Shown here one piece after another: positions 1 to 64,000 of a DNA stretch of 64,000 nt. The stretch is taken from positions 91,338,416 to 91,402,415 of the forward strand of contig NC_134840.1 of NCBI RefSeq assembly GCF_965363235.1. The letters are read 5' to 3'. Every line of letters starts with the position of its first letter. Position 1 is the stretch's first letter. The position numbers and the translations under genes are program-made. A model generated the notes under the pieces. That model was given only the letters and a program-made list of their open reading frames with translations. It was not told where the DNA came from and made no database searches. This stretch comes from Mytilus galloprovincialis (taxonomy: Eukaryota; Mollusca; Bivalvia; Mytilida; Mytilidae).

Positions 1-415
1 GTATCTCTCCTTTCTATTATTAATTCTGGGAAGATATCTTTAAGTGACGTTTCTGTTTTGTTTAAGTGGCGATTTGATAAGTCAATCAAAATTAAAAGCA
101 TTGTTGATATCTTTATTTTGGTAAAGACAAATCAGCCATGTTGGATCCTACTCTCCACATCCTGAAAGTCCAACACTGAAAATATACATGAAATATGTGC
201 ATCAATGTGTATACACATGTTAGACTAGTCCATGCATTATAAGTTGTCTTGTTCGTTTCTTTTCTGTGCTGATATGTCGCAACAACTAGCGTAATAGCGA
301 TATATGCCCGACGATTTCTTAACTTTTAAATGATGTTTGTTCCAGACTCGACGATCTGATTAATTAATGACATGCTATTTTTATTCATTTTTTCCTAGCG
401 TTTAAGTCACTGATA
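1..415. other. Left edge, no gene seen
   Basis: AT-rich sequence up to the TTAA target of the first transposon-like element. No open frame, splice-bounded exon or recognisable repeat is visible. Confidence 0.5.
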
Positions 416-419
416 TTAA

Positions 420-2186
420 GGAGATAATCGTAACTGGAATTACGATTATCCCAATATGGCGACGGCAGATATAGGTAAAATCTTTACAGTCATTTTTCTC
501 AAATCAATCATGTTTTTGTCAATAGTTACTGAGCTTCAAGGTTTTTCTATACCATTACATCATATTTGAATCGTAACGGTGCACTTGAATTGTCTAAGCG
601 CTTTAAAAATTGCCGTTGAAAAATTCGGGTTGATAATCGTAACTCTATGGATTTTTTCTTGTTTGATAATCGTAATTCCTTTATCGGATAATAGTAACTG
701 AAAAATAATAAATGTGTCTTTCAGCATTTCAATGGTATTTTGTGCATGTTGTGTGTTAAAATGCAAATGTCCAGTTAATTGATGACATTAACTGAAAATA
801 AAAATAAATGAAGAAACTTACAGGTTAATATCTAAGAAAAATGTACTTATATATCTCGATTTATGGGCGTTTTTCAACAAAACCGTGATTTCTTGTCCCA
901 GCCACTTAAAAAAAAGTGTTTGATCTTTACAAGTGAGTTTTTGTGCATGGAATTAGATTTAACATTTTTAAGCAAAAAAACATACTATTTTTAGAGGGAC
1001 TAATAAGCTGTTGATTCCTTCATGATTCAAAATAACCAAAAAAAGCATGTCCCCAGACGCCCTATTCAACATTCATTCTCAATGTTTGCAAGATATATAA
1101 ACATAAGGATCTTACAAAAGAAGTTATGATTTTATAACGGCAGTTTAATTGTTTGGAAAAAAAAATAGCACATCATATGGACCAGAGTGATACCGTATTT
1201 TTGTTAATATCCACTACGAAACGGTTCAAATCACCTTCAGTATCTGGTTTGAAAATTATGAAAAAAATATCAGTATACAGCTTAGTACGTGCTTTGATGA
1301 ATAGAATCATTCTTGTTACTATTGCAATATAGGGATTGTGGGGGAAATATAACATGTAAAAATGTCCACTACGAAACAAGTATATTGGACATTTTGTATT
1401 TTTTTCAATTCTATTCGTGCGAAACAAATAACAAGGATTAGTTTCATGCTTCCCAGGGGGGGGGGGAGAAATAGCACATATAGCCACCTGCAATAAATGA
1501 TTTAAAACAATATTTTCTACATTTACTTTGTTTTATTCAGGATAAATCTCAATGTTTTTAACAGTCTTAATCACAAATCTGATGTAGGGTGACATGCATT
1601 TTGCCCGAAAATTATTGCCATATATCATAACTTCCTTTAAAATTGCCTCTTCGCTCGTTCTCATGTGTTGTGACATTCCTAGTTCTCGGAGTTTTCTGTA
1701 TTTTAACATAGTTCGTGTTTTTCCCATTTCCAAATTTATCGAAGATTGTTCAACTTTCCAATTTGATGATATGATAGTATGTAGCTGTTTTCATTAGAAC
1801 TATTAATAATATATGCACAAAAAGAAATGTCATAAGATGTTAAAACGTGATTAATTTATCACCATGATTTCATTATGTGCTATCATATATACGTTTTTAG
1901 TGTCAATATCAATAAAACACTATCCAGTTACGATTATCTTCTCATTTTTTAATACCATAATTACGATTATCTTTTTTCCGAGTTACGATTATCATCCCGA
2001 ATTTTTCAACGGCTATTTTAAAAGCGCTCAGACAATTCCAGTGCAACGTTACGATTCAAATATGATGTAATTGTATAGAAAAACCTTGCAGCTGAGTAAC
2101 TATTGACGAAAAATGACTGTAAAGATTTTACCTATATCTGCCGTCGCCATATTGGGATAATCGTAATTCCAGTTACGATTATCTCT
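420..2186. mobile_element. DNA transposon-like element with ~290-bp terminal inverted repeats and TTAA target duplication
   Basis: The two ends are inverted copies: GAGATAATCGTAACTGG at the left recurs as its complement at the right, and the match continues for about 290 bp (roughly 420-712 against 1920-2186). TTAA flanks both sides (416-419 and 2187-2190). The inverted repeats are studded with further copies of GATAATCGTAACT. The interior (about 713-1920) contains two copies of GTCCACTACGAAAC but no protein I recognise. TTAA duplications are typical of piggyBac and Kolobok; the ends lack the piggyBac CCY start, so a non-autonomous Kolobok-like element is the better guess. The family assignment is inference. 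Confidence 0.75.
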
Positions 2187-2190
2187 TTAA

Positions 2191-2705
2191 TACCAGTGTA
2201 AGTGAAAGGCACCTATCTTAAATAAAAATTACGATGCGGTATAATTGCCATCAAGACAATTATTAGGCAAATTCCAAATCAAGTTGATTTTAAAACAAAT
2301 GTTATCATCATGTTTATAGGACATACAGTGCCTTAAAACATTTTCAAATTCAAACTGTATAGTTAGTTATTAAAGGTCCCGGAATGACAAAATATGAATT
2401 GTCATGAATAAATCAACACACTGATATATGACAAAACCATAAAAGATATGGAAGACAGCAACCTACGGCAACTGTGTTTATTAGTCTTTTGACTTGCAAC
2501 AGGTTCACATAATATGTGTAGTCGTAAGTATGCATTAGATAAACTTCGGTTCCAGGACCGTTATAGAACAGCATATCATAAAAAATAACTAATACAAGTT
2601 TGTTGAGTTAACAAAAGAGTTAGCATACTATGGAAAAGTAAAGGTTTACATTTAACTCAATATTTGGTATCTAGCAAACTAGTGTCACAGACATATGTTA
2701 TTGAA
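2191..2705. other. 3' flank of the kringle-lectin gene
   Basis: This stretch should hold the lectin 3' UTR. A minus-strand AATAAA (TTTATT at 2477-2482) lies about 225 bp past the stop codon and is a plausible polyadenylation signal. Nothing else is recognised. Confidence 0.4.
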
Positions 2706-5700
2706 TTACCTTTTTTCACACACAAAGAAGTGCCACGTTGAGCATGCCCTATCGTTCCAATGAAGTTTACCATCATTGTACATGTGCGTTGATAGACAGT
2801 GTTCATAATCACGCCCATTAGGCTCGCCAGGTCCCCAGTCAGTAAAATCCAAGTAGGTGGAGCTATTGTTCCAGATGAATAGTCTTTTGACATTTAAAGC
2901 ATTTGCACCGAGCCAAACCTCTCCAGCCAAACCAGCTGAAGTTAATAGGTATGATTAGATAAGATTATATAGTCGCCGTCAGCTGAAATTCGTAGCGGTT
3001 ATCGGTAAAAATTATCTAAACTATCAATCCCGTTCACTCGAGATATAGTTTTTCACATTCCATTCATAAATCGCAAAAAGAAAAACCACTACTGACCTAC
3101 CTTTTAAGTGATCACACTGTAATAATCCTGACCTTCACATTTTCCAGAATATTTTCCATTGTAATTCCGCCATCTTCGTTTCTATGAGGATCATTTGTTT
3201 ACATATGACATTCGTCACTGTACGCAGTTTCCTGAAATGTTCCTTTCATTGATGTGATAAGGTTTCCCGCTCTTTATGCAAATTTTATGAAATTGAACTC
3301 CACGGAAACACTTCCGGTAAAAACAATGGCTGATTCCACCATTCAAAATCGTCTATGAAAAAGTGAAGGTCAGGATTATTACAGTGCGATCACTTAAAAG
3401 GTAGGTCAGTAGTGGTTTTTCTTTTTGCGATTTATGAATGGAATGTGAAAAACTATATCTCGAGTGAACGGGATTGATAGTTAAGATAATTTTTACCGAT
3501 AACCGCTACGAATTTCAGCTGACGGCGACTATACTTGATCTTTGCTCAAATGGGTCTACTTATTTTTAAGATGATTGCCTTTACTTGGTGTACACAAAGA
3601 CTAGCTGCAAAAACATGTTTACATATAAAGAAACGAAAATGCATTTACAAACAAAAAAAATCATCATTATCCTTTTACAGGCGGAATTTAAAGATACTTT
3701 AAGTGAGTGCAGATTTTATTAGGAAATGAAGGTATTTTTTTTTTTAAATTAATCGTTATAAATTATTGAAGTGAATGGTACTATCAATAAATACAGCAAA
3801 CAAGCGTAAAAAAGGTAAAATTTTCGAGAATCTAAAACATATATCCGGTACATGTACAATCGATTCAAATTGTATCTGCATGCGTACAGTATCGATAAAC
3901 TCTAGATTTTATTTGATTTTCAATATGTGTTTGGTAATGTTGTTAAGTGTGTTTTTGTAGCTAAATTATTATCTGTCTCATGAATTACTTACTGATATCT
4001 ATGTTTGGCTTGGGAAGGATACCCATCAGGAAGCTGTTTTCTCTAGAAGTTTTAATTTCAGCTAAATACGCATTTAGGTTGTCGTGACAGAGGTTCTGAA
4101 AGAAAGGAAATCTCAATTTGATGGACATTTTATCAACTTGTGAGCTCTTTTTATTATATGTGTATCAATAATTCATTGCATTACCTTTAAGAAATATATC
4201 GTTATATATGCCTGCATATGCATAACTATTTATATTGCCAGTTCCACAGATAAACTTTCTAGATTCAATTTTCATTGAATTTCTTACAGTAATAACCTAC
4301 ATTTACAACTACTTAACTAATCATAAGTTATATGAATTAATATGAAAAAAGTACATATTGTGGATTTAGCGTTCTTCGTTGGATACAACATTTACAAGTG
4401 AACCAATAATTCAACAATTAGATGTTCATGAAAGAACGAATTTACCATTGGCTTGTATACAGACTGTGGCAAAACCAAAAAATCAAATATCCACGAAAAT
4501 AAACGAATCAACAAAATGTTTTGAGATGAAATAATCATTATAAACTATGTATATATTCATAATCGTATTGGTATTTAAATATGAAATTAAGAAGAGACAC
4601 AAAAAATTTAAAAAATAAGTAGAGGAGAAGATTTATCAATTCAAGGCAACAAACTGAAAAACAAACAGATTGTAAGGACAATACAGATACAATTTCATTT
4701 TGATCAAAACCAGCAACAGCAAAGGTATACCTTTGCCTCATCCCAAGTTTGTAATGTATACTGGATTATATAACACGAATCTTCATATCTTTGCCAGCCA
4801 TGTTTCCAATTTTGCCATCCTGTAGTATTTATAAAAAAAATGAGGTAAGTGCATTTAAAGATATTATACATAATATGAAAATACACTTTCGAATAATATT
4901 TATATAACGACTTTAATGTTTACGTTATTTTTTATATAATCGTGTGTCATATCTTAAAACATAATTATTTTGACATTTATAACGTAAAGTTGTTGTATTT
5001 GAATTCGAAGGTACTGTCCATCATGCAGTATTTTTGATTCAGTTCTAAGTAAACGGTTTACACGCGTCTCTGAAACAAACTTTATTTTTAAATTTAAATC
5101 ACTACATGACATGACTGAGTTTTAGCATGTCAGATAGACCTGGGTGTTAATAATCGATCAGGTTTCAGATAAATCGTGTTTCAACAGTATAAATGTATAC
5201 AAATGAATCATCAGAGCAGACTAGTATGATTAAAACAACTATGAAGATATATTTGGCAAAGAGATTTACAAGACCGTTAATGCCTGCAAAATTTCTTCAT
5301 CGCGAGTTTTATGCTAATAATAGTTATCAAAGGTACCAGGATTATAATTTAGTACGCCAGACGCGCGTTTCGTCTACATAAGACTCATCAGTGACGCTCA
5401 TATCAAAATAGTTATAAACCAAACAAATACAAAGTTGGAAGAGCATTGAGGATCCAAAATTCCAAAAAGTTGTGCCAAATACGGCTAAGGTAATCTATGC
5501 CTGGGATAAGAAAATCCTTAGTTTTTCGAAAAATTCAAAGTTTTGTAAACAGGAAATTTATAAAAATGACCACATAATTGATATTCATGTCAACACAGAA
5601 GTGCTGACTACTGGGCTGGTGATACCCTCGGGGACGAAACGTCCACTCAGTATAATTGTTATTTGTTTGATGATGAATGTTATCATGCAACTTCATTACA

Positions 5701-8700
5701 AATATCATTTTCAATATGTTGACATAAACTGACACCATGTTAGTAAAAAGCGTCTGGTAATTGTTTTTCCAATAACAATAATAAGCCAACTCTATAATAG
5801 ACATTTATTATAAAATATTACATAAGGTATAGTAGACAAAATCGGAAAATAGATGTTGCAACGTAGTTGTTTGACATTATGCAGATAATCATTTAAGTTA
5901 TTTGTTTTTAGAGTGATTAAGTTTTAGCATGTTCGCTTGTCATGTTTGGGATTTTCGTCAATTCTCGGAATCCTCTGGATTTATCCATTTGAATGCCTTA
6001 GAAATATTTGACTATGGACCCTCTTCTTTTTTCTTTTAATAAATAATACGTATAAGCCATCTGTAAAAATCTTATAAAATCTTTGTTATTTTCTAATAGT
6101 TTTTGAGAAATTTAAGTTGTCAATGATTAAGCTATGAAAAATCAAGAGATAACATTTTCCGTCCAAAATTTAATAGGCTAATATCATGAAATCATGCACG
6201 TTGACCTATATTTTTTTTTGCTTTTTGGTTCCTTTATTAAACCCCTATCAATATATACCAGTGTTATGAAAAGCTTGTTATTTTGAAACTGACATGCTTA
6301 CCTTTTATGTCTGTGAGTGTTTGTTCACATATTGTTTTCAATATGATAGAATTTTACGAATTGTCACCCGAAGTTAGAAGTTAGAACTTAGATAATTACA
6401 ACCAGGTGTAAACCACAATGTTCTACATACGGAATTGCTTGTATCAGTCTTAAAAAAAGACAGTTGTTTTCCATTTGTTTGATGTGTTTTGAGTTTTTGA
6501 TTTTGCCATTTGGTATGGTTCTTTCCGTTTTAATCTGAACTTGGAGCTCTTTTTTTATTTTTTATTTGTTGCCATGTCTTATCCGGTAAACATGGTAAAA
6601 GATATTTATAGCTCAGTTTTTCTTTATTTATAGAGAGATTAAGGTTGTCCTTATGTCAACTTTACTTACCTGGGAAATTGGCTCCTTCATCTGCCAAAAA
6701 ATATATACAAGCTTGATAAGCACTATCGGTATTTCTGACATTCAATACAATTATCTAAACAACATTTATATTGTAGGACATTACCATATTTATAAAGTAA
6801 ATTAAAGGCATTGGTAGTATACCACTTCGAAAGTCATAAATCCGATTGACACACTTAAAACGAAAAATACACATCTACTTACAGAGTAAAACTAGGATTA
6901 ACTGCACATTTGCTTGAATAGATTTCATTGATGTACAAATATATGAATAAATCCGGATAAAAACGGGAAAAGGATCGACATTCTTGTCTCTCTTACCAAT
7001 GTATTTGCAAGTTATGAAAACACGTTTTCCCTGTGTCTTTTATTTGATAAAGTAATTTTTAATCGACCATAGCGTTATGTTAATATGGCAAAATATCATG
7101 AACAAAGAACAAAAGTTAAAAAAAAATAAGATATGATTTCTGCGAGATAAATTATAATAATTGTAGTTTTGGATTGATGACCAACGGATAGCATAATCCC
7201 TTCTTAAAACAGCCAAACTAATTAGTGTTTGATTATTTTTGAAACAGTTAGACTTAAGTTTTCATAAACTATAACAATGTATCATTAACTATTTACTATG
7301 GTGATTAAACATAATATAAGGTTAATACTCGTGGAGAAACATGTCATTTAATCAATACAGTGGTCAGTGACCGGAAATCTAATAACGTGTGTTACATCCC
7401 AGCTCCTTTGTTCTAACAGGGTGATCTGAGCCGGATCACCCCTACCAGATCACCCCAGTATGAGTTTCTTTGTTATGCATGCTTTCCTTTGTTCTGTAAC
7501 ATTTTGGCGGGAATGTCAAAAACTTATAATTAATCATACGGAAAAGACTATCCAGTGTATATGCTGGGATTCGAACTCAAGACCTTTAGCATATCAAGCC
7601 ACGACACATACCTCTACACCAGGAAGACTGGATACGAATTAATAGTAATTTGACATACTTAAAGGAAGCAAGATCATTTTATAAGTGGGGCGAGTTGTCA
7701 AACTTTTATTCAGTGGGGGTTAAACCTTTTTCGTTAATAGCATGAATAAGTGAGTTTTCAGACTGATTGTTCAATTTGATTTTACACTTTTTGAAAAGTG
7801 GGACGAGTCGGTAAACAAGAGTGGGGCGTTTTTTTTTTATATAAAGTGGCGATATAGTGTTGGCCGATTGGCAAGTGGGGCGAGTTGACATTATTTGATA
7901 TCTACTCATCGTGTTTGAGGGTCATTAAGGGTATATATCATATAGTAATATATAAAGTATATTATAATGATTGTGTGGCATTCTAAACTGATCTAAACTA
8001 GATTTTATGAATTGTAAATGGTTTTCCGTCTAATCTAAAACAACTGGGATGTAAAATAAATATCCCATTCGGACTTGGTGTGTCAGTGTTAGATCACCCT
8101 CTGGCCTCCGGCCATCGGGGTGATCTTACACTGACACACCGCGTCCTTGTGGGATAACTATTAATATTATCAGATTAACTCTTCAATCCATTTAAATCAC
8201 CGAGTTATGTGTTGTTATATGAGTAGTAGTTGAAGATACATAATATATTTTAAATGCTTTTGTCAAACTTGTTAATTTAGTTCGAGTTGACCGATTTTTC
8301 GACTCATCAGGGGTATAAATTCATACTTTCATATCTTCGCTGAGCTTCCAAAATGTCGTATATGACTTTTTTTGGCTGAAAATACTTTTTGGCACAAATG
8401 GTCTGGGCGGGAGGAAATATTTGGTATTACAAAATAGCATACAGTTAGACCAATCAAAACATTTGAAATAAGACATATTACAAAATTGCCAATCTCTGTT
8501 GTTTGTAAAGTTTTCTTCCAAAATGTAGTATGATAACTCGAAAATTGTTATTTAATGGCTCTGGGAATAATATAATTGTATATTTCTTTATATCTGTGAA
8601 AATAATTTAAGTTCTCGGGTAATCCAGAAATGTCAAGGTTTTTATTTCACTGCGATTTACAAAAAAATTCAAGTTCACATGCAACATTTTGGAAGCATGC

Positions 8701-10520
8701 ATTTTGTCAAAATTTTCAAAGCCTGTTTGTTAGATATGTTTTTCTTGAAAAAATTATAATTCACAACATTTTGGAAGCCCAGCGACGATATTGAACTAAG
8801 CTTGGAACCACGAGAAAAAAACGATGACTCATCCGAAGTTTCGAGTAAACCGAGTCTCGAAACAACGAAGGTTAATACAAAGAATGTATCGGGAATGTAT
8901 AATTTCGGAAAATATTTGAAATTCGCCAGATATAAAATTTTCATAGCAATCCTCTGAATGATTTATAATATGTAGTTTTGCCCCCGATTGTGTTTAAAAT
9001 GCCCTGTTATGATTTACATGTATATATTTTTGATATTTAATAAGCTGTATTGCTTCTGGTTTGACATAAACTACTAACTGTAAACATTTCTACATACCAC
9101 AAAAAGGAATACCGCAATATCCCCATTCTTCTGAATCAGGTCCATGATCATACGTATAACACCAAGGTCCATATCGGTCATTATCAGGATTTCGACAATA
9201 GTTATGTGAATCTCCTAGCAGCTGTTTTGTGTTTTCAGTCATATTGAGACCTACTCTTGCCCATTCCTCGCAGGAAAATCCACTGCGTGTTGTATTTACG
9301 GTTCCAGTATAATCTAAACCCTCAATAGTTGTCAGACATTCTTTAGCTTTTATGAAGGAAAAAAATCAGGATGCGGTAAATTGTTCTATTTCTACGTTTT
9401 TTCAGTTGACCAATAGCTACACAATAAGACATGCTACACAAATGATTTCCTTAATTGAGATAATAGAAGCCATACATGTAAAGTATAGAGATTATTGATC
9501 ATTTGTGGACTAAAACAATGTTTCGTGAATAAATGTTGATGACGAATAAATACATAATGTACATCGTAAAAACTTCAACATTACAACTTTTTTACAGAAT
9601 CTTTTACGTTCCCCTTCTTTCCACCAGATCAACGTTGTTAGTTTGAGTCACAATTACAGGTTAATTTCTTTGACATTTGGTCTCTTGTGGAGAGTTGTCT
9701 TATTGGCAATCTTACCACATATTCTTTTAAATATTTATTATTCATGTTATTATTAGTTTTAATTGTGTTTAGCATTCCCATGCCAGTTGCAGTTAGATCG
9801 AAGCGTGTCAAGGTTTCTATGATGTCAGTGAAAGCTGTACATAGATTGATATAGGGAGTTTGTTTCTCAATTCCAAAATAATTAGCTTTTTTAAACACTA
9901 GTTTATATTGATAGAGGATTACTAAAGGAATCTAAAGAGCAAAACAAATATATAGATCAATGTGCTTATTTTCGAGATGTAAGTTATTGAAATTTTGGCA
10001 GGAACATGTTCTCTCTTAACTTTTCATAGCTTTATCATTGACAAGTTCAAGTTCTCAAAAACTATTAAACAAAAATACAAAATAGGACAAGCAAACATCC
10101 TTAAATGATTCTGGTATTCTCATAACATTCATAAGTGCAAACCAAAACAAAAAGCAAGAATGAAAATTTTGCATACGATAACGACTATTGATACTATCAT
10201 GTTGTGACTAATATTGACACCTATTTACTGAATACTAAAAGTTACGATACACGTACACACATAGGGTACTAATAGTAACACAAAAAAATATATAAAAAAT
10301 CAACAAGCAAAGACACAAGGAATGTCAATGTAACAACTAAAGATCAATCTATCAACAACTGATTGCTATGCTATTTTAGGTAAAAGTTGCTAAAATTGAA
10401 TATTATTGCGTTTTTATTAATCGTTATATATAAAATCATACCTGCTACATTTACAGTCAAAACACTAAGAAACCATATTTCACAGAAGAGTGTATATCTT
10501 GTCAAAAAAGACATCATGTT
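2706..10520 (-). CDS. Secreted kringle + C-type lectin domain protein, 6 coding exons, 255 aa
   Basis: Minus-strand exons: 10442-10520 (ATG at 10517), 9098-9346, 6670-6690 (21-nt microexon), 4731-4819, 3993-4095 and 2706-2935 (stop 2706-2708). All have GT/AG ends and compatible phases (1,1,1,0,1), giving 768 coding bases. Residues 1-25 form a signal peptide ending TVNVA. Residues 29-108 are a kringle with all six cysteines and the hallmark NYCRNPD and GPWCYT. Residues 109-115 are a linker. Residues 116-255 are a C-type lectin domain with WLGA (187-190), EPN (217-219), WND (239-241) and cysteines 131, 148, 226, 244 and 252. EPN with WND is the calcium and mannose-type sugar-binding signature of the family. 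Inference: a secreted recognition lectin, possibly immune. Only 3 nt of 5' UTR precede the ATG after a good acceptor, so an upstream non-coding exon is expected. Exon joins are predicted, not cDNA-proven. Confidence 0.88.
2964..3539. mobile_element. Foldback element, ~175-bp arms, in the last lectin intron
   Basis: Arms 2964-3138 and 3365-3539 are near-perfect inverted copies; the outer ends read TAGTCGCCGTCAGCTGA and its complement. They enclose a 226-bp unrelated centre. TA flanks both ends, so a Tc1/mariner-type MITE is plausible. It lies between the two final coding exons of the lectin gene. No coding capacity is seen. Confidence 0.8.
5322..5655 (+). repeat. Dispersed bivalve repeat (GACGAAACGCGCGTC family)
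   Basis: Contains the complement of GACGAAACGCGCGTC, a run ending GATACCCTCGGGGACG, and the phrase GCCAAATACGGCTAAGG. Related blocks occur at 13680-13765, 14440-14755, 37255-37330, 50240-50610 and 51400-51715, some in the opposite orientation. Non-coding; it lies in a lectin intron. Confidence 0.75.
6450..6550 (+). repeat. Short dispersed mussel repeat
   Basis: A block containing TTTGATGTGTTTTGAGTTTT followed by TTTTGCCATTTGGTATGG. Clear relatives occur at 29040-29190, 32310-32400 and 43960-44100, which makes it a dispersed repeat and not a gene. Confidence 0.6.
7558..7632 (-). repeat. tRNA-like SINE head
   Basis: On the minus strand a TGGTGTAGAGG A-box is followed about 40 bp later by GAGTTCGAATCCC, a good RNA polymerase III B-box. 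No clean tRNA cloverleaf forms and the locus sits in a lectin intron among repeats, so a tRNA-derived SINE or tRNA relic is likelier than a working tRNA. Confidence 0.55.
8055..8163. mobile_element. Foldback element with GGCCTCCGGCC loop
   Basis: Arms of about 45 bp: GTGTGTCAGTGTTAGATCAC on the left pairs with GTGATCTTACACTGACACAC on the right. The outer parts also pair (ATCCCATTCGGAC with GTCCTTGTGGGAT). A related inverted piece with GGTGATCTGAGCCGGATCAC lies at 7419-7455, so the larger element may begin near 7390. Confidence 0.7.
9098..9346 (-). CDS. Kringle-encoding exon of the lectin gene
   Basis: One 249-nt exon with phase-1 ends on both sides encodes the whole kringle (residues 26-109 with split codons), so it can be inserted or skipped without a frame change. 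The six kringle cysteines are residues 29, 52, 75, 86, 103 and 108, with the family landmarks NYCRNPD, GPWCYT and EEWGYC. A symmetrical phase-1 kringle exon is the classical vehicle for exon shuffling in secreted proteins. Confidence 0.85.
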
Positions 10521-10784
10521 CTACAAAACAGCAAAATAGTTTGTCATTATTTCTATATCTACATAAATCAGGTAGCAGATTTATTGTAATCGAATAATTG
10601 ACTTTATGGTGATAAATATTTCATATTTCTCGATTTCTTCATGTTCTCTATCTTTACGCAATGTAGGTTGCATTTCTTGGTTGAACCGTACCACTTTTAC
10701 TGTGAAGTTTCGATTTGTTTAATAAATCCTTGAATGGAAAGCTCATATGCACTACTTACATCTATTTGGAGAGTAGAAAATTAG

Positions 10785-12545
10785 TACTGTATACTTACCT
10801 CTCAGATGTAATTTATAAAATAAAAACAATACACAATGTATTTGGAGAGTTGAACATTAGTACTGTATACTTACCTCTCAGATGTAATTTATAAAATAAA
10901 AACAATACACAATGTATTTAGAGAGTAGAAAATTAGTACTGTATACTTACCTCTCAGATGTAATTTATAAAATAAAAACAATACACAATGTATTTAGAGA
11001 GTAGAAAATTAGTACTGTATACTTACCTCTCAGATGTAATTTATAAAATAAAAACAATACACAATGTATTTAGAGAGTAGAAAATTAGTACTGTATACTT
11101 ACCTCTCAGATGTAATTTATAAAATAAAAACAATACACAATGTATTTAGAGAGTAGAAAATTAGTACTGTATACTTACCTCTCAGATGTAATTTATAAAA
11201 TAAAAACAATACACAATGTATTTAGAGAGTAGAAAATTAGTACTGTATACTTACCTCTCAGATGTAATTTATAAAATAAAAACAATACACAATGTATTTA
11301 GAGAGTAGAAAATTAGTACTGTATACTTACCTCTCAGATGTAATTTATAAAATAAAAATAAAACACAATGTATTTAGAGAGTAGAAAATTAGTACTGTAT
11401 ACTTACCTCTCAGATGTAATTTATAAAATAAAAAACAATACACAATGTTTTTGGAGAGTAGAAAATTAGTACTGTATACTTACCTCTCAGATGTAATTTA
11501 TAAAATAAAAATAAAACACAATGTATTTGGAGAGTTGAACATTAGAACTGTATACTTACCTCTCATATGTAATTTATAAAATAAAAATAAAACACAATGT
11601 ATTTGGAGAGTTGAACATTAGTACTGTATACTTACCTCTCAGATGTAATTTATAAAATAAAAACAATACACAATGTATTTAGAGAGTAGAAAATTAGTAC
11701 TGTATACTTACCTCTCAGATGTAATTTATAAAATAAAAACAATACACAACGTATTTAGAGAGTAGAAAATTAGGTCTGTATACTTACCTCTCAGATGTAA
11801 TTTATAAAATAAAAACAATACACAATGTATTTAGAGAGTAGAAAATTAGTACTGTATACTTACCTCTCAGATGTAATTTATAAAGTAAAAACAATACACA
11901 ATGTATTTAGAGAGTAGAAAATTAGTACTGTATACTTACCTCTCAGATGTAATTTATAAAATAAAAATAAAACACAATGTATTTAGAGAGTAGAAAATTA
12001 GTACTGTATACTTACCTCTCAGATGTAATTTATAAAATAAAAAACAATACACAATGTTTTTGGAGAGTAGAAAATTAGTACTGTATACTTACCTCTCAGA
12101 TGTAATTTATAAAATAAAAATAAAACACAATGTATTTGGAGAGTTGAACATTAGAACTGTATACTTACCTCTCAGATGTAATTTATAAATGAAAATAAAA
12201 CACAATGTATTTGGAGAGTAGAAAATTAGTACTGCATACTTACCTCTCAGATGTAATTTATAAAATTGAAATAAAACACAATGTTTTTGGAGAGTAGAAC
12301 ATTAGTATACTTAACTCTCAGATGTAATTTATAAAATTAAAATAAAACACAATGTATTTGGAGAGTAGAAAATTAGTACTGTATACTTACCTCTCAGATG
12401 TAATTTATAAAAAAAAAACCACAATGCATTTGGAGATTAGAAAGTTAGTACTGTATATATACTTACCTCTCAAATGTAATTTATAAAATAAGAATAACAC
12501 ACTGTATTTGGAGAGAAGAAAATCAGTAGTTTGTGCTTACCTCTC
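10785..12545. repeat. ~76-bp minisatellite, about 24 units, each bearing a minus-strand 5' splice-donor motif
   Basis: The unit contains, on the plus strand, ATACTTACCTCTCAGATG followed by TAATTTATAAAATAAAA. Read on the minus strand, nearly every unit presents CTGAGAG|GTAAGTATAC, a full match to the donor consensus. One unit near 12307 has the GT-flanking sequence altered and one near 11551 varies in the exon part. The outermost unit (about 12500-12550) differs most, reading CTCTGAGAG|GTAAGCAC. The array begins about 265 bp upstream of the lectin start-codon exon. Confidence 0.92.
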
Positions 12546-12559
12546 AGAGCTATGTTGCT

Positions 12560-12960
12560 GTTTGAAAATACCATTAGTGGTGATGTTTTATATTTGTAAT
12601 CAGCACTGTTTCAAAAGGTTAGCAATCAATTGTAATTGTGATAAACGTGGCGGCGTGATATTTGTCACAACAGTTCGTATCCTTTCACCAAAAAATAAAC
12701 TATATTACAATAGGTATCATTATCTATTTTAAATATTATATTACAGATTGATAAAATCGTATAATGCATAATTGTTCAACTAAATGTTCATTCTAATGCA
12801 ACAAATTTGTAACGTTCATTTTGATTGGATAACGTCACATATTTACATGGCATCAATTGACAATTGATGCTATGGGACGTACGCGCAAGCGCAGACGGCA
12901 TATGGCAAACTTTAAATACATGTTTTAACGTTGTTTTCAGTCAGTTTCATTAGAATGGAG
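12560..12960. other. Upstream flank of the lectin gene, no coding sequence seen
   Basis: Likely holds the real transcription start of the lectin gene if its first non-coding exon ends at the donor near 12530. Contains a small inverted repeat, GCATCAATTGACAATTGATGC. No promoter element can be called with confidence. Confidence 0.3.
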
Positions 12961-12970
12961 ATAACAATAT

Positions 12971-13113
12971 TGTATTTTAAGCTCCGACGGCATCAATTGG
13001 GGATTTGATGGTCGCAAATACCCGTTTACTGTCTCCGCTAACGCGTCGCCAGTAAACTTAATTTGCGACCATCAAATCACCAATTGATGCCGTCGGAGCT
13101 TAAAAAACAATAC
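12971..13113. mobile_element. Near-perfect palindrome (foldback element)
   Basis: Left arm CTCCGACGGCATCAATTGG pairs with CCAATTGATGCCGTCGGAG at the right. Arms are about 60 bp and include GATTTGATGGTCGCAAAT and GTTTACTG with their complements. The loop is about 18 nt, TCTCCGCTAACGCGTCGC. Confidence 0.85.
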
Positions 13114-13679
13114 AGTTATCTTCTAAATCGCACAATTTTAAAATTACAATTGCTACTATATTCTCTACAAATTCTGTAAATGACATTACATTTCTAAATT
13201 TCTGTCAAATTATAAATAAACAGCAACAGTAAATTTGAGATATAAGCATACTTTAATATCCTAATAGGTTATCAAAACACAATTAATATATAGTTATCTA
13301 ACTGGTACAGTTTTCCTTCCGGTGGAAAAATAGTATTATAGTATTATCTAAAAGTTTAGTAATATCATGAACTTCATACAATGATTCTACGTTCAATTTC
13401 TTTAAGAAATGTCTCCTTAAACAGAAACAAAATTAACATTCATTTCTTAAATGAATGTGGCCTCCCAAAGATCCCCAGATGAAATAACATTTTTTAGTTG
13501 TTTCATAATAAAAAAAATATGCTGTCATACGGTTATATGACCAAATAGTGCAAACATGAATTAGTTCATGCAGTTATCAGAATCGGGACAAACTATAACA
13601 ATACATGTACATCAACATGTTCATCTTTTTTTATCTTGATGTTGATTGGTAGATCCGAAAAAGACTTATATATTTTTGA

Positions 13680-13765
13680 TTTGAGCGTCACTGATGAGTC
13701 TTATGTAGACGAAACGCGCGTCTTGCGTACTAAATTATAATCCTGGTACCTTTGATAACTAATTA
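13680..13765 (-). repeat. Dispersed bivalve repeat fragment
   Basis: Contains GACGAAACGCGCGTC, then TAAATTATAATCCTGGTACC, the core of the family seen at 5322-5655 in the opposite orientation. Confidence 0.7.
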
Positions 13766-16258
13766 TATATGTATTTAAATCAGATTGCATTGCCATATTA
13801 TATACATGATATAAAGATATGAATATTGTTAACGAGCTATACTGTATATTGTGTTGGTTAATATGATATTATCGTCTTTAGTTTATTCATACATATTAAA
13901 AATATTCGTTCATAAAGTCTATATATATGTATTAAATAACCTTGTATTCACTTCGAATTCCTCTCAGCAATACATGCAAAAACAAATGAGCTGGAACATT
14001 TTACTTATGTCTGTAGCTTGCATATGGATGAGTGGAAATACATATTCTTTCCTAAAAATACACACACACACACACAATTACAGATATCATGGACATAGCA
14101 TCGTACCAACTGTATATATATATATATATAACTCGTCTAAACATCAACCCAACAATGTTAGATCTGTAAACTTGCTTTTGCAAATTTTTGGTTCCTCCCT
14201 CGCCGGGATTCGAACCCATGCATATATATATATACATAAATAAGCATTGTAAATCCATTTCCGCTTTTTCAAAAAATAAAACTATTTAAATTGTGACACC
14301 TCATTCACGTGGCACAAAAAAATAATCGTGTGAGAAATACAATTGACAGCAATACCGGTTTGTGTTTATTCATATTCAGAATTCAACCAGTTTAATGAAT
14401 CAAAGAAAAGTAAAACAATTGATGCAAAAAATTGAAAACAACACGTTTAATAAGTTTCTTGCGTCCGAAGCGCTCTTTTTTTATTTACCTTCATCAGGAC
14501 CGCTCAAAGCCAAACATTTGAAATCCGAAGATGTATAAGTACCGAAACCGTTGAAGAGCTATATGTCAAAAATACCTAAAATAAATAACCAAATTCATCT
14601 AAAGCCAACTTTGCCTGAGGGAGTTAATAATTTCAAAATTTATAAACGAGAAATTCAAGTAAAGTTTGTTAAATCATGTTAGTACCGAAGTACTGACTAC
14701 TGAGCTGGTGATACCCTCGGGACTGATAGTCCACCAGCAGAGGTATCGACCCAGTGATGCAAGTTGTTTGACATTTGATTTCAACTTCTCTATTATATAG
14801 CGGCGTAAAATAGCACAGCATAAACCCGAACTCAAATGCAAATTTAAAAAGGGGAAGTCCATAACAAAACTTTGTAGTTTGAAGTCAATTTGACAATGAA
14901 GTCAACAAAAATGCTTTTTGTAGTTGATGGTAAATAGACAAAGACGCTGATAACAAATTGGGGGAAAATATGAATACAAGGATGAACAAAATAGAAATAA
15001 CACTGTCAAGCTTTGTTGCGTTCGAATCGCACATCTGGACCCACACGCACCAGGAACGCCCAAATCTAAATACACGACAGTGAGATGCATAAATACGCAA
15101 AATACGTCAAAACTCATACAAAAACATAATAGCACGGAGAAAAATATAGGGAAAACTGGTTAGTAAACAAAAAGATACCCAACATTGAAATGAGATCATC
15201 TTGTATCAATCTTTGAAGTAAAACACTGAATATGAATCAATCAGGTCTTCGACTTTCTGATGAACCTTTTTGAGAAAAAAAACGTTGACCAAACTCTGGC
15301 TCATTATTAATATTTTGCTCAGACGCCTTAGAGATCTTATGAAGTTTAAGCAACAGCTCCGATCTCTTGAATATCGTCTTGTTTGTCATAGAATCATGTA
15401 CTGATACGACCGCTTGTGTCCAATTCTGAGTAGATGTCTAGAAATGAAGTGGAAGAAGCTGTATCTGTAGTTTATTTAGATCTCTAGTTCAGGATATATT
15501 CATGGGTACCAATCAGTAAAGCTTGAATTGTTATTGGAAAGAATATTATCAATATACGTGTAAGTCAAATAAATTAATCTGTTTCTTTGATCCTCTTGTT
15601 TTTATTTGTGTCTGAAGGAATTACAACTCATACGAAAATTTTTAAAAAAAATTTAAAAAAAGGGCGACCAGAAAAGGTACACAGTTGGTTCTCATAGGCA
15701 TGCTGACAACCTGCAGGAAGAAAATTCAACTACTAAATTCAAATGGCAAAGGGCCAATGTCAATGAGAAATTCAACCATACTAGTTACTTATTGTTTTAT
15801 GGAGAACCTGTATTTTACATATATAAATAAATCCGAAAACACCGGTACTCGGTCTGTCTTGAATTTGCAATGAGGTGAGAGCTTATTTTATCGAGGTTGA
15901 CGACTACACTGTGACTATGAAATGAAGAACAGTAATAAAAGCGGTGCTCTTTTTATCTTGATTTTTTCCAGTGTAAATAGTGAACCTATGTCAAGAATGG
16001 AAACACTTTGATGTTTCGTGTTTTTTTAACATTCAGAAAGTAAATATATACTGATATGAAGTTAGGACTTTTTCTATATTATTCCAGTAAAACAGCCTCA
16101 AAGATTTAACATCACCAAACACTTATGATTTGATAAATAAAAGCGTAACATAAGATTTAAAAATGAGCACCATTCCAAATTGTTTAATTTATTCATCGCT
16201 TTGTCCCGTTATTGAAATGCAATATTCAAACCATAACAACATTCAACTAGTTATCCTG
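13766..16258. other. Intergenic stretch between lectin gene and hydrolase A
   Basis: Contains microsatellites, (CA)n near 14059 and (TA)n near 14112 and 14220. A B-box-like GGGTTCGAATCCC on the minus strand near 14205-14219 is probably a SINE relic. A dispersed repeat occupies 14440-14755. The minus-strand AATAAA at 16188-16193 (plus TTTATT) lies about 66 bp past the hydrolase A stop and is a likely polyadenylation signal. No gene is seen. Confidence 0.5.
14440..14755 (+). repeat. Dispersed bivalve repeat
   Basis: Includes CTTCATCAGGACCGCTCAAAG and GGTGATACCCTCGGGAC, both matching parts of the repeats at 5322-5655, 50240-50610 and 51400-51715. Confidence 0.6.
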
Positions 16259-19200
16259 TCAAAGGCTTTTATTGCGTTGTGGCTTTGAATTCTGTAATGC
16301 ATCAATATATATCCATTCCATTACTCTGTATGGTGATAATAAAGTACAGTCATCTTGTCCAGATATACTGCTGTCTGGGTTGGTTTCGGTTGTGTGGAAT
16401 CGAGTTGCTCCCACAAAAAGTCCCGTAGTGTTATACGTCAAATGTAAGTAAGCTCGATTCCAATGGTTTTTTGAAGACACGTTTACATCTTTAAGAAACT
16501 TTATTGGTCGTCCCTTTGCTTGATATCTTGATTGTGCAGTCCTCGATGATTTCGAAAATGCTAGCGTAAATGCATCCTAAAATAAATACAATTTGAAAAT
16601 AGTGGAAATAATTTTAAAATATCTACTGTATCAGCGTTATGAGATACGCGTAGAGTCGATTGTTTTATCACAAGATAAAAAAAAAACTATCTGCATGCCA
16701 AAATATTACTGATATAGTCATTTATCATATATTTAGTACGAAATACAGGAATTTTGTATCTAATTTTTGAATCTAATAGAGTTGTTTTACTCCAGTCTGT
16801 ATCATCTACCATGTATCGCATACTCCATATCGCAAAGATAAACCCGTATCGCATTACACGTATCGCACCCCTTTTGATACATCTCGTGATTATTTCTGGA
16901 ACTCCTCGGTTGTTATCCAATTGAAATATATTTATTAAATGACGTCAAGTTTGGACATACCTTGACGTCCAGTTGCCGTATTTCCTGGCATGATACGAAA
17001 TGTACCCACATCAAACAATAGTCAGAAAGAGGGCTAAGCAGCAGTATGTTAGACGACCATCTTTGTCAAGATTATTCATTTTAATCTAAAATTTGCCAGA
17101 CCACACCTTAGAATCTAATGATTTTCCCACATTAAGTGATAACATTTGGAAAAATTATACATTATTCTAACATGACGTCCTTCAAACGCTTTGAGTACAC
17201 ACCCGTGGTAAAATATGAATATATTGCCAGTGCTGTTCCGATTGTACTCCCACGTCATATGCTTTTTTATGAATGAGATACCCGACGTCATAGAACAATG
17301 ACGTTAGAATGTAAGCATTTTACGGGAAAATACACGCTTGTGAATCCGAAAATCATCACAAGGAAACATACACAAATGATGCTAAAATGTGGCAAAAGCC
17401 CTTTATTGTACATCATATAAGACATATAAATAAATTATCATTCAAATTCATCCAAAACTGTCTAAATACATTATTTTAAATAGTTTAAACATGTCACTAA
17501 TGCAGTTTGCTCCGTTCTTTTACGCTAGTTTATTAGTGCGTTTATTTATGGAAACGGCAAATATTTGCCTACACCTAGAGCGCTTCGATCCAAAAGAATT
17601 GCCGTATGTGTCCTATCAGAATCGAAATAATTCATGGGGGCTTGAATATATCTAGATTTTACCACGGGTTGTCCCTTTATGCCGATATTTTACCCCTCGC
17701 TATCGCTCAGGGGTAAAATATTTGTCATAAAGGGCCAACCCGTGGTAAAATCACGATATATTCAAGCCCCCATGAATTATTTCTTAATAATGTTAAACAG
17801 TAGCGTCTCCAGCATCACATGTTAGACAATTACAAATCAATACACAAGTGTGAATAAGTCTGGAACATATGTTCAGAACATCTATAATTTTATGTGTGAT
17901 AAGACAGTTATTTACTTCTAAAAATCTACCATGCTTCCACCACAGAATCAAACGGTTGTCCGCTTACATTTGTTAAATATATGATAAACAGATCAATACA
18001 TGGTAAAATCCGTATCGAATGCTGTATCACCACTCGAACAATATCAGCCCTCGGGACTGATATTAGTTTCTCGTGGTCATACAGCATGCGATACGGATTT
18101 TGCCATTTATTATTCTTTATATACGATCCTTCAAATTTAACAACAAATAAATGAATTTATTTTATGTATACTTAAATGTCTATGTTTTACACATAGAAAA
18201 AAAATTGTAGGATTAAATCAAAATAAGCTGTGAAAAGCATTATTTTACGTCGAATATACAAACTAGTATCAGAAGGATTTTAAGTGGCACGATCGTTTCT
18301 TTTGACAACCGGGTAACATGTGTAAATATTCTCCTTTTAAAGCTCGTTATTTATCAACATGTACAAATCGGTTGTTCATTCAAATTCAAAATGGATCAAC
18401 GTAGTCCCCTGAATTGCCGTTCCAGGTATACGATTTTACTTAAGTACTACAACTGAACCTGATTAATATCTTTGCATGATGCAGGATCTCCAAACTGGTT
18501 TGTTCCTATCATCTTCCTCACTACTTCTTGACTGGTCATTGTTGCTTTTAGTTGCAATGGACTCTGTGGATACACTGCGCTATCTTTCTGTCTTTTATCA
18601 AACATTATTGATGTTGAGCTAACAATCTGTAAATCGTCTGTCAGACTCGATGGATTTGGTTGTTTTTCCTTTCCAGCATTTTCAGAACCAGTTTCATGAT
18701 TTACAAACTAGATATAAAAAGTAATAAACTATTATTTTACTATAAAAAGGAGATACGGTGTGATTGCTAATGAGACAATACAAATAACTACAAATAATGG
18801 CCTTAGTTTTCTCCTTTGGATTGTTTTACATAGTCATATCGGGGCCTTTAATAGCTGACTATGCGGTATGGGCTTTGCTCATTGTTGAAGGCGGTACGGT
18901 GACCTATAGTTGTTAATGTCTGTTTCATTTTAGTCTCTTGTGGACAGTTGTCTCATTGGCAATCATATCACATCTTCTTTTTTATATTCAGCAATGGATG
19001 AGCCATATTCTACAGACGTCGCAAATATAATATAAGATTTTGCATGATTGCAAGTGAGATGATTGTAACTAACACCTAGAACCAACATCACGTAGATTTA
19101 AGCAACTATAGGTCACAATAATGACCTTCAAAAATGAGCAACACTTATTTCGTATAGTCAGCTATAGATTATGCCAAAATTACAAAATGTAGAACAATTC

Positions 19201-22200
19201 AAACGAAATAATCAAACGGCCTGATTTAAGACAAAACAATTGAAGAAAACAAAATATAACAAACAATAACCAACAATTACACTGAATCACAGGTTCCTGA
19301 CTTGTCAATCTTGTTTTACTATATGACAATATTTTCTTACACGCCATATGAAATAATCACTATGTATACCGTAATCTTTTTGTAAACATTTCATGTCTAG
19401 TACCAAATGAAAATAAATATATCAGTGAAATCTGAAAATTATAAAGTAGACAGCCAGAACAAAATAAATAAATATATATATATATATAATATATATATAG
19501 TACTGGTATACCTCAACTGATGTGGAATTGAGCAAATTAACAATAAGCTGTTGAGCAGTAGTTGTCCAGTGAGATACTAACTCTATGTTCTTGTCTAAAG
19601 CCTTCACCTGTGAAAGAGGCTGAAACAAAAATAAACATTCACTTGTTTTATCTGTATAGGGCAGTAATCATATTACGTAATCATCTGTAATGGCTTTTAA
19701 CACGTAAACCAGGTACCCACTGTTTTTTTCTTGAAATGTCTGTGCCAAGTCAGGAATATGACAGTTATTTAACATTCTTTACCAGCGTTAGTTGATATAG
19801 TAAAGTATGAATTTATCATGAAGTTTCGGCTATTTTTGATAAAACATGTTTTGATAAATTTACCAATGTGACGTGTCACCTAAAAGTAACTTCGGCATTT
19901 TCTGCATGAATCTTCAAGAAACTGTACACGTAATAATAATGTTACATTAATTTAACAGCGGGATAGATAGTACAAAATTACAAAATTGTCAAATAAACGA
20001 CTAACCAAATTTACCGCCCCCCCACCCCAAAAACCCAAGATATATTATATAAATAACACATAGCTGAGAGGGTGATAGAGCAGATCAAACTCCCCGGCAG
20101 TTCCAGTTCCGATCCGCATACGGGCCCGAATACTACTCTACACTAATGGATTGATGGAGTAAAGGAAAACAGTTCCGGAACGGAAACGATCACTGTCCGG
20201 AGTTTGAGAGCAGATTGTTACAAGGAGAAAACATTGTCAACTGAGGCGAAGCCAAGGTTGACAATGTCTTTTCGAGGGATAACAATCTGCTCTATCACCC
20301 TCTCAGATATGTGTTATTTAATTTATTATACTGAATGTTCTGTTATTATTGTCGATTAAATTTCAAATTCAAAGTAATAAACTATGACATATTGTACATA
20401 ACAACCATCCGATTTAATAAAGCGCTAACTTGATCAAGCGTCTCTGTGAAGGGTAATAGAGTATTTGCCATAGGATGTATTTAATAAAGCGCACACTTGA
20501 TTAAGCGTCTCAGTGAAGGGTAATAGAGTATTTGTCATAAGATAGAGTCGTATTTAATAAAGCGCACACTTTATCAAGCGTCTCCATGAAGGGTAATAGA
20601 GTAAATAAACAACCTCGTATTAGCCAATCAAAATCTGGCATTTTGACATGAAGTATAATAAATCTAAATATCTCGTATTCATGTCACAAGCAGAAATTCC
20701 TCTCTTAGGAGAGTTGGGAACCTGAAATCGAACAGAGCCCAGAACAGATCCGCCACCAACACTAAATTAATAAAAGATCATAAACTCGAGATCGATGTCC
20801 GGGTCCTCCACCATGTAATATATCTTAATAAATTCGGGGACTAAATGTAAGGTATAAAAGAAATAAAAACATTAAAAATTACAGAGCTGTGAATTATTAC
20901 ATCATTTGCTCTACTTTTTTTTATTTTCCAACAACAATACAATAGTAACCATCGTGAAAAACATGTAGTCAAACATAGAACAAATAAACAAGCTTCAACT
21001 TATTTTATTTAATACTTTTTGCTAATTAAATGATATAAATATATAATACCAAACTTACTTGAAGTAATAACTGAGTATTTGAGTACCCCTGATCCAGAAA
21101 AGCATGAGCTGCTGTCACGTTAGTCATTAAGACGTTTCGTGCAGATACCATGAATGCGCTCGTGTAGTCAGCTATAGTGTGATAGGCATCTAAGTGTGAC
21201 ACCTCTGGTGTTAAATCGTGTTCACCGTACCACCATGGTAGTTTGCCGAATGCAAATTGTCCGAAGTTTACACCTTCCATCACAATTACTGGAGTTTTGT
21301 ACTTTTGTGTTGGGTTTTGTGCAATATCTGCCTGTAACTCTCTAAATAAAGAAAATTTGGTTTAATTTACCTCTGCCAGTTGTGGAATAAAAGTATACCA
21401 GTAAATATATCATTTCAAAATACTCGTAGTTTTGGGATGATTTGATGTCTGAAGACTCTGAACTGTCCAAGTTAGAACACTTGCGGAAATTAGTTATGTA
21501 GATAAAGAAACATACAATCTAGGCAATAAATTGAGATAAAAAATGAAGACAACCGTAAATGAGTTTGATGGTTTAGGACAGTTATTCAGTTTGGTGACAA
21601 TAACATCCCATTCGTTCTACAGTCTATCACTTTTTTTATATATAATTTTGAATAAAATACATAATTTGATTTTGTATATCACAACTGGTTATGATGATCA
21701 AGTCTTTCAATTTAGTGGTATCACTTTTTTATATAGAAATACCAATACGCTAAAAAGCTACATTCCAAAGTATTGAATATTTGTTTTAACTTGTCCATAG
21801 AATTTTTATTTAATACACGTTATTTACCTTTTCTATATTGGACAACATTTGATGCTGACTATGTGTTTCATGTTGGTGACTTTTATAAGGTACTACTTGT
21901 TCCTATCTTTTGAAAGCCGTATAGTGACCTATATTGCCAACATCCAAGTCATCTGAATTCTGTGCGATATTTGTCTCATTGGCAATCATCTGCTTATTTT
22001 TAAACTAAAATTTTTGATTTTTTTAAAACTCGAAATTTCGCCTTTTTCTAAATTCAAAATTTTGACTTTTTAAAACTCAAAATTTCGACTTTTCCACAGT
22101 ATTTATACTGCGTTTTGCGTTTATCACATCCACAGTCATTTATATCAGCAAGCGGAGAGCCATATACATAATAAACTTGATAAGCATATTTTAATAAACT

Positions 22201-25200
22201 AAACCATTTTCAAGAGGTTATTTTAGATAGAAAATCTTGTTTTTGTCGAAGAATAATCAAAATATGTTTCACGTCTGAACTTCAGATATGTGTATCAAGG
22301 CAACCCCGTTATTCCGACACACCTATATAACAACATACTTTTCTTCAGTCTAATATATAAAGACAAGGGTTAATAGTTGTGTCAATAGAATGTCAATTTG
22401 TAGAGTTCAATCAATGTTCCAGAAAAAAGAACCATTATTTCAAAATTCAAAAACTAGAAAACCGAGCAGCTCATTTGTCGTCCTGAATATGCATTGCATT
22501 TTTGGCTACTTGATTTACCATTGTTTAAACAAGGCAAAGTCAGTTACTTGCTATTGGGAAACCAAACAGGCCTTTGAAACTGCGATGCTAAATGTTCTCA
22601 GATCTGACGATCCTATGACAGTGTCGTGGGAACTAAAACATGGAATATGGGAAAACATTTTTTTTTTTCTGTCAACATGCATGTTCTTTCCAAATTCAAT
22701 ATTAAATGCTAATTCATATCTTAATATCTTAATTTAAGAACAAATAAAATTTAAAATAGAAATGGGGAATCTGCCAAAGAGACAACAACCCGACCATAGA
22801 GCAGACAACAGCAGAAGGTCACCAACAGGTCTTGGAACAATGCAACGAGAAATTCCCGCACCCGGAGCTCGAGGCGTCCTTCAGAAAACCAATTTCTGAA
22901 TATAAATTGCCAATTGTGTGGATGACGCTTTAATAATTTGCGTCCATGTCTTCTCCTTCTAAAATTGTAATATTTAAATAACTGTGTTTGAATACTAACA
23001 TCAAAGTTTTAAAAGTACTTAGAAAAAGTCAAAATTTCGAGATTTCAACAGTCGAAATTTTAAGATCAAAGTAGAATTTCGATTTTAAAAAAAGTAGAAA
23101 TTTTGAGTTTACAAAAAGTAGAAATTTTGAGTTTAAAATAAGTTGAAATTTCGAGTATAAAATAAGTCGAAATTTCAAGTTTTAAAAAAGTCGAAATTTT
23201 GAGTTTAAAATAAGTTCAAATTTCGAGTTTTAAATAAGTCGAAATTTCGAGTTTCAAAAAAGTCTAAAATTTCGACTTTTCAAAAAGTCGAAATTTCAAG
23301 ATTTTAGAAAGTCAAAATTTCAAGTTTAAGTCAAAATTTCGGGATTTGAAAAGTCAAAATTTCAAGTTAAAGTCAAAATTGAGAGATTTGAAAAGTCAAA
23401 ATTTCGAATTTGAAAAAAGTTCACTGCCAATTTTATTATTTTTTCTATGTCCCTAATACGCTTCCGTAATAAACTACCGTCCAGTCTCACTTACCTGCAT
23501 CTGCTGTAAAATCATGGAACACATTGTAACAAGCCACATTATGACCCATGCTGACAAATATGATATACTTATACACATTACAACATGGATCCAGGAGAGG
23601 ACTATCCATGTATCCTGCGAGACACAACTGATAGACTTCATAAATGACATCACCATAAACATGGATGCAGGGAAACAGACAGACTGCCTAATTATGGATT
23701 TGTCAAAGGCGTTAGATAAAGTAGGTCACAGTTTACTAATACACAAACTGGATCACTATGGCATCAGAGGTAACGCCAACAAATGAATACATAATTTCCT
23801 TTCTGACAGGAAACAAGTGGTAGTTGTAGAAGGGGAAAATCTGACACAATCAATGTAGAATCAGGCGTCCCACAAGGCTCTGTACTTGGACCCAGTTTGT
23901 TCCTCTTCTACATAAATGACATACTAAGTACCAGAAGGTATTCGCTCAAGGGTTAAACTCTTTGCAGATGACACCATAGATTACCTTACCATTGAATCAG
24001 ATGCAGATAGTGTGAACCTACAAGAGGACATCAACAAGCATGCAATCTGGGAAACAAAATGGAAAATGGCCTTTCATCCTGATAAATGCAATGTAATCAC
24101 AAGAAAACGCAAACCTATAGTTAGAGAGTACAAATTGCATGAACACACAATGGCGAAACGAAACTTTAATTTCAGTAACACCACTATTAAGGAAACTGCA
24201 TACAAAACCTAGTCAGATCAACCTTGGCGTATGCTGCACAGTATGTGACCCTATCCAACAGAACAACAAACACCGGCTGGAAATGGTCAGTTTAAAATAA
24301 TCAGTTTGTTGATGGTGGCCCGCAAAATAATGGTAGAAGTAGAAGAGTAATGTAATTGATTGATTGGCATTTAACGTCACTTTCAGTACTGTGTGAGATA
24401 GATTTGCTTTTTTCTCTAGCTCATCGCTGTCAATAAAATTGTTTGTCTCTAAGAAGGGAAACAACTCACAAAATGGAAATTTTATCACAGGTCAATACGG
24501 GAGTTGGCATATAGACCATTCATCGAACATCTTCAAAAGTCATATTTCAAATCATTTTGTACATACTAGGTATTAAATGTTACATGCTCTGGTTCTACTA
24601 GTTCAGTTCAATAAAGAAAACATAACCAGTTACGCATGTTTAATTATGATCAATGATAATTGTTAATGAAAACTCACTCGAAGATGTCGACAATTTTTGT
24701 AACTCTCGTTAATCCGTCCAGATCTCCGCTTACGGTCAAAACAGGTGTCGGATATTTATTAAGAAGACTTCCACCCGGTAGATATGAAGAATACAACAAA
24801 ACTCCGCCAAGAAGGTGACTCGAAAAAAGTCCAAAACGAGCAGCTACTATACCTTCAAAATAAACAATTGTTAGTAGAAACTATAGTATTAGCTGAAATT
24901 ATCAGGTTCTTTTTAGTGTGTTTCAGGTGAAAAGTTCTGGATATCCAAAACGTTAAAGTGGGAGTAGAAGGACGAATGAATCACCATATATTACTCGGGG
25001 ATATATTAAACATGAATAAATGCCGGTCAGACAGTTTATAAGCTTAGTCTGTGAAGAACTGCGATAAATTTTTGAATATGAATTGATCAATGCACTTTCA
25101 ATTTTTAAGAAAAGGAATTTAGAATATTTGAAAAGAAAATGGATAATATTTATATAACAAATCTAATTAAATTTGAGCAATACAGTTAATCCGGATAAAA

Positions 25201-28200
25201 CATTTATAGAAGTGTATTGTGGTCATATTATGTAGAATTCCTGATTTTTCAGGGATTATGTAGAATCACTAAACTCATTAGTGATTAAATATAATCCCTG
25301 AAAATGACCAGTGATTTTACATAATCACTGAACATTTTACTAATTATTTTACAAATTCCATAAGATGATTTCAGGAATTATCAATAATGAAAAATAAATA
25401 AATAAGGGAAAGTGATATTTTATTTAACTGTACGTTGAACCACATTATTTCACAAACAAATAAGTATGACAGGGGAAAATTTAAATTGGCTTTCAAGATA
25501 TGGACAAGGAAATACATGTACAATGGTATTTTTACATTGATGACAAAAGAACCAAGTAAAAGAGAATATAATCTCCTGCTTAATTTTATCTGCTAACAAA
25601 CAAAGTATATATTTATATTGTTTTACAGCCGATTTCTTAAAGGAGGATAATATACTAACGAGCAAGCAAGCTAACCAAAGATATTACCTTAAGCTACACA
25701 CTCATTTAAATCGGCTGTAAGGCTGTTATTATCCTATATATTTCTTACATATCACACTCTTTACAGCATTATGCATTACTATAGGAGGGGACGGGGTTGG
25801 TGGGCATGGATCTAAAAATAGATAGTCTTAAATATCTAACATATAATTTTTTGTAAAAAGCAAAAGTTATAGAAAAATTCATTTGGTCAAACTATAATGT
25901 ATATACTCTTACCTCCATCTCCATGTCCAGCTAGGAAAGTCGACATTCCTTTGTATCCATGAGTTTTTAAATGTGTAAATGCCGATAGAAATGCCAATGG
26001 CATGTCGGCAAGAAATGGCTGTTCATCAAATATGGCAACCCATAGTTTCAAATCACTTCGTCGTATGATCTCCTCAGCTGCAAATTTTAAATCATTTGTA
26101 ATTAAAAAAAAACCTAGCAGTTGCTCGTTTATCTTGCTTTCGTTCTAAACAGACCAAGAACATGCCAAAGATTTTTTTTTATAACGGAAAATAGAATAAA
26201 ATAAACGTTTACTTTTCTACATTGGTTAGAGGTATAGGGGGGAGGGTTGAGATCTCACAAACATGTTTAACCCCGCCGCATTTTTGCGCCTGTCCCAAGT
26301 CAGGAGCCTCTGGCCTTTGTTAGTCTTGTATTATTTTAATTTTAGTTTCTTGTGTACAATTTGGAAATTAGTATGGCGTTCATTATCACTGGACTAGTAT
26401 ATATTTGTTTAGGGGCCAGCTGAAGGACGCCTCCGGGTGCGGGAATTTCTCGCTACATTGAAGACCTGTTGGTGACCCTCTGCTGTTGTTTTTTTATTTG
26501 GTCGGGTTGTTGTCTCTTTGGCACATTCCCCATTTCCATTCTCAATTTTATTTATAGATAACCAAACATTTCATTACAAAAACTGTAATGAAAATCTGAC
26601 TGTTTCTCGGTAAGTATTGGGAGATTCTTGTTTAATCAGTTGTGTCCCTCATTTTAAGTGACGAAGAAAGGAATTAAATTTATATGAGACAAAATATATG
26701 TTCAGGGACACTATGCCATTTGACACTATCTTAAGACCATTTTTAGTGAAGGGGATCAAAATTGTAAATTTTCATTTAATTCTTTATTAAGTTAACCTCA
26801 CAATAAAAAAAAAAGTTTACTACGTTTTAAATATGATCGATGATCCCCTAAACTACCACGACATTAAGCTTTGTACATATTGAACACTGATATCGTATCT
26901 TTGAATATTGTTTTTATTTGTATATTGAGTTTGTTATCAGTAAACTAAAACCAAATTTAATATTATTGTTATATACATATACATATTGATGGCTATACAA
27001 TCTGTCGATACCTGTATCTTGGCATCGCATAAGGTCATGTTTTTTTTCTGACTGTTTATGACGTCTTTAAACTTAAAACGTTGATAATTTAGTCTTCGAT
27101 GCATGAAATTTTGTTATTTGCTTTGAACTAGATGTTAGTAACTGCGAGTACTCTCAGATCTGTACTTACTGTCTTTTTAGAGATTAAAAGGCTGATTGTG
27201 TCTATCATATCTTAACGTCCAGTATGTTGATCCAACAGACAAAGCTTCAAATAATATTGTATTTGTATGTAAATCGTTATACCACGAGATTCCATTGAAC
27301 AACAAATGGGAGGACTTGCCTTGTATGTATTATATACCTAAGCCTCACAAAATGCCGTACAAACAACGGTGCATTGCCGGCTCAATTGCATGTTCGACAA
27401 AAGAATTGTCCATTATATTGATAACAATTCTGTCCATAGTGAAAGAGGGTCTTCAGAAATACTGTAAAACTGTTAACTCGCGTAGTGGTTTTAACCATGT
27501 GTGGATTCTAAAAAAAACTCTAAAGAACTCCTGGATAATTCTAAATCTCGATCTTCTTCTGAAATTAGTTCTATCAAAACTTTTGATTTTTTTACCCTGT
27601 ATACCACCATTCCCCATGTTTTATTCATGTGAAATTGAAAATCGTCTTGAAGAAATAATCTGCAATGCTTTTCAACATAAAAATGATAGCATACGCTATA
27701 AATTCATTACTTTGGGATACCATACGGCATGTTTTGTAAATAGTGACCAAACAAGGTAAAACATGATACACAGAGGAACAAGTGATCAGTATGCTGGAGT
27801 TTCTTATCGACAACATGTTTGTTTAATTTAGAGGTATACGTTTTCAACAAATTGTCGGCATTGTTGGAATAAACTTTGCGTCTGTGCGTGCCGACCTCTT
27901 TTTTTTTCATATGAATCGGAGTTCCTGCAGACCCTTGTCAAATACAAGTAGATCATTTAATTTCATTTTCAGATATTTTGATGATGTTTTTTTTATCTAT
28001 TTACAATCCAAAATTTTCTGATTGAGTTCCATTAATATATCCACCAGAACTAGAAATTAAAGAAAAAACAGACACGACTTCCTCTGTCTCATGTTTGGAC
28101 TTATACCTCAAATTTGATATACACGGTCCTCTCAGTACCAGAATCAATTTCCCCAACCTTAGTAGCAATATACAGTGGCGGATCCAGGGGGGGGGGGGGT

Positions 28201-30509
28201 TCCGGGGCTGCGCACCCCCCCTTTATTTTTGCCGATCAATGCATTTGTATCGGGACATATGTTTTGCACCCCCCCCCCCTTTGCCCTGGGTGCCCTGGGT
28301 TAGCACCCCCCCCCCTTTCGAAAATTCCTGCATCCGCCCCTGATATACCAACTTCAACTGCATATGGGATATACATTTTCCAACTATTCGGTATTCAAGA
28401 GCATGCAGCAACTACTTAGACTTTGTAAAACGTCACCAGTGTCTGAGCAGAAAGTTGATGAACCAGGGGTATGTCAAAGAACGTCTAGTCCTTTTTCTAA
28501 AACAAAAATTCATCGGTAGGTACCAAGACCTTGTTGATATATATTCCGTATCAATATCAAAATGAATACACGATGGTCTTGAAGTATAGGTTCTTGGTAC
28601 TGACGTTGTTTATCATCTCAATAACTGGTTATAGTATTCTTCGTCATGAATATTAGTTTTACTGTTTTTTTGGTGGTATTTATTTGACGTGTCTCTGTAC
28701 CTATACATGCCGTCACTTGATTGTTCTATATAATTTTTGTATTCTTGTCTTCCATTATTGCTACTATGCTGTGTCTATGTGCCTAGTGTTTCTTTGTGCC
28801 AATGACGTGACTCTGTACTTATACATCCTGTCATTGTGTTTTATCCCATGGGAAATGTTTGTTTATGTATTTGTTTGTTTTTATAGTGATTAAGATAATA
28901 AAACAATGTTGACTGCTATAGTCATTTTTTTTACGTTTATACCTATTATGTTAGGTTGGTTTGTTCACTAATCGTTGTCAATATAATGGAATTTTATGCG
29001 ACTTTACCATGCTATAAAACCAGGTTTGACCCACCATTTTCTACACTAGAAAATTCCTGTACCAAGTCAGAAATATGACAGTTGTTATCAATTCGTTTGA
29101 TGTGTTTGGGCTTTTGATTTTGCCATTTGATTAGGGACTTTCCTTTTACAATTTTCCTCGGAGTTCAGTTTTTGGTTTTACTTTTTTGCTGTTGGGATGT
29201 ACAAGAAACCGGCTACGTCTACCGATTTAAGGGCGTCTGTCCTTCCTCTTTGAATACAGTTATGTTCAAAAATAGTTTTCACTTGAAAAGCCGATGCGTT
29301 GTAATATGGCATTTGTCTTTTTGGAGAGCATTTTTTCAAATATGCTTGATCAATAAACATGACGTGTTGTTAAACAACGCAACATATTGCGATCCTGTAA
29401 TCAACACGATATTCACCAAAACAAGGGTTGATCTCCGGTTTTTAAAGAGGAAGCAGATCCTGCCAAACATATGGCTCCCGTCATGTTGTTCATGTAAGTA
29501 TATACTGGTGAGTATAGATTATCGGGTTTTCTACACATTGATATCGTAAAATATCAGCCGCGAGCCACAATGTGAACCTTTTTGAACGAGCTAAAAAGTT
29601 TCACATTGTGTCGAGCGGCTGATATTTTACGATATCTATACGAAGAAAACCCTATTATCTTTTTATCGTATTATTACTGGTCGTTTCTTTTTCCCTAAGA
29701 CAGTTTTACGCTTGACAAAAACAAGCTTGATAACGTCTCCTCTCGCATTGTGACGTCGCTGATAACTTCTCCTCTCACATTGTGACGTCACTGATAATGC
29801 CTGGTATCGTTTTGAAGTCTTGATACGAGAATTACGGAGCAACAGAGCAGGGTGATATCGTCAGAGGAAAGGACGATAATAAGTCTTATTTGGCAGGTCA
29901 CATTAGAGAGGGAAAGGGACAAGAATGTGATTACGACAATTGGAACATATCTATTACCATCTGAGAAACAATTATTCTATAACGATTACTCGTGATGGAT
30001 GGCGTCCGTAAAATTTTCCAAGTGATGAATTCAACCGCACAGTTTGAGACTCTTTGTTTAATAACTTCCTTGTGAGCAACAAACCCCTATCAACATGAAA
30101 TATTGCATTTACTTGGAGATATGATAAAGATCGTAATTCATTTATCAGTTATCAGTTCCGTAAAAATCTGTTAGTTTCTCCTTTATCAGTTATAAAGTTC
30201 ATCATTTGTAGAATTATAATATACATGTACCTTGTCTTAGTTAGACATATTATGTCGTACCTTGGCCCTCTATTCAAATGTCAGAGAGAGTCGTATATGT
30301 AATTTATATTGTTATTTGACCTTACCTAAAGGTATGTACCTGTCTCCATGTATATCCTTTGCGGGAATGAAAACAATAGCAGCTTCCGGGTCCCTACAAT
30401 TTGATTTTACTACTTCTACAGATAAAGCTGAACACAAATGTGCATTTAGAACAAGTACAGTTGCTAAATACAAGGTTATCATGATTCTTGAAGCTTTGCT
30501 TACATACAC
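16259..30509 (-). CDS. Secreted alpha/beta-hydrolase-fold protein, copy A, predicted pseudoenzyme, 493 aa
   Basis: Seven minus-strand exons: 30326-30509, 25913-26077, 24678-24852, 21059-21341, 19512-19619, 18459-18707 and 16259-16576. Phases are 1,1,2,0,0,0 and the 1482 coding bases stay open. The signal peptide is MITLYLATVLVLNAHLCSA; its Met is the tenth residue of the longer reading that starts at 30509. Exon 2 ends in the nucleophile elbow, which reads GHGDGG where a hydrolase has GHSxGG, so the serine position is Gly114. Exon 3 carries SGDLDGLTR (Asp160 or 162). Exon 4 carries NFGQF, with Phe201 at the histidine position. The C-terminal region (exons 5-7) has one Cys in ASCKDIN and one in DDCTLLSP, both conserved in the paralogues. 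Family fold is established knowledge; loss of catalysis is inferred. The exon 6 donor, AG|GTTCAG, is weak. Substrate unknown. Confidence 0.88.
17624..17783. mobile_element. 160-bp near-perfect palindrome in last intron of hydrolase A
   Basis: AATTCATGGGGGCTTGAATA pairs with TATTCAAGCCCCCATGAATT. Inside, CCACGGGTTG.CCCTTTATG and TTTTACCCCT pair with their complements. The loop is about CGCTATCG. A partial copy of the arm (CACCCGTGGTAAAATATGAA) stands alone at about 17207. Confidence 0.88.
18001..18105. mobile_element. Foldback element in last intron of hydrolase A
   Basis: TGGTAAAATCCGTATCG pairs with CGATACGGATTTTGCCA, and ATGCTGTAT..CCAC pairs with GTGGTCATACAGCAT. The centre reads CAGCCCTCGGGACTG. 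It is a second, unrelated hairpin about 220 bp from the 17624 palindrome. Confidence 0.8.
18745..19315. repeat. Two head-to-head copies of a dispersed mussel repeat
   Basis: 18798-18990 contains, in reverse, the phrases GACTATGCGGTATGGGCTTTG and GTCTCATTGGCAATCAT seen at 55735-56010. 19030-19310 carries a diverged forward copy with GCAACTATAGGTCAC and ATGAGCAACAC. Non-coding, within the exon 5-6 intron of hydrolase A. Confidence 0.6.
20050..20320. mobile_element. Nested foldback element
   Basis: Outer arms: AAATAACACATAGCTGAGAG on the left (20050-20086 region) and CTCTCAGATATGTGTTATTT on the right (20284-20320), with GGTGATAGAGCAGAT in between each. An inner hairpin (about 20211-20290) pairs AGCAGATTGTTA with TAACAATCTGCT and CATTGTCAA with TTGACAATG. 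A third inverted pair, CAAACTCC with GGAGTTTG, sits on the left side. Located in the exon 4-5 intron of hydrolase A. Confidence 0.75.
20412..20603 (+). repeat. Three direct repeats of ~70 bp
   Basis: ATTTAATAAAGCGCACACTT and its variants occur three times, each followed by CAAGCGTCTC and GAAGGGTAATAGAGTA. The block adjoins the nested foldback. Confidence 0.75.
22745..22890 (+). repeat. Dispersed mussel repeat (plus-strand copy)
   Basis: Contains AGAGACAACAACCCGACCAT and GAGAAATTCCCGCACCCGGA. An inverted copy occurs at 26395-26545. Confidence 0.7.
22990..23420. repeat. Degenerate minisatellite of GTCGAAATTTCGAGTTT type
   Basis: About 18 irregular copies of AAGTCGAAATTTCGAGTTT with a period near 23 bp. 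A smaller patch in the complementary orientation (AAATTTCGACTTTT) lies at 22005-22100. The AAATTTCGA core is itself nearly palindromic. Confidence 0.8.
23460..24250 (+). mobile_element. LINE reverse-transcriptase fragment
   Basis: Translates in pieces to a non-LTR retrotransposon reverse transcriptase: NYRPVSLTC near 23475, then CETQLIDFINDI, DLSKALDKVGHSLL, and further on the catalytic FADDT box near 23963 followed by KMAFHPDKCNV. Frames change several times and neither an endonuclease nor a 3' tail is recognised, so it is truncated and dead. The DLSKAxDKV and FADDT spacing fits Jockey/CR1-like LINEs; the clade is a guess. It lies in the exon 3-4 intron of hydrolase A, antisense to the gene. 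Confidence 0.8.
24345..24400 (-). repeat. SINE tail fragment (AATCAATCAAT type)
   Basis: TGATTGATTGGCATTTAACGT is the complement of the common molluscan SINE ending GTTAAATGCCAATCAATCA. A forward relative ends at 46127. Confidence 0.5.
25243..25303. mobile_element. Short hairpin (foldback)
   Basis: TTTTCAGGGATTATGTAGAA and TCACTAA pair with TTAGTGA and TATAATCCCTGAAAA around a 5-nt loop. Motif pieces recur just downstream to about 25385. It lies in the exon 2-3 intron of hydrolase A. Confidence 0.65.
26395..26545 (-). repeat. Dispersed mussel repeat (minus-strand copy)
   Basis: CGGGTGCGGGAATTTCTCGC and GGTCGGGTTGTTGTCTCTTT are the complements of the copy at 22745-22890. Confidence 0.7.
27190..28900 (+). 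mobile_element. Penelope-like retroelement fragment, broken
   Basis: The translation contains YYIPKPHKMPYKQRCIAGS, SRSGFNHVWILK and, further on, LDLYLKFDIHGPLSTR, all of which match reverse-transcriptase blocks of Penelope-like elements common in bivalves. The 3' part (about 28680-28900) is the low-complexity tail such elements carry. It is 5'-truncated, carries several breaks and is interrupted by a nested MITE at 28166-28346. Moderately old. It lies antisense in intron 1 of hydrolase A. Confidence 0.8.
28166..28346. mobile_element. MITE nested in the Penelope-like fragment
   Basis: Begins CAGTGGCGGATCCAGGGG and ends with GCATCCGCCCCTG, an imperfect inverted repeat, with G- and C-runs inside. 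ATATA is present on both sides and is the likely target duplication. A relative lies at 61607-61765 in the globin-like gene. Confidence 0.8.
29516..29661. mobile_element. Near-perfect foldback in intron 1 of hydrolase A
   Basis: ATCGTAAAATATCAGCCGC pairs with GCGGCTGATATTTTACGAT (with one offset), then CACAATGTGAA with TTCACATTGTG. Outer parts AGATTATCGGGTTTTCT and AGAAAACCCTATTATCT also pair. The loop is about 24 nt. Confidence 0.82.
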
Positions 30510-30875
30510 AAACTAAACACGAGTACGCTCTATGACGTTACTTATCAATATGTTTCGGAAATAATAATCCAATAAATGACCTTGACAAGGTTCTTCCGAA
30601 CCTAACAGATGCTGATTTCCCATCGCGAAGGGTTTTCCTATAATGTGTATAAAAGAATCAACATTCATATGTCATGGTCTACCTGCATGACATGATTGAA
30701 CATCCTTTTTATCGAAATACAGAATTCTCGAAGCATATTATCGTTTTTCACAGCATATTATATACTATTCTTGTGCTATTTTCACATTTCCTGACCGGTG
30801 TGAGAAAAATATTTCTCCTCACTAGTGAAAAATCCGTTCTCGGCAAATGATTAGTCGAAATTTGATTATGACGTC

Positions 30876-31247
30876 AAAATGTTTTGTTTTCTTCTGAATT
30901 TTCCTATTGTGACGTCATGAAAAAGGCGACCTTGCCTGATGACGTCGCATATAAAGAACACAAAAATCATCAGAGAAATATAGATTCCTACACTGCAACA
31001 AGTGTATAACGATATTTCTCCACTCGAGACAGTTAAATTCTATTATTTAAATTAAAATTTAACTGTCGAGAGTGGAAAAAAAAGGATTACACGAGTTATG
31101 GTGTCGGAATCTGTTTCTCTGATGATTTTTATCATTCTTTTTCAAAGATTTTCAGAAACTTGTGTTCTTTATATGCGACGTCATCAGGCAAGTTCGCCTT
31201 TTTTCATGACGTCGCAATAGGAAAATTCAAAAGAAAACAAAACATTT
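30876..31247. mobile_element. Foldback element with CRE-like TGACGTCA motifs in its arms
   Basis: AAATGTTTTGTTTTCTTCTG..TTTTCCTATTG on the left matches the complement of CAATAGGAAAATTC..AGAAAACAAAACATTTT on the right. Both arms contain GACGTCATG, GCCTGATGACGTCGCATATA (or complement) and AAAGAACACAA. The centre has its own hairpin, CTCGACAGTTAAAT against ATTTAACTGTCGAG in degenerate form. It begins about 370 bp upstream of the hydrolase A start codon. Confidence 0.82.
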
Positions 31248-31928
31248 TTACCACGTCTCACTAACTGGTGGGGTTTAACGACATTGACTTGCTGGTAAGC
31301 CCTTGCACGCTCGGCTCAGTTCTCGAAGGCGTTTGTTGAGCGATAAAATATTTTGTTGCTTAATGATGATAAGTTGGAAAATGACGGCCGCCATTTTGAT
31401 TTTTGGTATAATCTTTTGGTTTGTTGACTAATTTGGTTAGCTCACTTCGTTCACAACGGCTGCTTTCATTCAGGACCAGGTTGGTCAACTGTGCAGCCTG
31501 CTAACCTCTATGACGGAGTACTGGTCGATGAGTCTCGGACATACCATTAACGATAACAGAAAGCTTAATCAGGACCAAAATCGTTAGACAATGAAATGGC
31601 GGTTTATTATATATCATCTAGGATACAGCAGTCGGCATAACAATCTCCCATCCATAATGCTAGCGTGGGCATTTACACAAGCAAGAATGTAAACTGTATG
31701 TGCAGATTGGTATTTTTCATCAAAAGTTGCAAGTCGTTGAGCCATCCATCAGTAAACCAACATCGTAGATAGCGGGTAAAGAGGAGCTGACCAAGCACGT
31801 CCGTTCTGTTGTATTAATGACTGAGATGTGACTGATCTTTGTTGAATGAGATTGTGGTTTGACTTTATGTCAGCTGAGTGCCGAACTAGACCTATTCCCA
31901 CGTGAGACTGATTTGCAGAGTGTAAATT

Positions 31929-32400
31929 TGCATTGCTATTCGACATGTCTCAGTGTTTATACATCCATCATTCATGTGTTTGGTTGTTGTGTTTTTGTTT
32001 GTGGGTTCGAATTATGACTCTTTTCATCTTGTTCCATATAACTTTATGAATTTCAAGATTATACATACGTCACAAAATCCGTCACTATTTGTGGTGTCCT
32101 ACAAATGTATACTGTCGTTAAAGGAAGCTGTCTGATGTTATTCTGTGGGTAATACATTTGTTTATGTACAATTATATTATGTACTTATGCATTTTTCAGT
32201 GCTGAGTGTTTTGCGTTTGGTTATACTGTATTCCTGCCACGTAATATTGCCATTTTAGCGATATATTTTTTACATTGCCATCTAAGCGGGAGGTTGGGCT
32301 AGCCATAAAACCTGGTTCAACCCATTATATTTGCTTAAAATTTCCTCTACCAATTTGGGAATATGGCAGTTGTTATCAAACAGTCCGTTTCTATGTATGC
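31929..32400 (+). repeat. Dispersed repeat remnant
   Basis: A block ending CATAAAACCTGGTTCAACCC then CAATTTGGGAATATGGCAGTTG resembles 28960-29090 (CTATAAAACCAGGTTTGACC, then AAGTCAGAAATATGACAGTTG). It is probably an old retroelement tail and has no coding content. Confidence 0.45.
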
Positions 32401-32439
32401 TAACGTTTATTTTTGTTGCAGTTCGGTGCTTCTGTTGTT

Positions 32440-35260
32440 CTGTTGTTAACCTGCTTAAAGTTCTTCTTCTGACATCGCATTAGATTAACGATATAAAAAG
32501 TATCAGTGAAAAAGACAACCTCAGTTTTTAACCGAGATATAACGAAAGTTCGCGACGTTACATGCGCTTGGAAAAAATACCTGTTCTTAATGTACTCGTA
32601 ACACTTTTAATGATTAAACTGGAACATTTCCGATCTGATATTTTCCACAAAAAAATTACAGTATCATGCAGAGTTTATTTTAAAATCAAAATTCTCGTGC
32701 GTAAAAAAATCGATAAGTATTTTCACTAATCAAAGTTTTACTATTGGAATACTATCGTTACGTATTTACTCATTTAATTGTTGTTTGCGGTAAGTTCAGT
32801 GGCAACTATTACATGCATGTACACTTAGATAATATTTGCAAATCTCGTAACAATCTTATCGAATGGAATACAAGTCCGTCTAATACATCTGCCACGAAAA
32901 ATTCAACTTTTATTCTAAAACATGTAAAGAGCAAGTAATGAAAAAAAAATATCATTAGATAGTTGTTTTTAGAACGGAAGTCATAGAAACCTTGTCTTTT
33001 TTGTTTTAGGAAGATATGAGTGTACAGGGTCAACGAAGACCAAGTTTTCAAAACTAAAAGTGAAAGAATATTATAGTATAAGTAAAAAATCGAGAAGCGT
33101 AAACAACAGAAAAATAATTCAAAGCTAAAACATAAAAATGAGTATAATATTAGTCGGCGAAAAACAGAAAAAATGTTAGTCTCAACCCTAAGGCGCTTAT
33201 CATGAGAAAACAAAGGCATAAAAAGAGTAAAATAAAGCAAAAACATAACAGTATGTAAGAAAGCATAGAGGAAAAGGAGCTAGTCAGGACATATTCAAAG
33301 GAGGAGCTTGACAATTCTTTTAATACTAAAATGTCAGAATGCAGGTCATTGAAAAAAAATGAAGGACGCTTTGCCAAGAACCCCAACAAAACGTGCAGCT
33401 TTGATATCTTCATATATCCATATAAAACGTGCGAGTATATCACCAACTGTCGCTACTTTACAGAAACTTCAAATATTAACATCTAATGAACAGAGAGAAA
33501 TGTCCGCGATGGGTTCATCAATCATTAAAGATATGAAAATTGCACAACAAAGCCTGGTGAAATGTTTACCTACCTCAAAGATATTTTAAAAACTTTCCCG
33601 TCTCACCAATTTCGCGCAAACTGGCAAAATAAACAGTTCCAAATGTTGAAAGAAAATCTTCCACAACAACACTGCATTTTCGTACACGATTTTTCAGATA
33701 ATTATCGATGTTTCGAAAAAATTAAAATTCAATCATCTTATTTTGCAAGACTCGAAATATCTATTCATGTTACATTAATATATAAACATGCCATATTAGA
33801 AATTGACGGAGAGGAAAGAACCGTCGAAAACCCATCTATAAGAACAGAACAATTGTTTGTGTTTAGTCCAGATGACTCACACGACATGTATTTCACGCAT
33901 GATGTTAGAAAACTTGTAACCTATTATTTACGTTCCATTTCTGCATATGTTACTACGATTCACGAATTTATAGACGGTTGTCAAGCTCAATACAAAAGCC
34001 GACATTGTCTTGGTGACTTTAGTTATTCTAAAGAAGACTTTGGATTTGATCAATACTTCGCAATTTTTTTGAAACCAGTCATGCGAAAGGCCCACATGCG
34101 CCGCAGACGGTTTTGTGAAACGACAGACATATTGCTGTTCTTCGATGTAAAGTTACTATCAAAACAGCTGAAGATATGTATCAATTCGCCATTCAAAATT
34201 TGAAAAAAAAACCAAATAAAAGTGCAAGTTGTAAACTTAAACGACTATTAGATAATATAGAGCGTGACGAACTGAGACGATTTAAACCAGTGATAGACAA
34301 TAAGTTTATTCACCGTGTACATTGCGTTGAAAACGGAATTATTTCGATAAAAAAAATTATCCTGCTACTCATGCGATTCGTGTATAAATGGCAACTATTC
34401 ACATTGTCAAAATTGTCATATCACAGGAACGGAACGAAAAATAACAATGACAAGAGAAGATGAGCTTAATATGGAAAACGATTTTGAAGACGAGGATGAA
34501 ACCGAGATATAAGACTTAGTCAACAGAAGATGTATCATTGCCGTTGTTGCCGATGATCCAAACGATGATTATTTTTTGTTGAAAGCTTCGGGAAAAGCGC
34601 AAGTTTTAAGCGTTGATACCACTGATGAATGGGGTGCACATTTTCTAAAAGGTAGTGAAATTATTCGCGGACTTTACTTTAACAAATTGACAGTTGAAGA
34701 TGGAATGGTAAAATTTAAACTCCTGCAGCGCAAAACAGCTTTGGTACCTGCTGTTTCAACGAGATTTATATGCATGGACTTAGATACAAGTAATGAAGGA
34801 ATCTTGACCATGCCCGAGGATACACATCTTGCAATAATTGACAGTCTTTAAAAGTGATAAATATGTAAATGATATGCTTTCAATAAAATAAGATAATGAT
34901 TTGATACAGATTTACGTGTCAAAAATGTATAATCAGTCATCTAAACAATCTTCCTTTTTTACACAAATGCTCAGAAATCAAAATGAAATCTGTTTTTAAA
35001 AATTGCAAAGTTTTGACGTTTTGTAAAGAAGTTGGCAAAAATGAAAGAAAAACGACGTCGCGTAACGTTACCACTATTAAACCGAACACCGTGCGTAACG
35101 TCTATGTATTAAGGTTTATAGGATTTTTTCAAAGACAAATGCATGTGCCGTCACTCGTAAGCGCAATCTCGGATTACATTCATAAGAAACACTTAAAGCT
35201 TTTACTATTCGTGTATATTCAAAAGCAAGGAAGATTTGTGCTAAGAATAAGCAACTAAGG
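32440..35260 (+). pseudogene. Decayed DDE-transposase-like gene
   Basis: Plus-strand open pieces, in order: 33359-33589 (LPRTPTKRAALI), 33562-34203 (FVHDFSDNY, then EFIDGCQAQYKSRH, then SHAKGP in a shifted frame), a cysteine-rich stretch CDSCINGNYSHCQNCH around 34370-34420, and 34576-34851 (DEWGAHFLKGSEIIRGLYF). The order D-x-S-D-N-Y, then DGCxxQYK, then HxKGP, followed by a Cys-rich C-terminus, matches a transposase-like family repeated in invertebrate genomes whose formal name I cannot give. Basic, coiled sequence upstream (about 33040-33350) fits its N-terminus. At least three frame changes separate the pieces. It lies between hydrolases A and B. No terminal inverted repeats were located, so the ends are approximate. 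Confidence 0.6.
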
Positions 35261-35265
35261 AGATT

Positions 35266-36300
35266 TAACATGGTTGCTAAAGTACAACTTTCACTAGAGT
35301 TCAAGTAATGTAAATATAAGCTATTACAATCACCGTATGACCTTAAATGCTAAAGTACAACTTTCACTAGAGTTCAAGTAATGTAAATATAAGCTATTGC
35401 AATCACCGTATGACCTTAAATGCTAAAGTACAACTTTCCACTAGAGTTCAAGTATTGTAAATATAGGCTATTACAATCAACGTATGACCTTAAATGCTAA
35501 AGTACAACTTTCCACTAGAGTTCAAGTAATATAAATATAAGCTATTACAATCACCGTATGACCTTAAATGCTAAAGTACAACTTTCCACTAGAGTTCAAG
35601 TATTGTAAATATAAGCTATTACAATCACCGTATGACCTTAAATGCTAAAGTACAACTTTCCACTAGAGTTCAAGTATTGTAAATATAAGCTATTACAATC
35701 ACCGTATAACCTTAAATGTTAAAGTACAACTTTTCACTAGAGTTCAAGTATTGTAAATATAAGCTATTACAATCACCGTATGACCTTAAATGCTAAAGTA
35801 CAACTTTCCACTAGAGTTCAAGTATTGTAAATATAAGCTAATAATTACATTAGATGTATGTTTCATTATAATACTTTATTCTGATTGGCTAACTGCACAT
35901 CACGTGTTATTCCGTAAGCAGTTACATTGCTCAATACAACTTTTCATTCATGATAACACGTGGTCCAACAATAAAGTGCACAGGTGAATTAAATAAAAAA
36001 ATATATAAATTCGTGTTTTCAAGATCATAGCTAAAAAATGTAATTAAAAGTATTGAATGCTTTTTGTAACTTTATAGGGTTGTAAAAGCGTTGACCGTGC
36101 GCACATTTTTAGAATGAAGCGCTTCCGCGCTTCATACAAAATGTACTTCGGTCAACGCTTTTACACTTCAATAAATTTACAAAATGAAGCATTCAATTCT
36201 TAATTACAATCACCGTTAACCTTAAATGCTAAAGTACAACTTTCCACTAGAGTTCAAGTAATGTAAATATAAGCTATTACAATCACCGTATGACCTTAAA
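35266..36300. repeat. 73-bp tandem array, about 9 units, interrupted by a foldback insertion
   Basis: The unit contains GCTAAAGTACAACTTTCC, then CACTAGAGTTCAAGTA, then CAATCACCGTATGACC. About eight units run from 35266 to 35838. Sequence unrelated to the array fills about 35839-36206, and one further unit follows to 36300. Units are highly alike, suggesting recent amplification. Confidence 0.9.
35839..36206. mobile_element. Insertion with foldback core inside the 73-bp array
   Basis: The core hairpin (36040-36206) pairs AATTAAAAGTATTGAATGC with GCATTCAATTCTTAATT and GTGTAAAAGCGTTGACCG with CGGTCAACGCTTTTACA (first base differs). The loop region is GAAGCGCTTCCGCGCTTC. The neighbouring array units provide the uninterrupted version of the target. 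Confidence 0.78.
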
Positions 36301-36657
36301 CAAGAAGAACAAACTCCGTACTGTCAACTATAAAGATGTTATGAAAAATGTAAAATAATTCAAATGCGAATTTACAACAATTCAAAACAAACTTGAAAAC
36401 CAAAATCATACACGATAGACATCAACAAACAAGGCACTGAATTACAGGATTCCTTGACTACGATATGCGTTAAACATTTAAAAAACAACACTTAAACAAC
36501 ATTATGTGAAAAACTGTAAACATTCAACAATCACTAGAAATGACAGAAAATATAAGAATGTGTGAAAACTAAAAATATAATACATGTATCCATGTATTGA
36601 AAGTTGTTAATTTCAAGAGATGATGTTTTTTTTTTTTTTTTTTAAAGTTTATCACTG

Positions 36658-39600
36658 TCATGTATTATTTGTATAAGTTTGTTCTTTTGTATTTTTCAAA
36701 GAATCTACGTATATCCATTCCATTGCTCTAAAGGGCGATAACAAGGTACAGTCATCATCTCTCCCTGATGGTTTTGTAGATATATAACGTGATGCTTGAA
36801 CAAACAGACCAGTTATGTTGTAGTTAAGTTTTAGATCTCCATATTGGTTCCAATTGTTCTTCGATGTAACTTTGACGTCTTGAAGAAATTTTATCGGCCT
36901 TCCTTTAGACTGGTATCTAGCCTTTGCTGTGGCTGAAGATTTTGAAAAGGCTAGTGTAAAGGCATCCTACAATATTAAAGAAAAACAAATTAGTATCACG
37001 AATAAATGAAGATGTTTAGTGTCGGTCATTTGACCGCAACCTAACAACAAAATAAAATCAGTGAATACGCCATCAGTTTAACACTTATGTTCCATAATTT
37101 GTTATAATTGTTTTCCAATATAAGTATTTCTAAATCTGTTGCTAACGTTAAGTTTATGTTCTTTTTATAAAATTCGAATCCATACAACAGTATGGAATTT
37201 TTAGGGTTTTGATACTCTTCAACTTCGTACTTGATTTGGCTTTATAAAAGTTTTGATTCTGGCGTCACTGATTAGTCCTGTGTAGACGAAGCATGTGTTT
37301 GGCGTACACAATTTTTAGCCTGGTATTAATGGTAAGTTTATAATAATATTCAAGGAAAACAGATGCCTCTCATACGACTAAGAAAAAATGCATGATACTG
37401 ATTTCATGGCGCATAACACCTGACTTTTGATTTTCCTACGTTATACAAACTCGAGACCAAATGTGTGAAAGAAACTTCAGAATACAATAATATCTAAATG
37501 AAATTCATATAGTTAAAAAGTCCACATCGTTGATTGGCTCTTGTGCGAGTGTAAACAGAGAACCAGTCCGCCAACACCGCAAGTGGTAGTGAAAAAGATA
37601 AATTATGACACAAAAAAAAAGAAACTACCCCTAGTGCTAGTGATATACGCATGCTAAGATAGATATAGGAAGATGTGGTATGAGTGCCACTGAGAATCTT
37701 CAAAGCGCTGCATGTCATTGACAATTTAAACTTAATAATACTTCTGTTTTTAGGTGTGAAAATGTTCCATTTCAGTCAACTTAAGTTTTTAGGCATGCAT
37801 TCATATTATCTCGATTGCTTGCAAATATTAAACAATCTAAACATAACTATTTTCATTATTATTATTGTTATTATTATTATGTTGATGTCAGTTAATAATT
37901 ATGAGGTAAACAATCAGCGTATAAATCAAGTACCTGATTGATATCTTGACAGGTAGCAGGTGCGCCAAAAGGTGCAGATGGCAAGAGTGTTTTAATAGCT
38001 CTTTGATTTGTCATAGTTGCTTTAAGTTGTAGGGGACTTTGAGGAATCTTAGTACCATCTGTGTTTGGAAAATATACTTCAGTAGAGCTGTTAATTTTTA
38101 ACATATCTGACTGATGCGGTTTGCGAAATCGAAATGATTTAGGCTGTGATGGTGTTTCTTCGGTATTATCAAACTGAAATAAACAAGTAAGATATGTTCA
38201 AATAAATAAGTGAGCAAAATTAGGGAAAAAAAACTTATATTGCAAAATCTCACAGTTTAAATATTCTATCCAAACGCGAAATCCTTCCAATAGATTAACG
38301 AAAATGCGGGTAGTAACACTTCTATGGAGGTCGCTTTGAATTTTGTGGAAGAACATCAATAAATTGGTTGGGGTTTTTGTTTTTGTTTTTATCAAGTGTA
38401 TATATTGGGATTCTGTGTAGTTGATTTAATTCAATACATCTTTCCCATTGGTAAAGTCATTTCTACTAGATGTTAAAACATGTATTATGATTCAAATCTC
38501 CCAATTATGATAATCCTTCAAGTTTACATCTGGTGGGCCAATAAACACTTTTTATTCTCTATTTGCCGTTATTTATTAAAGACCTATATAGAGTTCGATG
38601 ATCTCTTTTGTGATAATCATATAGTCAATCGAGATAAAATTGAACCCTTTCAAGTTCGCTTATGGCAACAAAACCTGGGGTGATCTCAGGTACTCCGGTA
38701 TAAGTGTTGAATGCTTTTTGATATGTTAATATTAATACAATATCTATATGATAATAACAATGTGTTATCTTTTACCTCTACTAGTGAGGTATCCAGGAGA
38801 TTGACTATAAGTTGCTGAGCAGTGTTTGTCCAATGTGACACATATTCTTCATTATCATCAAGAGCTTTCACTTGTGAAAGGGGCTGAAATTATACAAAAA
38901 TACATTTCCATGAGATTTTTTCTTGAAAACAATCATTTAGTCGCTTATATTCATAAGTGTTTGGTTCTAGACTGATTTTGATAATACATATTTATCATAA
39001 GTTTTAGGTATTCAAATCTTGACATTGGCTTTTGCATTTCATTCCTGTAAAATAAGCGTATTTTTATACTATGCATTTTGTGTTTGTCATTATCTGTACC
39101 TTCATTTATTCAAAACAAATTAGCGGTCAGAGAAACCTATATCGATGCAACTGGTAATTGGCTTAAAAAGCAAATTTTAATTTTTAGAAAATACAATGCT
39201 ACTCGGGAGTCAAAATATAAATTTTAATTAGTAGTGTGTGTCAACACTGTCTAGTTTATCAAATTTTTTCAAATATAAAAAAAATGAAAATTAGCCGATT
39301 TCATTTCTGTGGAATAAAGTTAATATTCTCAAATTCGCCCCTTAGAGCTAATAAACAATTTTGGACGAAGTTACAAAAAATCAAGTTAACAATAATAATG
39401 ATTAAATTTGGTGACTGCGGTGATGATTAAAACTCACTTGAAGTATCGACTGTGTCTTCGAATATCCCTCTTCGAGCATAGATGTTGCTTCTGATACATT
39501 GGTGTCCCGTACATACAACATAAATGCGTTCGTGTAGTTAGCTATAGCATCATATGCATCTTTTTGGGAAATTTCTGGTTTCAAATCATAACCCGCTACA

Positions 39601-42600
39601 GCTGGTGGAAGTGTACCAGATGCAAACTGTCCATAGTTCATACCTTCCATTACAATTACAGGTGTGGTGTATTTTTGTGTTGGAGTTAGGATTAAATCTT
39701 CTTCCAACTCTCTGAAATTTGATTTAAAAGGTGACAATGTTTGACGAAATCGTGCAAAATTAGTAAGTAAGTGAGTAGGCAATGTAATAAAATCAATGAA
39801 AAGGTAAGAAGTGAAAAAGAAAATCTAAATTGTATCGTTCGAGATTAGATACAAATATCACGATTCTTCAAATTTCTACATTATTTTTACTTTTTTTTAC
39901 TGTACTATTTTACTAATTTTCGGTCAATGCACTAACAAACTAGAAAATTAAACCAAGTTTATAAAACTGTAATTTCCGCATAAATATCAGTTATTATTTT
40001 TTACTTCCCAAAACACACAAAAACATGAAAAAAATTCTTTTGGTTATTACAATAAAATGCTCAAAAGTTTTATATTCATATGAAAATAAATGAATTACTA
40101 TTTTGTTAACACATAATTCATATACTCCTCACGTAAATTTGATATATCATTGTCAAAATATTTCGGTTTTCACTGCCTATAAATTAAAATAATGGTAGTT
40201 TATATCAGCTCTTTGTGAAAATAGCAGTTACATGGGAGATAATACGTCTGACATTATAATCAAAAATAAGTTATGTTTTATATATATATATAAACGAGTC
40301 TAAATTGAAAACTACGTTCAAACTTGATTGTGTTAGATAAAAACCGCATTTTATATCCGTGTGCATGTAAAACAAATTTCGTTATAGAAGGGTCTGAAAA
40401 CAGCACAAACAACATTTTCCAAAAGACCAAAAAAGTGAAAAAGTATATTTAAACAAAACGCATTTGACTAACAGGTCGAACAACTGATGTTCTTTAACCC
40501 TGCTGACTGCCATTGGCGATTGTCAAATAAAATTGATCACAAGAGGTAACAAAATGGATCTTAATATAAATTTAATACTAAACAGAAACAAAACAAAATT
40601 TAACTTGTGGCCACGATGTTATGCCACAAACATACAGTGTCAATATTTTTTTAGTACACCAGATCCGGATTTCGACAATAAATGTCTCTTCAGTGATGTT
40701 AGGGATCGAAACGGTATTTGGAAGGCCATATAAAAAGTACCCTCATTTTTAGATAGACTCTTGAATTTTAAGAGTCAATACAGGATGAACCGATCATATA
40801 AACCGGAGGGAAAATATGATACAAGTCCAAACGAAAAAATATAAACGAGTCTAAATTGAAAACTACGTTCAAACCTATGATCGCGTTGGATAAAAACCGC
40901 AATTTATATACGTGTGCATGTAAAACAAATTTCGTTGTAGAAGGGTCTAAAAACAGCACAAACAACATTTTCCAAAAGACCAAAAAAGTGAAAAAGTATA
41001 TTTAAACAAAACGCATTTGACTAACAGGTCGAACAACTGATGTTCTTTAACCATGCTGACTGCCATTGGCGATTGCCAAATAAAATTGATCACAAGAGGT
41101 AACAAAATGCATCTGAATATCAATTTAATACTAAACAGAAACAAAAAAAATTTAACTTGTGGCCACGATGTTATGCCACAAACATACAGTGTCAATATTT
41201 TTTTAGTACACCAGAACCGGATTTCGACAATAAATGTCTCTTCAGTGATGTTAGGGATCGAAACGGTATTTGGAAGGCCATATAAAAAGTACTCTCATTT
41301 TTAGAAAAAGTACCCTCATTTTTAGAAAAAGTACCCTCATTTTTAGAAAAAGTACCCTCATTTTTAGATAGACTCTTGAATTTTAAGAGTCAATACAGGA
41401 TGAACGGATCATATAAACCGGAGGGAAAATATGATACAAGCCCAAACGAAAAAATATAAACGAGTCTAAATTGAAAACTACGTTCAAACCTATGATTACG
41501 TTGGATAAAAACCGCAATTTATATATTTACCTTCTTCCGTATTCCCAAGATTAAACAATTGAAAGTCAGTGATGTATAAATGCGTAGAAGCGTAAGGCGC
41601 TAAATGATCAACATACATCAAAGCATAGCCAAATTCATCTGAGGTCAAATTTTGATAGTATCGCACGTTAGAGGTTGTTATTTCACAGAACAACAATGTA
41701 TTGATCGTGTTAATCGAATATGTAAGGAACTTCATTTTACCTAACTACTATCATTATTATAACAAAAAATCACTCACTCGAATGCATCAACCATTTTGGT
41801 TACTCTCGTTATTCCGTCTAAGTCCCCACTAATTGTAAGAACTGGGTATGGATAATTGTTCAGCCGATAACTTCCGCTGAGGAACGATGAAAACAACAGC
41901 ACTCCATCAAGTCGATTCTTATGGAAGATTGAATGGCCATAACTAGATGCCCTCTGACCTATGAAATAAATTTTTAACCTTGGTTTATCATGAAAAGGTA
42001 TCAAATGTATGCTAAACATTTAAAACGAAACCTATTTGCAAAACCCAAAAACCGTTTATTGTATTGACGTTACTTCAAATAGCTTATGTGTTCTAAGCTG
42101 CATTTTTATTCATTTATTAACAAAACAAAAAATTACACAGTAAACATACGTACATTGTCGATAAGGATATAAAATATCAAGTTTTACAAACCATATCATG
42201 TTTGGGTTGACCGTTAATTCCCTTTGATATGTGTCACAGATTACCATGAGTATGTTCCAATTGTCGCAGACGCCTTCTTTCCGCAATTGGGACAACACCG
42301 AATGAGATTTATAAAACAGAGTTACACATTACACGAGCAGCACGACGGGTGTTACATGTATAACACAGTTACTTTGTCTTACAGAACCCCTAAAATCACC
42401 TCTGTTTTATATCGAATTCGTGTTCCTTAGATTTTTGTTTGTCTTTTCGTCGTTTTTTTTTTTTTTTTTTTTTTTTGTCATGGTATTTTTGACATATGAA
42501 TTGTCATTGACCATTTGGTGTATCCTCCTCTTTTTTATTAAACCTTTCATCTGTTTCATCGTAGCGATTACATATACCGTTACCATGTAACTTAGTTCTT

Positions 42601-45600
42601 TTATTTTTATCCTACAATTTAACATTAAAGAATTGCAAATATTGTCTTTTATTTTGTCATGAACTGGGATTTTTTTTAATGCAGCCCTTAATGACCCCTG
42701 ATCTATAACATTTACAGTAATTATAATATTACCGTTCGTCTCTAACAGAAGCAGGATATTGGGAAATGAAAAAGGTGTTCACTGTTCAAACAAAGCAATA
42801 ATAGTATGTAGGTCTTAATTTATTGGGTAATTGCAGGATAAAATGATTTCAAACAAAATATGCATAAACAAGAAACAATAATAATATTTCATTACAAAGC
42901 GTTCAGATAGCTTGAATTGTACCCTTTGAGGTTTTTGTTTTCGTTTCTTTGAAGTTACAAAAGATAAAATTACATTACTATTAAACTTAAATGCAAATCC
43001 AGTTCTTGTTAAAAGAAAATGTGAAGTCCACTACTAGGAGAAGAACGGAGACTTATATAAAGCAACACAGATCAGAGTGTATTCACAGTTGCAATTGAGT
43101 TCTCCGTAAACGTTTTTTTGTTTGCAAACTTTTCTTAGTAATGGACTTCTAGAAATATGAAAATATAGAGCAATTTATTGTACATAAACTAACTATGGAA
43201 ATGGATTTCTTGTGCAATCATTTCATTGTGAATGAAATGAGAAGCGGAAAAGGCATGCACAATGTTTAAATCCGAATGTATATCACAAAGGTTCATCATT
43301 TTGAATTATGAACGTGCATGATTAGATTTAAGTAAAATTGGTTTGAAGAAATATCAGATAATCTTTTCTAGAAGCTTTATCACAAAAGTAAAACTATAGA
43401 TTAAATATATATATCAAAAGGATATGAAAACATCATGCCATAATTTGAGTCTACCTCCTAAGCCGTGACCAGCTAGAAAGACTTTGTCGCCTTCAAAGCC
43501 AGCATTCAGCAACTGCTTACAAGCACCGTTGAATTTAAGAGGGAATAAAAGTGAAGTTGGTGTGCTCTCTAAAACCACAACCCATAATCTCATAGTACTT
43601 CTGCTCTGTAATACTTTTGCTGAAAGAGAACATGATCAGATAGATTAAAAGTGAAAGAGCATAAAAATGTGTTCTACCTCCATCACCATGGCCTGCTAGA
43701 AATACTTTATCTCCACGGAAACCTTTATCCACTAACTCGTTACATGCATAGTTGAATTCAAAAGGGAATGCTAATGAACCTGGTTTCGTCTCTAAAATTG
43801 CAACCCATAAGCTGAGAGCGCTGCGGATCTGTATTGCGTTAGCTGAAACATCATCCATGTGATATGTATTGAAAGCTAAGTTAAATTACTAAGACTAAAC
43901 AAGAATGTATCAATAATAAGTCTTGTAAAGGGCGCGATATTACTAAATCACTTTACCAAGTCAGGAATATGACAGGTGCTATCCGTTCATTTGATGTGTT
44001 TGAGTATTTAATATTGTCAATTTTTTAGGGACTTTCCGTTTTGAATTTTCCTCGGAATTCAGTTTTTTTGTGATTTTACTTTTTACTATGACTTTCCTTT
44101 TCCATTTTGTTAATTAACTTTATGCATTTACAAGTTATTTCAGAATTGTATATGTGTTACTTGTTTCTACAATTTGATAATAGTATTAAACTTATCTGGC
44201 CAAATGAATTTAGCATGGAATTGTTGACAGAGCTTACATATTTGCACGTAATTCAAATATATATGTTAGAGAATTGACTATGATTGTCAGTTTTCCAACC
44301 GAATGTCGGCGGTTCTCTCTGGCTTCCTCCACCAAACAATACTGAGCGCATTGAATAATAATAGGATTTTTTTTAAATAACATTTAGTTATAACAATAGC
44401 TATAATATAAACTATATTTGACTTTTATACCCTTTACACAATATATTTCAGTTTACACACAGATAGACGAAAAGAATTAATCTTGCATTATTTCATTCAA
44501 ACATTGGTCATCGTAGATACAAATATAGATTCAAAACACTTAAGTGACGTTTTATGACGTGTTTTTAAACAAACAATCAGCAGTTCAATCGGAACCCGCT
44601 GTGGTCATCTTCTTACCGATTTGTTCCGTTACTAAAAAAGTTACATATTACACATGCAGTTTTGAGGAAAAATAAAAAGAAACTATTTCCTTCTGCTTAA
44701 ACTTTACGTTCCGCTTTTCAGGTGTGTCCCATTCCGAAATAAGTTTGGTGACAATGTTTAACGCTTATGTATTACCGAACTTGAAATACGATACACCAGT
44801 TACAGTTATGTCTGCTACGTATCTTGACGTACATCTCAAAATTGACGATGAAGATCGATCGAGAATAGTCATTACGCTAAAAAATTAGTTTAAGCTTCCC
44901 AATTGTGAACTTACCATTTCTATTTAATAACATTTAAGCAGCGTCTGCTTATATAGAATATATATATATCCGAGCCGATACAATATTTCACAGGTTGTAT
45001 TACTATAATGATTTCCATTATAGACAATTGCTGCTTACAATGAAGTTATTTAACGAAGGAGGTGAGGTTGAAGTCATACCATCGTAAATTTTACGGACGC
45101 CATACTTTGATCAACCGTTATGTAATATCTGTTTCGAAAATGACGATGGATATGTTTAATTTTTCGTAGCGCAATTCCATCCTTTTTCCTCGAAAGGGAT
45201 ATCATCAAATTACATTTATCGCCGATTTTGTACCGTCATGAGCAACACGACCGGTACCTCATGTGAAACATAATTTACTCAACCTTCTGGAGTGACTTTT
45301 TTCAGTATTTTGTATGCTATGTTTTGTATACTGTTATTTGCCTCTAGATATTGTTTTGTTTTTTGCAATGTCGTTTTCAATTTGCAACCGACTTTTGTAT
45401 CTTTCGCCTTCCTTTTTCTAGTGTATGAATATATATATAAAAAACAGTTGGTTTTTTTTCCTCGGTGTTTTAAATATAATTATTCAGATGAAAATCTAAT
45501 TAGAGGCATGTTGTAACGCATTTGAATAAGAAAAGAAAACATGGATTGTGTTATCCATGTAACATGTTTGTATATTTCATTGTATTTGTGTCATTCATTA

Positions 45601-47755
45601 ACATTCCAATTTATTGTTTGGATTTTATACCTATAAGATATTATATATTATCTTTTAAAAAGATAAACCAACAAGTATGCATTCATCTATACTGTGTCTT
45701 AATAACTATGCTTGTATATTCAAGCCAGCTTTGTTTGTATTATATTTACGCTATACATTTTATTAAACGACATCACAACATTTAATCATTTAATATATGA
45801 ATATATATTATCATCTCATCCATGTATTGTTTATCATCTTTATTGATTTGTAAAAATTATGTTGTTCCTTACAATTTAACAAAAGTTTGTTTTAGTTTTA
45901 TGGGTTTGACTGTCCCTTTGGTATCTTTCGTCCCTCTTTTAACAACTGAGATAATCTAATAATAGCTACATGAACAACGCCATCTTATTTCAAATTCAAT
46001 CTTAGTTGACAAGGATTGTCAGTTTTCCTCACGATGAGAACTCCGACTTCCTCCACCAATTAGAACTGACCGCCACGAAATAGCACAATAGTGTTAAAAG
46101 TGGCATTAAACACTTATCAATCAATCAAATTCGATAGACCGTTTGGAAAAATTTCCACTAAATTTCTCATTTTCAAATTTTACTCATTATTTTGAAATAC
46201 TGACACTATTCTGACTTATTTAAAATCATTCGACCAAATTACAAATGTAAAACTATATCTAAAACTTCAAAAGGTTTTATATTTGTACAACGTAATGCAT
46301 AAGGACATTCTAAACTAAAACAAAATTTACATAAAAGATAACAGGATAACAGGTATCTCAATATTTTGTACCAAATTGAAGTTCACTTTATACCACACAA
46401 AACCTCCTTCACAAAAAAATAGACGTTCAAACAAACGATAACGAACAAGACGGTATAGGTATCATGACTTGTACAAGACGGTATAGATATCATGACTTAT
46501 ACAACACGGTATAGATATCATGACGTGTACAACACGGTATAGATATCATGCGTGTACAACACGGTATAGATATCATGACGTGTACAACACGGTAAAGATA
46601 TCATTACGAGTACAACACGGTATAGATATCATGACGTGTACAACACGGTATACATATCATGACGTGTACAACACGGTATAGATATCATGACGTGTACAAC
46701 ACGGTATAGATATCATGTCGTGTACAACACGGGATAGATATCATGACGTGTACAACACGGTATAGATATAATGATGTGTACAACACGGTATAGTTGTCAT
46801 GACGTGTACAACACGGTATAGATATCATGACTTGTACAACACGGAATAGATATCATTACTTGTACATGAATGTTATGAGTTGGGATAAACCAGATTTTTG
46901 TAAGCTGCTCCTCGCCTATTGTCATTGTACTCTTTCTGGAGTACAGAAATACGAGTTGTCAGACACAAGGTAGTCATTTAATAAAGATGTCACCCACGAT
47001 GTAAAATTTTACAAAAACAGATAAAAATTTAAATTTTGTGTAAAAAGTCATTAAAAGTTAACGTGGTAATTATTTTGAAAAATATTTAAGTATTTTTTGT
47101 AGATCTGTATATTAACATTCTTGTTGACTTTTGATAACTCTTTCATGTTTAACCTATGAGTGAACACACATACTGAAGCAACTGGCCATAACTCCAAGAT
47201 TTTGCTTCTCAGTTAAAATACATGCACAATGTATTTACGAATTCATTGTTTAGTGACCTGTATTTCTTACACATTAATTTGTTTTGCCTCGGTCAGACGT
47301 ATTCATGAAGATGTGCGATTTAAATTGAATTTATCTTTCGATAAAATTCATTTCATTTTTTCAGTTGCCTTTCTTTTCGATTTGCAATACCATTTTTGAT
47401 ACCAGTATAATACGGGTAATTCAGATGCATCGACTTTATACGTAAAATATTGCAGTATTAAGTAAATCTCGCTAATATTATTCAATATGTTATTCCAAAA
47501 TTCAGTTAAACGGTATATAATCCTATTCCCATAAGTTAATTTAAATTATCGAAAAACCATTATATTCTTAGATTGTTTAGTCCTCTTACCTAGAGGCTTA
47601 TACGCAGCTCCTGATATAGACGAATCCGGGACTATCACTATTGCAGCTTCCAATCCAGTTTTGTTCGGAGCCATAACAGTTACTTTTATACTCAAACATG
47701 ATTGAATGCACAAAGAAAACAAAACTATTTTAAATATTGTATCCATTTTGTCCAA
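36658..47755 (-). CDS. Secreted alpha/beta-hydrolase-fold protein, copy B, predicted pseudoenzyme with duplicated exon 2, 480 aa
   Basis: Minus-strand exons: 47590-47755, then 43678-43842 (2a) or 43455-43619 (2b), then 41778-41958, 39438-39711, 38776-38883, 37934-38173 and 36658-36966. Phases equal those of copies A and C. With one exon 2 the coding length is 1443 bases. The signal peptide is MDTIFKIVLFSLCIQSCLS or starts three residues earlier. The nucleophile elbow reads GHGDGG (2a) or GHGLGG (2b), so Gly108 replaces Ser. The Asp motif SGDLDGITR is kept. The histidine position is Tyr197 in NYGQF. Cys pair ATCQDIN and DDCTLLSP is conserved. Exon 3 uses the first of two AGs, since the second would run into a stop. 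The exon 3-4 intron holds a tandem duplication. Function unknown; loss of hydrolysis is inferred. Confidence 0.88.
37255..37330 (-). repeat. Diverged fragment of the GACGAAACGCGCGTC repeat family
   Basis: GGCGTCACTGATTAGTC and GTGTAGACGAAGC resemble the conserved core at 13680-13765. It lies in the last intron of hydrolase B. Confidence 0.5.
40291..41530. repeat. Tandem duplication, two full units and one partial, in a hydrolase B intron
   Basis: ACGAGTCTAAATTGAAAACT starts blocks at about 40291, 40843 and 41457. The first two carry the same ~550-600 bp, including TTGACTAACAGGTCGAACAA and TAGGGATCGAAACGGTATTT. The second unit is longer because AGTACCCTCATTTTTAGAAA is repeated four times (about 41287-41365). 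The third unit stops near 41520. Confidence 0.85.
43455..43619 (-). CDS. Copy B alternative exon 2b (GHGLGG version)
   Basis: A 165-nt exon, phase 1 at both ends, acceptor TCTCTTTCAG and donor GTAGAC. It is open throughout and encodes LWVVVLES, then FNGACKQLL, then KVFLAGHGLG. 32 of 55 residues match exon 2a. It is either a mutually exclusive partner of 2a or, if both are used, an in-frame 55-residue addition. Confidence 0.82.
43678..43842 (-). CDS. Copy B alternative exon 2a (GHGDGG version)
   Basis: A 165-nt exon, phase 1 at both ends, acceptor GATGTTTCAG and donor GTAGAA. It encodes LWVAILET, then FNYACNELV, then KVFLAGHGDG. Exons 2a and 2b share a cysteine absent from exon 2 of copies A and C, which points to duplication inside copy B. 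Confidence 0.85.
44740..45270 (+). mobile_element. Small Penelope-like retroelement fragment, broken
   Basis: TYLDVHLKIDDEDRS near 44815 and KFYGRHTLINRYVISVSKM near 45088 are recognisable late reverse-transcriptase blocks of Penelope-like elements. The remnant is old and heavily broken, in intron 1 of hydrolase B and antisense to it. Confidence 0.65.
46010..46130 (+). repeat. SINE-like fragment with AATCAATCAAT tail
   Basis: Contains GATTGTCAGTTTTCCTCACG and ends TTAAACACTTATCAATCAAT. A head fragment (GATTGTCAGTTTTCCAACCG) occurs at 44283-44345. Confidence 0.55.
46440..46870. repeat. 28-bp minisatellite, about 15 units
   Basis: The unit is built from GACGTGTACAACACGG and TATAGATATCAT. Copies vary at a few positions. 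It sits in intron 1 of hydrolase B. Confidence 0.92.
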
Positions 47756-49746
47756 AGATGTATATACAAATACGTGTATCTTTGTTTATCAGGTGATTAT
47801 CTTTATAATAGGATATATCATATCTATGTATATCATAACATATCGTCCTCATGTGATGACTTGTATACCATACCGAGGAGCGTCATTGATATTATCAGCA
47901 GATTGGACTATAGACTTGGCCTTGGGAATTACTATCTCTTACTGTTTTTTTTTATTTTTTGTTTTGATTAAGCATCTGAAAAAAACAATACAACATCCGA
48001 TATCACTATTCGAGCGCCCCTAGTGAGTTAACCGCGTGTATTGCGTACTATACTAATATATTTGAAAACATTTAAGTGACTTGTTAATTATTTGGTTTGT
48101 ATGTGTACAAATGGATACACTTAAGCGATGTATGAAATGTAAGGAGAGCCGTGGTGTAGTGGTTAGTGCATATGACTACTAACACAAAGGTTCCTGGTTC
48201 GATCCCCGCTCTGGGGAGAATATTTCAGGGACTGAATTTCGGCTCTCCTTGACACCATTTGCGAGTATGGTCTTCAAGAAACTATGTTAGTGCGTCTGGA
48301 GGGGACGACAATAAATCGCTGACCCGTGTTAAGAGAGAGTCATATCTCTTGCACGTAAAAGACACTCTTGCAGATTTCGAAAAAAAGAGGAGGCTAATGT
48401 CGCTACAAGGCAGTACTCGCACCCGGAAAGTGGAAAGGGATTAATATAAGTGACGATAACTTGTTTCCCAATCCACTTTAAATAAATATGTTTAAACTAA
48501 AAAGATAATACAAATGTACAGCACCAGTTTGTATCTAAAAAAGTAATGCTTCTTCTTCAGTGATGATCAAGCTAAGAATTTAAAACCAAGGCATTGTAAT
48601 CATGGTTTTTAGAACAGAATAAGAATAACAAGAGCAAAATAACTACATGTTGATTTTAGTTGCAATAATAGTTTTTATCCTGCCTCAATTTCACCATTTA
48701 TATATATTTATAGCAACTATATTCTAGGAAGTCATATTGGCAGGAGAGAACTACCGAATAGTATTAATTAAGTCTTATTGCAGTAAATTTTCGAACTGGT
48801 TGTCCAGGGTTCAAGATTTTAAAAGATGATTTGTAGTGCTTTTTATAAGATATGTTGATCTCTGCTGGATTGTGCGTTGGTAATAAAATGGGGAACTTTT
48901 TAAGCAATATAGCACCGAAGATCATCAGTAGATCATTACTATGTTGGTGGCGTAATGAACGTTACTTGAAACACAAGTCCGGGAAGGTAACATAAACTCG
49001 AACCGAAGGAACGATACTAAAATGACAGTGTCAGCATCTGCTGCTATAAATACATCGACCTCAATACGATTTCAATTATATAGGTAGCACAATTCAAAGC
49101 GACCAATACGTCAAAACCTAGAAATAATGTCAGAAGAACACTATTATTTAAATGGGATCTATTAAAATGTTAAAATAATACACGCAAGTTGTTTGCGTCC
49201 GACTAAGTACATTAAGTTGCTGTGTTGGATTTTAAAAATACAACCGACCGAAAATTATGCTGGGGAAATCAAACATTGAAAGGATTAGTCAATTTTTAAT
49301 TGCAACTATATAGTGATAGTTTAAATTGTCAATCCTATAAAATGCGGAGCTGTAATAGTTTTTGAATTGGGTATACACTTGTTAGTTAAATTACAAGATC
49401 GGTACAACTCAGAGTTCAGTTTGAATGGGTTTCCTTGTCATGATGAATTTCGATGATGACTTTCCATTACAAATGATAAAATCTAATTTAAAATGTTTCA
49501 TCTTGTGTCCCATTTTTTTTTTTTTTTTTTTAATATCTGTTTATAGAATGTTGTGCTTTCTTTAATCACTTTCTAGAGAGTTTTAAAACTTCGTCTCTAT
49601 TTGAAGTTTCTGGTAGAATCGTTGAGTTTTCAATATCCACATAAATAATACAGTGATTTTTTATTATATAAAACCTCTTTATTTTTATAATCATATCCTG
49701 CATTTTAAAACTTTTAGTTGATATACACATGGACTAAAATCTCAAA
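47756..49746. other. Intergenic region between hydrolases B and C
   Basis: Apart from the SINE at 48143-48455 and a poly-T run near 49512, nothing coding is visible. Minus-strand AATAAA signals (plus TTTATT at 49660-49665 and 49678-49683) lie 60-90 bp beyond the hydrolase C stop and probably end that transcript. The first few hundred bases should contain the hydrolase B promoter, but no element stands out. Confidence 0.45.
48143..48455 (+). mobile_element. tRNA-derived SINE with Meta-type core
   Basis: The head has a TGGTGTAGTGGTTAGTGCA A-box and GGTTCGATCCCC B-box about 35 bp apart. The body contains GACGACAATAAATCG, GACCCGTGT and GCACGTAAAAGACAC, matching the conserved Meta core found in molluscan SINEs (GACGATAAA, GGTCCCGTGT, GCACGTAAAAGA). 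The 3' part ends CACCCGGAAAGTGGAAAGG. Apparently near full length. Confidence 0.85.
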
Positions 49747-52700
49747 TTATGTAGTATTAGATTCTATTTGTGACTTTGTATATTTTAGAGAATCGATATA
49801 AATCCATTCCATTGCTCTGAATGGCGATATCAAAGTACAATCACTTTGTCCAGAATAGCTTTTCGTTGGCTGACTCATATCAGTATGGAATCTGGTAGCT
49901 GTTACAAAGAGACCTGTTTGATTATAGTTGAGATCTAATTGTGACTTAATCCATTGAAATTGTGATGAAACACTGACGTCCTCATTGAATACTATTCGTC
50001 TTCCTCTTGATGTGTACCTTTCCTTTGCGATCGGTGACGATTTGGCAAAAGCTAGTTCATAAGCATTCTAAAACATATTGGGTTTTTAATAAAGTATACG
50101 TCACAATCTATGTTATCATTTATCATTATGGATCATTAAAAATAACAACCTTGCGTGAAAAATATTTAAAGCAGAGAACTCAATTAATAGAGGCCATACC
50201 AAAAACAAACAGAATTGCCTTACCTGTCGATTTAAGATGAGTTTATTTACAATCACTGGGTCGATGCCACTGCTAGTGGAGATTTATTTCCCCGAGGGTA
50301 TCACAAGCCCAGTAGTCAGCACTGTTTGTGCTGACATGAATTATCATTGATATTGTTATATTTATAAATTAACTGTTTACAAAATTTTGAATTATTTAAA
50401 ATACTAAGGCTTTTCTACCTCAGGCATAGATTACCTTAGCTGTATTTGGCAAAACTTTTAGGAATTTTGGTCCTCAATGCTCCTCAACTTCGTACTTTAT
50501 TTTGGCCTTTTTAACTTTTTTGGATTCGAGCGCCACTGATGAGTCTTTTGTTGACGAAACGCGCGTCTGGCGTATATATTAAATTTAGTCCTGGTATCTA
50601 TGATGAGTTTATTTAAACATTCACGCTTTAATACAGGTTCCTGAATTTGATCACGGCATAATAAGACGGGTGACTAACGCGGAGCAAAATACTCTTTCAA
50701 GTTCATTATGATGCCTTTTCCTGTGTATTTCCAACGATTTAGCTGTCAGTCATAAATTATTTCTATTATTTCTGTTGTCTGAACTTTGTGTTCGGTGATA
50801 GTTTAATTACAAATTGCAGTTTCCAAACAGATATTTTACCAAATCCGTTGTTTTCAATTTGTCCTTTCCTTTCAATTACCAAACATTTATTCTAAGAATC
50901 ATTTGCATAGTTAATAAACATACCGTTCATATTTGATAATAACATAATTTCTTTGGGAAAAAATAGGTCTGACAATACCTGGTTGACTTCTTTACAGGAT
51001 GCCGATATTCCGAATTGGCTGGAGGGTAAAATCGTTTTGACAGCCTCTTGACTTTTCATTGTTGCTTTGAGTTGTAATGGACTCAGAGGAGATGTAGTTG
51101 AATCTAGAGGGTTTGGTTGCATCCATAAAGTTGTTAAACTTTCAATTTTTACATTATCTGACGGAAGTAAGACAGGTAATTCCTTTGGTAAAATGTCCAG
51201 TGATTCGTCTTCGTAGTTGATAAACTAATAAATTAGAGGTTAATTCAATTTGAACAAAAACGCTTTTCACGTTTGTAGTTCTGATAAAAGTGTACAAGTG
51301 TATAACATATAAATCATTGTGAAAAAATCGCGTCTTTTAATGAAAAAAAAAAACACAACACGTTATAAATGTTATGCTTCAGAAGCTTTCCTGGGTTGAT
51401 CTTCAACAGGATTGCTCAAAGCCGAATATTTGAAAGCCAAGATGGTGTTGACACGAATATCAATTATATGGTCATTTTTATAAATTTCCTGTTTACAAAA
51501 GTATGAATTTTTCAAAATAAATAAGGTTCTCTTATCCCAGGCATATATTACCTATAAGCTGTATTTGGCACAACTTTTTGGGATTTTGGGTCCTCAATGC
51601 TCTTCACTTTTGTACTTGTTTGGCTTTATAACTATTTTGATAGTGCCATTGATGAGTGTTATGTAGACGAAACGCGCGTCTGGTGTATTAAATTATAAGC
51701 CTGGTACCTTTGTTACTATTTATAACTACTGTCTGTACCAGGCGAGGAATAAGACAATCGATTTCCACTCGTGCCCTTAATTGATACAGTGGATCGTTGA
51801 TTTCGTCAGCTTTTATGGACTCCCCCTTCGTTGAATTTATATTGGAGGTCGGTATTTTTGTTTATGCATTTTTACGTACACATCAAATACTTTTGTAGGA
51901 TACAATCCACGTAGATCATGACAAATGGCTTATCTTCTGCTAACGATAAAGGTATTTATTTCTACTTTAACAGTTCTACTGAAAAGAAACGTTTATAGAA
52001 AATAATATTACCTCAACATCTGTTATATTTTTCAGACTGACAACGAGTTCCTGAGCAGTGTTAGTCCAGTGTGAGGTAAAATCTGGGTTTTGATCAAGAG
52101 CTTTCACTTTCGAGAGAGGCTAAAATGATACCAACATAAATAATGCGCTTCTAAAGCGGTGGCATGTTCAAAATACAATTAAAAGTATTAACAGATTTTT
52201 TACAGAATAATTTGATTGAAGTATAAACGTGAAATATAAAAAAGAATAATTTGATTCGAACTAAACCTATAATTTTAATTCTAACAAAAAATGTGAAAGC
52301 ATTGATTTCCCTTAAATGGCCTTATAGGGCAAGATCCTTATCAGACACAAGTACGAAGTATAACCATCTTTAGTTGAAAAAGAGCACAAAAACGTTCGCT
52401 GAGGAAAAAGGAAACCAAGATCTACAACAGTTAAACCAAAAAATAAACAACAAAAAAGTTTCAACAACAAAACTAGATTATTTATCAGAATACTTCCTTT
52501 TCATCTACCCTTTATACATCTAATGAAACTTTCTTTGAATCTTTAACAAATAATGTCATTGTGTATCCGCTATTTTGGTTTTAGTTTGAATTATTTTTGT
52601 GGTTTCCCTAGGCAAATCGTGGACTTTGCAACTGATTAATGTGCGGATGTAATCATTTTGTATCCACATCTCTGTTTAATCCCTCATATCAATGTGATGT

Positions 52701-55700
52701 TCTCTTATAAGAAGGTACTTAGAATAGAATCCTATACGGCTTCTAATTGGTTGATACAGGATTGGAATTATATTTAATCGAAAGCTTATCCAATTAGGAT
52801 TAACAATTGCCGAAAATTATATTCACATTTTACGAAGTATAGAAAATATCTTCCATTTCTGTACGTCGGACATTAAAAATATGCCTTTTTCATTTAGCGA
52901 AAAAAGTAAGCGATCTTTTTCGACTGCATTTTAAGTCAATTTGAGCCGCATGACCCTACATTTTTTTTAGTTGTAATGCCACACTGGCATTTTTAGTAAA
53001 AGGAAAATGCATTACGAATAATTGCGCTCTTGTAACCATGAGTTAATGGCTAGGTCGTTGCTTTTAATATGCAAGACGGGTTGATATCTTTTTGTGAGTA
53101 CCTCTCGTAATTACATATCATGGGGTTCTTAACGGCTTTCCTCAATGACAATTTTGACTTTCATAGACACTTCTGATTTAACAGTCTTTTATAGCAACGA
53201 CACTCTTTTTTAAGAATTCAAAATAAGTAGATCTAGTGGAAATTTAGTGGAAACGTTGATTCTACATTCCAATAGTCAGAATACGAGCTAGTATTTTGCT
53301 GTGTTTTGATATTTCTTATATAAATACTAGAAAAATTTGTCAAAAGACTACTAATAAAAAGCTGCGCCATGAGCGCATGATAAGCCCGTCGTCTCGTGTG
53401 TGAACTTTTATGCAATATTCATAAATAGTTTCTGACATACTGCGCAACATCTGAAAAAAAACAACCTTTTTTAACAAAAAAAACTCATTTACTCTAAAAT
53501 TAAATTTTGAATTATCACCAAAAAGTATACAGATCTTTAGATTGATATAGCTAAGAAGTGTGTAAAGTTTTAAGCAATAATCATAAATTGTTTTTTAATA
53601 TGGCGCGACATGTAACCCCCCCCCCCCCCCTCCTTATTTCTTTTTACAAAAATTCAATATCTCTAAAACAAAATATTGAATCAAAACCAAAAAGTATACC
53701 GATCTTTAGATTAATATAACTAAGAAATGTGTAAAGTTTTAAGCAATAATCATAAATCGTTTTTGAGATACGGCGCGACATGTGAAAAAAAAAACACATT
53801 CCCTGTTATAGTTACAAAGTCCCGTAACTCAAAAAAAAATGTTATCTTATTTTCACCAAAAGGTATACAGATTGTCTGACCATCATAAGAAACAACTATG
53901 TAAAGTTTTATGAAATTTGGATAAGTCGTTCACAAATTACGGTGCGACATGTTTACGCCGGACAGACAGACGACATTTGTATACCATAATAAATAAATTT
54001 GTTGTTTTTACTGTCTTCTGATTGGTTAAAATTATTAGTTTTATTTTCAATGTTGTCAATTTTGATGGCGACACGCCCACTCTGACGTTGTGTATTCATA
54101 CGCTAACATGTGTGTACGTTGTTATTGTTAATATAAATATTATAAAAAGTTCTTTGAGCCTTATTTTTGATAGAAATTTATTTATAATGAATGGCAATAA
54201 TTTATTTTGATTTTATTGAACCATAAAACTAATTGTTGACTCTTCACATTTTACATAATCCGCTTCGCGGATTATTCAATGTGAAGAGTCAAAAATTAGT
54301 TTTATGGTTCAATAAATTCAAATTAGATAATAGCCATTCATTAAATACGTAATAATGTTTTGACAGTTTTAACTAATAAAACATAATTATATTCACCTGC
54401 ATCATTGCAGCGGTTTTAGTATGACCGTCTTCTAAGATGTTTTTGGCTTTCGTTACATTGGTATCTGTTTCATTTCTGACGACTACCATGAAAGCGTTCG
54501 AGTAATTAGCTATGGTATTATATGCTACAGATTGAGATAACTCTGGATTTAGATCATGATCAGTTACAGGTTTGGGTAACGGACCCGAAGCGAACTGTCC
54601 ATGATTTATGCTCTCCATTACCACTACAGGTGTCCTGTATATTTGCTCTGGGTCACTTATTACGTCTTCTTGGAGTTCCCTGAAAATAGAAAAAAAATAT
54701 TGCACTTTTCAGACCTTGCAGTATTGGAAAATATAGTCAAGATAACATGAAAAATACGCTAAATGGACGATCTCAGATTTTCAATGACAATTATTTTTAT
54801 AGTTTTTTTACGGAAATGTCAGCCATATGGCGCATTGTTTGCCGTGTGTATTTCACAACTGGTACGCTTCGCTATAAATGTTTAATGGATCTTACCGAAC
54901 AAGTACGTTCTTTCTTGTTAACGTTATACGTGGTTCCATATAGGATTCTTATCACTAGTAAGTCGTTTTCATAAAAATGTATATATATATGTTATTTCTA
55001 ATTTTTTTATTTGAACTTCTTTTCCATTTATATGGTTATTATTGCATGGCTTATGTTTGCTGTTGTTAACAAGGGCGAAAGATACCAGAGGGACATTTAA
55101 AACTTACACATTAATTAAACATATATGAAAGTAAAAAAACAGCGTCTACCAAATAATCTCACTCGAATGTATCTACAATCCTTGTTATTCTAGTTAATCC
55201 ATCTAGGTCTCCGCTTATTGTCAGAACTGGGAATGGATACTCTTTTAGTTTGTTGTTCTTAGTAATGTAAGATGCGAATAACAACACTCCATCTAAAATA
55301 TGGTTCGCTTTTTGTCCATAAAGGGCTGCAACTTCACCTATAATTAAACTTCACATATAGTTGGTGGTAATTCAACTTAAAAAAGAGATTATGGCTATTT
55401 AAAGTTCGGTCTGATAGATTTTTTTAGCACTACAATTCAACGTTTCACTTATCTACTCAGAACATGAATTTTTCCTATGCCTTAGTTTTATAATACATAT
55501 GTTTGATTTATCTGCTGATGTTATAGCGCCACTTTATACAAAAAACGGTCAGATTTTACTTGTGGTGGAAGCTGTTGTACCCGGAGAGAACCAACATCAT
55601 TCAGCAGAAAAACTCGATATCCTAGTCAATTAAGACGTAAAACGCACAGGTCTGTCTCGTGCCTGGTTCGAACTCTTAAATTCACATATACAGTAGGTAT

Positions 55701-57267
55701 TATCAATATTTAGATATCTATACCATGGCTTATATAAAAAAGAAGATGTGGTATGATTGCCAATGAGACAACTGTCCACAAGAGACCAAAATGACACAGA
55801 CATTAACAACTATAGGTCACCGTACGGCCTTCAACAATGAGCAAAGCCCATACGGCATAGTCAGCTACAAAAGGCCCCGATAAGACAATGTAAAACAATT
55901 CACACGAGAAAACTAACGACCTTAATTATATAAAGAAATGAACGAAAAACAAATATGTAACACATAAACAAACGACAACCACTGAATTACAGGCTCCTGA
56001 CTTTGCACAGGCACATACTTATAAGCTTTTAAAACTCATACTATTGACAATGAGTTCGCTGTGTGAAGGCGTTTAAATGCTAAAAATATCTTATTTCACC
56101 TCGCTTTATGTTGTGCAAGATAGATGTTTAGAGTCAGGATCTGATGATCAATGTCGGGTACTAGTCTAAACCAATCAAATATTTATTTAGCTATCAATAT
56201 TTACATACAGTGTTATAATATAGAATACATACCTCCAAGACTATGTCCAGCCAAGAAAACTTTCTTCCCTTTATAACCTGCTTTTTGTAACTCATTGACA
56301 GCTTTTTTAAATACTATAGGAAGCTGGAGTGGGTTAGCAAGTTTATTGAAAAATCCGTCCAGTAAGGCAACCCATAACTTCAGATTGCTATTCTTCTGAA
56401 TGACTTCGGCTGTGGAAAATATTTATGTAAGTTATAGTTTGAGCAGTAAGTTATAAATGTATCACACGCAAACGAGAAAGTAAAATGTTAGAACATAGAA
56501 TTATTTTAAGTACAAGTGGTTTGAAACTTTAGTTCTCGTTATATACGTAGCTTGTTTGCACTTAAATTTAAGTTAAAATTGTGGGGCAAAATGTTTAAAG
56601 GGGAACAGCGATTCCACATTGTAAACCTCTTTATGGTCCATGATCATCCAAAATCATGTGTAGCACTAGACCCCAAATCTCTATTTGCATAGAGACAATG
56701 ATTGTTTTTATTAGCTCGTGTCAATGGTCCTAACTTATTTCACTTGAATTATAAAGAAAGTTTTCTGTTGTGTTTTAACATAGTTCTAGTTTGTAAGTTA
56801 CTGGTATTGTGTTACCTAGTCTGAAAAAGGAAAAAAAGGGGGGGGTAATAAAAAAAAATATGTAAGAATTGTTTGGTACCGTTTCTTTTATCAAAGTTTC
56901 CTATATCAAATCATATGACCTTAATCTAGTTAAATACCAGAACCATATTTTCAAGATCAAAAAGTCAAAAATAGTTTTTGTGGATATCAAATTTCAGTAT
57001 TTTGTTCTCTTACAACTCGTTGCAGGCTGAAATACAGGTTTGTTTTGTTCAAGTAATCACCCCTTATTTTAACTTATACGTTAACTCACCTAAAGGTTTA
57101 TATGCTGAACCTGAAATATACGCTCCAGGGACGATAATTAGTGCAGCTTCTGGTCCGGTATTGTTTGGCTTCAAAATTTCTACAGACAGACTTGAACAGA
57201 AAGGAAATTGCAAAATAGCACACAATGCCAACGCATGGATTTTCATTGTGTCCAAACTGTCTAACAC
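49747..57267 (-). CDS. Secreted alpha/beta-hydrolase, copy C, intact predicted catalytic triad, 495 aa
   Basis: Seven minus-strand exons: 57090-57267, 56233-56409, 55163-55337, 54397-54679, 52012-52119, 50979-51224 and 49747-50067. The 1488 bases stay open with phases 1,1,2,0,0,0. The signal peptide is MKIHALALCAILQFPFCSS, seven residues after the first Met. GHSLGG gives nucleophile Ser116; SGDLDGLTR gives Asp164 (or 162); NHGQF gives His203. This is the expected order and elbow of the alpha/beta-hydrolase superfamily, resembling esterases of the chlorophyllase/dienelactone-hydrolase type. The C-terminal third (exons 5-7, about residues 271-495) is shared with copies A and B and is not recognised; it holds the Cys pair ASCKEVN and SDCTLISP. 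It is the first of three tandem genes in the direction of transcription. Likely a secreted ester or amide hydrolase; substrate unknown. Confidence 0.9.
50240..50610 (-). repeat. Dispersed bivalve repeat, long copy
   Basis: Contains CCCGAGGGTATCACAAGCCC, TTTGGTCCTCAATGCTC and GACGAAACGCGCGTC, i.e. the whole family of 5322-5655 in reverse. In the last intron of hydrolase C. Confidence 0.8.
51400..51715 (-). repeat. Dispersed bivalve repeat
   Basis: Contains GGATTGCTCAAAGCCGAA, TTTTGGGTCCTCAATGCTC and GACGAAACGCGCGTC. In the exon 5-6 intron of hydrolase C. Confidence 0.75.
53420..53960. repeat. Three tandem ~175-bp diverged repeats
   Basis: Each unit contains CACCAAAAAGTATACAGATC or a variant, GTGTAAAGTTTTAAGCAATA and GCGCGACATGT. 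The last unit leads into TTTACGCCGGACAGACAGAC, a common molluscan repeat ending. A C-run (about 53617-53630) separates units 1 and 2. Confidence 0.8.
54186..54343. mobile_element. 158-bp near-perfect palindrome
   Basis: AATGAATGGCAATAATTTA pairs with TAGATAATAGCCATTCATT; TATTGAACCATAAAACTAAT with ATTAGTTTTATGGTTCAATA; GACTCTTCACATT with AATGTGAAGAGTC. The centre is AATCCGCTTCGCGGATT. It lies about 50 bp beyond the exon 4 donor of hydrolase C. Confidence 0.88.
55735..56010 (+). repeat. Dispersed mussel repeat, well-preserved copy
   Basis: Contains GATTGCCAATGAGACAACTG, ACTATAGGTCACCGTACGGC and ACTGAATTACAGGCTCCTGA. Relatives occur at 18745-19315 and 63795-63945. In the exon 2-3 intron of hydrolase C. 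Confidence 0.75.
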
Positions 57268-59816
57268 TGATACCGTTTGTGATGTCTTATCGAATCAAAT
57301 TTTGACCATATGTTGGTTTTCCACTTGTATGTTTAGATACAGGTTAACGGAAATAAGGTTTGGAAATTTTGTTTTGGTGAAACTCAATCTTACGCAATAG
57401 GCGGTAATTTTCTTTTTATTTCTTTTTTGATAACTAGACCTCATTGAATTACTTCTGACAACCGAAAAGATACATGTATCGTTGAAATTTCCAAATATTC
57501 AATCAGTAAAAATTTATGGAAACACCTGAATATGTTTAGAAGGTTCGTAAAAGTGGCAAGTAAATTATTTTTCTCTTTTAATTACTGGTTATTTCTATAA
57601 GTTCAGTTAAAATATTTATTCAAAAATAGTGCATTATTTTTTTTCTGCGAAAATATCGAGTATCAAAGTGTTTACCAAAATTAACATGAAACACTACGTT
57701 TTTGCAACTAGACGTTGTCTTTATATTTCACTTATTTTGTCTTTTCTGTGTTTTATAACTCTAGATAATGAGAATTATTGATTTCCTTGAGGAAAGGGAA
57801 CCTTTGTTCTCAAATAATTTCCATAGCATTAAGATGGAAATGTTCATCGCAATAAACATTATGGTCAAGTTCAGAAACTACAAATAGTTTCTCTTGAAAT
57901 ATAACTGCTACATGTATCCTTGTGTCGTTAATCAGGCGATATTGACGAGTTCTAAATGCTCACATATTTTCATTAAAATCCGAAATACCTCCCAATACCT
58001 AACAATTACGTATACTTTGCCCGAATTATTTTTTATCTTTAAAAATACCGTACTATAGAAATACCAATACACGTATTTGTATGAAATGAATTCATGTTTT
58101 GTTCATATGCCATGATTTTAATTTTATGTTCGTAATATAAAAGCATAATTGTTTTGATTTATTTTCCATATGATTAAAAATGTACATTAGGTGCAGGTGC
58201 AGCCAGAATACACATGATAATCCACGTTCTAGTCTCTCCTCTTTCTCTTTGCTATTTTATTTTATTTGTACGTATCCTGAGAATCGGATTTTGTTAGAGT
58301 CTTGCATAGTTGTCTTCTCTTTCATATGATATCTAGAACTAAAAAAAACATACTTATAACATGTATGAATACTTATTTTAAAAAATCATACATAATAAAG
58401 AATAAGTATAAGACATCTCAATCATTTAAGTTCGAACTCCTGCAGATAAAGCTGACCCATAAGTCCTAATCTTATTTAGCTACTTTGGATGGATTGGTTT
58501 TAGGCTTTGTGTATTTTAACGCGGTTTTGCTTTTTTTTTTTTTATTATTATTCTCTTTGTAATTCAGTGTGGAGAATTTTACATAACTAATCTGAATTGC
58601 GTAAACACTTTTTATGCATAGAAAATTACTAATTTCTTCACACACACACACACACACACACTCAAATGAAATAATATTATTTTCATATTCATAGCACATT
58701 TAAAAAAAAAAACACAGACACCGTATACAGATACAGATAGTTCATTTTAAAATTAAGATAAAATAGACAAACAAATTCCTGCAGGTGTTGAAATTACTGA
58801 GATGATACCACAGTCTTAAAATATTTGCAAAAAATAAAAATAATGAAACAATGATAGAACCATAGACTTAATACCCAACTATGATAGAACGAATAAATGT
58901 AAAAGCGGAAAAATGTTTCAAATACATTTCCATATTGAACAACTATAAGTAACGGAGCATAAGTTTGCCTGAAACTTATATGAGTTCAGTTACAGTTCGG
59001 CTTTTAATTTTTTCAAAAAGACAGTAACATTTTTTTAGAGAAGCGAAGCTAATGGTCAAAATTCCAAATTAACTAACTTTCAAAACTGTCATATTTGTTT
59101 ATACTACGAAAAACAAGGATTCATCATGTTAGGATTATAAGTTTTGATTTCAAATCAATACTGCAATTTCCAAACCTTTTCTTAGATCGAATTATCCGTT
59201 AGCTATGCGTAGCTGTTTCAAACTGGTCCAATCAGGTCAAAGGCATCAGCATTGGTATATATTTCTCATACAAGCCAAAAAGTAACAGTATTAAAATCAT
59301 TGTGACTCATTAGCATATAGAGAGAAATCCGTTTTCATTAATATCAAATTATATGTAATATACTAGACTGTTTGCTCAAAAAGTTAATCCACTATAACTA
59401 CTTTTCGATATTGTAAAACTTAATACAAAACTTTGAAAAAGTGATTGAATTTGAGGTGAATAAAAACACTGCCGAATTTTATCACCTACCAATATTATAT
59501 ATGTTTGTCCAAGTGAAATAATCTAAATATTGAAGTAGTTCATTCACACAAGAGTACATACAAGGGGTTTTGTTTGCAGAAGTACGTCAGATGAATGCAA
59601 ATCTTAATCCATAAAGAAAAAAACTTGGCACGGTAGTAGATCGAGTGTAGACTTGTATATAGTACCTGACATTTAATTACATATCTATATCATATCTCTA
59701 TTTATAAGGTCGGATATGTATATCCGAATATTGTGATATTTATTTTGAAATGTTTTGATTTGTTTATTTATTTATTCATGTGTTTATTTGTTTATGTGTG
59801 TGTTTAAAACTACAAA
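57268..59816. other. Divergent intergenic region between hydrolase C and the globin-like gene
   Basis: The two genes face away from each other across about 2.5 kb, so both promoters should lie here. A (CA)n microsatellite is present at about 58638-58663. No TATA box or other element can be assigned with confidence, and no open exon or mobile element is recognised. Confidence 0.45.
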
Positions 59817-62800
59817 ATGGGTGCATTAAAATCGAAATTCAAAGGATCTAAATCTAAATCTAGCCAAAAGGCGAAAACGAAGATTCATTTACCCGAATCC
59901 AGCTCAGCTAAGAAAACGGTTGATCCAAGGCTGCCATTCCAGACATACAGGCAGATATTCAGTTTGAGAAATGCATGGAAAGCGGTGACCCGTTCCATGG
60001 AGGAAACTGCAAAGGAAAACCTAATGAGGTAACGTTGTGACTACAATCAAATTCATTATATTAAACTGATGATAGGAGTTACTTTATTGACTTCTTTAAT
60101 GCAACTTCAAATTACATACTAGTACTCGAGGATATTGACAAGTACTTAATTTTCTATTATACTGATAAAAAAAAACAATGAATGTAACTATCTATGAAAG
60201 GTCAGATTTTTAATTGCAAGGAAGAGGCAGGTCCAATATTTCGGTTATTATTTTGATATGATATGAATATTTTTATAACGTTACGATTGACCACTTGACA
60301 ATTTGATATTTCACGTCCGAGCACTCAAAGATTTTTTATTGTTTTATGAGATAATAAAATTGTATTTTTATGAACTAATAGTGATCAAACAACAAATACA
60401 AGTAGAGGCTTTGTTTAGTTACGCCTTACACGAATGATAGATATACAATCTAGCACAATGACTTGTATTCATCAAATTTTATTGGATGTGATTATCATTA
60501 TATGATACGGTATGCAACTTAGTAGAAACAAGAAATTTTTATTCGCAAACACTGGATACTCGAAATAATTTCTCTATTTCCAAACTGTTGATTTGACATT
60601 GTACAGTAATTTTGATACAGCGTTAGTTGAAAAAAAAATGATATGTGGCAAAGAAAAGGTGAATTGAACAAATAACAAGATCAAAGTATATTACAAAGTC
60701 GTAGTCTCTTTTGAAACTGTACATAATAGCTTTCGTGTATTTCTTTACCGTTTTTTTTTTTTTTTACCTTTAGGATATTTATTTGTGATTTATTTCATCC
60801 ATTTTTTTTTTATTATATAAAAATCTGTTTAAATTGATTTAATCTAATGTGTTTGTTCGAACGGTCGTATACACAAGTCTAAACACTTCTTCAGATGAAC
60901 CGAAAGTAAATCAAATCATCTTCGAAAGATTTTGATTTGATAGCAAAATTAATGTTTGTATCGCATGTATACACAGACTTTTGTTAATCCTCTTCAAGCA
61001 TTATGCCTGAATGCATACACATATAAGCTGATCTTATTAAAAAAGTTTACTTTTAATTAAAAGTTTTGGGATTTGGTTTGCAATTTAAATATTACGATGT
61101 TAAGGCAAGTGTACAGGTGAAAATAATCCTTGGAGCTAAACCTCGGGTGAAAAGGTAAAGCTCTGGATCTGTAACTGAATTCATTTTCAACATTAAATTA
61201 CTTCCCTTTGAACACAATACTGGTTCAAAATACTACTCTATCGAACGAGTCGACGGGTAACCAAAATATTATTACAATAAAATAGTTTGAGTGTAGCATA
61301 TTTCTTTTTTCCAGATTTTTGAAGAAACATGAGCAATATGCAGAATATTTCCCATCTTACGATACTAATAAAAGTGAAGAAGACATTAAGGACAGTTTCG
61401 AATTTGAAAACGATGCATTAGAAATATTTGGACTATTTGACGATGTTGTAAATAATTTAGAGGAAGTTGATAAAGCATTGGTAGAAATCAGTCATGTCTT
61501 CTCGACAAATGAGAAAATATCAGAAATACTGAAGGTAAGGAAGTTGAAATAGGAGATATTAGACCAACACCATGTTCACGTCTCGGTGCCATACTATCTG
61601 TGTCTTAGGCGGATCCAGGGGGCCTGGGAGACCAGCCCCCTCATTTCGTGGGAAAAATTTGGTTGATTATATTATAGGGAATCACTGAAGCATGTCTGGA
61701 GCGGGCCCCCCTTAGGTCAGTCAGCGAATTCCCCCTTATGAAAAGTTCTGGATCCGCCACTGTGTATTTTGGTACCTGAGGATAAAATATATATTTTATC
61801 AGCTCATGTATATATATGGACTGAGAAACGGAATTGAAACAAAAAAAAAATCTTTGAAGCTTGAAATCAGAAACAGGTCAAACAAAACGTAATTGATTTC
61901 AATTGTGCGAGATAAAAGAGACCGATATCGAGCAATGAAAGTAATACGACCGTCTAAAATCGAAATTTATTATTCTAAATTACGCAATTCAAAAATACAT
62001 GTTTCATCGTAATTGAAATCTTAATTATCAGATCTAATCAAGACTACACTTAAATGAAATAAAACCTTCCTGCATTGAAATAGTACTTAACATGCATGTT
62101 GTTCTATATTTTTCTTACTTCAGCTTAGCAAATTTATAAAAAGTGACCTTGCATTTTAATTAAAATTGACAGTTTTAAGGTAGCACAATACAAAGATTTT
62201 TCATCCCCAATCAGACATCTTTAAACTGATGTAATTCCACTCATCTTTCTTTAAATTTTATAAATGAGGCACCAAAAGAAAGAAGAAAGATTAACCTTTC
62301 AAATTGGGATACTTTCATTATGACATAATTATTACATAATTGATTGTTATTTAATTATGAAAACAGAAGTAGGTGCTTATGTGAGTAACGTCGTAGCATT
62401 AATCTTAATCCCGATTATACTAAAACATGCATAGTCTTATAGTTTTGATGTTATTTTCTCATATAGTCCAGTATTAAACTATATCCCCTTCCGAACGTTC
62501 ATTTGTTGTTAAATTCGTAGCAAACAAACGCCTTAATTAAAATTTTAATAGATGTATGGTTTCTGCAGAATTTATTTTTGGTGTTGTATATTTTGTAAAA
62601 AATAGTAAAGTAACTCGAGTTCTTTGCTCACGACCAAACAGAGAACTAAATCACTGGACAAATTGAGAATAAATCGAACAGAGACTATGAAGGACCCTTA
62701 AGTTTGAGATCTAATTTCTATTTACAAAGACCTGAGAGGGGAACATTGACAGGGAAATATTATCTGTAAAATATGGTATTTCATGTCAAAAGTTTTGAAA

Positions 62801-63042
62801 ACAAATTGCCAAAATGCTTCTTGTCTTACACGTTTTCGTGTCCCTCCAAACTATGTTTTGCCATTTCAATAATAGTCGTTCATTTTCCCTTTGTTCTTTT
62901 TCAGGCAATGGATCCGACCTTTATGGGATTATTATCAGAGATTTTGGGAGATCGTTATACAGAAACTACCGAAGAAAACTTTCGATTACTTTATGACTTT
63001 GTTTTGACAGAAGGCGAAAAATGCATAGGCGGCAAAAGTTAA
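59817..63042 (+). CDS. Globin-like protein with N-myristoylation-type N-terminus, 3 exons, 189 aa
   Basis: Exons 59817-60028, 61315-61534 and 62905-63042 join in phases 2 and 0 with GT/AG ends. The first intron splits the Arg71 codon after its second base, exactly the globin B12.2 intron. The second leaves 17 residues to the YTE at the H-helix start, the same spacing as after the G7.0 intron of vertebrate globins. Phe83 is 12 residues after B12, matching the invariant CD1 Phe. The distal E7 position is Asp104 (neighbour Asn103), not His. A candidate proximal His131 lies in EISHVF, one or two residues off the expected spacing. The N-terminus, MGALKSKFKGSKSK, is Gly2 plus a basic cluster, as in membrane-anchored globins of the globin X type. 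Thus it is a divergent, probably membrane-bound globin whose heme binding is uncertain. AATAAA at 63442 is a likely polyadenylation signal. Confidence 0.82.
61607..61765. mobile_element. MITE of the GGCGGATCCAGGGGG family
   Basis: Starts GGCGGATCCAGGGGGCC and ends TTCTGGATCCGCCACTG, imperfect inverted repeats matching the ends of the MITE at 28166-28346. It lies about 70 bp into intron 2 of the globin-like gene. Confidence 0.8.
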
Positions 63043-64000
63043 TGAACATATGAAGAGTAATAAATCTACGTAAAACATTGTTAACTCTGATAAACCGAGC
63101 ATGCAGAATCGGACAATCGTCAAAGTTCCATTCCATTTCTATGAGAAAATAGCGATTATTCGATGATACCATTGTATACCTCTAAGGAGTGCACGTTATG
63201 AACACGTGTGTTCTATTTTCTAATTGTTTGTCTTTAAAAGATATTTTTGAGATTTTGGCAAAAAGAATACTGATTTTTATCACAGTCACTTGTTTCTGAA
63301 AAATTACCTGCATACACATCAAGATAACACTTGATAGGTATAGCAAGGTATAATATAGGTAACTGCTCTCAGAGACAAGTACCAGTGGTTTTTTGATGTA
63401 TTATACTTTTCATATACAATGAAAACTTAAACGTTGAATACAATAAAGATGCATTTATGACATTCAATTGTGTCACAAAACTTTTTTTAACCGACAAGGT
63501 CTGACTGTCAATATCATTTTAGAAATTTTAAGAACTCAAGTCAATCTGTCAATTCGCAGTTGTTTCCCGTTGGCTATAGATCCCTCATTAGACAAACACG
63601 TTGTCATTTCTAAAACATGCGGAAATTTTTCAAATTACTTCAATTTCGATTTAACAGATGACTAAAATACTGAAAACAAGAACAATATGCAGTTATGATC
63701 ATCAGCGCGTAATTAATGAGGGTGTATTAGATATATATCAGTAACAAACAATGTTTATAGTTCAACCCAGATGACAATTCATTTACTAGTATGTAAATAA
63801 ATAGATATGGAAAGATTACCAATGATACAACTATTCACTATAGTCAAAATCACGTGGTTTGTCGCAACTACATGTCACCTTAAGACCTTCAACAATAAGC
63901 GAAACCCAATATGTATAGTTAAAGTTAATGACAAATTTATTCAGAAGAGCAAAACCTAATTACATATATATGTATACGGGTACGCTTGAGACACAATGAT
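63043..64000. other. Right edge: 3' UTR and dispersed repeat
   Basis: 63043-63460 is probably the globin 3' UTR with AATAAA at 63442. About 63795-63945 is a diverged copy of the repeat at 55735-56010 (GATTACCAATGATACAACT, TCAACAATAAGCGAAACCC). Nothing else is seen. Confidence 0.5.

Follow-up and report, generated by a model that had tools for sequence, protein, structure and literature searches.

The 64,000-nt window analyzed here (contig NC_134840.1 of Mytilus galloprovincialis, positions 91,338,416 to 91,402,415) holds three tandem genes, A, B, and C, related to alpha/beta-hydrolases. C has a complete catalytic triad, and A and B have lost both its Ser and its His; together with a fourth member of the cluster, D, these two are very probably maintained secreted pseudoenzymes, as judged from sequence. 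The marks of a pseudoenzyme, namely homology to an enzyme family without the catalytic residues together with purifying selection, are found in A, B, and D, and dead copies that stay intact under selection suggest a second job, such as binding instead of cutting. The earlier note had described a trio: A, B, and C stand, and the cluster is larger, with D lying ~103 kb outside the window (same strand, same architecture) and a distant fifth paralogue, E, on a different contig. The gene models in the window are as follows.

16259-30482, minus strand: gene A, 484 aa; exons 30326-30482, 25913-26077, 24678-24852, 21059-21341, 19512-19619, 18459-18707, 16259-16576
36658-47746, minus strand: gene B, 477 aa; exons 47590-47746, 43678-43842 or 43455-43619, 41778-41958, 39438-39711, 38776-38883, 37934-38173, 36658-36966
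49747-57246, minus strand: gene C, the putatively active copy, 488 aa; exons 57090-57246, 56233-56409, 55163-55337, 54397-54679, 52012-52119, 50979-51224, 49747-50067

All three genes (3/3) are intact, with seven exons, identical intron phases (1,1,2,0,0,0), and GT..AG borders at 18 of 18 modelled introns; this agrees with the earlier account of seven exons with shared phases and of frames, splice sites, and a C-terminal Cys pair intact in A and B. The Cys pair is found in each of A through E, D likewise has seven open exons with splice sites, and introns across the five models (n = 30, B in its 2a form) range from 318 to 8890 nt. Two details shift: the first ATG of C is at 57246, so the end previously placed at 57267 lies 21 nt upstream of it, and what had been called signal peptides stands as an N-terminal hydrophobic stretch, the sole basis of that claim. 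A Pfam scan of 10 of the 191 open frames in the window returned no match.

The exons that carry the nucleophile and His sites are these (those of B's second exon are given further below).

56233-56409 (motif at 56232-56248), minus strand: exon 2 of C, with GHSLGG and Ser109
25913-26077 (motif at 25912-25928), minus strand: exon 2 of A, with GHGDGG
54397-54679, minus strand: exon 4 of C, with NHGQF and His196
21059-21341, minus strand: exon 4 of A, with NFGQF replacing NHGQF
39438-39711, minus strand: exon 4 of B, with NYGQF replacing NHGQF

The triad of C (Ser109-Asp157-His196) is complete. At the nucleophile elbow, C reads GHSLGG, A reads GHGDGG, and B reads GHGDGG (exon 2a) or GHGLGG (exon 2b); at the His site, the three read NHGQF, NFGQF, and NYGQF, respectively; and the Asp motif, SGDLDG, is identical in all. 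The translated models match the motifs as first read, and in copy A they place the sites at Gly105, Asp153, and Phe192, such that the residue losses hold and the residue numbers given before (114, 160/162, and 201) do not. The pattern GGNCAYNNNNNNGGNGG occurs four times in the window, against 0.12 expected, once per exon 2 copy. D is altered like A and B (nucleophile Ser replaced by Gly, catalytic His replaced by Tyr or Phe), and only C has a full nucleophile-acid-His triad: Asp alone remains in A, B, and D, and E, with Gly for Ser, retains Asp and His. GHGDGG or AHGDGG is found in A, B2a, and D, and the residue at +1 is Leu in B2b and Gln in E. A, B, and D also lack one glycine of the presumed oxyanion loop (G41), and all seven aligned sequences have His108 and Asp157 (C numbering).

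The earlier note had allowed that the true nucleophile or His might lie elsewhere, or that A or B might hold another exon with a GxSxG motif, and neither was seen. When the proteins are aligned with solved hydrolases and with the cyanobacterial relatives, Gly falls in the nucleophile column and Phe or Tyr in the His column. When five exon 2 peptides were run by tblastn against the window and the surroundings of D (27 kb) and E (18 kb), no such exon 2 turned up in the regions of A, B, and D: matches with E values below 1e-6 were only the known copies (A, B2a, B2b, C, and D), with no Ser-bearing exon 2 beyond that of C. In the same search, the exon 2 of copy E was matched weakly (E value of 3), and the other matches were short, with E values of at least 0.38. 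A GHSAGG string in intron 1 of copy E was considered as an exon and rejected as part of a dispersed repeat.

In a Pfam scan of A, B, and C, the score for PF12695 (Abhydrolase_5; cut-off, 27 bits) is 55 bits for C and falls just under the cut-off for B (26.8) and A (25.1), which are placed in this family because they are homologous to C and not by score. C also exceeds the cut-off of 27 bits for PF12146 (Hydrolase_4), at 29.3 bits. A whole-genome search with the PF12695 profile returned nothing at E ≤ 0.1, indicating that the profile is blind to a family whose coding sequence is split among exons. Full-length relatives with Ser-Asp-His are present in three picocyanobacteria: a Synechococcaceae bacterium (L006), a Cyanobium (L007), and a genome of the same family (L010). 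They share with the mussel proteins the hydrolase and C-terminal domains and an AMEWIYID end motif, with identities to the cyanobacterial protein P0001 of 25 to 28% for A through D and 21% for E; they differ from A, B, and D in their intact triad (AHSVGG, GTLDG, and ASHMQF) and also in having a long hydrophobic N-terminus (by eye) and an uninterrupted frame. Among 400 genomes sampled from the bacterial family, three have such relatives, two of the three being starting genomes; among 386 sampled from the phylum, one does, and it is the starting genome. A prokaryote genome scan with the alignment as the query found no relative, one with C alone gave two loci from 70 candidate stretches, and two scans of viral contigs found no relatives.

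Since the cyanobacterial relatives carry Ser-Asp-His, the catalytically active state is probably ancestral. A root that separates C first has moderate support (89.8/85), with an AU value of 0.94, versus 0.27 to 0.28 for the next root (LG+G4 and Q.pfam+G4); two further rootings stay above 5% (AU, 0.08 to 0.13). The root is not resolved under LG+C20+G4, nor in a tree without the cyanobacteria, in which E groups weakly with B. On the best tree, Ser, His, and the oxyanion-loop Gly would have been lost once, in the common ancestor of A, B, and D, and the nucleophile Gly would have arisen in that ancestor and separately in E.

Purifying selection had been proposed as the test of whether A and B are maintained, and the branch estimates of omega point that way: they are 0.18 for A, 0.17 for D, and 0.14 for B, close to the 0.15 of C, all of them rough because synonymous divergence is saturated (~1 or above on every branch, with dS of 1.9 to 12.5 between pairs). 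Forcing omega to 1 is rejected on each branch relative to a one-rate model (2ΔlnL of 14.2 for A, 26.3 for D, 25.3 for B, and 27.4 for C), and simulated neutral evolution produced a mean of 8.7 stops, with 0 of 500 replicates free of them. Omega, the simulation, and the alignment all support the view of A and B first put forward in the earlier note. C and the three cyanobacterial relatives agree at 56 hydrolase-domain sites, of which A, B, and D all retain 34; six others are lost from all three: G41, F72 (gap), P79, S109, V189 (to Ile), and H196. Active-site positions make up half of these six (hypergeometric p = 0.003 with G41, which was picked as an active-site position only after the loss list had been seen; p = 0.028 with only the triad counted). 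The losses also reach beyond the active site, since F72, P79, and V189 are gone too, as are nine C-terminal domain sites in A, B, and D.

Gene B has two copies of its second exon, both intact and each with its own splice sites.

43678-43842, minus strand: exon 2a of B, 165 nt, phase 1-1, with GHGDGG
43620-43677, minus strand: intron between 2a and 2b, 58 nt
43455-43619, minus strand: exon 2b of B, 165 nt, phase 1-1, with GHGLGG

The two are identical at 113 of 165 nt and show what characterizes mutually exclusive exons, in that they are neighboring and homologous, equal in phase and length, and both under selection (omega of 0.245 between them over 55 codons; 2ΔlnL of 10.6 versus omega = 1). 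They are probably used in this way, and the 58-nt intron suggests a steric block against joining 2a to 2b. The exon 2 tree does not show 2a and 2b as clean sisters (E fell with B2a, at 83.8/55), so the case for duplication within B is their neighboring position and the greater identity between them (58%) than with A, C, or D (39 to 48%).

The reading we prefer, to which we give slightly better than even chances, is that A, B, and D are inactive secreted hydrolase-family binders of an ester or lipid and that C cuts the same class of compounds. Gly in place of Ser would open the pocket of A, B, and D, the opened pocket could hold a hydrophobic ester or lipid uncut, and the three proteins may then serve as extracellular carriers or sequestering agents; for ligand carriage as their role, the balance is about even. 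In B, the choice of 2a or 2b would swap the segment bearing the elbow and could shift specificity. A more elaborate system, in which loss of the nucleophile was favored at least twice (in the ABD ancestor and in E), 2a and 2b provide two dead pockets of differing specificity, and C clears the ligand, is speculative and rather doubtful.

Hydrolase folds turned to other uses have precedents. Fly yolk proteins are secreted and multicopy and have Gly where the catalytic Ser would be, GID1 is an intracellular plant receptor that has kept its Ser, and ABHD5 belongs to another hydrolase family than A through E. The Pfam scan of A, B, and C gave no match up to E = 1 to PF00151, the neutral lipase family, or to NDRG. 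Cyclorrhaphan yolk proteins and other noncatalytic insect lipases are lipase-like, have an incomplete triad, and are thought to bind lipid (PMC7240578), traits that A, B, and D would share; the mussel proteins belong to another hydrolase family and have in addition a C-terminal domain of ~270 aa and an intact-triad copy in their cluster. GID1 is suggested to have originated from hormone-sensitive lipases, with the active-site His lost and gibberellin in the old pocket (PMC3531792), and would, like A, B, and D, be a hydrolase turned binder with loss of His. NDRG2 and NDRG3 have the alpha/beta-hydrolase fold with catalytic residues replaced and are judged nonenzymatic (PMC7022630); there, the whole triad is replaced and helices block the substrate path, whereas A, B, and D keep Asp. 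Literature searches on mussel hydrolase pseudoenzymes and on duplicated mollusc pseudoenzymes gave no hit, and among the matches listed by further searches, no title or opening of an abstract describes this cluster.

The same data bear on other explanations. That the dead copies pair with C or compete for its partner, and so regulate it in the manner of ABHD5 and ATGL, is unlikely: A, B, C, and D do share one strand, cluster, and architecture, and their C-terminal domain, which might be where contact is made, is about as close to the cyanobacterial relatives in A, B, and D as in C, but E, alone on another contig, is also without Ser, and such a role does not need loss of His and the oxyanion-loop Gly. 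The precedent for it, ABHD5/CGI-58, is conserved without the Ser nucleophile that its sister ABHD4 has (PMC5314347); it differs in being an intracellular lipid-droplet protein that activates the lipase ATGL. A role for A, B, and D in immune recognition or as secreted decoys, through binding of esters or lipids from microbes, seems to us quite unlikely. Likely secretion, given the N-terminal hydrophobic stretch, and a multicopy cluster with alternative exons would suit recognition, and bivalves secrete numerous proteins bearing carbohydrate-binding domains, which have been proposed as recognition receptors (PMC5549309), but the branch-averaged omega gives no sign of positive selection.

A different, nonhydrolytic reaction, run with the retained elbow-adjacent His, with the retained Asp, or with the Asp newly present in GHGDGG, is very unlikely; the invariance of His108 and Asp157 in seven sequences and the recurrence of GHGDGG/AHGDGG in A, B2a, and D speak for it, but the new Asp is dispensable, since its position holds Leu in B2b and Gln in E, and nucleophile, His, and oxyanion-loop Gly are all missing from A, B, and D. 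USP53, an annotated pseudoenzyme later found to be active (PMC12037411), is a precedent that speaks against the preferred reading. Decay of A, B, and D toward pseudogenes, under relaxed constraint after duplication, is barely credible: their active-site residues are gone, and the free-branch omega of A (0.18) and D (0.17) slightly exceeds that of C (0.15) with no improvement in fit, but omega = 1 is rejected branch by branch, not one of the 500 neutral replicates stayed free of stops, and A, B, and D each keep seven open exons with splice sites, plus exon 2b. Inactive binders alongside an active C remain our preferred account.

No Pfam match was obtained for the C-terminal domain (~270 aa) in the three window proteins or in two cyanobacterial ones, and no solved relative of it scored better than E = 0.1; AlphaFold2 models of two cyanobacterial relatives, with a mean pLDDT of 32.5, were left unused. 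The domain matches the cyanobacterial relatives at 49/181 sites in A, 47/176 in B, 49/181 in D, and 51/181 in C, and the cluster reveals a family, joining a hydrolase to this domain, that is common to one animal and a few picocyanobacteria.

Rebuilt from the DNA, hydrolase genes A, B and C each comprise seven exons, with intron phases (1, 1, 2, 0, 0, 0) and GT..AG borders common to all three and reading frames that are open throughout:

16259-30482, minus strand: gene A
36658-47746, minus strand: gene B
49747-57246, minus strand: gene C

C, the putatively active copy, reads GHSLGG, SGDLDG and NHGQF at its triad, A reads GHGDGG, SGDLDG and NFGQF, and B reads GHGDGG or GHGLGG, SGDLDG and NYGQF. 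Because the rebuilt models and motifs agree and the elbow (nucleophile-motif) pattern occurs 4 times in the window versus 0.12 expected, the three-gene layout, phases and triad motifs described in the earlier note are real. The note misnumbered the residues of copy A, whose sites are Gly105, Asp153 and Phe192. In a Pfam profile scan of A, B and C, only C scores above the PF12695 cut-off, with A and B narrowly under it, and none of the three matches an insect-type neutral lipase or NDRG profile up to E = 1; judged by sequence, they are neither insect-type neutral lipases nor NDRG proteins.

A search of the whole animal genome (G000, 1.385 Gb), using C and B each as query, recovered two further copies; counts are lower bounds, and every match belongs to A, B, C, D or E:

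G000:C3:91215214-91235224 (loci L001-L003), same strand as A-C: D, a close copy ~103 kb from the window
G000:C7:53812078-53824489 (loci L004-L005): E, a distant copy

Both have seven exons and the phases of A-C. Identity is 48-55% among A, B, C and D and 23-25% between E and these four. D reads AHGDGG, SGDLDG and NYGQF, which suggests that it is dead in the manner of B. E reads GHGQSG, GNLDG and NHGIF and thus lacks the Ser but keeps the His; it has Glu at the presumed oxyanion-loop position. Of the five genes, only C contains GxSxG. A GHSAGG string at G000:C7:53822800-53823100 was rejected as a chance reading within a dispersed repeat (46 genome matches among those listed, its own copy included).

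When a profile built from A-E is aligned to solved hydrolases (best match 9eh6, E 6.9e-07), the family elbow lines up with GHSLGG, which places the Gly of A, B, D and E in the Ser column. A structural alignment placing the true nucleophile of A or B elsewhere would have refuted the earlier note; this alignment instead puts their Gly at the nucleophile position. A prokaryote genome scan with C yielded two relatives, from a Synechococcaceae bacterium and Cyanobium, covering C residues 24-477 of 488, and a third came from a sample of 400 genomes of this bacterial family (3 of 400 match, both starting genomes counted). All three proteins read AHSVGG, GTLDG and ASHMQF on columns matching the animal motifs. 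The gene is rare and patchy in the cyanobacterial phylum, as the starting genome was the sole match among 386 drawn from it. In the Synechococcaceae and Cyanobium loci (L006:1801-2826 and L007:1792-2826, respectively), an open frame of ~340 aa, hydrophobic by eye, stops a few bases upstream of the hydrolase frame; these upstream frames have no Pfam match and perhaps encode an operon partner of the hydrolase.

Sites identical in C and the three cyanobacterial proteins served as reference. The hydrolase domain (C residues 25-206) has 56, of which 34 are kept in all of A, B and D, sixteen are missing from one or two copies, and six are lost in all three.

Hydrolase-domain sites lost in A, B and D alike (C residue: state in A, B, D)
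G41: A, D, A
F72: gap
P79: lost
S109: G, G, G
V189: I, I, I
H196: F, Y, Y

Three of four active-site positions fall within the six (p = 0.003) if G41 is included; from the general fold we take G41 to lie where other members have the oxyanion-hole loop, a post hoc assignment. For the triad alone (Ser, Asp and His), p = 0.028. Of 51 comparable sites in the C-terminal domain, 34 are retained and nine have been lost from all three copies. Given the active-site enrichment and these C-terminal losses, losses cluster at the active site, yet also occur beyond it.

Over 468 codons of A-D, a one-rate model gives omega (dN/dS) = 0.141, and free branches give 0.184 (A), 0.173 (D), 0.140 (B), 0.152 (C) and 0.068 (inner branch), values that are rough because synonymous divergence is high (dS ~1 or more on most branches, 1.9 to 12.5 pairwise); freeing the branches hardly improves the fit (lnL -5839.5 versus -5840.6). 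Relative to the one-rate model, fixing omega at 1 costs 2dlnL of 26.3 in D and 27.4 in C, and costs of 14.2 in A and 25.3 in B support, with dS rough, the purifying selection anticipated for these two copies. A check that depends less on dS introduced 0.47 changes per codon into C in the absence of selection: 500 replicates acquired a mean of 8.7 stops, and none was stop-free. On the sequence evidence, A, B and D encode intact proteins under constraint that lack both the nucleophile and the catalytic His.

The tree of A-E alone supports an AD|BC split without placing the root; its best version joins E weakly to B. Adding the three cyanobacterial sequences gives a best topology in which C branches first and B is then sister to (A,D), with support of 89.8/85 for the A+B+D clade and 95.9/92 for A+D. 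Under LG+G4 and Q.pfam+G4, AU p is 0.94 for this tree, 0.27-0.28 for the next root and 0.08-0.13 for two others; LG+C20+G4 does not resolve the root (0.77 versus 0.61). The best tree implies a single loss of Ser and His that predates the split of A, B and D; regain of both in C, instead of loss in A, B and D, would be less simple. Alongside a single loss in A, B and D, the missing Ser of E probably reflects a second, independent loss.

Gene B carries two copies of exon 2, each of 165 nt and phase 1-1 with its own acceptor and donor:

43678-43842: exon 2a
43455-43619: exon 2b

Identity between the two, at 113 of 165 nt and 31 of 55 third positions, is too low for a recent duplication. Comparing 2a with 2b gives omega = 0.245 (2dlnL 10.6 against 1), and the exon 2 tree does not recover them as clean sisters. 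Only 58 nt separate them, versus 318 to 8890 nt for the 30 introns of models A-E. A short intervening intron can impose mutual exclusion; a study of another gene describes branch points close to the 5′ splice site with this effect (PMC7969005). We infer that 2a and 2b are probably mutually exclusive. Both forms of B have Gly at the nucleophile place.

All five proteins are likely secreted, given an N-terminal hydrophobic stretch in each. A membrane form is unlikely: outside that stretch, hydrophobicity over 19 residues peaks at 1.07-1.61 in A-E, and the peak in A and D (up to 1.6, at residue 109) lies inside the hydrolase core. The old pocket of the dead copies may bind lipid or ester. The closest functional parallel is with insect lipase-like yolk proteins, themselves non-catalytic (PMC7240578), and further parallels to the dead copies are NDRG3 (PMC7022630), ABHD5 (PMC5314347) and GID1 (PMC3531792). 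A mussel transcriptome study reports digestive gland enrichment for the Pfam term "alpha/beta hydrolase fold," which may include the A-E family (PMC5549309).

The window also contains repeats: 28-nt units in tandem within the first intron of B (46384-46922), 74-nt units, also in tandem, in the stretch separating B from A (35266-35953, with a further copy close by at 36219-36300), and, between exons 3 and 4 of B, a duplication (40325-41525) whose matching pieces lie 552-615 nt apart and are 95-98% alike.
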